Origin: Diplonema papillatum
Lineage: Eukaryota; Euglenozoa; Diplonemea; Diplonemida; Diplonemidae
Direction: 5' to 3'
DNA length: 64,000 nucleotides
NCBI GenBank assembly: GCA_030068145.1
Contig: JAPJBO010000657.1
Coordinates: 62,001 to 126,000 of the forward strand
Shown here: in pieces, positions 1 through 64,000 of the stretch
Numbering within the stretch: position 1 is the first letter of the stretch
Layout of the letters: every line of letters starts with the position of its first letter
The notes under the pieces: model-generated
What the model was told of the DNA's origin: nothing
What the model saw: the letters and a program-made list of their open reading frames with translations, nothing else
Database searches by the model: none
Made by a program: the position numbers and the translations under genes

Positions 1-560
1 GAAACCTAGGACCCCCTCGCCCACCTGCATATCTGCCAATACAGTATCGCTTACTCCGAGTGATCACCACAGGCACCCCACGTGACGATCGCAGGCTCGG
101 TGTCGAACAAAGTGGCGTGCGGCCTTTCTCGCCAGATCTTCTGAAAGATGAAACCTTGAGTAAAGGCCGTTTCAGACGTCTTCGCAATGGAACGAAGGTC
201 TGCGCGCCGAGACCTTCGGTTCAAAGACGCAGCGCCCCCTTTTCCAAAGTCTCCGCCCAGAAGAAAGTGCGTGTTCGCAGTGGTGGAAACAGAAGAAGCT
301 TTCTTCAGCATCTTTGCCCCCCCCCCCAATGAGTTCTTCACGACAATTCTCTGTTCCCCGGGCGAGCTGCGAAAAGCCTGCTTCTGCCAGAGAAAAAAAA
401 GAAACTGCGAGAGAGAAAAAAAAAAACTGCACAAAATGAGACACCTGCCTGAAGGAAGTAACCGCCTCCGGGTGGTCATTAGTCTGACACAAGGCAACTC
501 CTTAAGGAAAAACACCAGAAACCCAAACTGGGGGTCGCCAACATGTACTTAAAAGAACTC

Positions 561-670
561 AATGCTTAACAAAGTTTGACGTGGGCGGCTTTAGATTTAC
601 ATCTCAACACAAAACAAGTTGTCGACAACTAACAAGTACAAGAATAAAACAAAACTACGCACTTCTTTTT
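561..670 (+). repeat. R13 repeat
   Basis: TGCTTAACAAAGTTTGACGT, GGGCGGCTTTAGATTTACAT, AAGTTGTCGACAACTAACAA and AAACAAAACTACGCACTTCT. A second copy is at 23160-23275, part at 34444-34490. Confidence 0.85.
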
Positions 671-1244
671 CGACGGGCTTCGCCCTCAGCTGAACCTCGT
701 CGGGAACGAAGGCATGGACACTCACTCGAGATAGTACAGTGCATCGAACCCGACAAAAAAAAAAAAAAAAACAGCAACCTCGCTCTCAAAAGCAAGTAAA
801 TGGCGGAAAAGCAAGGCACCCCGCCGCCCACATCACCACCGCAACCTTTTTTAGACAATCCGAGAGAACGATGACGTGCGTCTGCCGAACATGGTAAGCG
901 ACCTTGTCACCCCGATTTGACGCCTTACACTTTTACGTGGGGCGAAATATCATATCATCATAACGCAAAACGTGCACGAAATGACGGTCACGCGGCACCA
1001 AGAACAGTCAGTTAACCTATTACGGCACCATACTGAGGAGGGTCTACCGCAAGTAAGGTATGTTGATAGCCGAACCGTTAACGGCTGCTAAAAAACATGT
1101 CTGAACAGGGCAAACCAAAAAAGAAATGAAGAACAAAGAAGAATACCGAAACAAGCGCAATGCTGCTAGTGCGCACAAAAACCTCTGAAAGTTCGAGGGT
1201 CCTCGGATTCAGACCCGAAACCAGCAGGGCTTTCCCAACATCGA
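671..1244. other. gene-free stretch, nothing recognised
   Basis: It contains an A-run near 754-770 but no repeat copy shared with the rest of the window that I could find. The short ORFs are chance frames. Confidence 0.5.
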
Positions 1245-1500
1245 CGCGGCAACAGAATGGGCTGGGCTTTCTGTTGGTGGAAACTTTCTCACGACAGAAA
1301 ACTGATGGAAGTTTTCTCATGGCAGAAACCAGCGGCGGAAATTTCTTTCACGGGAAGCTTGACGCAAAACTTTTCTAACAGAAATTGTTGGTGGAAATGT
1401 TTTCTAACGGAATCCATCGGTGGAAATTTCTCGTGGCATAAGTACGAAGATCGCACAACAGTTTTCCGTGAAAGAAATTTCCGCCGGTGGTTTCTGCTAT
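1245..1500 (+). repeat. imperfect tandem array of GGTGGAAATTTCTC-like units
   Basis: Variants of GGTGGAAA(C/T)TTTCTCACG-ACAGAAA recur about every 30-45 bp, for example at about 1276, 1304, 1334, 1389 and 1421. They are diverged and could be an old minisatellite. Confidence 0.55.
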
Positions 1501-1547
1501 GAGAAGATTTTTTCCATCAGGTTAGCTGGCTGGCCAGAAAGGCGCCA

Positions 1548-1573
1548 AAAAATTTCCGCGCCTGCGGCGCAGG
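1548..1573. repeat. GC-palindrome unit 1 of 3
   Basis: AAATTTCCGCGCCTGCGGCG followed by CAGG; CCTGC-GGC-GCAGG forms a hairpin. Near-identical copies lie at 1746-1770 and 1850-1876. This copy lacks the GTAAGTGCGACCGT leader of the other two. Confidence 0.7.
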
Positions 1574-1721
1574 TATTTTGGCTGAGTATCTTTTGTAATG
1601 GGGCTACCGCATTATTTGCTCATTCTGTTCACAGCGTTCCACCGTGGCAGGCAATGCAGGGGCGTTGTGCAGGACGAAAACCTGCTGCAGCCGGTGAACA
1701 ACCAACGTGTTTCCGTCCATC

Positions 1722-1770
1722 TGTTTAGCTGTAAGTGCGACCGTCAAAATTTCCGCGCCTGCGGCGCAGG
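1722..1770. repeat. GC-palindrome unit 2 of 3 with GTAAGT leader
   Basis: CTGTAAGTGCGACCGTCAAA precedes TTTCCGCGCCTGCGGCGCAG. The leader is shared with the third copy, so the repeating unit is about 45-50 bp. GTAAGT resembles a 5' splice site, but nothing else supports an intron. Confidence 0.7.
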
Positions 1771-1827
1771 TTTAATTGACATGTGAGCCAACCTAGTTGT
1801 GACGAGCCACCCTACTGCCCATCTGCT

Positions 1828-1876
1828 TTGATCCGTAAGTGCGACCGTTTAAAAGTTTCCGCGCCTGCGGCGCAGG
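1828..1876. repeat. GC-palindrome unit 3 of 3 with GTAAGT leader
   Basis: CCGTAAGTGCGACCGTTTAA then AAGTTTCCGCGCCTGCGGCG and CAGG. It is 106 bp downstream of unit 2. Confidence 0.7.
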
Positions 1877-2779
1877 GCTCCTTTAAGAAACACAAAACCG
1901 CCACAAAAAGAGTTGCTGGATCGGTGTTCTGGAGTTTAACGCTGGTTCAATCGTGCACCAGAGGCGGCACACGCACGCAGAAGCCAAAAGGTGGCTCACC
2001 ACCACAAAATATATCGCTGCGCGGGCAGGTCTCCCCCCACCCGAAGCGTCAAGACAGCCTACTGTGCGGGTCGGGCTACAGTAGGGTCACCGCTGAATGC
2101 CGTGTGATTCCCCAAAACCCCGGTTTAGAGCGTAGATTTTCGTCCCAAGGCATCCCTGCTGCCCAAGTGTTGGAAAAAAAAAAATTGACCTTACACCGGG
2201 TTTTTGGCTGACACCGGGTTTTCCGCTCCAACCCCCAACTTTTAAAGACCCCTGGTTTCTTCACCAAAAAAAAAAAAAAAGGTTTCTTAAAACAGGCCGG
2301 TTAAAAAAGAGTTTTCAACCACAGGAGTTTCTGGTGAAAACTATTTTGTGCTTGCAAGGCCAGCGACACGGAGGCTAGAGGACCCGCAAGACCCACCTCT
2401 ACAACCAAGTTGCGAAGCAGCAACACTCCCACGAAGGTCGCAAACCAGGATGACAGGTCATTAAAACAGACCTCGCGCAACGTGGAAAAAAAAATAATCT
2501 TTCCGGCCATGCTACAGACTTTTTAACCACGGTTTTCCCGAATTTCGGGGATTAGAATAGCCCCTGCTCCAACACAAAAAAAAAAAAAAAAGCCTTGCTC
2601 ACAAAGCTCTTACCGCAAAAGAACAAGGGAACAGGAGAAAAAACAAAATAGAAAAAACTCCAACGACAGGGTGTCACCCCGTCGCAGCTAAACAAAGTCA
2701 TTCCCGCCAGCAAGGGGGGATCCTGGGCGCGCTTAATTTGTTGTTGCGTGTGTGCGTCAAGCCGGGGTTGTCTTTTTCT
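1877..2779. other. gene-free stretch with A-runs
   Basis: ACACCGGGTTTTTGGC and ACACCGGGTTTTCCGC near 2194-2225 form a short duplication. A-runs lie near 2173, 2265 and 2576. No gene is seen. Confidence 0.5.
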
Positions 2780-3016
2780 ACAAGCACCCGCTTTGTAGGA
2801 AACACTTGAGGAGGCTGCCAGTTGCGAAATATTAAAGGAGGTAAATGTTGCTGCAGCCCACACGAATTACACAAATAACGCTAGCACCCCAGGTAAATCT
2901 GGGTTTAGTGGCGGGCGAGTAAGCGCTTCAACGAAAAAAGACCCACTTTGTAGTTGTATTGTTTATCCCCCTCTAGCCTCCTTCGAAGTTAGCACAGGGC
3001 AGCCCCTCGAGTGTTT
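2780..3016 (+). repeat. R1 repeat, near full length, interrupted
   Basis: It carries all R1 blocks, from CACCCGCTTTGTAGGAAACA to GGCAGCCCCTCGAGTGTTT. About 24 extra bases (TTACACAAATAACGCTAGCA..) sit between CACACGAA and CAGGTAAATCTGG; they resemble the ACAAATAACGCT unit seen at 23423 and 28072. Confidence 0.8.
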
Positions 3017-3239
3017 CTCATGCCGAAAACAGCAACCGGGGGGGGGGGGGGGGGGAGAAGAAAAAAAAAAAAAAAAAAAAAACAACAACAACAACAGCGA
3101 GTGCAAGCAACTCAAAAAAAGGATTTAGCAAGGTTTATTCGACCGAAGGCGATCCCTGCAACCGCTTGCACCCGCCTTCGATACCCACCCCTCCTCTGAC
3201 GGTCAACAGGGAACTGAAATATTCCGGCTTCTCGAAGCT

Positions 3240-3440
3240 CGAAACAGTCTAAACCCCCGTAGAGTCACCCCGGAGACTCTAAAATCCCGGATTCTCAAGC
3301 GAACTACAACTCTACAAAAAAACCCCGGAGTTTCAAGCGAAATTTCACTCCAAAAACACTACACTACGGAATCCCGGATTCTCAAGCGAACTTTAACTCT
3401 TAAAAACCAAAACCCGGAGTTTTAAAGCAAAAACCGAGAC
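3240..3440 (+). repeat. cluster of three R2 units
   Basis: CCCCGGAGACTCTAAAATCC with TCAAGCGAACTACAACTCTA, then CCGGAGTTTCAAGCGAAATT, then CCCGGATTCTCAAGCGAACT and CCGGAGTTTTAAAGCAAA. Each variant ends near an A-rich run. Confidence 0.75.
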
Positions 3441-3445
3441 CCCTC

Positions 3446-4149
3446 CCGCAACGAAGATTTCCCTTCACCTCTCTGGATGAGGGCTAGTCGTACACTTGCT
3501 ATCCTTGAGAGGGGATGGAGGGTTAACTTTAGCGACCCCTGGGGAAACCGTCGACAGAAGAAATCGAAGAAAAAGAGGAAAAAGGAGACGGAGAGACGTG
3601 CTCCGGGGTGGACAACGTGGCTTCACACACGCGGCAAAGCGCTGGACACGAGGTACCTGAACGCGACGGATCGAGACGAGCGGAACAGGTGAAATCATGA
3701 CACATCGCGTGCGAAGGGACAGCTGCGACGCCGGCGAAAACGCAGACTATCGCCGCAGATTCTTTGCATTCCAAAACCAGAGTATCTCTGTGTGTTATCG
3801 ATGGCACAGGTAGTCACCGTAGTGACCTCACGCAGACCGTCATAGCTAAATAATCTGCATTCTACCCTCAAGCTATCTCTCAGTCTGTCAGCAGGGATGA
3901 ACCTGCACGGGCTCGTGTTCAGCTCGTGTAGCGCCAGGACCCGAGTTGAATCAATGATGTTTGGGTTTCGAGAAGTTGGCAGCCACATGACGCCCGAAGG
4001 CCCGCAACCCCTGCGGCACCGCCGAACGCCTGGTGCTGTTGGCATCCGCTCGGAAACCGTCGACAAGAAAAAGAAGGAAAAAAGAAAGCAAGCGAACGAA
4101 GTTAGTAACCAGCTAGGCTGGAAACAGGAAGAGTCTCAATTGCTGTTCT
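3446..4149. other. gene-free stretch; R20 fragment
   Basis: GCGACGCCGGCGAAAACGCA..ATTCTTTGCATTCC at 3726-3773 resembles 11385-11425 (both plus) and, inverted, 58975-59020 (family R20). The rest is unassigned. Confidence 0.5.
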
Positions 4150-4292
4150 TTTTCTCTTTTTTTTTTTAGCCACATGCAATGTGTGAGGAAACTGAACTGC
4201 TCAAGTAGGACCTTCTGATCATAATCATTTGCCAAATTTGCCACCTGAAACCACGTCCAGGATTTGGGCTCAGGGTAGTGCGGTCAACGAAA
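4150..4292 (+). repeat. R5 repeat preceded by pyrimidine tract and AG
   Basis: TTTCTCTTTTTTTTTTAG leads into CCACATGCAATGTGTGAGGA, then GACCTTCTGATCATAATCAT and CCACGTCCAGGATTTGGGCT, ending at GGTCAACGAAAA. Copies lie at 37128 and 43745, with parts at 38288 and 39566. The tract plus AG looks like a 3' splice site. Confidence 0.8.
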
Positions 4293-4378
4293 ATGTGTAT
4301 GCACCTTATGTCACTCGTTCGTTTGCAAAGATTGCTCCGTTCTTCTCCCTGACTTGTTCCCGGATTAGGATGACACAT

Positions 4379-4405
4379 ACTACTACTACTACTACTACTA
4401 CTACT
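4379..4405 (+). repeat. (TAC)9 microsatellite
   Basis: TACTACTACTACTACTACTA; it immediately precedes an R1 copy. Confidence 0.95.
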
Positions 4406-4422
4406 TGGTGTATGCACTGTGT

Positions 4423-4541
4423 TAGCACCTGCTTTGTAGGAAACACTTGAGGAGACTGCCAGTTGCGAAATCTCAAAGGGCATGCCGATGACTCCCCGCT
4501 GTCGCAACAATATTCCAATCTCAAAGGAGGTAACGTGCTGT
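4423..4541 (+). repeat. R1 repeat, partial, rearranged
   Basis: TAGCACCTGCTTTGTAGGAA to AATCTCAAAGGAGGTAACGT. A 45-bp duplication or insertion separates two versions of AATCTCAAAGG. Confidence 0.7.
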
Positions 4542-4631
4542 CTACGCCGTCTACGAATCATAGCCGGTAGCAGGTCGAATCTTAAGAAAAGTCTTCTCTC
4601 TTACGAGTTCTTCTCCCTCTTGAGAGTCTTC

Positions 4632-4860
4632 TAGAAACCAAGCAACCCCCAGATTGGTAACTTACCAAAAAGGAACCAACCGCCTCCCCCCGGATAGACT
4701 AGTCTGACAAAAGCTGTCATCGAGGGGAGGAAAAATGGCAGAAAGGAGAGTCCAAGCAATTTCCGGAAATGGTAGCACCTATCAAGAAGGAACCAACTAC
4801 CCCTTTGGCACAGGTGGGCTTGTCTGATGCTTGCTGCTGTCGACAGGAAAAGAAAAAGAA
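4632..4860 (+). repeat. two diverged R3 units
   Basis: AAGGAACCAACCGCCTCCCC with ACTAGTCTGACAAAAGCTGT, then AAGGAACCAACTACCCCTTT with GGTGGGCTTGTCTGATGCTT; each ends in an A/G-rich run. Confidence 0.65.
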
Positions 4861-5339
4861 GAATACACAGAGAAGGAACACCCCCCCCCCCCCCCCCCCC
4901 TCCCTGGATTCTACAATACCGGCATTCTAACCTGAAAATACTCTAGAAATAAAGTAGAAGACGACGTGGACGGAACTCGAAAAGAAAGCCGCAAACGGTA
5001 CCCAGCCCACTGCACGCCAACTTCGGTTGATCGTCAGAGACATGCCACCACAAAACATGAATTGCCGCAACCACAAACGACAACGACTACACAGGTTTCG
5101 CAACGCCTCCATTTTTAGCCTCCCACCACCATCACCCCCCCCCAAATGAAACAAAAGAAGAAAAGAAAAGGAAAGCATGTCCATTGGAGAAACACCCCCG
5201 CCTGGTGGGGGGGATTCAACACTGGCATACTTGCTCTAAACTTCCTGCAAAAAAAGCCCCTCCCCCGCCCCCCCTTCGAACCCAAGAAACATTTCCCCCC
5301 CAAACTGATCGTCCTTCGGGATCGTCGGAAACACAAAAA

Positions 5340-5465
5340 AAAGAAATGGTAACCCAAGCAACCTACGCCGGTCGAGAAAGTCTGCCTAAAGAATATCAAC
5401 AGCCTTCGAGTGGGCGAGTCTGACACTTGCTGCACAGCACTTGCTGTCGTTGGAGGGGAAAACAA
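5340..5465 (+). repeat. R3 unit
   Basis: GGTAACCCAAGCAACCTACG, CGGTCGAGAAAGTCTGCCTA, CTTCGAGTGGGCGAGTCTGA and ACTTGCTGTCGTTGGAGGGG. It follows an R16 unit and its A-run. Confidence 0.8.
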
Positions 5466-5770
5466 GAAAATAAACGAAGAAGAAAAGAAATGCCGCTTCG
5501 AAAACCAGGAAACCCGACGGGGGAAAATGGGGGAAAAGATTAGCCCGTCCAAGCACACGTATCGCTACTGCGTACAGAATGTAGCCCGGGCTTCTTCTTC
5601 CGCTTGAAAATCGTGGCGAACATAAACTCTTTCTCGTTGTTCGGCCTTACCCGGGGGGGGGAGAGGGAGTGTTGCTGAAGAGAGAGGGCCTGTTTCCACG
5701 TGACCCACGCAGTATGGGAAGAAAAAGCTCGCCAAAAGCCAAGCAACCTTTCACATTATTTTCTCTCTTT

Positions 5771-6000
5771 TTACATAAGCGCCAGCTTGGAAGGAAATGC
5801 TCGGCGATGCTGCCCGACAAAAAACCGAGGGTATCCCAAGTAATGTAACTACCGAACCACGTGTTGAACAGGCGTGAGGTCTTGCGGATCAACGACTAAG
5901 ATACACAAACACAACAGGTCAAAGTCCTGAGTGAAAAACTGTACCCCTATATTTCTTCCTCCGTTTCATTCGGGGTCAAAGCAGCTACGTCAAGTACTTC
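5771..6000 (+). repeat. R4 repeat with internal deletion
   Basis: TTACATAAGCGCCAGCTTGG to GCAGCTACGTCAAGTACTTC. The middle (GTGAGAAAACAACACACGG to GTATTTGCCCC) is missing. Confidence 0.8.
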
Positions 6001-7039
6001 TATTTTTTTTCCTCAACGAAGTTGAACGAACCCGTGCTGCAGCCCGCAACTGAGGTGCCACCTCGAAAGGAGCACCTCGCCGAATGCTGCCACGGCTGGA
6101 CAATTTCTGCTGCCGCGCCCACATCGTTTGCCTGCAAACACTGCTCAGTTTTACTCCCGTATCTCCCGTATACAAGCCGGTCCACCCACTCCTAGTGGTA
6201 CCGTAGTGCAACCTGATACTGTTGAAGTTAGAACGCAGAGTATCCGTGGCGATGGCCTGCATCAGTCACTAGGTGACTAGTACAGTCAGGCGCTTGCACT
6301 CATTCGGATCATAGTCATTCGCGAGGTCGCTCTGCGTTCCTTTCCCGTCTCCTCCTCCGATCCCTGCCTTCGGTTTCACGCGTGGCCCTGGGCCGTGGCG
6401 CACCTTGAAAGTAGAATGCTGCAGTGCGTACCGTGATCGACAGCGGCAGGCAGGTGGCTCGACGAGGTCACAGGGGACAGCTGTGGACCGGCTTGGTACA
6501 TGTCTGCGCGGGGGTAAAACGACAACTGTCGCCCCTCAGCGACCGCTATAGCCAACCCCAACCCTTTTGGGTAGCGCACGCCAAACAGTTGGACAATCTT
6601 GCGAACCCTATGGTACGGTCCGCCGTCTTTTTTTCTTTTTTTTTAAGAGTTGACACACAACGCATTGCTGGTACTAAAAAATAGTAGTTGGCAGCGTTGC
6701 TGCATGAAACTCACCAAAGCAGACGAGTTCACTCGCAAACAAAAGCGCCTTGCTAGTTTCTTTCGACGGATAAGATTGTTCACCGTTCACCCCGCCAACA
6801 AAGGGGCGTGAGCTGGGTTGTTGATTTTTCCCATACTGACGAGAGAGCCCGCAGGTCGGCGCCTTCGGGGCCTGTCGCTCATGTACCGCAACACCGAAGT
6901 GCGATCCCTACAAACTGGAACACCACCCAGAAAGCCAAAGCTTACCCTGGTTTGGTGACAAAAAAACTTGCACTCTTAAAAAAAGAGAGAATGAAAGGAA
7001 AAAGGAAAACGAAAAAAGCCAAGATCAAGCAACGTCCCC
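6001..7039. other. gene-free stretch, nothing recognised
   Basis: Overlapping short ORFs occur on both strands with no shared domain. An A-rich stretch follows at 6960-7040, leading into an R3 unit. Confidence 0.5.
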
Positions 7040-7129
7040 AACGAACCTGCCAAGAAGGATCAAACCGCACCTGGGTGAGTTAGCCGGACACAAGTTGTCG
7101 GGGGGGGGGGTAAGAAGAATTGTTAGTGC

Positions 7130-7178
7130 GCCTCGTACCATTTTTTAGAACCGCCTCGTACCATTTTTTAGAACCGAT
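7130..7178 (+). repeat. short tandem duplication
   Basis: GCCTCGTACCATTTTTTAGA followed by ACC, twice in a row, then GATTCCAAGGTTCC. Confidence 0.85.
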
Positions 7179-7589
7179 TCCAAGGTTCCTGAACCTATCC
7201 AGAGGTTCCAATCCCGCGCTCCAAAGGAACAAAGTGAACCCAGTCATCTTCCGCTGGCAAGGAAACCCCTGACTAAAGGAATCAACCGCCTTCGAGTAGG
7301 CCAGTCTGACACTTGCTGTCGTTGAGAAAAAAAAAATCAAAAAAGAACGCCGTCACAGGCAACTGAGTGCGCGATAATCGCCGGAAACACAAAAATGAGA
7401 AAAACAAAAGGCAAGCGCCTATTCGGGATCGTCGGAAAACACCAAAGCTTTCAATCTAAACAAATACATATGGTGTGTGGACAACGGCTGAACCCGCAGC
7501 CGAACAACCATTGAAGGGTGTTGCCGACACTCCCTCCACGTGTAGCCACCATTCTGGACCCAACACGTTGCGAATAATGAAGCATACAA

Positions 7590-7740
7590 TTTGCCCTTCG
7601 GACCCCCGGAGTTTCAAGCGAACTTTCACCCTTCAAAAGCTACCGAAGCCGATCCCGCCAGCAGGATGCCAAAAAAGGAAGCAGCCGCCACCGGGGGAGG
7701 GCCACCCCGACACTTGCTGTCGACGAAGGGGGGGGGGGGG
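7590..7740 (+). repeat. R2 tail joined to R3 unit
   Basis: CCCCGGAGTTTCAAGCGAAC, then CAAAAGCTACCGAAGCCGAT, CCACCGGGGGAGGGCCACCC and GACACTTGCTGTCGACGAAG, ending in a G-run. Confidence 0.65.
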
Positions 7741-8154
7741 ACCTGGGGGAACCTGGGGGGGGGGGGGGGTGGAGGAGAACAAACACACACATACGCACAC
7801 ATAATAAGAAAGCGAAGTGTTCCAAACACGACGCGGCTCGCTGCTCCGTGTGCACAAGAAAGCGCCTCCCCCCTAGCAAGCTCGCTTGGAATCCTTACGT
7901 TTCTGAGCGAACTCCTCATATCCACTCGCCAAAAGCGAGGTTGGAGGGGTAAGCAAAAACTGACAAACGCAGGCCTACCGTTTGCCCCCTTTTTGTACTC
8001 CTCCTTCATGTTGCAGCCAGCAGCACACGGGACACGAAGCGGGGAGCCATTGTCAACCAAAGCTGCAGTTCCGGACAGTGCGTGGTCATCACGAGCAGCA
8101 AGAAGGAGCGTCAGCTGTGACGTGAGGAAGCCAACGGCCTGGGCCGTCCTCCGC

Positions 8155-8400
<246 letters not shown>

Positions 8401-8635
8401 GTCGTGGACACACTCTCGCTAAGGGGGGCGCCACGTAAACCGAGTCCGCAACACACACACCTGTGTCTGATACATGACGCCATTTCCAACCCCTCCCCTC
8501 CTTCTTCGAAAGTCTTATCTTCTTGCATGAGAGGCAGTGTTCTGCCTATAGATGAAACCAAGACTTTCTCCCCGCAGAGGTGCTGTACACCCTTGCCGCC
8601 ACACGAAGCACAATTTGATCTGGGTTCGTCTAGTT

Positions 8636-8757
8636 CGGCAACAGGCAACAAAAACACACGCACAAGCACACGTACTGCCACTGCCGCAGACACGGCACGC
8701 ACACTAGAACACGCACAAAACAACCTTTACGACAATGGTCACCCGGAGACTATAGCA
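8636..8757 (+). repeat. R2 unit with alternative head (R2b), 3'-truncated
   Basis: Head GGCAACAGGCAACAAAAACA, then CACACGTACTGCCACTGCCG, AACCTTTACGACAATGGTCA and CCCGGAGACTATAG, cut off by the 21-bp inverted repeat. Confidence 0.75.
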
Positions 8758-8820
8758 CTTTAAAGTGTAAAGTTCACTTAGAGATCCGTCTCTGACCAAA
8801 GTGAACTTTACACTTTAAAG
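8758..8820. repeat. perfect 21-bp inverted repeat with 21-nt loop
   Basis: CTTTAAAGTGTAAAGTTCAC at 8758 (plus T) pairs perfectly with the block ending at 8820. It directly follows an R2 unit truncated after GGAGACTATAG. CTTTAAAG at each tip is itself palindromic. It could be a small fold-back element. Confidence 0.8.
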
Positions 8821-9157
8821 CGGTCCATCTGTAGTCGTATGGGTTCTCCCATCCAGCTCGCCCCGTCGAAATAGGCACCGGGCGGCCCCTCTAAGCACTG
8901 TGGTAAACCGTGCAACTGTTGGTACTCCGAATTGGTGGCCGGCGGGCGTACCCACGAAACTCGCCAAAAACAGGTTCCGCAGAGTGCCCGCGCCCTCGAA
9001 CCACTCTGGCTGCCCAACCAAACCCAATGCAGAACAGCGAAGCTTCTGTGCCAGAAAGCTTCGCGGACGTATCAGACCCATCGTCGGGTATTTGAGGGCA
9101 TCCCTGCACTCCAACCAAAAACAGCAAACAAGAAGAAGAAGAAGAAAAAAAATCGAG

Positions 9158-9290
9158 AAAGGGTCACCCGGAGACTTTAAAACCCCGGAGTTTCAAGCGA
9201 ACTTTCACTCTAAAAAGAACCTTTCGACGACGGTCACCCCGAGACCTTGAACCCCCGAATCCTCAAGCGAACTGCAACTCTAAAAAAAAA
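9158..9290 (+). repeat. two R2 units head to tail
   Basis: GGTCACCCGGAGACTTTAAA..ACTTTCACTCTAAAAA, then GGTCACCCCGAGACCTTGAA..AACTGCAACTCTAAAAAA. Confidence 0.85.
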
Positions 9291-9439
9291 ACTGAGAAGA
9301 GAGAGAAAAAATAGCACTAGAAAGGATCGCCAGCAGAACCCGCGTATGTAGTCCTACTCAAAAGGAAGGACGCTAAAAAACAGTCGAAGACACCAGACTG
9401 CACACCAACCTCGGTTGGTTGTCGACAACACAGAGAAAG

Positions 9440-9535
9440 GACAACCCAAGCAGCTTCCGCCGGGGGAGAAATCCTGCCAAAGGAGAATAGCAACTGCCTT
9501 CGGGTGGGCTAGTCTGACACTGTTGGGAGGAAAAA
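9440..9535 (+). repeat. R3 unit
   Basis: GACAACCCAAGCAGCTTCCG to TCGGGTGGGCTAGTCTGACA. The TTGCTGTCGTC part is lost. Confidence 0.8.
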
Positions 9536-10078
9536 GAAGTGGGGGGGGGGCAAGGCTAAATTCATAGCGATTTCTTCTTGGTGTCGGTCGCATCCGTCAC
9601 AAACTTGGCTAAGCCGTAGTTCAAGTGTGCACATATCGTCTACATCCCTTTCACTACCCGACTCCCAGCCTCAATGGTCAACCGAAGACCCTAAGAACAC
9701 CGAGCCTCTAACCAGAACACGCTTAAGAAGAACCCCCCTCCTCACAAGTCAAACGGAGACTTCAAAAACTCGGCCGCTTGGCACAACCGTCGAAGAAATC
9801 CAAGGAAAGTGAGCAAACCGCGCATGCATCAGAGGTCACTGTTCTGCCCGAACATTAACCCCCCCCCCGTTTCCCTTTTGGTACTTCAACCATTGGTGCT
9901 GCACACGGCAACCTATGTCCACTGTGCTCTGCGGAGTTTACTTCGCAGATTGCCACCGTAAAAAGAAGCTAGAAAATTGTGGCGAGAGAGGGAAAAAATC
10001 CGGATTTCCCCCCTGGTTTGCAATAAGATTCCCCCTCCGACAACGAAAGAAAGAAGAAAAGACAAAACACTGCGTTCC

Positions 10079-10165
10079 TGCGAAGAAGACTTAATGATGC
10101 TAGCATCAAACATACGAGGCAAGGTTTTTCCTGAACACCAACCTAAGATTTTCCCCCCACCATGG
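10079..10165 (+). repeat. R7 unit
   Basis: GCGAAGAAGACTTAATGATG, CTAGCATCAAACATACGAGG and CCTAAGATTTTCCCCCCACC. Other R7 pieces: 8515-8580, 9830-9875, 22600-22650, 44200-44260, 62690-62815. Confidence 0.75.
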
Positions 10166-10376
10166 ACCCACTCCTGATAACAGCCTAAAATACCACAGAA
10201 GGAACGCTTCTCTGAAACCACCTTTTGAAAATTCCAATTTTTCAAAAAAGGTAAAATTCTACTCTGAAGTACCGGCCTCCTTTGGTTTCCACGCGTTTGT
10301 CAGTACCCAGATGGCCCCTGCAAGAATTATAAGGGGGGGTCACCCCCACGCTCCTCTCACAAACGATCTGTAAAGT

Positions 10377-10540
10377 AAGTCGAATAGTCGGCAATAGGCA
10401 ACAAAGACACACGCACAAGCACACGTGCTGTCACTACCACGCAGATACGATACGCACACTAGTATAGGAAGGAACCTCTACGACAATGATCACCCAGAGA
10501 CTTTTAAACCCGGATCTCTAAGTGGACTTACACTCTAAAA
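10377..10540 (+). repeat. R2b unit, full
   Basis: AAGTCGAATAGTCGGCAATA, CACACGTGCTGTCACTACCA, GGAACCTCTACGACAATGAT, CACCCAGAGACTTTTAAACC and GTGGACTTACACTCTAAAA. Confidence 0.8.
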
Positions 10541-11018
10541 CAATACGGCAGTGACCTGTGTGCAACGCTCATGTGTGCTTGCGCTGTGCAAAAAATGGGG
10601 TGTTCGTGTTCGTCTAGCCGTTTCCCACACATCCACCTTCGTGTATAGAGGCCGCCACCGCCCCCCAGCAACAAGCACCTGCGTCGTACCGGGAATGCCC
10701 GACGCTAGTAAAAAATGGCCACCCACCCCCCACGTGTTTGTGGAGGAATACACTTCGCCGTTCGAATCCCAGCCTCAGCGGGGGAGATTCTAAAGCTACA
10801 CTACCGGTCTTTTGAAACCCTCAAACCGCACTGCACGACCACGTGACATGTGATCACGCGGTAAATACAGTTGAAACTCACGTGTTCACATGTTATGTCG
10901 ACGGTGTACCCAGATTTCCATATGAATCCCCCAGCGTGCGAAGTGCAAAATGAAGAGAGAGAAACTCTCGCTCCAAAAAAAAAAAAAAAAACAGCACAAG
11001 ATAACATCTTCCCATGTT

Positions 11019-11075
11019 GACGAAGGTCACCCGGAGACTTGGAAACTTTCAAGCGAGCTTTCACTCCAAAAAAAG
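11019..11075 (+). repeat. R2 unit
   Basis: GACGAAGGTCACCCGGAGAC, then CAAGCGAGCTTTCACTCCAA and an A-run. The TAAAACCCC block is shortened. Confidence 0.8.
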
Positions 11076-11209
11076 CGAGCCTCAACTTTAAAACGGATAG
11101 CGAACAAGGCGTATCGTTCTGAGGCGACGTTCCTTGGATCCTTTGGCTGTCCCTTCTCCAGCTAGCACCCCGCGCAAAGAGCAGAATCTGTAGAAATTAT
11201 ACTGTGAGC

Positions 11210-11212
<3 letters not shown>

Positions 11213-11244
<32 letters not shown>
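11213..11244 (+). repeat. C32 homopolymer
   Basis: 32 consecutive C. Other long C/G runs: about 3037-3054 (G), 4881-4901 (C), 7750-7770 (G), 17682-17702 (C), 26312-26331 (G). Confidence 0.98.
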
Positions 11245-11245
<1 letters not shown>

Positions 11246-11972
11246 CGAAGTTCATGCCCAGCACATAGACCTTCTGGATTTGAATCGCAAGATTTGATGA
11301 AAATTTGAGGGTGGCAAGATCAATGGATCTTGAATGAGAGTGACGGACGACGTCCAAACGATTAGTATGGCGCAAGAGACGAACGCGACGCCGGCGATGC
11401 GGATTATCGCCTGGTTCTTTGCATTCTAACTCGTCACAGCCTGCCGACATCTACCAGCCAGAAGGGTGGACGGCTGAAGAACGGAGCAGTTGAGGCGACC
11501 CGAGGAGAAACGGTCCCTACACACTCTTACTCGTCTCTCGGGAAAGGTCAGCGCGACAGCGTTGACCGCGAGAACATACACAGGTGGGTGGGGAGAGACA
11601 GCTAAGGCGTGACTAACCCCGTCCCTGTCCCTCCCAGGGAGCCACCCCGGAGCTACCTGACGGTGGAGGCCCACACCCTTTGATTTGTTTCGATGTGTTC
11701 TCTCTCTTTCTCTCTCGTTCTCCAAGGCAGCTGCGGTTCAACGATCCCCCTGCCTCGGCACCCGATTGCCATTGGTCTGCTGAGCGAACCGAGTCAGGTG
11801 TTAAAGGTGGGGAGACGGGCTCAATTCTGCGATTCGACCCCTCTTTCGGTCTTGATCCAAGAACCGAACAGCCACCCCCACCACCCCCCCCCCAGGCACA
11901 CACCCCCTTTCGCAGAAGCAGAGATGTTAGGCTCTGGAAAGAGGGGAAACCCACAGCAAGAATTGTTTTCGC
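11245..11972. other. gene-free stretch after C32; R20 fragment
   Basis: R20-like GCGACGCCGGCGATGCGGAT..TTCTTTGCATTCTAAC at 11386-11430. The rest has no recognised repeat or gene. Confidence 0.5.
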
Positions 11973-12007
11973 AAAAAAAAAAAAAAAAAAAAAAAAAAAT
12001 GTCGAAC

Positions 12008-12100
12008 CGTCGGCATTAGGCAACAACGACACTCACAGCACACAAGCGCACGTACTGCCATCGCCGCAGATACGATCCGCATATTAACATACCGGTACGA
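12008..12100 (+). repeat. R2b head fragment after A27
   Basis: The A-run at 11973-11999 is followed by CGTCGGCATTAGGCAACAAC and CACGTACTGCCATCGCCGCA, the R2b head. The core is absent. Confidence 0.65.
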
Positions 12101-12175
12101 TACCTGAACCCTATTCCGACGACGCCGAGCCGGGCAATTGTGTCCGGTTGAAACCGGGTTTATTTTCTTGTATAC

Positions 12176-12237
12176 GCACCTGCTTTGTAGGAAATGCTTG
12201 AGGAGGCTGCCAGCTGCACAAGATCAACGGAGATTTT
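12176..12237 (+). repeat. R1 repeat, 5' fragment
   Basis: GCACCTGCTTTGTAGGAAAT through GATCAACGGAG; the remainder is absent and fold-back module A begins just downstream. Confidence 0.7.
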
Positions 12238-12246
12238 TTGTGCGGT

Positions 12247-12362
12247 GTAATGCCCTTATATCCCACTCAAAACAAATTTGTGCCCTTATATCCCACTTCA
12301 AACAAATTTTGTGCCCTTATATCCCAAACTGGGATATAAGGGCACAAATTTGTTTTGACAAA
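12247..12362. repeat. fold-back module A, left copy
   Basis: Three copies of TGCCCTTATATCCCA, spaced by CAAACAAATTTTG-like linkers (about 33 bp per unit), are followed by the inverted form TGGGATATAAGGGCA. The arms CAAATTTGTGCCCTTATATC and their complement can form a long hairpin. The same module occurs at 17045-17217, on the far side of the hAT remnant. Confidence 0.8.
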
Positions 12363-12390
12363 TTTGAATCGAGGAAAATGCTGGAAAACT

Positions 12391-12471
12391 TGCCGAGGAG
12401 GGGCTTGAACCCCCGACCACTCACCTTGAAACCCAAGGGTGGTTGGCTCGACCATCCGGATACCTACGGCG
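12391..12471 (-). pseudogene. degenerate tRNA-like sequence
   Basis: On the minus strand the 3' part has a good T-arm and B-box (GGGGGTTCAAGCCCCTC) followed by CTCGGCA, which pairs with the 5' GCCG at 4-5 of 7 acceptor positions. The D region contains GGATGGTCGAG. The anticodon region does not fold normally: it forms CCTTG-GGTTT-CAAGG inside an outer CCAC/GTGG pairing, so no standard 7-nt loop or anticodon can be assigned. It could be a tRNA pseudogene, a tRNA-derived element head or an unusual tRNA. It abuts the fold-back at 12247-12362. Confidence 0.3.
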
Positions 12472-12752
12472 AAAAAAAAAAACTTTTCGTCCAGCCGGAC
12501 GCTGGACTCCTGTTGCTGTTGCTATTGCCACTGCATGCGTCCACGCTGACATTGGCAGTGACATGGAGACATCACGTGTCGCGAGTTGACGCCCACGCCT
12601 GGCACGGCGAGCCAAAGCCGAAATCGAACCCGAACCCAGAAGTTCTGAGGAGTGATGGTGGCAGAACCGAACCCGAAACCGAACCTCAACCCGAAACCGA
12701 ACCAGTGCCCGATAGCCTCGGATAGGAAACCAAACTCGGAACTGAACCCAGA

Positions 12753-13253
12753 TTACAAGACAGATGGCCAGAACCGCGGAGGACGGTGGGCTAACAACCC
12801 AAGGTGGCGACACAGTCGGACACTGTTGCCGACAGACGGAATCTGCAGCTCACGCAAGAATGGCTGATTCCTTCCTAAAGTCATCAACTGTCGTTGTGCC
12901 CACGCCTGCACCGCAACTGGTTGCACACACACCGGTTGCACGACGGTGGACACAGCTTCCTTCACTGCAGGCTTCACTGCGTAAGTGAAATCAGCTGTGA
13001 CTGTGGCTGACTCGCAGCCGCGTGACAGCGGCGCCTTCCCTCCACTGAGCCAGTAGTCCCGGTCCTGCTGCTGTTCCTTGCTGCAGCTGCTGCTCCATTG
13101 TCCAGAGGTAACTGGACCAGGCTCCCCACTCCAGGCACTCGGAGTCGGACAGCTATAGCGATACCCTGTGTTCTGGTCCCCGAATCTGGAGGTGAATCCT
13201 GCAGACGTGCGGTGGGTGTGCAGTTTACGGCTGCCGCGACACTGTCCGGTCAC
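12753..13253 (-). CDS. unknown ORF, possible exon within non-repetitive DNA
   Basis: This 166-codon minus-strand frame lies in one of the few stretches with no visible repeat copies. Its middle (roughly residues 20-110) has a balanced composition with spaced Cys, Trp and Tyr, for example NTGYRYSCPTPSAWSGEPGP. On the minus strand CGTCTGCAG near its start could be a splice acceptor. No domain is recognised. ORFs of this length arise by chance in a window this size, so it is only a candidate. It sits between the left fold-back (12.25 kb) and the left 13.73 kb array of the nested structure described for 12.2-17.2 kb. Confidence 0.2.
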   Translation of the reverse strand: MTGQCRGSRKLHTHRTSAGFTSRFGDQNTGYRYSCPTPSAWSGEPGPVTSGQWSSSCSKEQQQDRDYWLSGGKAPLSRGCESATVTADFTYAVKPAVKEAVSTVVQPVCVQPVAVQAWAQRQLMTLGRNQPFLRELQIPSVGNSVRLCRHLGLLAHRPPRFWPSVL

Positions 13254-13288
13254 TCAGTGACTGACACTGTGACAGTCACAGTGTGACA
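13249..13288. repeat. short palindrome, CACTGTGAC-type
   Basis: CTGACACTGTGAC and GTCACAGTGTGACAC form a nearly perfect hairpin, preceded by GTCACTCAGTGAC, itself a palindrome. No TIR partner or flanking duplication was found. Confidence 0.5.
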
Positions 13289-13724
13289 CAGCCTCAACAA
13301 GGACAGTGGAGAATGACCGTGGTCACTGGTATGTCAGGCCAAGAAACGGATCATGAGTCTGATGAGATCAGTTGTCTCGCCTGACTCTCGGCTGTAGCAT
13401 CTGGCCAGCTACTACAGTTCTGTCACCGCGATTAGCCCCGAACGTCAGCGTGGCACGCCGTGACACGCCGCACGGTCAGACGGTGCAGCCAGGCACCTGG
13501 CTCTGATGCGGTTCTCTTGAGTACTTGCTTGAGCCTCCCAAGTTGAGGCACCCGATCGGGGATCGAGTGTGGCCGCGGTGGCCAGCTTGAAGTTGTGAAA
13601 CGGTGCAACCAGTCGCTCTGAGGCACCCAGAACGTCTTGAGACGTCTCGGGTGGGGCACTGAAGCCAGCTTTATGCCTACGGACAAGGAAACACCAAAAA
13701 CGAATGGAACGGGCTGGACTGGGT

Positions 13725-13965
13725 CAAAAATTTTGGTCAAATTTTAGGGGTCCAAATTTTTGGGTCGAAAATTTTGGTCGAGATTTTTGGTCCAAGTCTT
13801 TGGTCGAAATTCTTGGGGTCCAATTTTTGGGGTCGAAATTTTGGGTCCAAAAATTTTGGTCGAAATTTTTGGTCGAAATTTTGGGTCCAAATTTTTGGTC
13901 AAAATTTTTGGGGTCCAATTTTTGGGGTCGAAATTTTGGGTCCAAAATTTTTGGGAAACTTACAA
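13725..13965 (+). repeat. minisatellite module B, left copy
   Basis: This is a degenerate tandem array of short T-rich units such as TTTTTGGTCGAAATTTTGGG and TCCAAATTTTTGGGGTC. Frames across it read as FWSKFLGSNFWGRNFG-like repeats, which are by-products of the array and not a gene. It is in the same orientation as the array at 16692-16975. Confidence 0.85.
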
Positions 13966-14181
13966 ATATATGCGCGATAAACTGCCGAAAAAACTGTGCG
14001 CATACGAAACGTATGCGCGAAAAACTGTTTTTTTTACAAATATATGCGCGAAAAAACTAAAATTGACAAATATATGCGCGGTGCATATGTTTGTCAGTTT
14101 TAGTTTTTTCGCGCATATATTTGAAAAAAAAACAGTTTTTCGCGCATATATTTGTAAAAAACAGTTTTTTCGCGCATATGC
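13966..14181. repeat. fold-back module C, left copy
   Basis: Units of ACAAATATATGCGCGAAAAA with a run of T alternate. The centre is a palindrome: ACAAATATATGCGCG is followed by its complement further on (CGCGCATATATTTG). Two or three units per arm can pair into a long hairpin. It abuts module B on its left. Confidence 0.85.
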
Positions 14182-14421
14182 CACAATTCTTGTTGGGAGA
14201 CCCCTTCAAAAAAAATCCCCCCAAAGTGCCTATTTCGAGTGTTTAGCCTCATTAAAGCCATCAAAAGTGAATTCAGACGGGTTTTTGACGCCAAACACAG
14301 CATCGCGAGAATATGGGGTCCACAATGAATGTACTTCAACATACTATACAAAATGACATACACTCACACATTTGTAAAAATACCATGAAGTTCGTAGCCT
14401 ATTTTAGGGCCCACAAAGTGA

Positions 14422-15522
14422 CTATTTCGGGTGTATGATGCCAAAAACAACGAGAGGTTCCACAACGGATGTACCATGCAGGGTCAAAACCTTGTGTCTT
14501 TTTGGAAATGGCCAAAAAAGAAATTCCGGAAAAAAATTGGGTTTTTTGAATTTTAAAATTTTGGAACAAAAACTGCGGTAATTTTTGATGAAGTTGAGCA
14601 AATTTTTTTTTTTTTCCATTTTTGGCCAGGGGTTTATACGGGGCTTCGAAAAAATCCTGAGTTCCGGTCTGGGCGTGTTTTTTTTTTTGCTGCAACTGCA
14701 TGCTGTATGCCACCTTTGCCTCGTTTTGATCAGCTTCATCAAACTGAACAGTCTTTCAACCGATGCCGTTCCGAGAGGTGTCGAAAGGGCCGCGCTCATG
14801 AGGAGGCTTGTGCACGGGTACAGAGAGGTCAGTGTGACATCCATGAGAAACAGCTTTAGGGCTGCGGTATAGCTGTAGCGAGTCAGTGTGTTTGCAACAG
14901 TTTTGAGCTCCTCGAGAACAGATCTGTGCTCGTCGTCGGCTCGGGGAAAAACCTCATTCCTGAAATCTGCAATGAAGCGGGCATTGAGAAAGGGAGGAGA
15001 ACGTGCGGATCTGCCTTCCTGGGTTGGTCGGACCTTTTCCTCGCCGTAATGGGCGACAAGAATATCAACAAGTCTGACCGCCTCAGGTTGGTTTCCAGCC
15101 ACAGGCCCACTCAGGTCAAAAAGGCTGAATCCCTCCATGACACCCAGGTTGCTCTTCAAACCCGAACGAAGGTCAGAGATTAGCCCGTTAACGTAGGGCG
15201 TGGCCACTTCGGCATGATAGGCCTGGACTGTCTGGGGTGTCACGCGGGTAAAGCCTGCTAAACCTTCAGTTGCGCGGTTTATCACGACATCGCAAAGGAA
15301 GTAGGTCGGGTGATTTTCGTGCAGAAAGTCGTGCAGGGAGTTGGCCTTCTCAACTTCTGAGTCCGACTCCTTTGTCCACCGCTCGTACTCCGTGTTTGTC
15401 CCCTCTTTCGGGACGTTGGTCTGCCGTCCTGTTTGCCGAGATGCGAGCCCGAACATGCTTGCGATGTCCCGGGGAATCCCCTCCTTCTTTGGATCCACAC
15501 GCTGTAGCTTCTTTGGTGGCAT
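14422..15522 (-). pseudogene. hAT-family transposase, C-terminal remnant
   Basis: This 366-codon frame encodes the C-terminal half of a hAT superfamily transposase, the enzyme that cuts and pastes hAT DNA elements. Residues about 229-270 match the hAT dimerisation (hATC) region: LYPCTSLLMSAALSTPLGTA is followed by SVERLFSLMKLIKTRQR, the pattern typical of that domain. Residues 1-228 look like the helical stretch that precedes hATC in ZNF862-like proteins. The N-terminal BED finger and the catalytic DDE core are absent. Similarity stops at residue 270 (about position 14713), and the remaining codons run into an A-tract and the element's non-coding end. The ATG at 15522 is followed by a basic leader (MPPKKLQRVDPKKEG), so an internal deletion may have joined the old start to the C-terminus. 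Family membership is seen in the sequence; loss of activity is inferred from the missing core. Confidence 0.75.
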
Positions 15523-15710
15523 ACTGGCCCTCCCGTTACCGCTCCCACCCGGTAAGCCCCAACCCGAACGCTATGTGGTTTTTTTTTTTTTTTTTCCCCA
15601 GACCGGAAGAATTTGAGTTCCGGTCTCTCAGACCGCTAAACTAAGCCCGTATAATCGCCTGATTTTTGGGGGCCACCAGCCCCGTGGCAGTGTTTCAAAA
15701 AGACACAAGG
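14475..15710 (-). mobile_element. decayed hAT element carrying the transposase remnant
   Basis: The left end at about 14475 reads CATGCAGGGTCAAAACCTTG and continues GTGTCTTTTT. Near 15694-15708 the opposite-strand version, AAAAAGACACAAGGT, is present but breaks off before the expected TTTGACCCTGCATG, so the right terminus is eroded. About 140 bp of the left end (14475-14615) matches, inverted, the right half of the short element at 47078-47287. That defines the non-coding end of this family independently of the protein call. CAGGG termini are typical of hAT elements. No 8-bp target duplication can be demonstrated because the right end is damaged. Confidence 0.6.
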
Positions 15711-15971
15711 TACGAGCGCGGAAATCCGCCACCCGCCATTCGGCTAGAGTGCAAGAACACAATTGCGAAGCGTACTACAAACGGATAGTGTTACAAAGGC
15801 GAACGAATCATGCGAGAACCTATGGAGGGGCCCCTCGACAGCTTTCAGAACACGGCATAGTAAGTCAAGAGTCGGATAAGCGTGTGCACATTCTACTCCC
15901 GTTTGATCTGCATTTTCCACCTTGCCCCCCTTTCTTTGATCTGCTGTGTGTATTTGCAAAACAGTTCCGGC

Positions 15972-16453
15972 ACGGCGGGTTTGCGGGTTTGCGGGGTTTG
16001 CGGGTTAGGGTTTGCGGGTTTGGGTGCGCGGGTTGGCGGGTTTGCGGGTTAGAGTACGCGGGTTTGCGGGGTTTGCGGGTTAGGGTACGCGGGTTGGCGG
16101 GTTTGCGGGTTAGGGTACGCGGGTTTGCGGGTCTCGGTATGCGGGTATTAGGGTTGGCGGGTTCGGGTATGCGGGTTTGCGGGGTTTGCGGGTTAGGGTA
16201 TGCGGGTTTGCGGGTTTGCGGGGTTTGCGGGTTAGGGTGCGCGGTTTGCGGGTTTGAGGGTTCGGGTTTGCGGGGTTTGCGGGTTAGGGTACGCGGGTTG
16301 GCGGGTTTGCGGGTTAGGGTACGCGGGTTTGCGGGTCTCGGTATGCGGGTATTAGGGTTGGCGGGTTCGGGTATGCGGGTTTGCGGGGTTTGCGGGTTAG
16401 GGTATGCGAAGGTTTGCGGGTTAGGGTATGCGGGTTTGCGGGTCTGGGTATGC
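15972..16453 (+). repeat. telomere-like GGGTTAGGGT / TTTGCGGG tract with 204-bp higher-order repeat
   Basis: The tract is a mix of TTTGCGGG, GGGTTAGGGT, TACGCGGG and GGTTGGCGGG units. A block starting GGGGTTTGCGGGTTAGGGTA at 16068 recurs at 16272, a higher-order period of 204 bp that includes the distinctive CTCGGTATGCGGGTATTAGG. The long ORFs across it on both strands are repeat artefacts. It resembles degenerate telomere repeat (TTAGGG/TTTAGGG) mixed with other G-rich units. Confidence 0.8.
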
Positions 16454-16516
16454 CAGCCTCCAGTGATGAGAGGCGCTCTGCTTTTGTTGCAAAGAAAACG
16501 TATTTGTAGTGCGCGA

Positions 16517-16686
16517 AAAAACTTTTTTTTTTTTTTTACAAATATATGCGCGAAAAAACTGTTTTTTACAAATATATGCGCGAGAAAACTGTTTTTTTTT
16601 ACAAATATATGCGCGAAAAAACTAAAATTTACAAATATATGCACCGCGCATATATTTGTAAATTTTAGTTTTTCGCGCATATCCTG
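16517..16686. repeat. fold-back module C, right copy
   Basis: Four forward units of ACAAATATATGCGCGAAAAA are followed by the inverted GCGCATATATTTGTAAATTT. They are the same units as at 13966-14181. Module B follows on the right, so the order C-B here mirrors B-C on the other side of the hAT remnant. Confidence 0.85.
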
Positions 16687-16691
16687 GTATA

Positions 16692-16975
16692 TTACCCAAA
16701 ATTTTTGGTCGAATTTTTGGGTCCAAATTTTTGGTCGAAATTTTTGGGGTCCAATTTTTGGGGTCGAAATTTTGGGTCCAAAATTTTTGGTCGAAATCTT
16801 TGGTCGAAATTTTGGGTCCAAATTTTTGGTCCAATTTTTTGGCATCGAAATTTTTGGTCGAGATTTTTGGTCGAATTTTTTGGGTCCAGATTTTTGGTCA
16901 AAATCTAGTTGGGCAAAATGTTGGGGCAAAATTTGGTCGAAAATTTTGCCCTCGAATTTTTGGACGTTGTGGCCG
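16692..16975 (+). repeat. minisatellite module B, right copy
   Basis: The units are the same as at 13725-13965 (TTTTTGGTCGAAATTTTTGG, GTCCAATTTTTGGGGTCG) and it reads in the same direction. It degrades into GGGCAAAATGTTGGGGCAAA at its right edge. The protein-like repeats in its frames are artefacts of the array. Confidence 0.85.
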
Positions 16976-17044
16976 AGTCAAAGCACGCACGCCACCGGCA
17001 CCACAGGTGTCCGGTTCGGTTCCCTCAAAAGACTTTTTACACGA

Positions 17045-17217
17045 CCAAACAAATTTTGTGCCCTTATATCCCACTTCAAACAAATTTTGTGCCCTTATAT
17101 CCCAGATTGGGATATAAGGGCACAAAATTTGTTTGAAGTGGGATATAAGGGCACAAAATTTGTTTGAAGTGGGATATAAGGGCACAAATTTGTTTGGGGT
17201 GGGATATAAGGGAAATT
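17045..17217. repeat. fold-back module A, right copy
   Basis: Two forward units (AAACAAATTTTGTGCCCTTA, then TATCCCA) are followed by three inverted units (TGGGATATAAGGGCACAAAA and on), then a decayed fourth. The tandem period is about 33 bp. With 12247-12362 it brackets a 4.7-kb segment holding modules B and C, the hAT remnant and the telomere-like tract. Confidence 0.8.
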
Positions 17218-17226
17218 TACCTTTTT

Positions 17227-17292
17227 TGTGCTGTAGCCCACACGAAACGCAGGTGAATCTGGGTTCAGTGGCGGGCGTAAGCGTTCAACAAA
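17227..17292 (+). repeat. R1 repeat, middle fragment
   Basis: TGCTGTAGCCCACACGAAAC to GGCGGGCGTAAGCGTTCAAC, directly after fold-back module A. The 5' fragment at 12176-12237 ends roughly where this one begins, so the 12.24-17.22 kb structure may sit inside one R1 copy. Confidence 0.7.
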
Positions 17293-17344
17293 TTCGAGTA
17301 TTTCTGGTGCTCAGGATGTGCACCGCGGGCACCAAAAAGAAATT

Positions 17345-17518
17345 CATAGAAATATGGAATGGATCGATTTGTGACGGATCTTTCCATTGCCGCTCTCGGA
17401 GGCCAGAAAGTCGACCTATGCCGGTTAGAAAATCGACCCAAGGTTCAGTGGTTATGCCCACGTCGAACATGTCACAGAATATCCAGAATTAATCTGCAGG
17501 CGCCCCGTCGGAATAGGG
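17345..17518 (+). repeat. R18 repeat
   Basis: AGAAATATGGAATGGATCGA, TTGCCGCTCTCGGAGGCCAG and GCGCCCCGTCGGAATAGGGT. Matches 30053-30222. Confidence 0.8.
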
Positions 17519-17532
17519 TTAAGGAACCTTTA

Positions 17533-17595
17533 CGACAATGGTCACCCGGAGACTTAAACCCCCCGGATCCCTAAGAAAACTTACTCTAGAAGAAG
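17533..17595 (+). repeat. R2 unit
   Basis: ACGACAATGGTCACCCGGAG, then CCCCGGATCCCTAAGAAAAC; the tail is decayed. It follows directly on an R18 copy. Confidence 0.75.
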
Positions 17596-17751
17596 GTCGT
17601 AAGACAACCGACTGCCGCACAGCATCGTACACACAAAACGAAATTCCGCACCGGGGTTATAACTGAGCTAACTCACCTGCCCCCCCCCCCCCCCCCCCCC
17701 CCTGAAAACTGACCCCTTTCCGGTTGTAGGGGCCTTCTCCCCGTGACGGAT

Positions 17752-17990
17752 TCGCCTGTGCTCTAGTAGCACGGGTGGTCCTGGCTGTGACGAGCTACGA
17801 ACAGCCGCCTGACAAACCAGACTCACACCGCAGTCCTGTCTGCAGACACTCAGTTTCCGCGCTGATGATGGTCCGCCTTATGGTGTCCGTGGCTAAAAGG
17901 ACCGAAACACGGCGCAGACGGGACCAGTGCGGTGTTGAGCACATACCTATTCCAAGCACCTTCTTGCAATCCCCCCTCCTGAAAACGACC
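17752..17990 (+). repeat. R6 repeat, long copy
   Basis: It begins with the hairpin GTGCTCTAGTAGCACGGGTG, then GACGAGCTACGAACAGCCGC, CGCTGATGATGGTCCGCCTT, GGACCGAAACACGGCGCAGA and CCAAGCACCTTCTTGCAATC. Copies: 28903, 31247, 32258, 49119, 54640. Confidence 0.85.
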
Positions 17991-18500
17991 GCAACGACTC
18001 TCGCAATCCGGAGTGGGAGTCTGGGGTGTATGACTACACGCGGAGACCGACCGGTCCGCCAGGGCAATTTGTTGTCATTCGGGGGCCTGATGATAATGAA
18101 CACCAAACGGTAACGAACTCCGGTGCGGAATAATTCGAGCAGAACTCTCATCCCCTCCCTGCCTGAGTAGAATCACGATCACCCAAGGGGTCTTGACTGG
18201 CCCTCTGACGTGTTACTACAAAACCTCTCACTTTAAGTACTCTGCGGCACCGCTGCGTGAGGTTACCGGGTGCGAAACCGGAAGACAACTAAAGGTCCTT
18301 ATCGACACTCTCTTCACGCAGGCATCGTCTCATATGTATGGACGAAACAGGAGAGAAACCTGCCGCCCGACCGATGACTGTTACCCTGGATGTTCCCTCT
18401 CTTCAAAGCTCATTTCTTTTTGAATTCTACATGCGACACCCTTGGCTTTGTTCATAGCGCACATGATGAAAACGACCTTTGCATCTGTTCTTTTTTACAG

Positions 18501-18548
18501 TCACACACACACACACACACACACGCACACACACACACAAACACACAC
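18501..18548 (+). repeat. AC microsatellite
   Basis: ACACACACACACACAC with one G interruption and an A-rich end. Confidence 0.95.
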
Positions 18549-18680
18549 GAATAGGAGGAAAAGGAAAAAAATCTACATGCGAAAATGGAGCACACCCGGG
18601 CCTCTTTCAAGAACTCGAAAACCTTCGTCTAGTCTCGTTGTACACTCAGCGCCGATGACCCAATGTGGGGGTTCGGTTGG

Positions 18681-18873
18681 ACAAGCACCTGCTTCGTAGG
18701 AATTACTTGAGCCGGTTGCACAAGTCTCAAAGGAGGGAATGTGCTGCAACCCACACGAAACACACGTTGAATCTGGGTTTATTGCCGGGGCGCAAGACCC
18801 CACTTTGTGGTTGTATTTCTTTTCCCCTCTCTAACCCCGGTCGAAATAAGCACCGGATGAACCCAAATATTTT
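18681..18873 (+). repeat. R1 repeat, full, diverged
   Basis: It spans GCACCTGCTTCGTAGGAATT to CCGGTCGAAATAAGCACCGG and ATATTTT. It is followed immediately by another R1 (18876-19012), a head-to-tail pair. Confidence 0.75.
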
Positions 18874-18875
18874 CC

Positions 18876-19012
18876 GCATACACACCTGCGACGTAGGAAA
18901 CCCTTGAGGAGGCTGCCAGTTGCGAAATGTCAGAGGCTAATGTGCTGTAGCCCACACGAAGCACAGGTAAATCTAGGTCTCGTGGCGGGCGTAAACGTTC
19001 GACAAAAAAGTG
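18876..19012 (+). repeat. R1 repeat, 3'-truncated
   Basis: CACACCTGCGACGTAGGAAA to GGCGGGCGTAAACGTTCGAC. The 3' third (TTTGTAGTTGTATTG onwards) is missing. Confidence 0.75.
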
Positions 19013-19123
19013 GTGACTAGCGAGCCACATCCCCACAAGGATGTCAGGACACATTCCATCGCGCCCCAGCTGTCGCCTGCAGGTTTCTTTTTCTCTTGGA
19101 GGGCACGAATCCATAGTAGTGAA

Positions 19124-19159
19124 GGTCTGAAAAAGAATAATAATATTCTTTTTCAGACC
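19124..19159. repeat. perfect 16-bp hairpin
   Basis: GGTCTGAAAAAGAATA and TATTCTTTTTCAGACC are separated by 4 nt. It lies between two R1 copies. No gene ends nearby, so a terminator role is not supported. Confidence 0.7.
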
Positions 19160-19220
19160 GCTCACCGGCAGGTGACTTTAGCACTTTGTCTGACCGAGCA
19201 ATTTTCTTTTTTTTTTTTTG

Positions 19221-19420
19221 TTTAAGCACCTGCTTTGTAGGAAATGCTTGAGGAGGCTGCCAAGTGCAAAAGATCAAAGGAGGGTAAACGTGCTGTAGCC
19301 CACACGAAACACAGGTGAATCTGGGTTCAGTGGCGGGCGTAAGCGTTCAACAAAAAAGCCACTTTGTAGTTGTATTGTTTTCTCCCCCTCTAGCCTCAAG
19401 GCAGCCCCTCGAGTATTTTT
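19221..19420 (+). repeat. R1 repeat, full length
   Basis: It is preceded by a T-run (19210-19219). It lacks the CTTCGAAATGAGCACA block just before the GGCAGCCCCTCGAGTATTTT end. Confidence 0.85.
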
Positions 19421-19789
19421 TTTGTGTCTAACAAATGCAATTTGTCAAGAACAAAAACAGATCGATGACAGCGTAATGTACAAAACAGGGTTGAAGGAAG
19501 TGCGCACAAACAAAGGGACGTAAGTGAAAATGCCCGCCGTTCATCGTGACGACATTGATCTTTCTACTGTGAAATGGAGGACGTGGCCGCGGTTGAGTGA
19601 GACGAAAGCTGACGAAAGAACAACTTGTGTGTTCCAACACCAAACTGACGATCATGTCACTGTCACAGTTTACATGTCCGTGCTTCACATGGAGATCCCT
19701 AACTCAAGACATACCAGGTGAAAAAGAAGAAGAACAGCCTGAAGAGAGGGCCCAACTCGGCCTGCTCAAAAAAAAAAAAAAAAAATCGC

Positions 19790-19903
19790 TAACCCAAACA
19801 ACTTTCGGCGGTAGAGGAAACCTGCCTAAAGAGACCAACTGCCATCGGGTGGGCTATTCTGACACTTGCTGTCGTCGGGGGAAAAAAAAAAAAAAAAAAA
19901 AAC
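19790..19903 (+). repeat. R3 unit with A-runs on both sides
   Basis: CTAACCCAAACAACTTTCGG, CATCGGGTGGGCTATTCTGA and CACTTGCTGTCGTCGGGGG, then an A-run at about 19882-19901. A second A-run precedes it. Confidence 0.85.
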
Positions 19904-19999
19904 AAAAAACAGGGGTCTCTGTGTGGATGCGTCAACGCAAGAGTTTTTGAAAGGATAGCGAAAGAGCGAAGGCATATCTTTGAAAAACCGAAACCGAAA

Positions 20000-20451
20000 A
20001 ACCCTGGTTTCTGAAAACCGGGAAACCGGGTTTCAGCAAGTCCCCTGTCCATCGGGAAACCATCCTCGGTGTTGTGTTGTGCCGTTCGAATTGAAATCTT
20101 TCACTCCCCACCGCCATGAAGATAGCAACTGTATGGGCACGGGGCACGCACCGACTGGCAACCCTGCTCAACACGTGCATTCAAATCTAGATGGCTTACT
20201 ACAACAACGGTATCGCGCAAGAAGGGCAGCAGTACTGCCGGAGAGTCTCCGCCAGAAATGCTGTCGTCCGAGGAAGGCGCAGGCACATTGCAACCGTACC
20301 GCGGAACAATGATCAGGGAGCCCAATGTCAGCACCCCTATTCTAGGCTTAAGAACGTGCCGAACAGAGGCAGGGGCCGATTGATGCCGAGGGGACCCCCA
20401 GCACGCGGAGCAGCCATCTTGCCACGTGCGAAGAGAACCCATTCATGAACG
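20000..20451. other. gene-free stretch, overlapping chance ORFs
   Basis: ORFs of 85-113 codons overlap on both strands without domains. No repeat copy was found. Confidence 0.4.
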
Positions 20452-20506
20452 GTCACATGGAGACCCTAAAACCCCGGAATTTCAAGCGAACTTTAACTCT
20501 GGAAAA
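20452..20506 (+). repeat. R2 unit
   Basis: CGGTCACATGGAGACCCTAA, then CAAGCGAACTTTAACTCTGG. Confidence 0.8.
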
Positions 20507-21016
20507 GACGGGTTGCGGTGCCCCCTTCCCCCCCCCCCATCCCCGCAAATAAAAAAAGAAAACAAACTTGCTCTCTAAAAAGACAACCGACGGAGATCCC
20601 CAAATTGTTTCCCAACCTCTCCAATTCCCTGGGAGCCAGCCTAATTTACAACGACTAACGTCTTCCCCGCAAACCCGGTGATAGTGCAAGCTATCGAACC
20701 GACGGATACCACCGCCAAAAAGAATTTTCTTGCCTTCCCTGTTTCCACAAAACCAGCACCATTAACAACGACCCCCCGCCCGTCTTAAAGTTAGCCGGAG
20801 GCTAAAACCACTGGCTTCTTTAAACACCGTCGCAGGCAACTGATTGAGCGATTATCGCCGGAACCATACACGCAAAAAAAAAAAAAAAAAAGGTTTGAGA
20901 ATACGATCCTGCCCTTTTACTGCTCTTCGTGAGCTATCATCGACCCCCGGAAACGCAAACTGACTCCCCTCCTCAAAAGAACTTTCACTCTGAAAAAGAA
21001 AACTCATCAGAGAAGG

Positions 21017-21056
<40 letters not shown>
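21017..21056 (+). repeat. A40 homopolymer
   Basis: Longest A-run in the window; it follows a decayed R2 tail (GAACTTTCACTCTGAAAAAG) by about 20 bp. Confidence 0.98.
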
Positions 21057-21057
<1 letters not shown>

Positions 21058-21537
21058 GCAGAAACCCGAAAGGAAAGAACGACCCCTCCTTCCTTCCCGA
21101 AGATATGAGGAAAACGCAACGTCGACTTTATTTGCAGTCGCACCAGTACCCCGCCCTGTCCCCACCTTTTCGCTTCCTCTCTCCTTCACGATGATTTCAT
21201 TCGGCTCGTACGGCATCGAAGGGTGTGTTCACCAAGTACACATGCCATGGCAAGCACGGTCTGTTTCCTCCACGTGACGCATTCACACTCCGGACCAGTA
21301 CCCGGTGTTGCACCCGCGGGAAAACTCGAGCACCGTCAAAGTTGAGTGACAACAAACCTGATATTTTGCTTGCTCCGAGGATGGAGCTGTCGGTTGGCCG
21401 AAGGAACGGACAAATTTGCACTCCTGGTAGTCACTTGTCTTTCGACGAATTCGATGATCCGGTATGACCGGTCATCGCCGTCTCAGGTTCAAACGGTGTT
21501 TACCCCTCAGAAACGCCGCCGACCACGAGATTGGCCT

Positions 21538-21852
21538 CAGGGCTTACGCTCCACGTGTGGAACGTGTGGATTTCCACACATTAATTCTTTTTGGACTTTG
21601 TTCCCCCACGTGTGGATCCACAGGTACGCCATGTGGATTTTGATTTATTGGTCCACGTGCAGGGGAGTCTAGGCCCACTAGTGGTCAGGCCGCACAGCCA
21701 GGTGTCGCCAAGTCCAGTAGCTACCTAGCGACGCTATTTTTGCTTTGCCGTCGCACATAAGGGGAAAGGTTTTTTTCCCCTTACGAACCTCAAGCGCCCA
21801 CATGTGGACCACGCGTATTTTCTCTGAGACCGAAAACGGAGCGTAAGCCCTG
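21538..21852. mobile_element. hAT-type MITE with 8-bp target duplication
   Basis: The 15-bp inverted repeats CAGGGCTTACGCTCC (21538-21552) and GGAGCGTAAGCCCTG (21838-21852) are perfect. They are flanked by identical 8-bp direct repeats ATTGGCCT (21530-21537 and 21853-21860). CAGGG termini plus an 8-bp duplication is the hAT signature. The 315-bp interior has no ORF and is rich in CACGTGTGGATCCACAGGTA-like palindromes; that same motif recurs at the very end of the window. The perfect ends and duplication suggest a fairly recent insertion by a transposase encoded elsewhere. Confidence 0.9.
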
Positions 21853-22392
21853 ATTGGCCTGCCAGTTTATGGAATTCACCGTGTAAGCTATGTGTAGGTC
21901 TACTTTGGCTTACACGCCCCGTATGTATAAGATACATGTGTTGCCGCGTGTACTTGTCATTTGCTCATTCTCACCACCTACACTTGTCTGATTCCAGCAC
22001 CTCATGTGCTGGTTTTGGTTGCCCGCTCCCTTCTTTTCTTTTCTTCAAACCGACGAGAGACGGATGAAAAACGATGTTGCATGTCTTGCCGCATGCTGTG
22101 ATTAGTGTGCCCATCTTAGCCACAACAATTTGTCCGTATTTTGAAAACATCAGCGGAAAGTCAGTGAGCATTGCGAAGCTGAGTCGATGCATTCAGCTGA
22201 AAATGGGATTGACCAGTAGCGGCTTGGGTACAGAAGAAGCGTCTCCATGACCGTGGCGAGAGATAGTTTTTGTGTGGTCTCGGCTGTACGCACCAAAATA
22301 CGATCACGGCATCCGGCTCGGATGCCGACTCGAAGTTCAGCTCACGCACACTGCTGCCGGTTTCCTGTTTTAGTACCAGTAGTACTGACAAT

Positions 22393-22512
22393 TCTTAAGG
22401 GCCGCTCTACAATGTATTGGGGGGGCTAAAAGGTTCGTGGCAGCGCGTTTGATCAGAATTCCTAACCTTCAGGTTAGAACATGAAACAGGGTAAGCCCAA
22501 ATGGGAAACGAT
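22393..22512 (+). repeat. R15 repeat, diverged
   Basis: TCTACAATGTATTGGGGGGG, CAGCGCGTTTGATCAGAATT and GGGAAACGATCAACCAGCGC. Confidence 0.7.
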
Positions 22513-22733
22513 CAACCAGCGCGCACACTGGAAAAGTCTCTGTCGAGGTTCTCGTCGGTGGAAAAAAAAAAAAAAACAAAAAAAAAGCCAGCATCAAAAC
22601 GTGCATGATAGGCAGTTTTCTGCCTTAGCATCAACCTGAGACTTTCTCCCCGTTCTACACCATGACACCCGCACTCTCTCAGGGGCATTGTGCCCATTTT
22701 CCACACGAGAAAAAAAAAAAAAAAAGAAAAGAC

Positions 22734-22840
22734 GTTAACCCAAACAACTTCCGCCGGTAGAGAAATCTTGCCTAAAAGAATCAACTGCCTTCGTGTAGGC
22801 TAGTCTGACACTAGTTGTCGTCGGGAAAAAAAAAAAAAAA
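22734..22840 (+). repeat. R3 unit with A-runs on both sides
   Basis: TTAACCCAAACAACTTCCGC, CCTTCGTGTAGGCTAGTCTG and CACTAGTTGTCGTCGGG, then an A-run. Confidence 0.85.
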
Positions 22841-23159
22841 GAAAAGAAAGGAAAAAGGTCCAAGAAGGAGGCAGCGAGAGAGAAGGGGAAGCTATTCGGC
22901 AAAAAAGAAAGGCGATCTTTACTTTCAAAACAATGTCGACATTCTGGAAGTGTGGGTGTGCATGAACGGACCTGTGAAAAGAATTCAGAAGGACTACACA
23001 GTCCAAGTCCAGACAGAAACTAGCCCAGCATCTACCTGGCGCGCCTGACCCAGCGAGCTACGAGGGTCCAAAAATACAACCTGCCCCTTTTCTTTTAGAA
23101 ACATTTTCTCCTTTCCTCCTTTACTTTGATCATAGGTGTCACGGCAAGTTTTGGCAGCC

Positions 23160-23275
23160 GCTGCTAAACAAAATTTGACGTGGGCGGCTTTGGATTTACA
23201 TCTGAATGACACCTCAATACAAAAAAACTTGTCGACAACTAACAAGTAAAAGAATAAAACAAAACTACGCATTTC
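23160..23275 (+). repeat. R13 repeat
   Basis: GCTGCTAAACAAAATTTGAC to AAACAAAACTACGCATTTCT. The ACTTGTCGACAACTAACAAG core contains a GTCGAC palindrome. Confidence 0.85.
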
Positions 23276-23546
23276 TTCGATTTCTTTTGTTTTGTTTTGG
23301 GGGAGAGTTTTTTGTTTGGAAACTCTCCACTCACCGAAGCACCCCGGCGACTCTAATCATCCCGGAGGTGCAACTAGCTTCACCAAAAGAGGAAACTTTT
23401 ACCTACCGACCTTTTAATCCACAAATAACGCTGAAAATAATACCACTCCCCCCTAAAACGCGTTAGGGGGAACACCCACCAATAAAGATTTTACCGCGGA
23501 GTGACACGTCACCCGAAACGATCAATTCCCTCCTTACTTTCTTTGT

Positions 23547-23760
23547 ATAAGCACCTGCTTTGTAGGAAATTCTTGAGGAGACTGCCAGTTGCGATAGATC
23601 AAAGGAGGTAAATGTGCTGTAGCCCACACGAAACACAGGTAAATCTGGGTTTAGTGGCGGGCGTAAAGCGTTCAACAAAAAGACCCACTTTGTAGTTGTA
23701 TTGTTTTCTCCCCCTCTAGCCTCCTTCGAAATGAGCACAAGGCAGCCCCTCGAGTATTTT
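23547..23760 (+). repeat. R1 repeat, full length, reference copy
   Basis: All R1 blocks are present in order: GCACCTGCTTTGTAGG, GATCAAAGGAGGTAAATG, TGCTGTAGCCCACACGAAAC, AATCTGGGTTTAGTGGCGGG, CACTTTGTAGTTGTATTG and GGCAGCCCCTCGAGTATTTT. There is no ORF of note. It differs from 55351-55564 at few sites. Confidence 0.9.
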
Positions 23761-23854
23761 CTGCCTCCTCCCCGTCACACCCTAAAAGCCTCTACAACCC
23801 GAGCAGGGGATTAGTATACGTTGCAGATTTAGACCGACGGTCTAAAACTGCAAA

Positions 23855-24285
23855 CCGAGGTAGTAGTAGTAGTAGTAGTTTGAACTTGCTATACAGCAAC
23901 AATCTCTGACGGTAGACCCCACAAGTAGTACTATTTTTCGTCTCGCCGAAGCAGCCGGAGACAGCAGGCGCAGGTCTTGCTTTACCTTTCTCTTCTTCAT
24001 GGAGACCCGCCCCCGGCATCCCGACTGTCCAATCACGGTCGCGAAAGGTTTGCACCCTTCGTGATACGGTGGTTGGCCAGGCCCCCACGAAGCCTTATAC
24101 ACAACACGACTACAACACGAGGATGCAGCCGTGCTTAGGTGCGCACGCACCATCACAGGCCATTGGCTACTTCGTTCCGCGTCGCGTCGAATACATGATG
24201 CTGGCGGTTTGGAGATCGGCGACCGCAACTCAATTAAGGTGCGGTCAACAGTGTCGCCTCGTGAAGGCACCCCCATGACACCCCG
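23855..24285 (-). repeat. inverted segmental duplication, copy 1 (with R12 end)
   Basis: Read on the minus strand it matches 54025-54500: the GTAGTAG tract and TTTGAACTTGCTATACAGCA (R12), GGAGACCCGCCCCCGGCATC, ACAACACGAGGATGCAGCCG and GTGCGGTCAACAGTGTCGCC. A frame read from it (WTVGMPGAGLHEEEK) is kept in both copies, but the DNA is also kept, so this is weak evidence of coding. A 90-bp third piece lies at 26470-26560. Confidence 0.85.
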
Positions 24286-24335
24286 GGTCCGAGGAAAATT
24301 CAAGCGAACTTTCACTCTAAAAAAAAAAAAAAAAA
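24262..24335 (+). repeat. R2 unit with 17-bp A tail
   Basis: CCCCGGGTCCGAGGAAAATT and CAAGCGAACTTTCACTCTAA, then a run of A. It abuts the end of the inverted duplication at 23.86-24.28 kb. Confidence 0.75.
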
Positions 24336-25221
24336 TCGTCGGGGAAAAAGCGCAAAACACAGCGTGTTCAGGAAAGGTGCGCGCATAAGGCGCCGGGGGC
24401 GCTTGAGGGCAGACGGCAGGCCCGTGTGGTACAAGCCGCGGTTACTGAGGACAAAGTTACGAAGGTGTGTCAGCTCCGCCCCGAGCCACCAAAAGGACAC
24501 GTTGACCGAAACGCACCCAGCACCCCCCATAAACGGTCAAGATCCGCAAACTCCAGGAACCTCTGGACTAATACCGTGCTACAACCCGAGACTTTTAAAA
24601 AGAAAGACCCTTTAAACCAAAAAGAACGCGAAAAAAACATCGACCATGCAACATCCAGAACGGCAGAGAACCTGATGAGAAGGAGCCAAGCACACCTGGG
24701 TAAGCTAGTCTGACACTTGCTGTCGTCGGGAAGAAGAAAAAGGAAAAGAAAAACTTTGAAGAAATAAAACATCCACTCTAAAAAGCCAAAAAGCATAGCA
24801 CCGCACGCGCCTGGGGAAGGAACAAAACAAGTTGACACCGGATACACCACGGGCACGGCTTGGTGAAGCGAATGTCGAACAGTCTTCTTTTTCTTTTGGA
24901 AAGTCTTTCTTCTTCTTTGGCTTTTCAGCCATCCTGCAATATTTGCGCGGAAACTGCATGCATAGAGAGGCAGACGATGCTGTCTGAACATTGAAAATAG
25001 TATACCCGAGTAGGACCCTCTGCGATCTCACTGTGAATTTGCCGTTGAAAATAACCCGTCCGGAGCTCTTAGAATACGGAGTTTTTGCACCTAACTTGGT
25101 GAGATCTTGGTGTCGGTCACAAATTGTTTCGAACCTGACTTGCCAAAGCAAGCAAGTAAAGTGTACACGAAAGAAGGGTATCCTTGCCCCCCCCCAGTAC
25201 GTATTAACTCTAAACGAACCT

Positions 25222-25290
25222 ATTCGACGAAGGTCACCCGGAGACTCTAATATCACGGATTATCAAGCGAACTATAACTCTAAAAAAGTG
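25222..25290 (+). repeat. R2 unit
   Basis: TTCGACGAAGGTCACCCGGA, then CAAGCGAACTATAACTCTAA. Other single units: 7600-7640, 34215-34320, 49583-49620, 53868-53935, 55108-55170, 63612-63660. Confidence 0.8.
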
Positions 25291-26469
25291 TTGTCTCTGC
25301 AGTCCTACATGCGGGTACACAGGGGGCCACAACCAGCGGCGCCGGACTTACTCGCTGAAGGGGGGGGGGGGTCGAATAATAACACCTGTGTTAGTATTCG
25401 ATTTGTCGAATACTCAAAAAAGTTCCGGGCAGCTGAACAGTAGCAGGATCAACTAGTGGTAGTACACCCAGGAAAGAACATCAACCTGCCTTGGCTGTCG
25501 GCCGTAAACAAAATAAACACGGATCCTCAAAAAACTCGAAACCGTCCAGAAAAGCAAGGCCGTGTCCATCCTTCGGTGGATCACGGCCACCGCCTGCAAG
25601 TGGTGACACATTGACGATCCTGTTGACCATGTCCACAGGCCCCGGATGATGCAGTCGTCTCTTTTTGAAGAAAGGGTTAACCCTTGAAACGCTTCACGCG
25701 GGGACAGGGTTAACTATCCTGGAAAGCTGCACTTTCTTCGTGTAATAGGGTGTCTTGTGCATGTGTATGGAAAACACAGGGGAGATCTCGTTCTCCTGCA
25801 TCGGGCCGTACCGTACCCGCCATTCGAAACCCCGCCCCTATGCCTCAACGGTCAACCGTACCCCCGAAACACCGGCTTCTCGAAAATCGAAATCGTATGG
25901 AAAAAGCATAGCACCAACCGCACGTGCCAGGGGAGCAAAAAAAAAAAAAAAAAAAAAAAAAGGACACCGGATACAGAATCGGCGCGGCTTGGTGCAAGCG
26001 AAATAGGTCGAAAACGACTGTGCGGGTTTTTTTTTTTTTTTTTTTAGGAAAAGAAATTTGTTTCTTTGAAGACTAATAATAATCCGAACGACAGGTTTGC
26101 CGCTCCCAATCCGTCCAGAGAAACAAAGTAGCTTGCTCCACTTCATGTGGTCAGCAGCAAGATTAGCAGCTTTCTGGCTTCACCTTTCACTCCAACCATA
26201 CGGCGCGCGGCAAGCAGAGCAGGAGCGGTGGACGAGAGTGACAGACACAAGCATAGGAGTGAGGATTTTATGATTAGAATGCAAGTTTTTGTTGGCTTGC
26301 TTTCGTGTGGGGTGGGGGGGGGGGGGGGGGGTGTATTCCTTTGTTCCTTGTGGAACCAGGGAAATTGGGTCCTGTTACGTGGGGAAAGTTCGTGTCGGCT
26401 TCACACGTTGGCATTTGATTATTGCTCATTTTCAAAGGCCACAAAGGAAAGGGGATAGGGATGAGGTGG
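25291..26469. other. gene-free stretch with simple tracts
   Basis: It holds the hairpin CGAATAATAACAC / GTGTTAGTATTCG (25374-25408), A24 near 25938, T19 followed by AGG near 26027-26047, and a G-run at 26312. ACACGGATCCTCAAAAAACT (25517) recurs at 27436, another short unit. Confidence 0.5.
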
Positions 26470-26794
26470 TTGACCAGACGCCTCGTGCACACGACGGCTA
26501 CAACACGGGGGTGCAGCCCTGCTTAGGTGTGCACTCAGCCATCACAGAGGCCCAGTCAGCAATTTCCCGCCCCGCAATATACAATTATATAGAATAACCT
26601 TACAAACCACAGGTACCTAGTGTACCCAGAGTGCCTAGGCTATGGCGAGCAACGAACAGCCCAGCATTTACCGCCCTTTCAAAAAAAAAAAAAAAAAAAA
26701 CTATCAGCCCAATAAGTCCCTTTAGCACACAACTACGTAATAGAAGACACGGATAACAATCAGACTGCCGCCAAGGCAACAACTACCAGGACAC

Positions 26795-26870
26795 TAGACC
26801 GATACGGGCTACATGGCAACCCCTGCTGAACATGCATGCACGTGGGGGGCCCGAGATCGCTTTCATCGCG
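26795..26870 (+). repeat. R10 repeat, 3' fragment
   Basis: GACCGATACGGGCTACATGG, CAACCCCTGCTGAACATGCA and ACGTGGGGGGCCC. Confidence 0.75.
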
Positions 26871-26916
26871 AACGTGAACTCGGTGTCGGTCACAAGAGCC
26901 ATGGACTTGGCAAAGC

Positions 26917-27075
26917 ACATAGGAAAAAAGAGCGCGCGCTAAAGTAAGTCGAATAGTCGGCAAGGCAACAACAGCAAAGATATACACACAAACATACTAT
27001 ACCTTAAAGGAACCTTTATGAATACGGTCACCCGGAGACTATAAAACCCCGGATCCCTAAGCGAACTTGCACTCT
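26917..27075 (+). repeat. R2b unit, full
   Basis: AAAGTAAGTCGAATAGTCGG to GCGAACTTGCACTCTAGTA. Its head GCACATAGGAAAAAAGAGCG recurs near 63655. Confidence 0.75.
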
Positions 27076-28027
27076 AGTATACGCGCGCGCAGCCGGAGTG
27101 TATGTAGGCATTTCTGTACAACAGCTGCATCAGACGCAACTTGATCCGAGAGCTGCTCACCTGTCGGTCTCACAAGTGGCTGCCCCAGATCGAAATGTAC
27201 ACGGATGCGCAACCACATGTGACAGTAAACAGTAAAGTAAAAGCGACACAAAGTACGTGAAGGAATGAAAGCACACTGCCCAGACCCTGCTCTAACAGCA
27301 CAAAAGGAAAACCCCCCCTCCCCCGCCTCACAAGTCAAACGGAGACTTCAAAAAACCGACCGCTTACTACAAGAAACAGTCTAAAAAAAAGCCAACCCCA
27401 AACCCGCCTTGACTGTCGACCGTGGGCAACAACAACACGGATCCTCAAAACTCGAAACCGTCTGCAAAAATCAGATGCCCCAAAAGAAAAAAGCCAGGCA
27501 CGGGGATCTTCCTGACGAGCATGTAACCCGGTGAACATAATCAAGAGTCGAAGATTAGCGTCGAAACTTCCTGGCTTTCCACGCCGTAGCAGAACGACCA
27601 CTACCTTACCCAATCCCGAACACCCCCCTAAACGCGTTAGGGGACTCCACAAGGTTTTACAACGGAACGACACATCACCCGAAACGAGCGGCACCCTCTC
27701 ACTTTTCTTGAAGAAGCAAAAACCGAGCCAGCGAGCTTTTTGTGTGTGGGTTTTATTATCCAAAAAAAAGGGTTTTGCTCTCTCTTTTAGTGCGCTGCAG
27801 ACCGAGCCCGCAGCCCGCTGTGCTGCAAGACCGCAAAGGGAAGGGGGGTGGTCCCGTGCACATCACAGGACCGACACAAGCGTGTCTCCCCAGCACCCTA
27901 CTCGACATAATCGTTATGTCTTCCTTCTTGGTTTAGCAATGCTTCTGGTGTTTCCTTCTTTGACTGGATTACATGGTTTGAACACCTAGTGCGGAAATAA
28001 TACAACCCCCTCCATACCCAAGCCTCT
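27076..28027. other. gene-free stretch with R2-like variant units
   Basis: CACAAGTCAAACGGAGACTT (27327) with GCTTACTACAAGAAACAGTC recurs at 58130 and, diverged, at 9753 and 29418: a further A-tailed variant of R2. Confidence 0.5.
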
Positions 28028-28382
28028 ACGGTCAACCGGAGACTTTAAAATACCGACCTTCTATTCCACAAATAACGCTTGAAAAGAACAGCTTTTCCTC
28101 TAAGAAAAGCACGAACTATCAGATTCCAAGCAACTTTCAGGAAGGGCAAAGACTCTGCCAAGAAGCAGTGGACTGCACCTGGGTAGAGCCCAGCCTGAAC
28201 CGGTGTTGTACGGTTTTCCGGAAAGTGAGCTAAACCGACTCAAGATGCCGTCGGGGGGAAAAGAAAAGGATGAAAGGCGCCAGTCTGTACGCCCCTACAG
28301 GTTCGTCGGAAACGCAAAAGAGGATATTCAAAAAAAGAAGAAAGAAGAAAACGGAACTCTTTCAGTCTTTGCATCCAACACG

Positions 28383-28411
<29 letters not shown>

Positions 28412-28415
<4 letters not shown>

Positions 28416-28643
28416 GTACATCTGTACTGACGGGAACATTTCCGGAACAACGGTTGCACATGAAAGAGAAAACGAAGCCAACGAAAAAGTGCTAATACAG
28501 GAAAACCCCCCCCAGAGAGGTTTATACCCTGTACACGCGAAGAACAAGAAACGTTTGCCTTATCATTTCCATCACCTTTGGTCAGTTGATGCTGATCGTC
28601 CGTTGCTTCGTTTATCAGTGCAAGCCCCAACTCCGGAAATGTT
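28412..28643 (+). repeat. R8 repeat, full, after T29
   Basis: AATAGTACATCTGTACTGAC, GGAACATTTCCGGAACAACG, TTTATACCCTGTACACGCGA, GTCAGTTGATGCTGATCGTC and CCCCAACTCCGGAAATG. About 95% identical by eye to 53545-53782. The 29-bp T-run is at 28383-28411. Confidence 0.9.
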
Positions 28644-28746
28644 CGTTTTTTTTCCAGCTAGACGAGCCATGCCCGCAACACAACGCAACAGACAAAAAGG
28701 CACCGTTAGAAATAGTCTGAAAGACAGTGGATTTTTTTCCCCCTTG

Positions 28747-28910
28747 AATAAGCACCTGCTTCTTAGGAAATACTCGAGGAGGCCCGCCTTGCGAATTGCA
28801 GTCAGAGGAAATATGTGCTAAAACACCACACGAAACTCAGGTAAATCTGGGTGGGTGCCGGGGTTCAAGCTCAGCACCAACCTGTCCCCCTCCCCTCCAG
28901 CCTCCGGTTG
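28747..28910 (+). repeat. R1 repeat, diverged
   Basis: ATAAGCACCTGCTTCTTAGG to CTCAGGTAAATCTGGGTGGG, then a shortened 3' part. It follows a T-run and is followed by an R6 copy. Confidence 0.65.
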
Positions 28911-28996
28911 TCCGTGGCTTATAGGACCGAAACACGGCGCAGACGGGACCAGTGCGGTGTTGAGCACATACCCATTCCTAGCACGTTCTTGCAATT
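28903..28996 (+). repeat. R6 repeat, 3' half
   Basis: TTGTCCGTGGCTTATAGGAC to CACGTTCTTGCAATTCCCC. Confidence 0.8.
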
Positions 28997-30052
28997 CCCC
29001 TCCAGCCTCCGCTGAGATAGATTGGCACCAGGCGGCGCCTGCACATTTCCCATGTTCCCCGTCTTAACATTTCTAAAAGCCTTCTCCCCCAAAACAAGGC
29101 CTGTTTTTTTTTTCACAAAAAAAAAAAACTGTTTATTAAAAAGTCCGGAGCTCCAAAGTGCAATGCCCGGAGGAGAGGTGGGAAACACAACAGAAAACAA
29201 CAAAGAGAAAAACTCTCACACAAGTCTAAAAAAAAAAAAAGAAGAAGAAAACTCCACAAAATCATAGCCACAAGGCGACCTATTGGCAAAAAACTGCCGT
29301 CACTAAAAATAAAATAAAAAAACAGAAAAGCAAACGCGACCCGTGAAGTACGAAGAGGACTGAAAACACAACCGCCCATCCACCTAGACGCCCACAAAGG
29401 CAACCCCCCCCCCCTCTCACAGGGCAAACAGAGACTTCATAGAACCGACCGCTTAGCACAAGAATCACTCTGAAAAACAAAGCCGGGGCTTCGGGCGGGG
29501 GTGGAGTGGAGAAATGCGGGGCTCTTTCCCACAACACAGCCTGCGTCTGCAGTTTCTCCTTCTTCGAGACATTGCAATGTGTTCCAAAAAATGTACTGCC
29601 TGAGCAATGAGCGAACCAACACCATACTGAAGATCATGTCCGTGCTTCACAAGCATACAAAAGGTCGAAAGACACCAATCTGTACGTCCACTCGGGATCG
29701 TCGGAAACACAAAAAAAAAACGCCCTTGCGAACATCTCAATTACACGCGCTGTCCGATGCACCGGCCTGTGCTGAAAATGTAAGTCTTCGCTTTTTCAGC
29801 AACAGAATTGACAGCGGAAGTGGGTCTGCACAGCACAAAAAAAAAAAAAAAAAAAAAAAAAAAAACGCCGAAGCACAAGTGCCGCGCGGAGGGGGAATGG
29901 CCGCGCTCCACTGACGACCCATTGATTTCTCTCTTTTTTTTCTTTTTTCAAACGGAGAACGACTTGTTTGGCTTGCATCAGAGACCGGTATTCTGCTCAA
30001 CGTTATATGTCCGGATCAATCGGGTTCTTTTTATTATTTAGTGCTTAAGAAG

Positions 30053-30222
30053 CTCTAGAAATTATGGAATGGAACGATTTGCGACGTATCTTTTCATTGC
30101 CGCTCTCGGAGGCCCACAAAATTCGCCGCCCGTGACGGTTGGAAGATCGACGCAAGGTATCGGTGGATATGCCCGCTGCAGAAAACCCAGGATTAATGTG
30201 TAGTGCCCCGTCGGAATAGGGA
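30053..30222 (+). repeat. R18 repeat
   Basis: AGAAATTATGGAATGGAACG, TTGCCGCTCTCGGAGGCCCA and GTGCCCCGTCGGAATAGGGA. Confidence 0.8.
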
Positions 30223-30890
30223 TAAATATTGTTGTCGCAAGCGGGGCATCGCATGTTCGAAGATTACATACTGGCGACTATATAAGACGATGCCCAAGAA
30301 ACCCCAGCCTCCATGGTCAACCCGGAGACCCCTGAAACACCGAACCTTCAAACCGCAATAAACGCTGAGGAACACGGGGAACGTTGCCAGCTGTTTGTCT
30401 CTCTGCGTCTCAGCGGGTTCCGTAGACGCGCACGTACCCCCCCTTCCCACCCCCCCCGGTGATAACGGACAGTCCTACCTTGGATTGGGTCCGACGATCC
30501 CGCAACCCGATACCCTGAAACGACAACTAAGCGCACACAACACACCACGGTGAGCAAAAAAGAAACCGAAACAATCGACAGTAACCCCACAAAAAGTTTA
30601 TAGCGAGCTTTCACTCAAAAAAAAAAAAAAAACTCGCCAGTGAAGTTCCCCCCCCTGACAAAAAAAAAGGAGAACAGAAACCCCAGACGCACGCCCTGTG
30701 CTTCGCGGTCACCATGGGGTCATTCCTCGCTTTACAGTCTTCGCACTCCCTTTTTTTTTTATAATAACAACCGCGGTTGTCATTATCAAACAGTGACGGT
30801 TGGCAGCGTACTGTGGGAATTACCATACAGGTGATACACGTACGCACAAACAAAAAATCCAACACTACGCATTTATTTGTCTCTCCCTTT

Positions 30891-31183
30891 TTACATAAGC
30901 GCCAGCTTGAAAGGAAATGCTCGACGATGCTGCCCGACAAAGAACAGAAGGGATCCCAAGTGCTGTAACTACCGAACCACGTGTTGAACGGACGTGAGGT
31001 CATGCGGGTCTACCCCTACACGACAAACCACACAAACACAACAGGTCAAAAGTCCTGAGTGAGAAAACAACACACGGTGGTGTAAGCGAAGAACAAATCA
31101 GATTGTGTTTGCATTGTATTTGCCCCTTACCTCTATATTTCCCCCCTTCCATTCGGAGTCGAAGCAGCTACGTCGAGTATTTT
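30891..31183 (+). repeat. R4 repeat, full length
   Basis: The blocks in order are GCGCCAGCTTGAAAGGAAAT, GCTCGACGATGCTGCCCGAC, GAACCACGTGTTGAACGGAC, GGTCAAAAGTCCTGAGTGAG and GAAGCAGCTACGTCGAGTAT. The start and end parallel R1, so the two are related families. It is preceded by CTCTCCCTTTTTACA. Confidence 0.9.
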
Positions 31184-31246
31184 ACTTCGAAGAAGAAGAC
31201 TTGATGCTGGCAGCTAACATGCATTGAAAGTCATTGTTCTGCCTAA

Positions 31247-31322
31247 AACTGGGACCGAAAACACGGCGCAGGCGGGACCAGTGCGGCGTTGAGCACATAC
31301 CCATTCCAAGCACGTTCTTGCA
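31247..31322 (+). repeat. R6 repeat, 3' third
   Basis: GGACCGAAAACACGGCGCAG to CCAAGCACGTTCTTGCAGAC. An R15 copy follows about 50 bp later. Confidence 0.75.
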
Positions 31323-31369
31323 GACTCTATCTGATGCTTATCCTGTACCCGATCCACATTTTTTAGTGC

Positions 31370-31502
31370 CACAATCTTGCGGGTTGCCCTTCAATGTATT
31401 GTGCAGGCTAAAACGACGTCGGCAGCGTGTTTTGGTGGTTGGTCAGAATTCCTTACCTAGGGTAAATACTGGTAAAACGATCAACCGGCACGCACAAACA
31501 AA
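31370..31502 (+). repeat. R15 repeat
   Basis: AATCTTGCGGGTTGCCCTTC, TGTATTGTGCAGGCTAAAAC, GGCAGCGTGTTTTGGTGGTT and AAAACGATCAACCGGCACGC. Confidence 0.85.
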
Positions 31503-31986
31503 ACGAAGCGCCTGTCTTTTTTATGTATCGGGACGCCTACTTGTACATACATGTTTCCAGTGGGACCTTTTGGTGTGTGGAGCGTGCGATACGCACGATT
31601 TCGTTCAATACGCATATCAAGCGTTCGCAGTCAGGAAGCGGTCAACATGGCTCGCTGCCATGAACGTTCGCGCCTTCTCCCCCGGCGCCCCCTAAGATTT
31701 CCCGTGGATCCTGAGTTTTAGTGTGCTGCTTGGACACGGGAGCCTTTTTCCCTGAGACAGATCTGTCCGTGCTCTACACGGCGGACTTCTTGCAGTTTAC
31801 TGAGGGAATTGGAGCAAGACGCATGGCAATATCCCGGTAAATGGTGGCACTCCTGAACAAGCCCAAAGCAACAGGATCAAAGAATGTCAGTCACACCTTC
31901 CCGATTCTTTCCGGTAAAGCAAACGGCCACCCGAGGAGACCCGCAAAGTCTTTCTCGGTAGAGCACTACCTTTTTTTTCGGTTAAG

Positions 31987-32257
31987 CACACGGCCGTTGG
32001 GGAGTGAATGCGGGAGTGAAAAGTGCGGGAGTGATTTTTACGCAAAATTCAACACGAGTTCGCCTTGCATTTAGCACGAAAATGCGAAAGTGCCGCTCCG
32101 CGCATTTGCGGGTGTAATAGTCCCGTGCGTTGCGGATGCAAATGAATGGTGTGCCACACCCCTATTGCGGGTGTAACTGCAAAACGATAAGGGGAAAAAG
32201 ACCCGACCGCACAAACGACCGCAAACACTCCCCCATCCTGTGGGGGAGTGCCGTGTA
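31987..32257. mobile_element. R17 MITE, uninterrupted copy
   Basis: The ends CACACGGCCGTTGGGGAGTG and GGGGGAGTGCCGTGTA are inverted. The interior contains GGGAGTGAATGCGGGAGTGA and several TTGCGG-GTGTAA motifs. It is the empty-site reference for insertions found in the copy at 42219-42559: here TTTAGCACGAAAATGCGAAA reads straight through. Confidence 0.65.
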
Positions 32258-32430
32258 GTAGCCTGGGCGGGACAGTCCTAGCTGTGAACTAGACTCAGAC
32301 CGCTGACCTGTCTGCAGGCGCTCAGGTTCCGCGCTGACGAATGTCAGCCTTATGTGTCCGTGACTCAAAGGACCGAACCGCGGCGTCGAGCACGCATATA
32401 TTCCAAGCACGTTCATGCAATCCCCCCCGA
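32258..32430 (+). repeat. R6 repeat, diverged long copy
   Basis: AGTAGCCTGGGCGGGACAGT, CTGTCTGCAGGCGCTCAGGT and GGACCGAACCGCGGCGTCGA. It starts directly at the end of the R17 MITE. Confidence 0.7.
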
Positions 32431-32734
32431 CAAGGCAGACCGCACTGCTTAACCATCAAACTTAGGATTCCCCCAGGGCAAAAACCCCGCACGACACGAA
32501 AAACCTCCCCTGCCTAAGCATTAGACTACGGTTGTGCCCCCCCCCCCCCCAAGAAATTAACTTCGGGGAGTGACATGTGCAGTGACATGTGCCTTAAGGA
32601 ACGACCGGAATCTCGATCCAGTAAAGATGGTATCTGGCTCGGTGTTGTTGTGAAGAAGAGGGTACACGGCTAGGGTGCTGCGCCGACGTAGCTTACCTTT
32701 CGCCCTGCATCTGTGGACGGCCTGCCCACTTATG

Positions 32735-32985
32735 TTAAATGTATTGGAGGTCCGCTAAAGCCCGCCTAGCCTTGTGCTAGGCGTAGTTTAAGGTTGTACT
32801 GATCTACGAACAACCACTCACGAGCTTGTCAGTCCCACCGATTTTTATCTTCTTCCCTCCCCCTTTTCCGACGTTGCTGTTGGCTAACGGTTAGGTCGGA
32901 CCCTTCCCCGGTGAACATCCCATGAAAGTGACAATGATGACTTAGGCCGATACGGGCTACATGGCAACCCCTGCTCAACAAAAAA
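32735..32985 (+). repeat. R10 repeat, full
   Basis: CGCCTAGCCTTGTGCTAGGC hairpin, GTAGTTTAAGGTTGTACTGA, AACAACCACTCACGAGCTTG and GATACGGGCTACATGGCAAC. Matches 51240-51485; a 3' piece is at 26795-26850. Confidence 0.85.
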
Positions 32986-32999
32986 AAACCCCCCCCGTA

Positions 33000-33190
33000 T
33001 GTAAGGTATGTGGATATTGGCCGAAACCACCAACGAACACCAACAAAAGGCGCACACCGATGCTTTCTTTGTGTGACCACTACCTCTGAGAACACGCTGC
33101 GTATAAAGGACGTTTCCTATTGCTGAAAGTCTTCCGGTGACTCTAAATCCCCCGGAGTTACAAAGCGAACTTTTTACGCTAGAACGGAAG
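33000..33190 (+). repeat. R2 unit with long 5' head
   Basis: Head GGCCGAAACCACCAACGAAC, then GTGTGACCACTACCTCTGAG, then core CCGGTGACTCTAAATCCCCC and tail GCGAACTTTTTACGCTAGAA. Long-head copies also lie at 44684, 45095, 56274 and 59150. Confidence 0.7.
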
Positions 33191-33829
33191 AACACGAACT
33201 TCTCACACCCTCAAAGTCGTGTAAAACAAGACGCAACGAGCTACAAAAAGACGGAGGCTCTTTCGTTTTGTTCGTGCGTGCCGGTTGATCGACTTCCCTC
33301 TTGTTTCGACCCTGGGTCCGGAGTTCCGATCAACCAACAACACACCGCCCGTACACTTCTTAGCCTTCACCCTTGTAGGGTGAACCCCAAGCACTAAATA
33401 AAAGCTCTGCCGTCACCCCGGAGACCTTAAAAAACCGGTTCTCGTAGGAAAATGACACCTATCAAACCCAGGAGTTTTCACCAGCCGCAGTCAAAAGACA
33501 AAATCAAGGAGAGCGAGGCCAACGGGCGGAGACCCTGAAGTACCCGACTATAGATGTTTCGGGGGGGAGGCGCCACCGGGCAGTGCACAGAGTGGTTCGC
33601 AGTGCATACCGAGCCCTTTCTTCGAGGGGCCCACATGCTCAGATGTATGGTATGGCCATGGCCCCCTGCTGCAGGAGTGTGCGATATGTTCCGGAACTAC
33701 TGTCCAGCGTTTTATTTTTCGTGATGTTCCGGCGTATCGTGGTGTTAGGTGGGCCACTTCTGGTAAGCAGGACTGGCGACACGGGTTGAACTGAACCGAG
33801 AGCTGACTTAAGGTGTCCGAGTGATCGCT

Positions 33830-33897
33830 CATTAGTTCCCACATAGGGTGCTCATTAGTTCCCACATAGGGTGCTCATTAGTTCCAACATATCCCTG
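33830..33897 (+). repeat. 23-bp tandem repeat, three units
   Basis: CATTAGTTCCCACATAGGGT followed by GCT, at 33830, 33853 and (last unit altered) 33876. Confidence 0.9.
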
Positions 33898-34754
33898 TGT
33901 AGGAGGAGGGTCTCCGGTAAGATCACTGTCGACCGCTACTGTGGTGCAGCCTGCTTTCACGAATGAAGACAGGCAAAAAGGTGCTTCTCCGACACTCTCT
34001 GCCAGTGTTATCTACCATCTATGCGAATAAAAAAGCCGCAATTTTTTTTTGCGGACCAGTCCCATATGTTCACTAAAATCAAATCCAACTGACACCTCCC
34101 TTGCCCTCGATGCAGTCAACCGGTGACTCAAAATAGTACCGACTTCAACAGCACGAAACCCTTTTAACCAACAAAAGTATTAAAAAAAAAAAAAAAACCG
34201 CTAAAAAAGATAAATCCATTATTGCCAAGGTCACAAAAACCTAAAAACCCCGGAGTTTCAAAGCGAATTTTTTCACTTTTAAAAATACCACACCAGCAGC
34301 CTGCTTTCACTCTAAAAATACCACACCACAATCTGTACGCCCGCACGGGATCGTCGGAGCTTCCCCCCCCAAAAAAAAAGAAGAGCACACCACGGGTTTT
34401 TGAAGCAAGGCTTTTTTCTTTTTGCTTTTCTTCTTAAAATAATGTTGTCGACAACAAAAAGCAAAAAGAATAAACCAAAACTGTGCACTTCTTCTTCTTC
34501 TTCTTTTTTGACTCGTACCTTAGTAGTAACCTACCTTCCTTTGTGTTATATATAGGTCGATCGCGCGTGTTCGTCGCTTGGTCCGTGTTTCAAGAGGGGT
34601 AGTGCGCAAGAACTATAGTATGCAGCAGGTGGTTAACCGAGTTTCTAAACGGTCCTGACACGGCTTATATAACTTGCCACTGCGGCAAAACAGTCCAGTG
34701 CACTTATAACATGTAGCCCTGCCGTTTCACAAACCCCGCACGAACTACGCAGCG

Positions 34755-35075
34755 GTCGGTACGAGAAGCGGCAATCGCGGATAAGGCAACGAGTACAGAG
34801 CAGCCGTCGCGCAGAAAAGCAGTAAAGCGACCCGCGTCGCAGGTGGCACAAAACGTAGAAGCCCGTGAGGCAGGGAGTGGAGACGAGGGTGATGCAAGAC
34901 GAAGGGGAAACGCGAAGCCCCCAGCCCGGACGGATCAACAAGACGCAAGACCAGGCGACCAAGAGAAGGAGGGGGACGCGACCCAGAGACCCGGGCTAAG
35001 TAGCTTGGAACTAGTGTAATGGACCTTTCTCCGGAGGGGCTCACGCACTCAAAGATCGACTTATACGCACGAACT
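34755..35075 (+). repeat. direct duplication, left copy
   Basis: GTACGAGAAGCGGCAATCGC to ACGCACGAACTACGCA, about 90% identical to 35400-35727. GCACGAACTACGCA occurs before the copy (34738), at its end (35068) and near the end of the right copy (35714). Confidence 0.85.
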
Positions 35076-35331
35076 ACGCACTTAACGCTGTCCTGCTGTG
35101 CTTTTTCTGAATCTCCTCGTCTTCCTTCTTACGCTGCTTGGCACTCCGTGCTGCCCGCGCCGCTTGCGGCGCGGGCCTCTTCAGAGCCGGTCGTCCTCGT
35201 GTGCGCTGCTCCGCCTTCGTATTCGGGTTCGCGCCCTCTGCCTCTGGCGCGCCTCGCGACACTCCCTTGCCCTGGGTGGTGTTCCTCTTCGAGCTCCTTC
35301 CTACGTTACGACGTTCTATGGACGTCACCGC
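35074..35331 (-). CDS. unknown basic, low-complexity ORF
   Basis: This is the tail of a longer minus-strand frame. From the Met at about 35331 it encodes 85 residues rich in Lys, Arg, Ala and Glu, ending in QRKKEDEEIQKKHSRTALSA. It lies in the ~315-bp segment between the two copies of the direct duplication at 34.75-35.73 kb. The plus strand there is also open (35098-35646) and gives a polar, Gln/Thr/Arg-rich sequence, so the coding strand cannot be chosen. No family is recognised. Confidence 0.15.
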   Translation of the reverse strand, partial: AVTSIERRNVGRSSKRNTTQGKGVSRGAPEAEGANPNTKAEQRTRGRPALKRPAPQAARAARSAKQRKKEDEEIQKKHSRTALSA

Positions 35332-35399
35332 CATCTCTTCCTCGCTCTTGGCCCAACGCAAACTCGCCGCCCGAGCCGAGGCGAACAGGAAAGGCAGGC

Positions 35400-35727
35400 G
35401 CGGTCGATACGAGAAGCGGCAACTGCCGATAAGGCAACGAGTACAGAGCAGTCGACGCACAGACGAGCAGTACAGCGGCCCGCGTCGCAGGTGGCACAAA
35501 CTGGAGAAGCCCGTGAGGCAGGGAGTGGAGACGAGGTGATGCAAGACGAAGGGGAAGCGCGAAGCGACCAGCCCGGACGGACCAACAAGACGCAAGACCA
35601 GGCGACCAAGAAAAGGAGGGGGACGCGACCCAGAGACCCGGGCTAAGTATCCTGGAACTAGCGTGATGGACCTTTCTTCGGAGGGGCTCACGCACTCAAA
35701 GTCCGACTTAAATGCACGAACTACGCG
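35400..35727 (+). repeat. direct duplication, right copy
   Basis: CGATACGAGAAGCGGCAACT to GCACGAACTACGCGG. The two copies are separated by about 325 bp that holds a basic ORF. The spacing resembles a miniature LTR pair, but no TG..CA ends, primer site or target duplication is evident, so a tandem duplication with an insertion is equally likely. Confidence 0.85.
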
Positions 35728-35875
35728 GAATACGGGGGTTTCGGGGGGTACCATAAAGTAGATGCTCGATCCTATACCGATCTTAAACCACAGGAGGTAG
35801 GTGAAATCAAGGGGTGAGTGTCTTCGTTCTCTTTGCGAGCCGCCCGGATTGTTTCTCTTTCTACAATGTAGTCTA

Positions 35876-36066
35876 GTCATGATAACCAACTACTTATAAG
35901 AGGTATCACGGGATAAGCCGGCAGCCGCTGCTTAACGGCATGCACATTCCGTGTGGTCCGGGTACTTTAAAGTTCCCAATGCTTAACGGCTTTATCACGT
36001 GGGCGGCCCTGAGATTACCCCCTCAGGTGACACCACTTTATCTTTAGCCATACTTCAACTTTCTTA
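35876..36066 (+). repeat. R9 repeat, full
   Basis: AGTCATGATAACCAACTACT, GATAAGCCGGCAGCCGCTGC, TTTATCACGTGGGCGGCCCT and CAGGTGACACCACTTTAT. Matches 61398-61602. Confidence 0.85.
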
Positions 36067-36099
36067 CGAGGGGTGGGGGAGGGAATTCATATGCCGAAG

Positions 36100-37127
36100 G
36101 TGAGACTTCGGCTCAGTGTTGGATGACCACCTGCGGCAGAGCAGTGCGGTATTCACTGCCCACCTCCCCTCCTTCCCCGGTTCAAACAACCAGAACACCA
36201 AGAGAAGGCAACACGCAACGTCACGAACAGGGTTTTATAGGCCATGGTTAGCAGGGGTGCCCATAACCACTTCTCCAGAACAGTGTCCGCGCTAACGAAA
36301 GAAGCGGCTGGTTTCAGCCGGAAAAAAAATCTTGACAAACTGACCGGCTGATAATCAGCCGGCTGATTTTTGGAAAGTCTGCCGATCAGACGGTTTTTGC
36401 GACATCTTGGTTCACATCTCGCCCGGGTTGTGCGTCAAGCTGATTCCGCTGACGATGGGCGGCATGTCCAAAACTTACGCAGTTGAAAATCGGCTGATTT
36501 TGCGCGACTTCTAACCACTTCTGAGAAGTGACTTCTCCAGAACAAAAAAAAGATCCGATTCAGGGTTGGTTGTCCCTTCGGTGGTCAGGCTTGTTCACGG
36601 GACAATCAGGTGCACCAGACAGCATGGAGCTTGTCCTGGGCAGTAGGCTCGCCTGTTGCCCACGGATGTCGCGCATTTTCTAGCACCGGCAAACAAAACT
36701 CTGAAACCTGCCATGAACAGGGCTACCGATGTGGGAGTTTCGTCCAAAAAAACGAGTAATGCACAACGCAACAGCTGCTTCTTCGGCACTCAACAAAAGA
36801 TGTTTCTAAGGCCGAATAAAACCCTGCCCGCAACGTCACGAAGCCAAAAGGAAAACTGCTTTGCACCCCAACACCTCAACACAACGGGCGCTCACAGACC
36901 CTTTCAAAAGCCCTAATTGGCCGAGCCGAGTTCGGACCAGTAGTCCGGCTTTTCTTTTTACCAAACATGCAGTGTTGGAGGAAATAAGAACGCATCGCAG
37001 GCCATCCACGGCGTTTCCTTGCGCCCTGTACCAAGAAACAAACGTCCAGGGCAAAACGTTCAACGGAAAAAACAACTCCCCCCCCTTCATCATTTTCCGG
37101 TTTCAACCGTGGTTAGCCAGTGACGCG
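36100..37127. other. gene-free stretch, nothing recognised apart from a palindrome
   Basis: ORFs on both strands are short and overlapping. The GGCTGAT palindrome cluster is listed separately. Confidence 0.45.
36344..36372. repeat. CCGGCTGATAATCAGCCGG palindrome
   Basis: A 19-bp near-perfect palindrome; the half-motif GGCTGATTTT recurs at 36362 and 36492, giving a locally repeated GGCTGAT cluster. Confidence 0.6.
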
Positions 37128-37267
37128 TCTTGTTTTTATTTTTAGCCACACGCAATGTGTGCGGAAACTGAACCGCCCAAGTAGGACCTTCTGATCATGA
37201 TCATTTGCCAAATTTGCCACCTGAAACCACGTCCAGGATTTGGGCTCGGGGTAGTGCGGTCAACAAA
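37128..37267 (+). repeat. R5 repeat preceded by TTTTTATTTTTAG
   Basis: CCACACGCAATGTGTGCGGA to GGTAGTGCGGTCAACAAAAT; nearly identical to the 4.15 kb copy in its 3' half. Confidence 0.85.
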
Positions 37268-37737
37268 ATTGTTGCTCGCGCCAGTGGGGCGGGTATGTAT
37301 TATTGTGCCCGACGGCCGTGGCTGGGTTCCTTCTGTTTGTGTCGACACACTGCATTGGGTTGGGGGGTTGTTGGTGCCAGCTGCTGCCCGCTGGGCTTCC
37401 GATCGTTCCCAAGCTGCAGGCGCACAGTACACCGTCTTTCATTGGCTCTATTCCCGGGTTTCCCGGTTTTCGCCGTCAGAAACGATAGCTCTTGCTACTG
37501 CAGCATGCGAGCGGGTACACTAGAGCGGGTGTGCAGAGAAGTGCGGCCCTGGCCCACGCCTGATGCCGCAACCCTTAACCCGGGCGGCGGCGCTTTGGCA
37601 TGAGCCAGGAACCTCAAGGGGAGCAGCGCGAGAGGCATCACCCACGCTTCAAAGGCCCACACACCTTCTTTCAGACTGTTTCGAGTGTTTATGGTTGTAT
37701 GTCGGTTCCGGGCCCTAACTCAAACCCTGCTTTTGAA

Positions 37738-37858
37738 GGAGCACCTGCGTTCTGGGGAAATACTCGAGGTCGCGTCGTTCACACGGAAAACCAGGTACAT
37801 GATTCCTGGGTTTCGTGCGTGGCCGTGTGGGCGTCCAACAACAAAAAAGTGAACTTTC
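37738..37858 (+). repeat. R1 repeat, strongly diverged
   Basis: GGAGCACCTGCGTTCTGGGG, then CAGGTACATGATTCCTGGGT and GGGCGTCCAACAACAAAAAA align with R1 blocks in order. It ends in an R2 tail (GAACTTTCACTCCAAA). Confidence 0.5.
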
Positions 37859-37902
37859 ACTCCAAACAGAAACGGAAAATGGCGCAAATTCTTGTTGTTT
37901 TT

Positions 37903-38187
37903 TACATTTTGCGCCAGCTTGAAAGGAAATGCTCGACGATGCTGCCCGACAAAGAACAGAAGGGATCCCAAGTGCTGTAAGTACCGAACCACGTGTTGAA
38001 CGGGCGTGAGGTCATGCGGGTCTACCAACCTACACGACAAATCACACAAACACAACAGGTCAAAGTCCTGAGTGAGAAAGCAACACACGGTGGTGTAAGC
38101 GAAGAACCAATCAGATTGTGTTTTTGCCCCTTACCTCTATATCTCCTCCCTTCCATTCGGAGTCGAAGCAGCTGCGTCGAGTATTTT
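37903..38187 (+). repeat. R4 repeat, full length
   Basis: Close to 30891-31183 apart from small indels; preceded by TTGTTGTTTTTTACATTTT. Confidence 0.9.
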
Positions 38188-38287
38188 TATCTTTCCCCCG
38201 CCGAAGCCAGCCACGGCGGCGGCGCCTTCGCGTATTGCCACCGCGACGCGAACGTGCGAAGGAATATGAGCTGCCCGTACGTGATCA

Positions 38288-38335
38288 ACTTGCCGCCCGG
38301 AACTCACGTCCAGGATTTGGGTCCCGGGTAGTGCG
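38288..38335 (+). repeat. R5 repeat, 3' fragment
   Basis: TTGCCGCCCGGAACTCACGT and CCAGGATTTGGGTCCCGGGT match the R5 3' part. A second such fragment is at 39566-39620. Confidence 0.6.
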
Positions 38336-38399
38336 CTGCGACTCCATAGCGAAACCGGCTTCCAGGCCGCGGTAAGCCGGCCAGGCCGCGGACAAAAAA

Positions 38400-38612
38400 T
38401 AGTTCTCAAGCGAACTCCAAAAAAAAAAAAAAAAAAAAATATCGCCGGAAACACACAAAAAAACACACGCACCAAGCTGAACCCCACAAACAAACAAAAG
38501 GTCGCAAGACACCAATCTGTACGTCCCACGGGATCGTCGGAAACACAAAAAAAGAGGTCGGAGTTTTGGCAAAAAAATAGTTCTCCAGCGAACGTCAGCT
38601 CTGAAAAATAAG
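38400..38612 (+). repeat. chain of R2 tail, A-run, R16 units, R2 tail
   Basis: CTCAAGCGAACTCC, a run of about 20 A, ATCGCCGGAAACACACAAAA, then TCGCAAGACACCAATCTGTA, GGGATCGTCGGAAACACAAA and finally CGAACGTCAGCTCTG. Confidence 0.7.
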
Positions 38613-38636
38613 GTCTAAATTTTTGGTAGAGCATTC

Positions 38637-38780
38637 TGGGCACCGACGGGGCAACATTTCCGGAACAACTGCACGTGAAAAGAGTCAACGAAGCCAACGA
38701 AAACTCTGAAAAGGAGCTGCACGGCGGAGTCACGCTTCAGAAGATTTATACCTTGTACACGCGCAGAACTAGAAATCTTT
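38637..38780 (+). repeat. R8 repeat, left part of an interrupted copy
   Basis: CACCGACGGGGCAACATTTC to TTTATACCTTGTACACGCGC and AGAACTAGAAATCTTTGA. It resumes at 39120. Confidence 0.7.
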
Positions 38781-38822
38781 GACGAGGGAACAGAACAGAA
38801 AAGAGTGCCAACACACTCGTTC

Positions 38823-39007
38823 TACACAGTTGAGCGGTCCGTCCCTATCTCTTGAAACTGCATCGAAGTGCCTGCCGCTGTTTATCACAGAGGTTCACCG
38901 CCGTCTATCGGGTCCATCTCTAGTCCCTAGAGCTGCATCGAATTGCCCGGTGCTGTTTCTTCGGTCTACCACGGTCTATCAAGAGGGGATGGACCGGCTC
39001 AACAGTA
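38823..39007. mobile_element. R14 MITE, second copy
   Basis: The interior matches 58731-58921 closely (CCCTATCTCTTGAAACTGCA, TCGAAGTGCCTGCCGCTGTT). The ends TACACAGTTGAGC and GGCTCAACAGTA pair imperfectly. It lies inside an R8 copy that it appears to have split (38637-38780 and 39120-39195). Confidence 0.65.
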
Positions 39008-39119
39008 GTTAATTCATAGGAACCAACTGCGTTGAAGAGGTGACGGGGCAAGCCGGCAGCCGCTGCTTAACAGCTTTATCACGCGGGGTGCCCTGAGATT
39101 ACCCCCTCAGGACACCACT
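39008..39119 (+). repeat. R9 repeat with internal deletion
   Basis: GGCAAGCCGGCAGCCGCTGC joins directly to TTTATCACGCGGGGTGCCCT. A further short R9 piece is at 49905-49945, just upstream of the USP frame. Confidence 0.75.
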
Positions 39120-39195
39120 GGTCAGTTGATGCTGATCGTTCGTTACTTCGTGTCCCCGTGTAGGAGCTCCAAATCCGGCAATTTTCTTGTGCATG
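39120..39195 (+). repeat. R8 repeat, right part of the interrupted copy
   Basis: TGGTCAGTTGATGCTGATCG to AGGAGCTCCAAATCCGGCAA. Between the halves lie the R14 MITE (38823-39007) and a partial R9 (39005-39118). Confidence 0.75.
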
Positions 39196-39565
39196 TTCCA
39201 ATGGGCGTATCCAGCTTTCCACATGATTTTGGGGTGGAAACACACAACGTTCCTAAAAGAGTTTTCACGGGAGCTTCTTACGGCCGTTTTGCTGCCCTCA
39301 GACTTGGCACTCGTGCGCTTGTTAACGAGAAAAGCCCAAGCGAACTTTCACTCCTACCGGTTTACTTACTTTTCGTTTCCCAATTTGCCCATTAGGAACG
39401 CTGACCTTCGCTTTCACCAGACACACTCGCCGAGGAGCACTGAATGCCCGTATACAAGTGCAGAGCTGATGGCCAGGCCGTTAAGTCTCCGAAATCCCGG
39501 TTTCTGCTAGGGAACCCTGTTCGTGCGGTCAACAAAATAAACCACCCCCAGTTCTTTTTCGATTT

Positions 39566-39620
39566 CGCCGCCTGGAAACCCACGTCCAGGATCTGGGTTC
39601 AGGATAGTGCTGTCAACAAA
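39566..39620 (+). repeat. R5 repeat, 3' fragment
   Basis: CGCCGCCTGGAAACCCACGT and CCAGGATCTGGGTTCAGGAT, then GTGCTGTCAACAAAG. Confidence 0.65.
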
Positions 39621-40271
39621 GAAAAAAAGGTAAAAAAAAAAAAACCCCAAAAAAACCCCACTCGTCTTCTGGTCGAAGCGCCGGTTTTTTCAGCCGGCCA
39701 CAACCATGATTGGCCGGCCATACTGCGCCACCTACCACCACCGCCCCCGAGCAGGCGACGACGAAAGCCCTGCCGCAAGCAAAAAGAAGCAACCAATTCG
39801 TCGGCTTGGCAGGAAAAAGAGAGTCCGCGCACCGTGCATAGAGCCGAATGGCAAGAATCTCGTGCGCGCAGATGTACATTTTTGACTTGTCGAGTCTTAT
39901 GCTGTACACAGAACCGCACGCAGCGCAAAAGCCTACCGTATAGTGTACAGAGCATCTCTGGGCTCTCGTGGCACATGATGCAGCGTGTAGAGCACCGACA
40001 ACACTGAGTTGACAGCACCGATGGGGGGCGCGTTTTTGTGGACAGCATAGCCCCCCCGTCCAGGACAGTGTGCCAACCTGTGTTTGTCTCACGTTCTCTC
40101 GACTGCGCTACCACCCCTATGTGCACTGCCACCCGCTGCTGGCTACGCAAGCCTTTTGTTTTAGACCGTTTTTATTTCTGTATTGCTATGCGTGGCGTGA
40201 AAGTTCGCACGACTCATTGTGGATGTTGTGATCAATGACACGACGAGTGCGTCTGTGGGATGGGCAAGAAG
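39621..40271. other. gene-free stretch with Cys-rich overlapping ORFs
   Basis: Two minus-strand frames (39599-40150 and 39613-40092) and one plus-strand frame (39444-40007) overlap for over 450 bp. The minus frames are rich in Cys (for example RCSTRCIMCHESPEMLC), but no domain is recognised and all three cannot be genes. Confidence 0.35.
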
Positions 40272-40609
40272 TACCGTAAATGGGCTTATTAGCGAAGGGC
40301 AAATGTTCACTAACCCCCAAATCAGCCAAAAGCCTCACTAGTTCGACCGTTCAGTAATAAAAACGGGGTCCTCAGCGTCTTCGTGCTAATCGGGGTAGCG
40401 TCCCCAGTCACTCCGTTGCCAGTTTCTTGTCGTCTTCTTTCATTACTACACAGCCAAGTGGCTGTGAAGGATTCTAGCAGTATGCCAAGTGCACTCAGAA
40501 GGCCCGTTTTAATTAGTGAACGGTCAAAAGTTCACACATTCTAAGCTGAAAACTTCACAAGGTTGATGCTCACTAATTAACTCCTTCACGAATAAACCCA
40601 TTTGCGGTA
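40272..40609. mobile_element. MITE with 27-bp imperfect TIRs
   Basis: The left end TACCGTAAATGGGCTTATTA (then GCGAAGG) pairs with the right end CCTTCACGAATAAACCCATT (then TGCGGTA), about 22 of 27 positions matching. Both ends start at TA, consistent with a TA target duplication. The 338-bp interior has no ORF. Only one copy is seen in the window. Confidence 0.65.
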
Positions 40610-40806
40610 TAAAGAAACGTAAAACGTTTTTTCTACGCCCTTTTCTTCTTCTGAGCGCGACGAAAGAGAAGCCGGCATTCCAGTTCCGGCGACTCGGGTA
40701 CTCGTCCGTGTGTCGACATCAAGAGTCACGGGCTTCGAAAACGCGAACGCTTCTGGTCTGCTCTACCTGTTGTGGGTGCACTAGTCAAGGAATTTTTTGA
40801 CTTTTG

Positions 40807-40932
40807 ATTGTGCACTAGTAAAAATGACTAGTAGGACCTCCTGAAATTTAAAAATGACTAGTAGGACCTCCTGAAATTCACTAGGACCTCCTGAAATTTA
40901 AAAATGACTAGTAGGACCTCCTGCAATTCACA
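40807..40932 (+). repeat. tandem repeat of ATGACTAGTAGGACCTCCTG units
   Basis: Units of about 31 bp, AAAAATGACTAGTAGGACCT then CCTGAAATTT; four copies, one shortened. ACTAGT is palindromic. A related ACTAGT cluster lies at 52967-53058. Confidence 0.9.
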
Positions 40933-41554
40933 ACACACGCCAGATTTGGATCCAGACCGGTACAGGTTTACAACATATGGTGGAACCACCTTCCGCTAGC
41001 AGTGTTCCGTCTGTTCCTGCCCGCGCCCCCTTTTCGATTGGGTCTGACCACCATGCCGTGGCACGCTTTCGCATTTCTGCAGCCATTATTTCAGCCTAAA
41101 CGAGCGTCCGACCACTTATCCCGCCCTTTCGGAGCTTTTTATGGGCACCGGAGTGGTAGGTTTCGAGGTTTTGGATTTCTGGTGACCCAGTTTGGGTTTC
41201 TGATGGGTTTCCTTGAGGAATGAAGGCGGGACACACGCCGCCGTTCAAAGAAACCGTCGAGCTTCATTCCGAACAAGACCTCTGCATCAGTGGGGAAGAC
41301 CCCACGACGCAGCAAGTACAAATCACAGCGTCGTCAGCAGCGTAGCCATCCTTGGCAGAGCCAAACAAGCGGACAAAAAAGGTACCATTAGTCATCCTAA
41401 ACACCGTACATTCCCCTCGCTTGCGACACTCGTGGCAGACACACGAGAATCGTTGCTTGGGGGGTTTCTACGTTGGTTTGCTTCATCAATTTTTGCACCA
41501 CGCAGCTACTTGTCTATTTCAAAAAAAGTTGAGTGCCAATCATATTTCTTCCCT

Positions 41555-41995
41555 CATCAATACCGCCGGAGGGAACCTTTCGGAACAACGGCCGCGCATG
41601 GAGAAGGTAAACTAGACTCACAGCCACAGTTGCGCACCTGCCTCCGTCGCTTAGTCAGTCCACGCACAGGCCGCCCCTGCTAGCAGCGGCTCCGCCGTCG
41701 GCTCTGTCCCACAGCTTTAGCAGGCCAGCTAAGGACCGTAACCACGTATTCTGATTGGGCGAAGGCGGCATTAAATGTACGTTAAATGCGCGGGACGAGT
41801 GGTCGCAACGGCTCCGAGCGACCCCTCGAAGGAGCGGAATTCAATAACCAAAAAAAAAAAAAGCCCCCGCTTGCGCAGAAAACTCCTGTTTGCTCCCTGC
41901 GCACGCGAAGAGCAAAAATATTGTTTGCCGCCATGAAAATCGTCCGTTGTCTCGTTTACCAGCGCAAAGACCCGACCGCCGGAAATGTTCTCTTT
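41555..41995 (+). repeat. R8 repeat fragments around unrelated DNA
   Basis: 41555-41605 has GAACCTTTCGGAACAACGGC. 41895-41995 has CGCACGCGAAGAGCAAAAAT, CGTCCGTTGTCTCGTTTACC and CGCCGGAAATGTTC. The ~290 bp between show no recognised repeat. Confidence 0.5.
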
Positions 41996-42218
41996 CAAGT
42001 ATGCAGGCCTCTAGCGTTTTGCGCTGCTCACGATTTGCGGGAGTCGGCAAACCGAACGTAATCTACAGCAGGACCGACCCCTTTCGCGAAAAGAAGCGAA
42101 AGAGTAATACACCCCCCCTCTTTTTTTCTATCCGTTTCTGTGAAGAGGTGCGACGCCCACAAGCATGCATGCGCGTCCGGGGGACGAGAAGGTACACACC
42201 GGACCGCGTGGCTAGCTT

Positions 42219-42559
42219 GTACACGGCGGACTCCCCACCGGTTGGGAGGAGTGAATGCGGGAGTGAAAAAATGCGGAGTGACTTTTACGCAAAATCAACA
42301 CGAGTTCGTCTGTGTTTAGCACAAAACCCCCGGAGTTTCAAGCGAACTTTCACTCTAAAAAATTGCGAAAGCGCCGCGTGTGTAACACTCCCGCATTGCG
42401 GATGTGAACGAATGGTGTGCCGCTCCCGCATTGCGGGTGTAAATGCAAAAAGTCTGACGCAAGTTGTCAACAGGAAAAAAAAAAAAAAAAAAAAAGAAAT
42501 AAGCAAAACCCCCGACCGCACAAACACTCTCCCATCCGGTCGGGAAGTCAGCCGTGTAC
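42219..42559. mobile_element. R17 MITE, copy carrying two short A-tailed insertions
   Basis: The ends GTACACGGCGGACTCCCC and GGGAAGTCAGCCGTGTAC are inverted. Compared with 31987-32257, a ~35-bp R2 tail (about 42327-42361, ending GAACTTTCACTCTAAAA) interrupts TTTAGCACAAAA / ATTGCGAAAG. An R3-like piece (about 42450-42495, GTCTGACGCAAGTTGTCAAC plus A-run) interrupts the later GGGTGTAAATGCAAAA / AAAACCCCCGACCGC. Confidence 0.7.
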
Positions 42560-42680
42560 AAGGCCTATGGACTCACCTGGTAGCCAGGCGAGCCCGCGGA
42601 AAGCCCTGGCGAACAAACCCCGACATGGGCAGGGGACTACGACGTGGTTGTCTTTTTTTTGTTCAAAACACCCGAAGGGT

Positions 42681-42900
42681 GTTGCAACTACCGAACCACG
42701 CGTTGAACGGACGTGAAGTCATGCGGGTCTACCCCTACACGGCATGACACACAACCACACCAGGTTGAAACGTCCTGAGGGAGAAAACAACACACGGCGG
42801 TGGAAGCGAAGAACAAACCAGATTGTGTTTGTATTGTATTCGCCCCTCCCGATCTTTCCTCCTTCCATGTCGGAGTCAACGCAGCCGCGTCGTGGTATTT
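42681..42900 (+). repeat. R4 repeat, 5'-truncated
   Basis: It starts at GTTGCAACTACCGAACCACG and runs to AACGCAGCCGCGTCGTGGTA. The GCGCCAGC end is missing. Confidence 0.75.
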
Positions 42901-42934
42901 CTGCCCCCTGTTAGCTAAGCCGGTTAATCCCTTT

Positions 42935-43065
42935 GTCTCCCTGGAACAGCATCGAATTGCTTGCCGCTCTGTATCACGGTGCATCGAGGTTCACCACGGG
43001 CCATCAGGTCCATCCCTATCCCTTAGAGCTGCCAACAATTGTGTGGAGCTGTATTCTTCGGTCTT
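42935..43065. mobile_element. R14 MITE, interior fragment
   Basis: GCATCGAATTGCTTGCCGCT through GAGCTGTATTCTTCGGTCTT matches the R14 interior in scrambled or deleted form. No terminal repeat remains. Confidence 0.45.
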
Positions 43066-43233
43066 CGAGCTCGCGCCCGCCCGCGATGATCAAGACGAGC
43101 TGGGTAGGCGAAAGCAAGACGCATCAGGGCCGTGTCTTGTATGCAGCGTCGGCTGCAAGGTGCAGACCAACAAAGCAGAACTCCTCTCTCGGTACCAAGG
43201 TGCTCGGAAAGACCAGGTGGGGGTGGACGGGCT

Positions 43234-43411
43234 TACATGGTGAAGTCCAGCCTCAGTGGAGTTGAAAGCTGGAGTTAAAAAAAGCGGGCGTCACACACCC
43301 GCTTTTTTTTTCGGGTGTGGATTTACACGCGTTTTGATTGTAGCATATCTGCTTTGTGACTCGGGCACACCCTCTTTGACTCCAGCCTTTGCGGCTGGGC
43401 CTCACCGTGTA
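43234..43411. mobile_element. R11 MITE, copy 1
   Basis: It runs from TACATGGTGAAGTCCAGCCT to GGCTGGGCCTCACCGTGTA, so the ends are inverted and bounded by TA. The interior has AAGCGGGCGTCACACACCCG, a second hairpin. It is related to 47991-48140 and, partly, to 57379-57455, and non-coding throughout. Confidence 0.7.
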
Positions 43412-43744
43412 GTTACGCGATCAGGTCAGCGTCGTGCACCCCAAATGCAACGCGGGCCAGCGAGGTCTCTGAACGGGCCGTCCTCGACACAGGAACGAGT
43501 TCAAACAACCCCCCAACCTGCCCACCCGCAGCAGCGTGTTGATGGGTCCCGCGGTCATTTTGCTGTCGGGCAAAACACAGGGGTCGTGGTCCTTTAATTA
43601 GCAGATCATCATCCCTTGAACAGCGGTTCGACGCAATGTTTCGTCGGACATCCCGCGTGGCTCGTACGCAGCCGCCTCGGAAGTAAACGATTCTTCCATC
43701 CAAACAACGCCCTATTTTTCAACAATAAAACCCCCGTGCATCTA

Positions 43745-43866
43745 TTTTAGCCACATGCAATGTGTGAGGAAACTGAAACCGCCCAAGTAGGTTCATGATC
43801 ATTTGCAAATTTGCCACCTGAAACCACGTCCAGGATTTGGGCTCAGGGTAGTGCAGTCAACGAAAA
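43745..43866 (+). repeat. R5 repeat preceded by ATTTTAG
   Basis: CCACATGCAATGTGTGAGGA to GGTAGTGCAGTCAACGAAAA, with a small deletion of ACCTTCTGATCA. Confidence 0.85.
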
Positions 43867-44087
43867 CTCTAGTTTCCCTTTCTACTTTCTCCTACTCTGG
43901 CGGTGTACGGGTTCCTTCTTTACCGCTGAACCGATCATGCAACCGCGGATTTTCTTCGGTTCCAGTCTGCGCCCTTATGATGCCCATCGAAACCATACGA
44001 ACAGGCAGCGAACAGACTACAAAAAGCTTCTACTCTTTAACCCGCACTGCTTCATGCACAACCTCCCCCCCCCCCCCCTTTTTTTTT

Positions 44088-44172
44088 ACGGGTGTGGTCG
44101 TGGTGTCGGTCGCAATAGTCGCTTTGCTAGCCAAAGAGAGAGACCTAGAAAAAGAGCGCCAGAGAGAAAATG
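44088..44172 (+). repeat. R21 repeat
   Basis: ACGGGTGTGGTCGTGGTGTC, GGTCGCAATAGTCGCTTTGC and TAGCCAAAGAGAGAGA. Nearly identical to 51501-51595; GTGTCGGTCAC motifs also at 25110 and 26884. Confidence 0.85.
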
Positions 44173-44610
44173 GCCCAAACTGCAACCGAATATTAATCAT
44201 GAGAGGCAGGGTTCTGCCTAAACATTAAACTAAGATTTCCCCCCCCTTCCCCTTTTGGCTTTTCGCGGCATCGATAACAAAAAAAGATGATAGGGTGGAT
44301 CGAGCCCCCGTCAAATCCGTGCACACGGCTACCGTTATGTGACCACTTGGACGGCCCACAGTGTCAGAACGGACAGCATCTGAGACGGAATGAGCAAAAC
44401 CTCAAAAAAGAAGGGGGTTACTCCCGCGCTCGCCGGAAGACAAATCATACATCGGCCTAACCACTACACCGCACCTTCACGAATTTGGCCACGTTGGCGA
44501 TGATAAACCTGCCGTCCCTCACTCTTCTCTGACTGTCTTTCTCACTGATTCAGCCGTGCGCCTGCGCCGTACAGTGCGGCCGTGCGCCTTTTTCTGATAT
44601 CTTGCGCACC

Positions 44611-44683
44611 AACCATGGTTGATCCTGCAACAGTCATATGCGTGTTTCAAGGATCAAGCCATGCACGTCTTAGAGTAAACGGA
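44611..44683 (+). rRNA. SSU (18S) rRNA 5'-end fragment
   Basis: The segment reads AACCATGGTTGATCCTGCAA, then CAGTCATATGCGTGTTTCAA, then GGATCAAGCCATGCACGTCT. This is the start of eukaryotic SSU rRNA (universal primer site, then helices 1-4) with scattered substitutions and small indels. Similarity ends near 44683, where an R2-type repeat begins. Only about 73 nt of an ~1.8 kb gene are present, so this is a relic and not a functional gene. Confidence 0.8.
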
Positions 44684-44820
44684 TTGTTGGCAGAAACCAC
44701 CAACGATCGACAACCCCGCTTATACCACGTGTAGCCACGGTCTAAAGGATATTTCTACTGCCGAGAATTACCCGGAGACTATAAATAGCCCCCGGGGTTC
44801 CAAGACAAGCTTCACACTCC
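44684..44820 (+). repeat. R2 long-head unit fused to the SSU rRNA fragment
   Basis: It starts GATTGTTGGCAGAAACCACC, where the SSU similarity stops, then CCACGTGTAGCCACGG, AGGATATTTCTACTGCCGAG and core ACCCGGAGACTATAAATAGC. The tail is decayed (CAAGCTTCACACTCCGAA). Confidence 0.75.
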
Positions 44821-45094
44821 GAACACTTCCCTCGTGGCCGTCGCTGTAATTGAGCGCCCGGACGGCCTCCGTGCGCAAATGGTGTAAAACAATGCTCGCG
44901 TTGACACCTTTTGAAAGGGCTGCCTTGATGTTACTTCGATCAAACTCACACTAAGCTGAAAACCCTAATACACCACCACCGCTGAACGTTGTTGTGTCAG
45001 CTTCAGTGGCGATGTCGGGAGGCTGGTGGCAGCATACCCAAGCAGGGCATGGCCCCCCTTGCGTTGTCTCGTAGCCTTGTTTTGTCAGAGGACA

Positions 45095-45264
45095 CAAAAA
45101 TGACATTGGCCGAAACCACCAATGACCAACAACCAACGATCCTCTTACCTCGTGTAACCACACTCTTACGACACTCAGAGCACAAAGGATATCTTTCCAT
45201 ACCGACGAAGGTCACCCGGAGACTTTAAAACCCCGGAGTTTCAAGCGAACTTTCACTCTAAAAT
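45095..45264 (+). repeat. R2 long-head unit, full
   Basis: AAATGACATTGGCCGAAACC, CCTCGTGTAACCACACTCTT, AAAGGATATCTTTCCATACC, GACGAAGGTCACCCGGAGAC and GAACTTTCACTCTAAAA in order. With 56274-56444 this defines a ~170-bp unit. Confidence 0.85.
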
Positions 45265-45589
45265 ACAGCTCAAAACATCTGCAGACCAACACGAAGAAGC
45301 CTCTGGGCAAACTCCCGTTTGTCACATTTCTCCCATGCAACCCGAGACTTCCTTTACGAACACGCAGACAAAGGTCGCAGGATACGAGTCGGCGTCGTTT
45401 TCTCGGGATTCGACGGTTACTAGCAAACCGCAAAAAAAAAAAAAGAAAGTACCAAAATGTGCGAGGGAGTCGACCGCTCAAACGTTGAGAGGTCTTCTTA
45501 CGGGTAATTCTGTTGCACGCCCACACTTTATTTTGTACGGGAAAACGGCCAGTTAGACTTTGCCGACACTTGCCGGCATCGCGGAGGAC

Positions 45590-46500
45590 CCCCCCCTACT
45601 CGGAGTCTTACACTCCCTGCGACCCTTTTCCCTTTCCCCAATTTTATTTTACACTTTTCTTCGACGAAGACTTGATGCTAGCATCAAGAAAACTAAGTTT
45701 TCCCCCACCCTTTTTGGCGGACAGTTTACGGCATGGCAAATCATGGCTTTGTCCTTTGGGCTACTGTGGCCGACGCCCCCCCCCCCCCAAGCACGTTCTT
45801 GCAATCCCCCCCCATAATTACCCCCAAAAATATAAGATAAAAACACAAACCGACGGAGACCCCCAAACCTTTTTCAACCTTTCCAATACCCTTCAAGGTA
45901 AACCATTATACAACGACCCCCCATGAAGGCAGTGCTCTGCCTAAACATTAAACTAAGTTTTTCCCACCCCGTTTTTTATCCCGGCGGCGGACGTATGGCG
46001 GCATGGCAAACCCTAAAAAATAAGGCCCGAGGCCCCTCCCCCCCACCGCGGTGAAAAAAACACAGGGGGCTAGTCCCTCAAGGTTTCATTCCCCCCTTTG
46101 GGAGCCGTACACTCCCCTCTTTACAACTTTCTATTTTCTATTTTGCATCCCTTTCCGAGACGACATCTTCCTCGAAGAAGACTTGATGCTAGCATCAACC
46201 ATGCATGAGAGGCAGTGCTCTGCCTAAACATTAAACTAAGATTTTCCCCCCCACCAAGGTTCCAGACCCTACCTGCGGAGTCTTACACTCCCTGCGACCC
46301 TTTTTCCCTTTCCCCTATTTTATTTTACACTTTCTTCGACGAAGACTTGATGCTAGCATCAAACATGCATGCGAGGCAGCTTTCTGCCTAAACATTAAAC
46401 TAAGTTTTTCCCACCCCGTTTTTTATCCCGGCGGCGGACGTATGGCGGCATGGCAAACCCTAAAAAATAAGGCCCGAGGCCCCTCCCCCCACCCTCTCCA
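45590..46500 (+). repeat. R7 array with a 447-bp duplication
   Basis: Four R7 units each combine GGAGTCTTACACTCCCTGCG, CTTCGACGAAGACTTGATGC, TAGCATCAAACATGCATG, CTCTGCCTAAACATTAAACT and a CCCC-rich end. The segment TCTGCCTAAACATTAAACTA..GGCCCGAGGCCCCTCCCCC at 45936-46045 recurs 447 bp later at 46383-46492, almost unchanged. The small ORFs (MAAWQTLKN..) come from this repeat. Confidence 0.85.
45838..45925 (+). repeat. R22 repeat
   Basis: ACACAAACCGACGGAGACCC, CTTTTTCAACCTTTCCAATA and AACCATTATACAACGACCCC. Copies at 51677-51765 and, diverged, 20575-20660. Confidence 0.8.
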
Positions 46501-47003
46501 AAGTCTAACTGACACGTTCCCTACGGTAGCAAACGCTTTGTCATTTTTCTATGAAAGAACGGTTTGGCAGCGTGTCCATGTACCCAACAAACAGGGACTA
46601 CCCACGTGCGCCCATCCGTGTCCTTCAATTCCTCGCCCGACCTCCCCCCCCTTTTTGGCGGTCGACCGGAGACTCAAAAACGTTCAAGCGAACTTTCACT
46701 CCCCGCGCTCACCTGGTGCGTTTGGCCCAGCGACAGCTGCACGGGGGGGTTCAAAGAGAACCGTGATCCCCTGCCCATTCATCTTTCAACATCCTTACTT
46801 CTTATTCCAGAACAACACAAAACAAAAAAAAACGCCGTCACAGCCTCCACTCACAGGCAACCGACTGCGCGACGATCGCCGGAAACACAAACCCCGGAAT
46901 TTCAAGCAAACTTTCACTTTAAAACCCGCTTAGCACGAGAAACAGTCGAAAAGGGGGGGGAAGGAAAAGACAGGCGTGCTTTTACATGCTCAACCTTGCC
47001 TTG

Positions 47004-47050
47004 AATAAGCACCTGCTTGTAGGAAACACTCGAGGAGGTCGCCCGTTGCA
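47004..47050 (+). repeat. R1 repeat, 5' fragment next to the hAT MITE
   Basis: ATAAGCACCTGCTTGTAGGA through GAGGTCGCCCGTTGCA. The continuation (R1 3' part, diverged) lies at 47331-47468, so the MITE at 47078-47287 probably landed inside this copy. Confidence 0.6.
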
Positions 47051-47077
47051 ATGCGCGATGATGCAAGGAAGGCATAC

Positions 47078-47287
47078 CATGCAGGGTCAAAACCTTGTGT
47101 CTTTTTAAAACGCTCCCGCGGGGCCGATGGAGCCCTAAAATTTTTTTTGGAAAAAAAAAATTGCTCAACTTCCTCAAAAATTACTGCAGAGTTTGTTCCA
47201 AACTTTTAAAATTCAAAAAACCCAATTTTTTTCCGGAATTTTTTTTTTTGCCGTTTTCAAAAAGACACAAGGTTTTGACCCTGCATG
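47078..47287. mobile_element. MITE, internally deleted derivative of the 14.5 kb hAT element
   Basis: The 29-bp terminal inverted repeats are perfect. The left arm (47078-47106) begins CATGCAGGGTCAAAACC and the right arm (47259-47287) ends in its reverse complement. ATAC flanks both sides directly (47074-47077 and 47288-47291). The right half, read on the minus strand, matches 14475-14615 over about 140 bp, including the block AATTCCGGAAAAAAATTGGG. It carries no coding sequence. hAT insertions normally make 8-bp duplications; here only 4 bp agree, so the precise target duplication is uncertain. Confidence 0.75.
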
Positions 47288-47330
47288 ATACGTATTCATC
47301 AGGCTGATCATCAGCATGCCAAATGACTCT

Positions 47331-47468
47331 GCACAAGATCCCGGATGGGTTCCAAACGAAACACGGGTACCTCTGGGTTTAGTAAGCGTCCAAAAGGAAA
47401 GCCATTGTGGACTGCCTCTAGCCTCCGTCGAATGTGGTAGTGGGCAGTACTTCCCGAGTAATTTTCTG
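47331..47468 (+). repeat. R1 repeat, 3' part, diverged
   Basis: GAAACACGGGTACCTCTGGG, TTTAGTAAGCGTCCAAAAGG and CTGCCTCTAGCCTCCGTCGA match R1 in order downstream of the hAT MITE. Confidence 0.5.
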
Positions 47469-47511
47469 TACAGTTGCAAACGCGCTTGTTCTTGTTCCCA
47501 TTCGAAATCAA

Positions 47512-47632
47512 AAAAAAAAAAAAAAAAAAACGAGGTTAACTGCCTTCGGGTGGGTTAGTTTAGCCGTTGCTGTCGTTGGAGGGAAGATTGCCCAGGCTTC
47601 TAAAGCTCGGAGTTTCAAGCGAACTCTCAGCC
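47512..47632 (+). repeat. chain: A-run, R3 unit, R2 tail
   Basis: About 20 A, then AACTGCCTTCGGGTGGGTTA and TGCTGTCGTTGGAGGG, then GGAGTTTCAAGCGAACTCTC. Confidence 0.8.
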
Positions 47633-47990
47633 TGGGTGTCGTAGGTAGTGACCATGCAGGTGATGGGCACACGTCCGAACCAACAAATGAATTCGCCGAC
47701 TGTGCTGCACACGACTGCAAACACGAGCAGTTTACCTCTGTTCCTTGAATGGTGTACGAGAACTCTGCCTTATCCGGATCGTTCACTCCCGCGATGCCGC
47801 GGCTCGGTTACTGTACTGCTGCTCGTGCGAAGTCGGATGCAGCTATACGCGGCTGTTCGCTTCGAACTGCTGACGATGCGCGCACCAGCGCCGTACTACC
47901 AGAGCTGGGCAGGGCTGGGGAAACGAGACGAGAAGGCAGGTGCGACCGGGGGTGAGAATGAGCAGACGCGAGTTGGAATAGAGCATCCAG

Positions 47991-48140
47991 TACACGGTAA
48001 AGTCCAGCCTCAGAAGCCGGAGTTAAAGCTGGTGTCAAAAAATAGCGGGTGGATCTACACGCGTTATGAAAGGTGTAGCACACCCGCGTTTCGGCACACC
48101 CTCTTTAACTCCAGCTTCTGTTGCTGGACCTCACAGTGTA
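47991..48140. mobile_element. R11 MITE, copy 2
   Basis: It runs from TACACGGTAAAGTCCAGCCT to TGCTGGACCTCACAGTGTA. Inner arms GGAGTTAAAGC and CTTTAACTCC extend the pairing to nearly 40 bp, and the ends fall on TA. TA-flanked CAC-ended elements suggest a Tc1/mariner-type source, an inference from the ends only. Confidence 0.75.
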
Positions 48141-49118
48141 GGTAAGCAGGTGCGAGATCAGGCAAAGCTTGCGCGCTACCTGGGGGGACGGGGGGGTTAT
48201 CCCCCTACGGACGGAGGACACATACGTATGTCGAAAAACACCGAGCCCAGCTGGAGCTCGGACACCGCGTCTCCGGAGTAAAGACACGTCAAAAAGATCC
48301 ACGTTTGCTGCTGTGAACCGATGCGTAACGAGACCTCTTCAAGGCGCCCCAGGTTCCTCGTTTTGCTTGTCGTAAAATTGACTCAGTGTTTTTCCAGAAG
48401 GTTTTCTGCACCCGTCCGTATGGGGTTAAGTAGTATTGCCACAGGCCCGTTCGGAGATCTTGAGGGCACGCTTTGATGCATTGTGTTAACCACAGATCGC
48501 ACTACGTACGCAACGTCCAACAAGGACTTTCGTTACCGTAAATACCACAATTTCTCCGTTAATACGACGTTCTCCCGTCATTAGTTTTGTTGTATCCGCG
48601 CGTCCGAGAGTCCCAGGGCTTACCCAAAAGGGTTGCTTTCATATCCAAACCCTATGCCAATTCTCATTCCTGTGCGCAGCAGTTTTATTCCGGAAATGCT
48701 CTCTTCAGCACAACTGTACTAAAACAGTCTCCTGCTCCCCTGACTTCATGCGAATTGTAAAGATGCCCTTTGAGCTTCACCTCAAAGAAGGCAGTGAGAG
48801 CGCGCCGTGCGAGAGACAAACATAACAGGGGAATTCCACATCGCGAAGTGCGCACAAACAAAAGACTTTCACTGGAACGTGTCCGTGTTTACTTCGGCGG
48901 ACTTGCCGGCATGGCAAACCTAGAAGATATGCCCAGCCGACCCTTTCGGATGCAGGCGCAACTGCGTCTGTCCCTTGCTTTCGGGTAGGAATGGGGATGC
49001 GACGTGAGAGAACTCAGTATCGACCTGCCGACGACAGGCCCTCAGCCGGCCACAGCTTTGTCGCTACTGTGGCCGAGAACCCCCTCCCCATGCCGGAGGA
49101 TGCCCGTCTCCGTGACCG
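48141..49118. other. gene-free stretch, nothing recognised
   Basis: It lies between the R11 MITE and an R6 copy. No shared repeat or domain was found. Confidence 0.45.
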
Positions 49119-49328
49119 TGCTCTAGTAGCACGGGTGGTCCTGGCTGTGACGAGCTACGAACAGCCGCCTGACAAACCAGACTCACACCTGTCCTGTCTG
49201 CAGACACTCAGGTTCCGCGCTGATGATGGTCCGCCTTATAGTGTCCGTGGCTTAAAAAACCGAAACACGGCGCAAACGGGACCAGTGCGGTGTTGAGCAC
49301 ATCCCCATTCCAAGCACGTTCTTGCATC
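49119..49328 (+). repeat. R6 repeat, long copy
   Basis: CGTGCTCTAGTAGCACGGGT to CCAAGCACGTTCTTGCATCC; close to 17752-17990. Confidence 0.85.
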
Positions 49329-49387
49329 CCCATGCCGGGCGTTGCCCGCCCAAAGTCCAACTGACCCGTTTCCAATCTTTAAGAAAC

Positions 49388-49456
49388 AAAACAACTGCCT
49401 TCGGGTGGCTAGTCTGACACTTGCTGTCGTCGGGAAAAAAAAAAAAAAAATTGCGA
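49388..49456 (+). repeat. R3 unit, 3' half, with A tail
   Basis: CAACTGCCTTCGGGTGGCTA, GTCTGACACTTGCTGTCGTC, then an A-run. Further R3 copies: 428-500, 7040-7110, 7255-7330, 24640-24735, 28130-28215, 55735-55800, 58225-58290. Confidence 0.8.
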
Positions 49457-49620
49457 ATATCCAGATTTCTCACTGAAATACTTTGTCTATTGCCTCCCCA
49501 CACAGCCCCAAAGACCAACAGGCAAAGCGTTTCGGTGGGCCCAATCGCCCCCACCGCCACTTCGGGTGGTGCACTTTAAAAAAGAAACGTCGGAGTTTCA
49601 AGCGAACTGTCCCTCTGAGA

Positions 49621-50130
49621 CCCGGATTTCTTTATCGATTCAAGGTGCGGCTTTTTTGCGTTCTCCTCGCCAAATGCGTCATCCTGAATGAGCACCTTTC
49701 TGCCGCATCTCCCTCACCCCTCCTTTTGGGCGTGTTCTCTGCAAACGCCAGTCATCTCATGTGGAAACGAAACCAGCCTCGAAATAGATGAAAGGGAAAG
49801 TCCCCCCCCCCTGAACTTCTACGCACCAAACCCACCACCCACCCCAACCCGGGCTTCCTTTTCACCCCTGCAAACCCGTGAATAGGTGCTACGGGAGTAT
49901 CTGGCAACCGCTGCTTAACAGTGCTCACGTGGGCGGTGTCTTCGGACAGCACCTCGTGATGTTCGCATCACAAAACAAAGAAGACAGTGAAATGGTCGTG
50001 ACCTGGTCGGGTTTCGCTCGCGACCGTTTCCTGAACAATCCTTCACTAAATCCGCGGTTAAATAACCTGGCCTCAGTGGTGCAAGCACCACGCGCTCTTC
50101 AAACCCAAGAAACATTTTCCCCCCCTGAAC
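49621..50130. other. mixed repeat pieces upstream of the USP frame
   Basis: Holds an R9 scrap (49905-49945) and CCCCCCCTGAACTTCT at 49803, which recurs at 50119. AACCCAAGAAACATTT at 50102 recurs near 5278. A plus-strand frame here (NRCYGSIWQPLLNS) superficially resembles a USP cysteine box but overlaps the R9 scrap. Confidence 0.5.
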
Positions 50131-51090
50131 TTCTGCGATGCACAACAACACGATGCACACGAAGCTTTGGTAGCGATCCTCAACGCGACCAATACGACGC
50201 TGGGGCCGGACGAAACAGGGACCCCCTGCCCGGGCTACCAGCTCTTCCTAGCATGCCTGGAGAACCACTGGACCAACTCTGCACGGTGTAATGCATGTGG
50301 ACGCGCTTCTTCCGACAGTCAGGCGGTACAATGTCTGCAAATCCCTTGCGGGAGGAGACTGGAAGATTCTCTCTACGTCCACGAGTTCATAAATCCGGAG
50401 AGAGTGTGCGACTGCAAGGCTGTAGGCACGGTGGTTGAGAATATGGACCTCCGTCTGACAGCTGACTGTGTTCTGATGCAATTTGGCATCTACACGAGAA
50501 ACGGTGCCCGGCGCCAGAATGACGTGGAATTGCCCCCTTTCTTCGGACCACCGGACCATCTGCTACGCCTCGCAGCCGTCGTGGTGCACATGGGGGAGGA
50601 TACGGGTAGTGGACATTTCGTCACATACGTTGCACAAGATACGGGATGGATCCTCTTCGACGACCTGCGAGTTACTTTCGTCGACGACATTCCGTGGGGT
50701 GACGTTTACCTCGCGGCTTTTGTCCGGATCTCCCGGAGTGCCCACAACATGACAGTCCGTGCCCCGTCACCCTCCATGGTGCTTCCTACTCAAGATCGAC
50801 TGCCCGACTCGTCTGCACCCCCAAATTCAGCTGGTAATTTGATGGGCCGACAGTCGGAAGGATCACCTGACTTACTCTACCCCCTTGGTAGTTCACCATC
50901 CTGCCCGCCCTTACCGAACTCCCAATGTCTGACACCGCATGGTCAGTTGCTTGAGCAGTTGGCGGAGTCCCCAGTGCTGCGATGTCAACACTGCTCCATC
51001 GAGTCTACGAGGGATGGCCAGAAGTTTCAAGGTCTGAGGGGACTCCGGGCGCATGAGAGACGTTGCCGACTCGCGGATGTGAGGTTCTGA
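50131..51090 (+). CDS. N-terminally truncated USP (peptidase C19)-like protein with a C-terminal zinc finger
   Basis: USP enzymes cleave ubiquitin from proteins. The frame starts in recognisable homology at AQQHDAHEALVAIL (about 50136), the QQ-D box of USPs. Counting from the TTG at 50167: CNAC at 41-44 and CDC at 81-83 fit the zinc-ribbon cysteines of the fingers subdomain. GHFVTYV at 149-155 followed by GWILFDD at 160-166 is the His box with the catalytic His (H150) and downstream acidic residues. YLAAFVR at 181-187 ends the fold. A Ser/Pro-rich linker (about 195-260) leads to CQHC at 273-276 and HERRC at 296-300, a CCHC-type finger. The frame is open from 50062, but the sequence before about 50131 is shared with other repeats (near 5278 and 49802), and no catalytic-Cys box (GNTCYMN-like) is visible. 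It therefore appears 5'-truncated. A C2H2/CCHC finger next to a cysteine protease recalls proteins of NeSL/R2-type LINEs, but no reverse transcriptase is present here. Confidence 0.7.
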   Translation, partial: FCDAQQHDAHEALVAILNATNTTLGPDETGTPCPGYQLFLACLENHWTNSARCNACGRASSDSQAVQCLQIPCGRRLEDSLYVHEFINPERVCDCKAVGTVVENMDLRLTADCVLMQFGIYTRNGARRQNDVELPPFFGPPDHLLRLAAVVVHMGEDTGSGHFVTYVAQDTGWILFDDLRVTFVDDIPWGDVYLAAFVRISRSAHNMTVRAPSPSMVLPTQDRLPDSSAPPNSAGNLMGRQSEGSPDLLYPLGSSPSCPPLPNSQCLTPHGQLLEQLAESPVLRCQHCSIESTRDGQKFQGLRGLRAHERRCRLADVRF

Positions 51091-51239
51091 TCCACGTCGT
51101 TTCAGCCTCATCGGATTCTTGATTGTTGGCTGGTCTGTTTTACACTCCGCACCCGTTTACCCTGACGAACGGGAGAACTCGAAGTGTCTGTACGGGTGAA
51201 CGCACACTAACATGAGAGGATGGAGGCACGCATATACCG

Positions 51240-51485
51240 CCTGGCCCTGTGCTAGGCGTAGTTTGAGGTTGTACTTATTTCCGAACAACCTACCACGAGC
51301 TTATCCACCCACACACCCACCTTTTACCCCTTTCTTTTTGTTTTCTTTTTCCCGCCCGATGTCGCTGATGACTAACGGACCGTCGGACCCGTCCCAACGG
51401 GGTTACTTATGGAAGTTACAATGAAGGCTTAGACCGGTACGGGCTACATGGCAACCCCTGCTCAACATGTAGAACGTGGGGGGCC
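51240..51485 (+). repeat. R10 repeat, full
   Basis: GCCTGGCCCTGTGCTAGGCG to CCGGTACGGGCTACATGGCA and ACGTGGGGGGCCC. It begins about 150 bp after the USP stop codon. Confidence 0.85.
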
Positions 51486-51500
51486 CTTGATCACATTCAT

Positions 51501-51595
51501 TACGGGTGTGGTCGTGGTGTCGGTCGCAATAGTCGCTTTGCTAGCCAAAGAGAGAGATAGAGAGAAAAAGAGCGCCAGAGAGAAAAGAAAAGATA
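51501..51595 (+). repeat. R21 repeat
   Basis: TACGGGTGTGGTCGTGGTGT to AAGAGCGCCAGAGAGAAAAG. Confidence 0.85.
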
Positions 51596-51676
51596 ACGTT
51601 ATCTTCCGGAAAAGAAGGGTTACGCGAACCCCCGAAAAAATAATTACCCCCCCAAAAAAAAAAAAAGAAAAAAATA

Positions 51677-51765
51677 AAAACACAAACCGACGGTGACCCC
51701 CAAAACCTTTTTCAACCTTTCCAATTCCCTTCAAGCTAAACCATTATACAACGGCCCCCCCCCCC
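51677..51765 (+). repeat. R22 repeat
   Basis: ACACAAACCGACGGTGACCC to AACCATTATACAACGGCCCC. Confidence 0.8.
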
Positions 51766-52435
51766 TGAACACGAAACTAAGATTGTCCCCCCTGCTATCT
51801 CTCCGCCAAACAACCGTGGCAACCAAACCGGATTGTGTCCGCGTCAAGAAGAAGCAAGAAGGCATCAGCCAGCATGTCCAATCCCCTCGGTAGGTGCACA
51901 ACGTTTTTTACTTGGTCAGAAACGATTAGCACCTGCGTTGCCGACGACATGCGAAGACAGACCGTGCAACTTTTGGTGAGAGGGAGGCAAAAGGAGAAAG
52001 GCAATACCACTGTCCACAGGCGTCCAATAACAAACAAAAAAATTGTGATAGGGGAAAAGAGGCTCTTGGTTTTTTTTTTTTTTGAGAAGTCTTTTTACAC
52101 CAAATGCCAACAACCAACACCATCGCAAGCAACACCCCAACCATCAAGCCGCTGAGCGGTGCATAGCAGTCGTGGTGTCTGTATGCGTGCGAGAGAGTTA
52201 CCAGGTGCCCAGTGGAAAAGCGACAGGACTTGCCACTTGGCCAGATGCCTGCGATCAAATCTAGCTCGGAGATACGAATGAACGGTGCACCACACGACAG
52301 CTAAAAACTTCCCCCCAACCACCACCGCCAAAAAATACAACCCGCACCCGTATAGCCCTTTCTTGCTGTGTCGAATAACTGTTATTATTCGACGACCCCC
52401 CCTTTACCAGCTGAATTCGCAAAAAAAAAAAAAAA

Positions 52436-52540
52436 AGGTCGCAAGACACCAAACTGATCGTCCTTCGGGATCGACGGTAACACAAAAAGCAAGACACCAA
52501 ACTGATTGTCCTTCGGGATCGACGGTAGCACAAAAAGTGC
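52436..52540 (+). repeat. R16 units in tandem, 48-bp period
   Basis: GCAAGACACCAAACTGATCG at 52441 recurs at 52489 (GCAAGACACCAAACTGATTG). Both end GGGATCGACGGTA(A/G)CACAAAAA. Other R16 units: 5300-5345, 7380-7440, 28290-28330, 29665-29715, 34325-34375, 46850-46890, 58335-58390, 63195-63275. Confidence 0.8.
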
Positions 52541-52966
52541 ACAGAAAATTTTTTTAACTCTATGAAGATGAGTGAGACCAAGCGTGCAAGCCATCCTCGC
52601 TGGGTGGTCTGACACAAGCCCGGAATTCTGCTCACTGGTCTGACTGCGCCAGGGGAGGAAGGGCAAGCAAAAGAATGCCAACCAAGTAAAAACACGTTCT
52701 TCAGGGTCCTTCCTCTGCTCGGCAGAGAAACGGTCTAGAAAACGAGAAAGAGAGAGAAAGAGAGAGAACGAGGGAGGCTTCTTCGCGCAACAATTACCCG
52801 CCGCAAAAAAAAAAAGCGAACTTTCACTCTACACAGTGCAGTAGTCTTTAGAAAAACCAGTGACAAATTATCTACCTTGTGAAAATGGCTTACTAGTGCC
52901 AGTACCAGTTTCGAACTTGATATGCAGCGACGATCTGACGATAAGCCACTCGTAGGCATGCCTGGT

Positions 52967-53058
52967 GCACTAGTAAGAATGTCTAGTGCACTAGTCATAT
53001 GACTAGTTTGATTTTATGACTAGTCACAGTAAATGACTCGTGTTTGGCATGACTAGTG
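52967..53058. repeat. ACTAGT palindrome cluster
   Basis: GTGCACTAGTAAGAATGTCT, AGTGCACTAGTCATATGACT and ATGACTAGTGCACCGTG. Same vocabulary as 40780-40932. Confidence 0.75.
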
Positions 53059-53544
53059 CACCGTGTAAAACAAAACACCACCCCTCCCTTCCTTTCGACA
53101 ACCAACACGGACATGCCTTAGAATGCTGACTGTGAGGGGGCGGGGGGTGTACCGAAAACCCTGATTAGCCGGCGCCGGTGCGCCGCGGTTACCAAATTCG
53201 CAAGGCGTCGGGATCCCTCAGACACTCTCTATAGGTCGCCGAACTTGCCAGTTCCAAACAACAAACCAGGTTCGGGGATTTCGTACCCTGGCGGATGTTT
53301 GCTGGGGTGATGGGCACTGACACTCCCCCTGAGGAGACATCCGGCAGCTTCCTCCCCAGTGAAGCGATCCCCCAGTCGTGTGCATTTCGGCGTACCAAGG
53401 TGGGGGGTGAGACGCACCATACCGTGGCTGATGACCACCCGGAACGTACCCATGCAGTCCCGTTCCTTCTTTATCTGGGTTATCTCCACCCCCCTCCCAT
53501 GCTTTTCATTTCCTGCTTATAGAGCATTGCACTCCCCCATTTAT

Positions 53545-53782
53545 TTTTTTAATAGTACATCTGTACTGACGGGAACATTTCCGGAACAACGGTTGCACAT
53601 GAATGAGAAAACGAAGCCAACGAAAAAGTGCTAATACAGGAAAACCCCCCCCAAGAGAGGTTTATACCCTGTACACGCGAAGAACAAAAACTTTTGCCTT
53701 ATCATTTTCATCACGTTTGGTCAGTTGATGCTGATCGTCCGTTGCTTCGTTTAGCAGTGCAAGTCCCAACTCCGGAAATGCT
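53545..53782 (+). repeat. R8 repeat, full
   Basis: Same blocks as 28412-28643, also preceded by a T-run (ATTTATTTTTTTAATAG). It is followed by an R7 fragment and an R2 unit. Confidence 0.9.
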
Positions 53783-54009
53783 CCACCAAACTGCGCTTTT
53801 CTTCTCTCCTTCGAAAAGGTCGTCATTCAATGAGAGGCACAGTTCTGCCGAACTCTGAGAAGACGCTCGACGAAGGTCACCCGGAGACTATAAAATCCCG
53901 GATTCTCAAGCGAACTATATCTCCAAAAAATTCGACGAGTGCGTCAACGCAGCAGTATTTGATAAGGATGGCAAAAGAGCGAAGGCATATTTTTCTTTTT
54001 CTTTTTTGT

Positions 54010-54500
54010 GAGCTGGGAGAGCCTTCACGTGGCGACACTGTTGACCGCACCTTTTTTGATTCGCGGTCGCTGATCCCCCAACCGCCAGCATCATGTACTT
54101 GACGCGACGCCGAACAAGTGCTGACAGCACCGTCCGGCGAATAGAGGGCCACAAGAGTGGCAAATCGACCGGTCGGGGGGTGCTTAGCAGCCAATGGCCT
54201 GTGATGGCTGAGTGCACACCAAAGTACGGCTGCATCCTCGTGTTGTAGCCGTGTTGTGTACAAGGCTTCGTGGGGGCCTGGTCAACCACCTTTTCACGAA
54301 GGGTGAAAACCTTTCTCGACAGTGATTGGACAGTCGGGATGCCGGGGGCGGGTCTCCATGAAGAAGAGAAAAGTAAAGCAAGACCTGCCCCTGCGCCTGC
54401 TGTCTCCGGCTGCTTCGGCAGACGACACACTACTACTACTACTAGTGCAGTCTATTGCCACAGATTGTTGCTGCATAACAAGTTCAAACTACTACTACTG
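54010..54500 (+). repeat. inverted segmental duplication, copy 2 (with R12 end)
   Basis: GGCGACACTGTTGACCGCAC, CATCACAGGCCATTGG-complement, CGGCTGCATCCTCGTGTTGT, GGATGCCGGGGGCGGGTCTC, then the R12 end (CTA)n with GTTGCTGCATAACAAGTTCA and (CTA)n. Copy 1 lies about 30 kb away on the other strand. Confidence 0.85.
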
Positions 54501-54639
54501 AGCTGGGAGAAGGCTGGCTCGTCTTTTAACCGCAGGAAACTTGCGTGAAAACGGAACAGCCCCGACCCCACCTCTCTCATTCTCACCCACACACACACAC
54601 ACCCACTGTCTCTCTCTCTCTCTCTCCCCTCGCGGATGC

Positions 54640-54815
54640 AAGCTACAAACAACCATCTGAAGAACCACCTGGCTCACATCGCTCTCCTGTAGGCAAACGC
54701 TTAGGTTCCATGCTAAAGATGGTCCGCCTAATGTGTCCGTGGCTAAAGGGACCGAAACACGGTGCAGGTGGGACACTTGTGTTGAGCACGCACAATTTCA
54801 AACAAGCTCTTGCAC
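54640..54815 (+). repeat. R6 repeat, diverged long copy between CT tracts
   Basis: AAGCTACAAACAACCATCTG to AACAAGCTCTTGCACATC. CT repeats lie on each side (54608-54626 and 54836-54864). Confidence 0.75.
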
Positions 54816-54833
54816 ATCTTTTTCTCCCCCCCT

Positions 54834-54835
<2 letters not shown>

Positions 54836-54864
<29 letters not shown>
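54836..54864 (+). repeat. (CT)n microsatellite
   Basis: CTCTCTCTCTCTCTCTCTCT; a shorter CT tract is at 54608-54626. Confidence 0.95.
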
Positions 54865-54865
<1 letters not shown>

Positions 54866-55350
54866 CAACAGTGATAATTTCAATGAGAAGGCCAAGTTCT
54901 TTTTTGCTGGTCTAAATCTGCACAGCGTTTCCTCTGAAAACCCCACGGCTACCGAATAAAATTACTGCCCGCCTGTCGGACTGGGCATCCTCAACGTGAG
55001 AGGAGCAGGGCACTCCCCACCAACTATCTTACACTGCTAAAACCACAACAATAAGTCGAAACAACCCACACCCACATAGCCCATACTTGCCCTAAGAGAA
55101 CCAATTTGACAAAGGTCACACGGAGACCCTAAACCCCCGGAATCTCAAGCGAACTTTAACTCTAAAAAAGAAAACACTGAGAAATGCTTGAGCAATGAGC
55201 GAACCAACACCATACATACGAAAGATCATGTCACCGGTTCAATTTACATGTCCGTGCTTCCCGAACACAAGACAACCCAGGTAAAAAGGAAAAAAAAAGA
55301 AACCTCCCTGAAGAGAGGGCCCAAACTTGGTGGGAGGTATATTTTTTTGT

Positions 55351-55564
55351 ATAAGCACCTGCTTTGTAGGAAATGCTTGAGGAGACTGCCAGTTGCGATA
55401 GATCAAAGGAGGTAAATGTGCTGTAGCCCACACGAAACACAGGTGAATCTGGGTTTAGTGGCGGGTGTAAGCGTTCAACAAAAAAGATCCACTTTGTAGT
55501 TGTATTGTTTTCTCCCCCTCTAGCCTCCTTCGAAATGAGCACAAGGCAGTCCCTCGAGTATTTT
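55351..55564 (+). repeat. R1 repeat, full length
   Basis: ATAAGCACCTGCTTTGTAGG to GGCAGTCCCTCGAGTATTTT, nearly identical to 23547-23760. It is preceded by ATTTTTTTGT. Confidence 0.9.
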
Positions 55565-56273
55565 GTTTGCATCAAACATGAGAGGCAGTGTGTACTGCCC
55601 TGCCCACGAAATCAACTTCCCCGCTCCTCACCGCCATTCACGAAGCATTTGTTTACACCTTCAAATTGAAGAGAAAAAAAAAAAAAAAAAAGGGAGACGA
55701 AACAATTTTTTTTGAATCCAAGCACCTCTCGGTGGAGAAAACGTGCCCGAGGGAAGCAACCGTCTCTGCTGCGCTGGTCTGACACTCGCTGTCGATGGGG
55801 AAAATGCAAAAGTAGAGTCGCAAGAAGTAGTAAAAAGGCGGAAAAAAAAAAGAAACCCGGGGAGGGGGGGGGAGGAAAGAAAGCTAGCCCCCAAACAGCA
55901 CGTGTCGGCAGAGAAAACCTGCCGAAAAAGGCCAAGTTTCTTTTTTCTGGGCTTGGGGAGGGGGGTGGGAGGGGGGCGAAAGCATACGGGCGCGGGCGTG
56001 GAAACGACTGCAATTCGAGCGGCGAAAACGCCAGTGCACAAACCGATACACGTCACACACTCGGGCTAGCCGGCGGTTTTCCGATAACGGGTGACCGTTG
56101 CGACTGGGGTCTGCTGTGATCAAGCATCTGCCGCATTCCCGGCCCGGGGGGCACCCCTCGTCAGTTCCTGCTGTTCCTTGCACCCGCGACCGAAGGACAA
56201 AAAAAAGGAAAAGTCACACACACGAAACAGTCTAAAAAGTACGACATATATCGTCGACCGCACAAAAAGGTAT

Positions 56274-56441
56274 GTGGACAATGGCCGAAACCACCAATGA
56301 CCAACAACTAAGGTACCCACCGATCCTCTTACCTCGTGTAACCACCACTCTCACGACACTCAGAGCACAAAGGATATCTTCCCATAACGACGAAGGTCAC
56401 CCGGAGACTCTAACACCCCGGAGTTTCAAGCGAACTTTCAC

Positions 56442-56444
<3 letters not shown>
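56274..56444 (+). repeat. R2 long-head unit, full, with 33-bp A tail
   Basis: GTGGACAATGGCCGAAACCA to CAAGCGAACTTTCACTCT, then A33 (56445-56477). An R3 unit starts at the end of the A tail. Confidence 0.9.
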
Positions 56445-56477
<33 letters not shown>

Positions 56478-56479
<2 letters not shown>

Positions 56480-56600
56480 TCCGCCGGTAGAGTAAGCCTG
56501 CCTAAAGAAAACAACTGCCTTCGGGTGGGCTAGTCTGACACTTGCTGTCGTCGGGGAAAAAAAAAAAAAAAAAAAACGGGATCGACGGTAACACAAATAC
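56478..56600 (+). repeat. chain: R3 unit, A-run, R16 fragment
   Basis: CTTCCGCCGGTAGAGTAAGC to TTGCTGTCGTCGGGG, a run of about 20 A, then CGGGATCGACGGTAACACAA (R16). It directly follows the A33 of the long-head R2 unit, so three A-tailed units are linked. Confidence 0.85.
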
Positions 56601-56700
56601 ATTTCCGGAGTTGGGGCTTGCACTGGCATACGAAGTAACGGACGATCAACATCAAGTGACCAAAGGCGAGGAAAATGTGATCAGGCACGGTACAAAGCTC
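56595..56700 (-). repeat. R8 repeat, 3' part, minus orientation
   Basis: CATTTCCGGAGTTGGGGCTT, then AAGTAACGGACGATCAACAT is the complement of the R8 3' half. It is one of the few repeats here in the opposite orientation. Confidence 0.7.
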
Positions 56701-56779
56701 CCTGGAGGAATTCGAGGCTGAAAGAAGGGGGAAGGTGCGACTGACGTTCGTTGATCCTGCTGGGTTTGGGCTAATCAGT

Positions 56780-57045
56780 AACACCGGCGCTATAGGAAAC
56801 CGCCTCCTGCCAAACTCTCCTTGTGTTGGTTCGACCGCTTCTAGACTTTCTAAGCGATCCCGGGAGCGCGCGCGCCTTGGCGTCATCCCCGACTGCAAAT
56901 CCTGCAGCCGCCGTACGACGTCCTCCACGTCGGCCCCTCTTTCTCGTCGCTCTGCTGCTCGTTCCAGCCCTAGGTACGTCTCGACGTTCTTGAACGTCCC
57001 GTGAGCCGCTGGGCGGTGCTGGATCCTTCTATGCGCTTTGCTCAC
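56780..57045 (-). CDS. unknown ORF, coding-like, possible exon
   Basis: From the ATG at 57045 the minus strand encodes about 90 residues rich in Arg and Glu. The stretch LERAAERRERGADVEDVVRR could form a charged helix or coiled coil. Codons lean towards G/C at the third position, unlike the surrounding A-tailed repeats. Beyond about 56775 the frame runs into repeat R19 (also near 31860) and R8, so only the first part is a candidate gene. No family is recognised. It could be one exon of a gene or a chance ORF. Confidence 0.25.
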
Positions 57046-57369
57046 AGTGAACTACAGGAGTTTCCTGAGCCCAGCACAGAAAAACTAGTCTAGCACTTTT
57101 ATTGTTGGCTTCGCTGTTCGTGTGCAAACCGTTGCTCCGGAAAAGTTCCCGTCGGTACGAATGTATTAAAAACGAGATCCGTAGAGAGACGGTTCGAAGG
57201 GTGGAAGGTCAGAGAGGAGACCATGGACGTGGCGGCGAAGGTGCCGGAACAAGTCTCAGGGCTGGGAGTTCCACCTTCAAGTGGGGGAGGGTTGTCTTTG
57301 ACAGGGCGTTGCTCACCCGCCGCAGGTCCCCCCTCTGCCTGGGGCTCATCCTGGCTGGCCTCCCCGTCA

Positions 57370-57460
57370 GTGGTCGTGCCAGGTACGAGGTCCTGCCAGG
57401 TGAAGCCCGGCCTTAGAAGCTGGAGCTGCCGGGTGGGTAAAAAGCGGGCGTTTCAAGTAC
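57370..57460. mobile_element. R11 MITE, partial
   Basis: CAGGTGAAGCCCGGCCTTAG, AAGCTGGAGCTG and AAAAAGCGGGCGTTT match the left half of R11. The right half is missing. Confidence 0.45.
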
Positions 57461-57689
57461 GAAGAACGGGGTCGAAAGTTTGAGAAAGGCAAAGGAAACG
57501 TGAGCAAGCAAATGCAAACCGAAGTTGCCAGGCGTCAGACTACAACACACATCCCGCCAGCCACGGGCTCACAAGGGTCTGAAGCACACCACAGGCACTC
57601 GCTGTTGTTGTGGGGGAAAAAAAGAACAGGAAAACAAGCACGGTACAAAGCAAATTCCAGAAGAGGAAACATGCAGACCCCCCCTTCAC

Positions 57690-57787
57690 CCCCCTACTAC
57701 TACAACTACTGCTACTTCTGTTGTGCAGTCTATCGTCACAGGTTGTTGCTGCATAACAAGTTCAAACTACTACAACTACTGCTACTT
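57690..57787 (+). repeat. R12 repeat flanked by CTA/CAACTACTG tracts
   Basis: CTACTACTACAACTACTGCT, GTGCAGTCTATCGTCACAGG, TTGTTGCTGCATAACAAGTT, then ACTACTACAACTACTGCTAC. The same triplet tract lies on both sides of a ~50-bp core. Confidence 0.8.
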
Positions 57788-57799
57788 TAAAAAATAAGA

Positions 57800-58224
57800 T
57801 TCTCCGAACCCCCCGCAAGCAAGAAAATGAGAAAGGAGAAAAAGAAGAAGAAGAAAAAATCCGAAGAAAGAAAGGCGCACATCGCAACATTTCTTCCGGA
57901 CACGAGTCAGTGCTCGCGATCAGCCGGCTAGCTGGAGCAGTGCGGTGTAGACCGGTCGCATGCTGAGTGCCTGCCTGATCACCTGACCAATCACTCTCTC
58001 AAAGCCGATCCGTCAAAGGATCGGTCCCCACCAGCTTGGGCGAAGGGGGGGGCTACGAAAAAGCCAGTTTCCGCCGGAAAACTGGTACGACCTAAAAGTA
58101 AAAAAAGAAAACAATGAAAATCCCGCCGTCACAAGTCAAACGGAGACTTCAAAAAAAAAAAAAAAAGAAAAAAAGAACAAGAAAAACCCCGCCCGACGAA
58201 AACTAACAAGAAATCCACACACGG
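57800..58224. other. gene-free stretch with a GATCCG hairpin
   Basis: CCGATCCGTCAAAGGATCGG near 58003 is a hairpin. A-rich runs follow. No gene is seen. Confidence 0.45.
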
Positions 58225-58730
58225 CAACGAACCCGCTAAGATGGGACAAACCAGTGGGCTAGTCTTGACACTTGCTGTCGCCGAAACCACAAAAAATAGA
58301 GCAACATCACCAAAACTCCTTGCCAAACAAACGAAGGTCGCAAGACACCAAACTGATCGTCCTTCGGGATCGACGGCAACACAAAAGGAAAGAGAAGAAT
58401 TAACGCCCATTGTTTCTAAACCCCCCACGTGTTCGACGAGTAGGCTCATGTACCCTATGCCCCTATGCTGCCGTGCAGTGGGTCGCAGTTCAGTCGAGAG
58501 AACACGAGACGAACTCCCTTCTAACCCACTGTATGGTGCGCAGGAGTTTCTGCCCCTCCTCCATTCATCCCGTACATACACATTTCACTCTACCATTGCA
58601 ACAGGGAAGATGCAGTTTGAAGTAGACACGAGGCATCGGCACACTCTGCCAAAGGACAGCACTCACTAGTGCAACTCAACAGAGTGAGCTGAGCCAATTC
58701 ACCTCCTGCCCGATCGAATGTCAAGCCTTG

Positions 58731-58921
58731 TAGAACTGAGCCAGTCCATCCCTATCTCTTGAAAATGTATCGAAGTGCCTGCCGCTGTTTATCACAGTGA
58801 ATCACGGTCCACCACGGTCTATCAGGTCCATCCCTAGTCCCCAGAGCTGCATCGAATTGCCCGGTGCTGTATTCTTCGGTTTATCACGTCTATCAAGAGG
58901 AGATGGACCGGCTCAGTTCTA
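58731..58921. mobile_element. R14 MITE, copy with intact ends
   Basis: TAGAACTGAGCCAGTCCATC at the left pairs with GATGGACCGGCTCAGTTCTA at the right (19 of 20 bases). The ends fall on TA. The interior repeats CGGTCCACCACGGTCTATCA-like text. It is 191 bp and non-coding. Confidence 0.75.
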
Positions 58922-59149
58922 TAAGTTTCACGTTCTGTATTTGAGTTTCGTAACTGCCGGAATCGTTTGGGTTAGAATGCAAAGAATCTGTGGCGTTATA
59001 ATCTGCGCCTTACCACGTAATCGAGGTCGCTTTCAGGGGGTAGGTGAATTGGCTCAGTGAGCCGTCAAGTTCCGAGGGACGCGACACAACCTTTTGACCA
59101 AGAAGAAGGAAACTCTAAAATAAACGCGATAAAACGTCTAGGAACTCTA

Positions 59150-59315
59150 GAAGAAATGTGTAGGGTACGTGGATAGTGGCTGAAAGGCCGACAGCAAAAG
59201 GGTGGCCTATGCTTACCCCTCGTGTAACTACCCACTTTTGAATACGGATATCCTTATTGCCGAAAATCACCCGGGAGACAGTAAAACCCGGAGTTTCATA
59301 GCGTCTGTCACTTTG
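59150..59315 (+). repeat. R2 long-head unit, diverged
   Basis: GTACGTGGATAGTGGCTGAA, CCCCTCGTGTAACTACCCAC, ATATCCTTATTGCCGAAAAT and ACCCGGGAGACAGTAAAACC. It is followed by the AC tract. Confidence 0.7.
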
Positions 59316-59317
59316 AT

Positions 59318-59372
59318 ACACACTTACACACACATACACATACACACACACACACGCACGCACACACACAGT
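59318..59372 (+). repeat. AC-rich microsatellite
   Basis: Interrupted ACAC tract directly after an R2 unit. Another lies at 60685-60728. Confidence 0.9.
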
Positions 59373-59599
59373 CAAGGCACCACACCCAGTTGAACACGGA
59401 CCCCTACTCGCAACCTGCGGGAGCATTGAGTTCTGTATAGTGCAAGTGCCATCAAGGCAGGCGAGCACGGTTCACGGGCTAGTGGGACTTTACGACGTCG
59501 TCCGTCGGGAGAGTCAACGATGATGAGGATGAGGCCAAGCTGGTCATTTCCGAGTCAAGTTCTATTCCCGCTCGCTTTCGCGGTGCGGACTTTCCGGGC

Positions 59600-59920
59600 C
59601 GTTTTGGCTGTTTCCGGGTCGACGACGGGGAAGAAGTCAGTGCTACCACTGGATGGATTATGGCTGAACGCCTCTAAGCCAGAACCCAGTCTAGAGGAAT
59701 GCGTGAGTTACTCAGCGCACATCGGATTTATCGGGCCACGACTAGCTTCGACGAACGGCAACTTCCAAATTCACATCCAGATCCCGTGTCTCCAACCGGG
59801 TCTATACGAGTCCGAATGGACCGGCGGGCGTAACGCACTGAGGAGCCTTGTTGTTCCGAGGGTTCGAGCCTTATGGCCGGTTCCTACGGTTATCTCCTGG
59901 TTCGGCTCCACTCGAAAGAG
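59600..59920 (+). rRNA. LSU (28S) rRNA 3'-end fragment
   Basis: The block around 59645-59690 contains TGCTACCACTGGATGGATTA followed by TGGCTGAACGCCTCTAAGCC and AGAACCC. This matches the strongly conserved stretch near the 3' end of eukaryotic LSU rRNA (CTACCATC..GGATTATGGCTGAACGCCTCTAAGTCAGAATCC). Near 59840-59875, GAGGAGCCTTGTTGTTCCGA and a following GGGTTCGAGCC match the terminal block (GTAGCCTTGTTGTTACGATC..GAG..TAAGCC). Between them is a variable region. The 5' limit is fuzzy, and upstream core helices such as the GTACGAGAGGAAC block are not recognisable, so I read it as a divergent or partial copy. Confidence 0.7.
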
Positions 59921-59950
59921 TGGGGTTGGATCAGGAGAAACCCGGATGTG

Positions 59951-60684
59951 AATTTGGAAAAAAGTGATGAATCCACCCAGAGTCTCTTGATGTTGGTCAA
60001 TTTGAATGGAATGGAATGAATGGTTGAATCATCATATTTAAGGCAAAACGAAAAGCGGATCTCAAGCGGAATCTCTCTTGATCTCCGGCCGCACCTTACC
60101 GAACCTGCCTCTTTTCTCTCTCCACGCTCGTATGATTCCCTGAGATGTTCGCTTCAGGCATTCCATTTCGTGATCGAGCGTAGAGTTGTTCGTGGCCTGC
60201 GGCGATCGCTTCGATCTTCGTGGCTTCCCTGTCGGGGATGCGAGCTTCGAGGACTCCTGCAGGGGTTGCTTCCGCCCCCTTCCGGGGAGCATCCTGCGGG
60301 AGCATCGGCGGTTACTTGAAGCTGAAGGAGTCGTGGACGCCTCTCGCACAGGAAGGCACCACAAAATGAAAACAGGTCTACAACACACACCACACACACA
60401 CAATGCAGGTAGTGCGTCAAAAAGCGCCTACCGGCGGAGACCTGCTGTCGCCTCAAGCAGCATCATCACGGATCGGATGGATGCACTTTTGCACAGCTCA
60501 CAGACTAGGACGCTGCGGCGATTGCGTAGTAGCAAACGAAGCATTAGCCAGCTGCTGCCCGAAGCACCATGCAAACAGAAGAGCGAACAGAGACCCCCAC
60601 TCCCAGCCCGGGGGTGCATCGGCCGTTACCTAGCCAAAAATGAGCGTGGTCGTACTTTCGTGACCACGTTAAAAGGGGTCCGCA
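59951..60684. other. stretch downstream of the LSU fragment, unassigned
   Basis: It could be former rDNA spacer or unrelated DNA. Overlapping 60-110-codon frames on both strands lack domains. GGGAGCATCGGCGGTTAC (60299) and GGGTGCATCGGCCGTTAC (60610) are the only internal repeat seen. Confidence 0.4.
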
Positions 60685-60688
60685 ACAC

Positions 60689-60719
<31 letters not shown>

Positions 60720-60728
60720 TATACACAA
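60685..60728 (+). repeat. AC-rich microsatellite
   Basis: CACACACACATACACACACA with a few substitutions. Confidence 0.9.
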
Positions 60729-61052
60729 GATACTGAAACTGGCACGAAAACAGACTTCAAAAATGCAAAAAAAAAAAGACCTACACGCACCGCAACTCTC
60801 CCATTTTCTTGTCAGTCGACTCCTAGTCATTTACCCCCCCTCTAAACATTAAACTAAAAAAGAATTCCCCTCTCCCGCCTCCGACAAAAATTACATATCT
60901 AACGTCGCCCGGTGACTCGTGAAACCACCGAACTAATCCACAAATATAGCGCCAATGGAGCGCGAGCAGGGCTCCCTTTGAGAAAAAATAAGACGCGTCA
61001 CTGGCTATCCACGGTTACCGGAAAATGATGAGGGGAGGGAATTGTTTTTTTG

Positions 61053-61180
61053 TATAGGCACCTGCTTTGTAGCAAATACTTGAGGAGGCTGCCAGCTGCA
61101 AAAGATCAAAGGAGGTAAATGTGCTGTAGCCCACACGAAACACAGCTGAATCTGGGTTTAGTGGCGGGCGTAACGCTTTG
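61053..61180 (+). repeat. R1 repeat, 3'-truncated
   Basis: TATAGGCACCTGCTTTGTAG to TTAGTGGCGGGCGTAACGCT. Preceded by a run of seven T. Confidence 0.8.
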
Positions 61181-61397
61181 CCCTGGACGTTTGTTTCTTG
61201 GTACAGGGCGCAAGGAAACGCAGTGGATGGTGACGCGTTCGTATTTCCTCATGCTTGGTAAAAAAAGGCGGAGGACTTCCTGGAAGAAAATATTTTTGGC
61301 CATAGGCTGAGTGAAGGGCATACCTTCCCCAAACCCGAACGGCAGGAGGGAAAATACATGAAAACGGGGTTGCGGTCCTTTATGGGCCACCCGTCTA

Positions 61398-61602
61398 TTC
61401 ATGATAACCAACTACATAATATTGTAAAAGGTGTCACAGGATAAGCCGGCAGCCGGTGCTTAACGGTAAAGTGCATGCAGATCCGTGTGGTCCGCTTTAA
61501 AGTTCCAAATGCTTAGCGGCTTTATCACGTGGGCGGCCCTGAGATTACCCCCCCTCAGGTGACACCACTTTATTATCTTCAGCCATAAATCAACCTACTT
61601 TC
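61398..61602 (+). repeat. R9 repeat, full
   Basis: ATTCATGATAACCAACTACA to CAGGTGACACCACTTTATTA. Its left part is longer than at 35.9 kb by AATATTGT. Confidence 0.85.
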
Positions 61603-61737
61603 TCTTACTCTCGCGGTAGTACGGTTTCCTTCAGGAACCGATTGCCATTTGCTGTCGCGCCGGAACACTCGACAGTCTAAAAGGCTCAAAACTTACTGGC
61701 CTCGTACTGCCTCGTAGTAACACCGTTATTTTTAGTT

Positions 61738-61880
61738 CTAACAATCTTGCGGGTTGCCCTTTTATGTATTGTGCAGGCTAAAAAAGACGTAGGCAGCGTG
61801 TTATGGGGGTTGATCAGAACTCCTTACCTGAATATACACAGGGTAAATACAAGTGGGAAAACGATCACCACGCACAAACG
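61738..61880 (+). repeat. R15 repeat
   Basis: CTAACAATCTTGCGGGTTGC to GAAAACGATCACCACGCACA; R4 starts 20 bp later. Confidence 0.85.
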
Positions 61881-61900
61881 AAACGAAGCGCCTGTCTTTT

Positions 61901-62186
61901 TTTTACATAAGCGCCAGCTTGAAAGGAAATGCTCGACGATGCTGCCCGACAAAGAACAGAAGGGATCCCAAGTGCTGTATCTACCGAACCACGTGTTGAA
62001 CGGACGTGAGGTCATGCGACACGACAAATCACACAAACACAACAGGTCAAAAAATCCTGAGTGAGAAAACAACACACGGTGGTGTAAGCGAAGAACAAAT
62101 CAGATTGTGTTTGTATTGTATTTGCCCCTTACCTCTATATTTCCCCCCTTCCATTCGGAGTCGAAGCAGCTACGTCGAGTATTTTT
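61901..62186 (+). repeat. R4 repeat, full length
   Basis: TTTTACATAAGCGCCAGCTT to GAAGCAGCTACGTCGAGTAT. It follows directly on an R15 copy, the same order of families seen elsewhere in fragments. Confidence 0.9.
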
Positions 62187-62689
62187 GACACAGGAAGTTG
62201 AAGAACCAGTCTGAAGCTTGACCAGTGATTCCCTCGGTTTCGCCCCGGCCCGGAACCAGCCTTAACTGCACGGTTCCAGTGGCAGAAAAAGGCAGCCACT
62301 TAGCACCACCACCAGCGCTGCGTTAAGAAGGGGTTGGGCGACAAAAATAAACCGGGATTAGTGCCTTAAAACGCAGTAACATTCCCAACTTATCCCCCCC
62401 TGGGAGAAAAAAAAAGAAGAAAAAAAAAAAAAAGAAGAAGAAAAAAAAAAAAAAAAAGAAAACCGAAAAATACTATATTACCGGGTTCTAAGCCCGTTTT
62501 TTTTTCCACTCCGAAAGAGAGCAGCATGCTCGGACAGGCTGCGACGCAGGACCAACCATCGTGAATATCATCAAGAAAGCAACAACCAAAGCGGAAAATC
62601 CGTCAAGGCAGAAGCCACAAAACAGTCGAACACCAGCATAGGAACTCACCGATACTCTCGTGCTTCTTTGCTCCTGGGTTCACTCCCCC

Positions 62690-62815
62690 CTTACAGAGTC
62701 TTACACTCCCTTCTCACCCGTTCTCCTTTTCCTTTTCTCATCTTCTTCGAAGAAGACTTGGCGCCAGCATCAAACATGCACGAGAGGCAGCGTTCTGCTT
62801 GAACGTGAAACTAAA
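62690..62815 (+). repeat. R7 unit, long
   Basis: TTACAGAGTCTTACACTCCC, TCTTCGAAGAAGACTTGGCG, CCAGCATCAAACATGCACGA and GCAGCGTTCTGCTTGAACGT. Confidence 0.75.
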
Positions 62816-63611
62816 GTGGAGCACCCCCGTGGCGGTTGGTGGACGAGCCACAACTCAAACCCTTTCTCCAAGCGAACTCACTCTAAAACGGAGGATCCGT
62901 CCCCTCAGGGGGTCTACCCATTTCCGCACAGAGAAGGACGCGCTTTCGGCTTTAGGACCCACCTTCCACCAGGGGAGATATTTCGCTCTCAAAACGCACC
63001 GTCTCCCCATTGCGAAAGATATTCCAAGCCTTCAACGATGAGCAGTTTATTTTATTTTTTTGGTGCCAGAATACTTTGTCCAATTGTTCCGTACGGGAAC
63101 TATAGCTGTGCCTTGGGAAGCAGAAATGTTTCTGACTTATTTTCCGGCAGTGCTTTACGCAGCTCTCGGAAATTGCGCTCGGAGAAGAAAAAAAAAGGTC
63201 CGTATGTCCCACGGGCAACCACACAAAACTACGGCAACTGACTGGGCGAATATCGCCGGAAACACAAAAAAAAAAACGGGATTGAGACTGCATCCTTTGT
63301 GAATGTGATCTTGCTGGCGCTCACAGGAACCACTGCCTTGACTAGCCAACGTGAAAGGGTGCGCGTACGAGTCCACATCCCCGCCACGACTTTGCTCCCA
63401 GCCTCAACCAAACCGAAGATTCTATACTGCCAGACCATTGACTTCGAAAGGGCCTGTGGTAAGAGGGCGGAGGGTCCAGGGAAGATTTGCTTTGCCGGCC
63501 TTATCCACCGTTGTCTTTCTCTCGCTTATCGTCAGTGACGGGCAGCAAGGCGTTGCTTGGGACCGCGCTAACGGATCGGAAGTTTACGATAACGTACAGA
63601 CCAGCGCATTG
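62816..63611. other. gene-free stretch with R2/R16 scraps
   Basis: CCAAGCGAACTCACTCTAAA (62870) is an R2 tail; AATATCGCCGGAAACACAAA (63249) is R16-like. The rest is unassigned. Confidence 0.45.
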
Positions 63612-63780
63612 CCAAACGTCACCGGAGACTTTGAAAACCCCAGAGTTTTCAAGCGAACACATAGGAAATGGGCGCGCTCTAAACTATGTCGAATAGTCGG
63701 CAAAAGGCAATGCAAGACACACGCACAAGCACACGAGCTGCCACTACCGCAGATACGGTACGCACTACTATTATAGCCCC
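63612..63780 (+). repeat. R2 core followed by R2b head
   Basis: CACCGGAGACTTTGAAAACC, then AACACATAGGAAATGGGCGC, GTCGAATAGTCGGCAAAAGG and GCTGCCACTACCGCAGATAC. Core precedes head, the reverse of the usual order, implying two adjacent units. Confidence 0.65.
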
Positions 63781-63965
63781 AGGGCCCTACCGTCGTGGAT
63801 ACGAACCCACAAAACAGTTTCTGGGGCGCTGGTCTGCCCCAGCTGGCCATTTTCTGAAAAAAGCCTAAATCATCAAGTAGTAAAAAGACAAGATTAGCCT
63901 GACGATCGTATTCACTCACTCTCAACCACTAACAGGCGAATCCTCCCCCGGCACGTACAAACAAA

Positions 63966-64000
63966 CGTGTGCTTCCACGTGTGGATCCACAGGTACCACG
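63966..64000. mobile_element. fragment sharing the interior motif of the 21.5 kb hAT MITE
   Basis: CACGTGTGGATCCACAGGTA at the window edge matches the interior of the element at 21538-21852 (near 21610-21630). No CAGGG terminus is visible before the window ends, so this may be the start of a copy that continues outside or only a shared palindrome. Confidence 0.35.

Follow-up and report, generated by a model that had tools for sequence, protein, structure and literature searches.

Many short mobile-element remnants in Diplonema papillatum appear to follow the direction of the surrounding one-way gene clusters

The window analysed here is a 64,000-nucleotide stretch of contig JAPJBO010000657.1 (hereafter C657), a gene-poor contig of the marine flagellate Diplonema papillatum. 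It contains an exon for a ubiquitin carboxyl-terminal hydrolase (UCH) at 50062–51087 (+; PF00443, E 3.4e-11), on the strand along which the repeats read in sense. Judged from two genes on C657, this one and PSP1 (C657:27498-29195, +), the window lies within a plus-strand gene cluster. Long one-way gene clusters are reported for the genome of Diplonema (Paradiplonema) papillatum (PMC10161547, in part), whose published annotation counts about 32,000 genes. A search for known structured RNA recovered nothing from Rfam at gathering level across the window and nothing at E 0.1 in 30000–30300.

Repeats were collected using iterative nhmmer profiles from 22 seed families on both strands of C657 and of C1:1-120000, and overlapping families were fused into elements (A/I/K/M, B/E/O, and H/U), giving 16 groups. 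The family letters (A–V) have no one-to-one correspondence to the R numbers of a sequence-only reading made earlier. Eleven minus-strand E matches (10 on C657 and 1 on C1) were excluded as palindromic self-matches over a plus match, and the orientation of H was assigned from its partner U. The near-uniform orientation claimed in the sequence-only reading was borne out: 118 of the 126 elements in the window lay on the plus strand and 8 on the minus strand (binomial 3e-26, a strength that is overstated because the test treats elements as independent and some form short tandem groups). When the window was compared with itself by BLAST on both strands, 257 direct pairs and 15 inverted ones separated by more than 3 kb were found. 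Twelve strict groups together showed a plus:minus ratio of 108:0, namely, A/I/K/M (32:0), B/E/O (19:0), D (15:0), F (11:0), G (6:0), N and P (5:0 each), J and Q (4:0 each), C and T (3:0 each), and R (1:0). All eight minus elements came from four mixed groups, H/U (5:3), S (0:3), L (3:1), and V (2:1). The MITE-like elements had been said to share the plus orientation; in the window this is true of B/E/O, whereas H/U, S, and V depart from it.

The minus elements comprise two U fragments (48661–48721 and 57086–57168), the H portion of an H/U element (56599–56668, in the orientation of its U), three S elements (38835–38992, 42918–43102, and 58739–58906, the last with symmetric 13-base terminal inverted repeats), an L element (33246–33391), and one arm of V (47255–47289), whose arms come as inverted pairs. 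The exceptions noted earlier near 56.6–56.8 kb and 58.98 kb are real, the former being the H/U matches at 56599–56668 and 57086–57168 and the latter the S element at 58739–58906, and so is the 24/54 kb duplication, an inverted pair at 23868–24275 and 54014–54499.

In its build, family A resembles truncated A-tailed retroposons. Its plus-strand copies include three consecutive ones with an A-tract at the 3' end (3263–3400), two at 9161–9281, one containing the exact 29-base pattern used for the genome (20450–20500), the A portion of a K-I-A composite element (27025–27075), one at 45208–45259, and one followed by a 33-base A-run (56393–56444). A-runs trail many A/I/K/M copies, whose shared 3' ends carry an A-tract: of 111 3' ends compared pairwise, 69% fell no more than 4 nt from a single point. 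Their 5' ends vary from −220 to +33, and 36% cluster this tightly. Target-primed retroposons likewise combine a shared 3' end bearing an A-tract with scattered 5' ends. Copies of family D on the plus strand are likewise followed by A-runs at 19823–19878 and 22769–22824, and another, at 56499–56554, bears an exact genome pattern. Some modules recur in a fixed order (K-I-A and B-O), and certain elements form short tandem groups. Such order and grouping would suit the amplification of one large ancestral array that carried many families in a single direction, as the sequence-only reading had proposed, but pairwise family A matches end at the element borders, except where neighbours overlap. Across the genome, two of the families by themselves reach 3780 and 5238 exact matches, and the same orientation rule is found on many contigs; we regard an ancestral array as very improbable.

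The E and U-H elements differ in build and resemble, as far as sequence features can tell, Helentron-type HINEs. E elements lie at 30892–31187 (+), with an asymmetric inverted repeat and a hairpin end adjoining a T-tract, and at 61904–62192 (+), with a T-tract in front. U-H elements lie at 28412–28644 (+), behind a T-run, and at 53551–53783 (+), both HINE-like and with their direction taken from U. The asymmetric subterminal inverted repeats are 19 nt in E and 13 nt in U-H, and they beat the best of 100 shuffles in all six copies. The inner arm lies 23–27 nt from one end and the outer arm 1–9 nt from the other, and the hairpins fall within the terminal 35 bases. HINE/DINE-1 Helentron elements (PMC4067079, in part) similarly combine asymmetric inverted repeats, a palindrome near one end, and T-rich insertion sites, although the outer part past the inner arm is 22–26 nt in E/U-H compared with 38–60 in the mite HINE/DINE-1 families of that source. 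The B-O elements, for example at 23547–23759 (+), behind a T-rich stretch, and at 55351–55563 (+), behind a T-run, gave best inverted-repeat scores of 7.8–8.4, inside the shuffle range (three copies).

Copies of E, B-O, and U-H are mostly preceded by T-tracts; by eye, the flank of E/U-H was T-rich in most but not all of the copies inspected, and the tract falls on the gene-sense strand when the element is in its usual direction. If elements prefer A- or T-rich targets, and if the two strands of a transcribed cluster are unequal in these tracts, direction could simply track the targets. The excess of A-runs over T-runs noted earlier is real (66 versus 28 for runs of at least 8 in the window) and would suit such targeting, as would the preceding T-tracts. 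However, T-runs on the sense strand are the minority, yet the T-tract elements B/E occur only in sense in the window, and a 66:28 skew alone is insufficient for ratios of 19:0 and 32:0. Target asymmetry is an unlikely explanation.

Four families (A, B, D, and H) were searched genome-wide and compared with 363 gene positions, the reference being the nearest kinase, helicase, or kinesin match within 100 kb. Gene pairs 5–200 kb apart were on the same strand in 66 cases and on opposite strands in 1. Strand totals over the assembly were near 50:50 for every searched family (e.g., 1888/1892); relative to the nearest gene, however, same:opposite ratios were 31:2 for A, 23:3 for B, and 10:1 for D, and 1:18 for exact-match copies of H. 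Families A, B, D, and H therefore keep a preferred gene-relative orientation on many contigs despite balanced totals, A, B, and D with one sign and H, as written, with the opposite sign. Assembly-wide strand randomness, which the sequence-only reading had named as contrary evidence, is found in the totals but not locally, and the link that it had suggested with transcription or replication direction finds support at the level of domains, where repeat strand tracks gene strand on many contigs. The bias was strongest on C657. Spliced-leader matches agreed with genes (15:3) and gave 7:6 with the nearest A copy; B gave 19:10 when set against the closest A copy no more than 10 kb away, the flanks of six kinases 5:3, and A was of mixed orientation on contigs C2, C8, C9, and C17 taken whole. 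Intact LINE copies were unbiased (4:9 relative to the closest gene up to 200 kb away; reverse transcriptase pairs 15:25); these copies come from a separate compartment. None of the 22 families was present in the 20 kb LINE island on C1118, so this island is uninformative on their orientation.

We propose, with a probability of roughly 0.45, that the repeats are remnants of non-autonomous mobile elements inside one-way, probably polycistronic, gene clusters and that their direction was chosen at insertion. Insertion of both the retroposon type and the HINE type would start at nicked or single-stranded DNA. Transcription would run one way across hundreds of kilobases and, by analogy with kinetoplastids, replication may do likewise, so that one strand could be exposed more often, as the displaced strand of an R-loop or as the lagging-strand template; the more exposed strand would then set the direction of insertion. 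A fixed direction is seen both in families with an A-tract and in families of the opposite tail polarity, with a T-tract, as read on the sense strand; a single RNA-processing signal does not account for this. Our suggestion that the direction of transcription or replication dictates the insertion strand for two chemically different kinds of element, each with its own sign, is tentative, at somewhat short of even odds. Unbiased LINEs (4:9) count against strand choice at insertion, since an insertion rule should affect LINEs where clusters are transcribed, and so do the spliced-leader, B-versus-A, and kinase-flank ratios and the four mixed contigs. An idea that only retroposons are biased and DNA-type elements are not, drawn from H alone on C657 (4:5), was overturned by the genome-wide 1:18 for H. 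Element strand composition was also considered as the cause, and no clean rule emerged.

Alternatively, both orientations may land and one be lost afterwards. This course, akin to the selection inside one long transcribed unit that the sequence-only reading had suggested, is a live alternative, though a somewhat less probable one. The harmful orientation might upset the processing of long precursor RNA through a cryptic trans-splice acceptor or an early poly(A) site, or it might form dsRNA with abundant sense copies and trigger RNAi, a frequency-dependent process by which either sign could be fixed in each family. The unbiased intact LINEs fit such selection, as one-sidedness need not belong to insertion itself. 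RNAi genes are reported in P. papillatum (PMC10161547, in part), and Leishmania SIDERs divide by transcript compartment (PMC2689281, in part). Strong pyrimidine-tract-AG sites number 128 on the gene-sense strand and 419 on the opposite strand (C657 from 25 kb on). However, a per-family acceptor score does not fit: E and O, which are always in sense, have the higher value in their retained orientation, and the score does not part strict from mixed families. Avoidance of poly-T/AG acceptors was rejected as the sole cause: it fits the strand totals but not the per-family scores. The bias beside the six kinases is no stronger than on gene-poor C657. Among antisense copies, those of D, F, and mostly G (two of three) seem little diverged, as selection would have it, but B and O do not lean young, and taken together the ten copies from B, D, F, G, and O, with a mean percentile of 0.52, do not look less diverged in this small sample. 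H/U stood at 6:6 on C657 against 1:18 for exact-match H copies in the genome, the opposite of the pattern expected from slow purging. We lean, with limited confidence, towards a strand chosen at insertion rather than the later loss of one orientation.

Why mobile elements favour one direction is ordinarily hard to interpret. Here, many short remnants of mobile elements keep a set direction with respect to the surrounding one-way clusters, such that repeat direction appears to record reading direction. If this is true, dispersed repeats preserve a durable trace of strand. The limits of clusters, and perhaps the direction of replication, could then be inferred from them, which would make annotation-free maps of one-way clusters, borders included, possible for diplonemid genomes. 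With clusters of hundreds of kilobases, several families, and thousands of copies, insertion choice and purging could be tested against each other through a comparison of recent with older copies. The literature searched and the accessible main text of PMC10161547 yielded no account of how repeats are oriented in diplonemids.

The one-way clusters reported for Diplonema (Paradiplonema) papillatum (PMC10161547, in part) concern the same genome, in which gene direction is set by domain. In bacterial IS200/IS605 and Tn7 (PMC5371812, in part), orientation follows replication, and element orientation is likewise a record of a chromosome-wide direction; these elements are bacterial and use other chemistry, so the analogy is one of working, not of membership. 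The Leishmania SIDERs (PMC2689281, in part) are similar in being short, truncated, non-autonomous retroposons with a sense excess in the one-way polycistronic clusters of a euglenozoan. That excess is about 4-fold in directional gene clusters, and the intervals separating poly(A) from trans-splice sites are enriched about 3-fold in antisense copies. Whereas the sense bias of SIDERs is weaker, the bias in the present case is near-total on C657 and involves several element types, with one family reversed. The sense bias of SIDERs in Leishmania is known already; what is added here is that several types of element are oriented at once.

Seeds for 22 repeat families (A to V), most of them taken from the most repeated stretches of the window's own contig, JAPJBO010000657.1 (C657), were extended as iterative profiles and run on both strands over the whole of C657 (130,798 bases) and over positions 1-120000 of another contig, C1. 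Elements were counted after overlapping families had been merged (A/I/K/M, B/E/O and H/U; 16 groups in all). The sequence-only reading that nearly all dispersed repeats in the window, which spans C657:62001-126000, read plus was borne out: 118 elements were plus and 8 were minus. Together, twelve groups stood at 108:0 (plus:minus), and the minus elements belonged to H/U (3), S (3), L (1) and V (1). Corresponding ratios were 56:8 in C657:1-62000, 6:0 in C657:126001-130798 and 17:2 in C1:1-120000; eleven minus E hits, palindromic self-matches, were left out, and H elements were scored by the orientation of their partner U. A two-strand self-comparison of the window yielded 257 direct versus 15 inverted repeat pairs more than 3 kb apart. 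The window holds 66 A-runs versus 28 T-runs of at least 8 nt; 13 of the A-runs are located 3' of a copy of A, C, D, M or Q, another 3 fall inside a hAT-like block and 50 elsewhere. The PSP1 gene at C657:27498-29195 is plus, as is a ubiquitin carboxyl-terminal hydrolase exon at 50062-51087 of the window. The first third of the domain is missing from the match of this exon, and its C-terminus resembles a zinc finger by eye.

The hAT-like block (12230-17420 of the window) carries a minus ORF at 14422-15570 that matches PF05699 below the cut-off (E 0.001); inverted repeats flank it, its base skew is reversed, and an GCGGGTTT-type array occupies 15975-16443. Three large minus ORFs at C657:20227-25472, with weak tyrosine-recombinase and reverse-transcriptase/RNase-H matches below Pfam cut-offs, look like one DIRS-like mobile element, and C657:1-6042, the contig start, is made up of roughly 6 kb of a tandemly repeated 22-base unit with three frames open.

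The P. papillatum (Diplonema, or Paradiplonema, papillatum) genome paper describes arrays of 5 to 120 genes, each reading one way, on nearly 90% of contigs longer than 50 kb. It also reports RNAi genes and, by extrapolation, a spliced leader on practically every mRNA, and puts repeats at 52% of the assembly; in the part of its main text available to us, no discussion of repeat direction was found (PMC10161547). Across the 271 Mb and 2910 contigs searched here, the strand totals of exact patterns are balanced: A 1888/1892 (longer A pattern 716/765), B 2660/2578, H 397/382 and D 31/30. Positions were taken for at most the first 100 matches per pattern. Among the matches listed, A was 15:1 on C1, 16:3 on C3, 0:8 on C4, 12:0 on C7, 0:5 on C16 and 0:5 on C20, and mixed on C2 (4:8), C8 (6:5), C9 (2:2) and C17 (5:3). 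C3:89-99 kb is a minus domain, in which 9 of 9 family matches outside V are minus and both skews negative; C3:144-154 kb is mainly minus (6 of 7 outside V, the exception being one F copy), and the listed A copies of C3 are plus from 159.7 kb up to 721 kb, with one exception.

Gene direction was taken from kinase, helicase and kinesin matches (363 positions out of 394 rows), and gene pairs spaced 5-200 kb apart agreed 66:1 (same:opposite). Repeat direction tracks that of the gene cluster, each family with its own sign: relative to the nearest gene within 100 kb, A scored 31:2 (33 of 157 listed copies being informative), B 23:3 (26 of 100), D 10:1 (11 of 49) and H 1:18 (19 of 100), although p-values for this agreement overstate its strength because copies that share a contig lack independence. 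Spliced-leader matches, some of which may be leader-RNA genes, scored 15:3 (18 of 100 listed). Within 200 kb, the listed copies gave A 54:9, B 33:7, D 16:2, H 2:31 and leader 25:5.

Several results run against a simple rule. Of the elements in the 4-kb flanks of six kinases, five lay with the gene and three (G, D, B-O) against it. Among those listed, B versus the closest A copy no more than 10 kb away was 19:10, and leader matches versus the nearest A within 100 kb were 7:6. At two loci outside the window, A was opposed to B (L003) and D ran against both A and B (L005). H/U stood at 6:6 on C657, and the listed exact B copies of C1 at 19:5. A further dispersed repeat (30065-30225 and 17337-17522 of the window; 41 scored matches; no Rfam match in 30000-30300 at E 0.1) was opposite to A in L002, L003, L005 and L007, the four loci that contain A among seven outside the window, and ran with A in the window.

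The leader pattern had 661 matches assembly-wide with at most one mismatch, more than the 110 published leader genes. One such locus shows the longer leader known for Diplonema. In C1:52856-59998, a full leader exon on the plus strand precedes by about 2 kb a LINE with oxygenase, endonuclease and reverse-transcriptase domains, an arrangement such as the back-copying of a trans-spliced LINE RNA would leave.

Family A ends 3' in CACTCT or AACTCT plus an A-run, with 69% of 111 pairwise ends at most 4 nt from one point; its matches extend 5' by up to 220 nt more, and K-I-A is its longer form. This common 3' end with variable 5' reach resembles the build of 5'-truncated retroposons. Common 3' ends also occur in C (100% of 10 pairs) and G (79% of 39); D ends vary (35%), and many D copies nonetheless run into A-runs. 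In E and U-H, the arms of an inverted repeat are placed unequally, one of them close to an end of the element and its partner 23-27 nt in from the opposite end; a short hairpin lies beyond the inner arm, as a rule with a T-tract next to it. B-O is similar by eye, its inverted-repeat score falling within the shuffle range, and the terminal repeats of S are symmetric. E and U-H appear akin to HINEs, non-autonomous Helentrons, as described in PMC4067079, but have a shorter outer part; by the HINE convention (hairpin end = 3') they are usually antisense to genes, and the A-tract of family A is in gene sense.

We infer that direction is probably set at insertion. Fixation is seen in families whose tails have opposite polarity and already in the exact-match copies of H; ten antisense copies of B, D, F, G and O look no younger on the whole; the bias is strongest on gene-poor C657; and the trans-splice-site idea, which fits the strand totals, fails family by family. 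Purging of one orientation after insertion, which these points weigh against, we hold to be the lesser possibility, at about one third. The main objection to direction set at insertion is that intact LINEs are unbiased: among the best 150 of 4330 candidates, the 13 informative copies scored 4:9 (same:opposite) against the nearest gene within 200 kb, and reverse-transcriptase pairs 15:25. These LINEs may represent another compartment, since none of the best 150 had a kinase, helicase or kinesin match within 25 kb and two stretches (20 kb) of LINE-rich contig C1118 lacked all 22 small families; perhaps the small families and LINEs form two repeat compartments. C1118 holds five of the best 150 reverse-transcriptase matches, in both directions.

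MITE-like insertions have been proposed as a source of diplonemid introns (PMC12621601); a family-specific, near-fixed direction over different element types was not found in the diplonemid literature searched. In Leishmania, SIDER retroposons show an approximately four-fold sense excess in one-way clusters (PMC2689281). To that known sense excess, the present data add a family-specific, near-fixed direction of several element types in a diplonemid.
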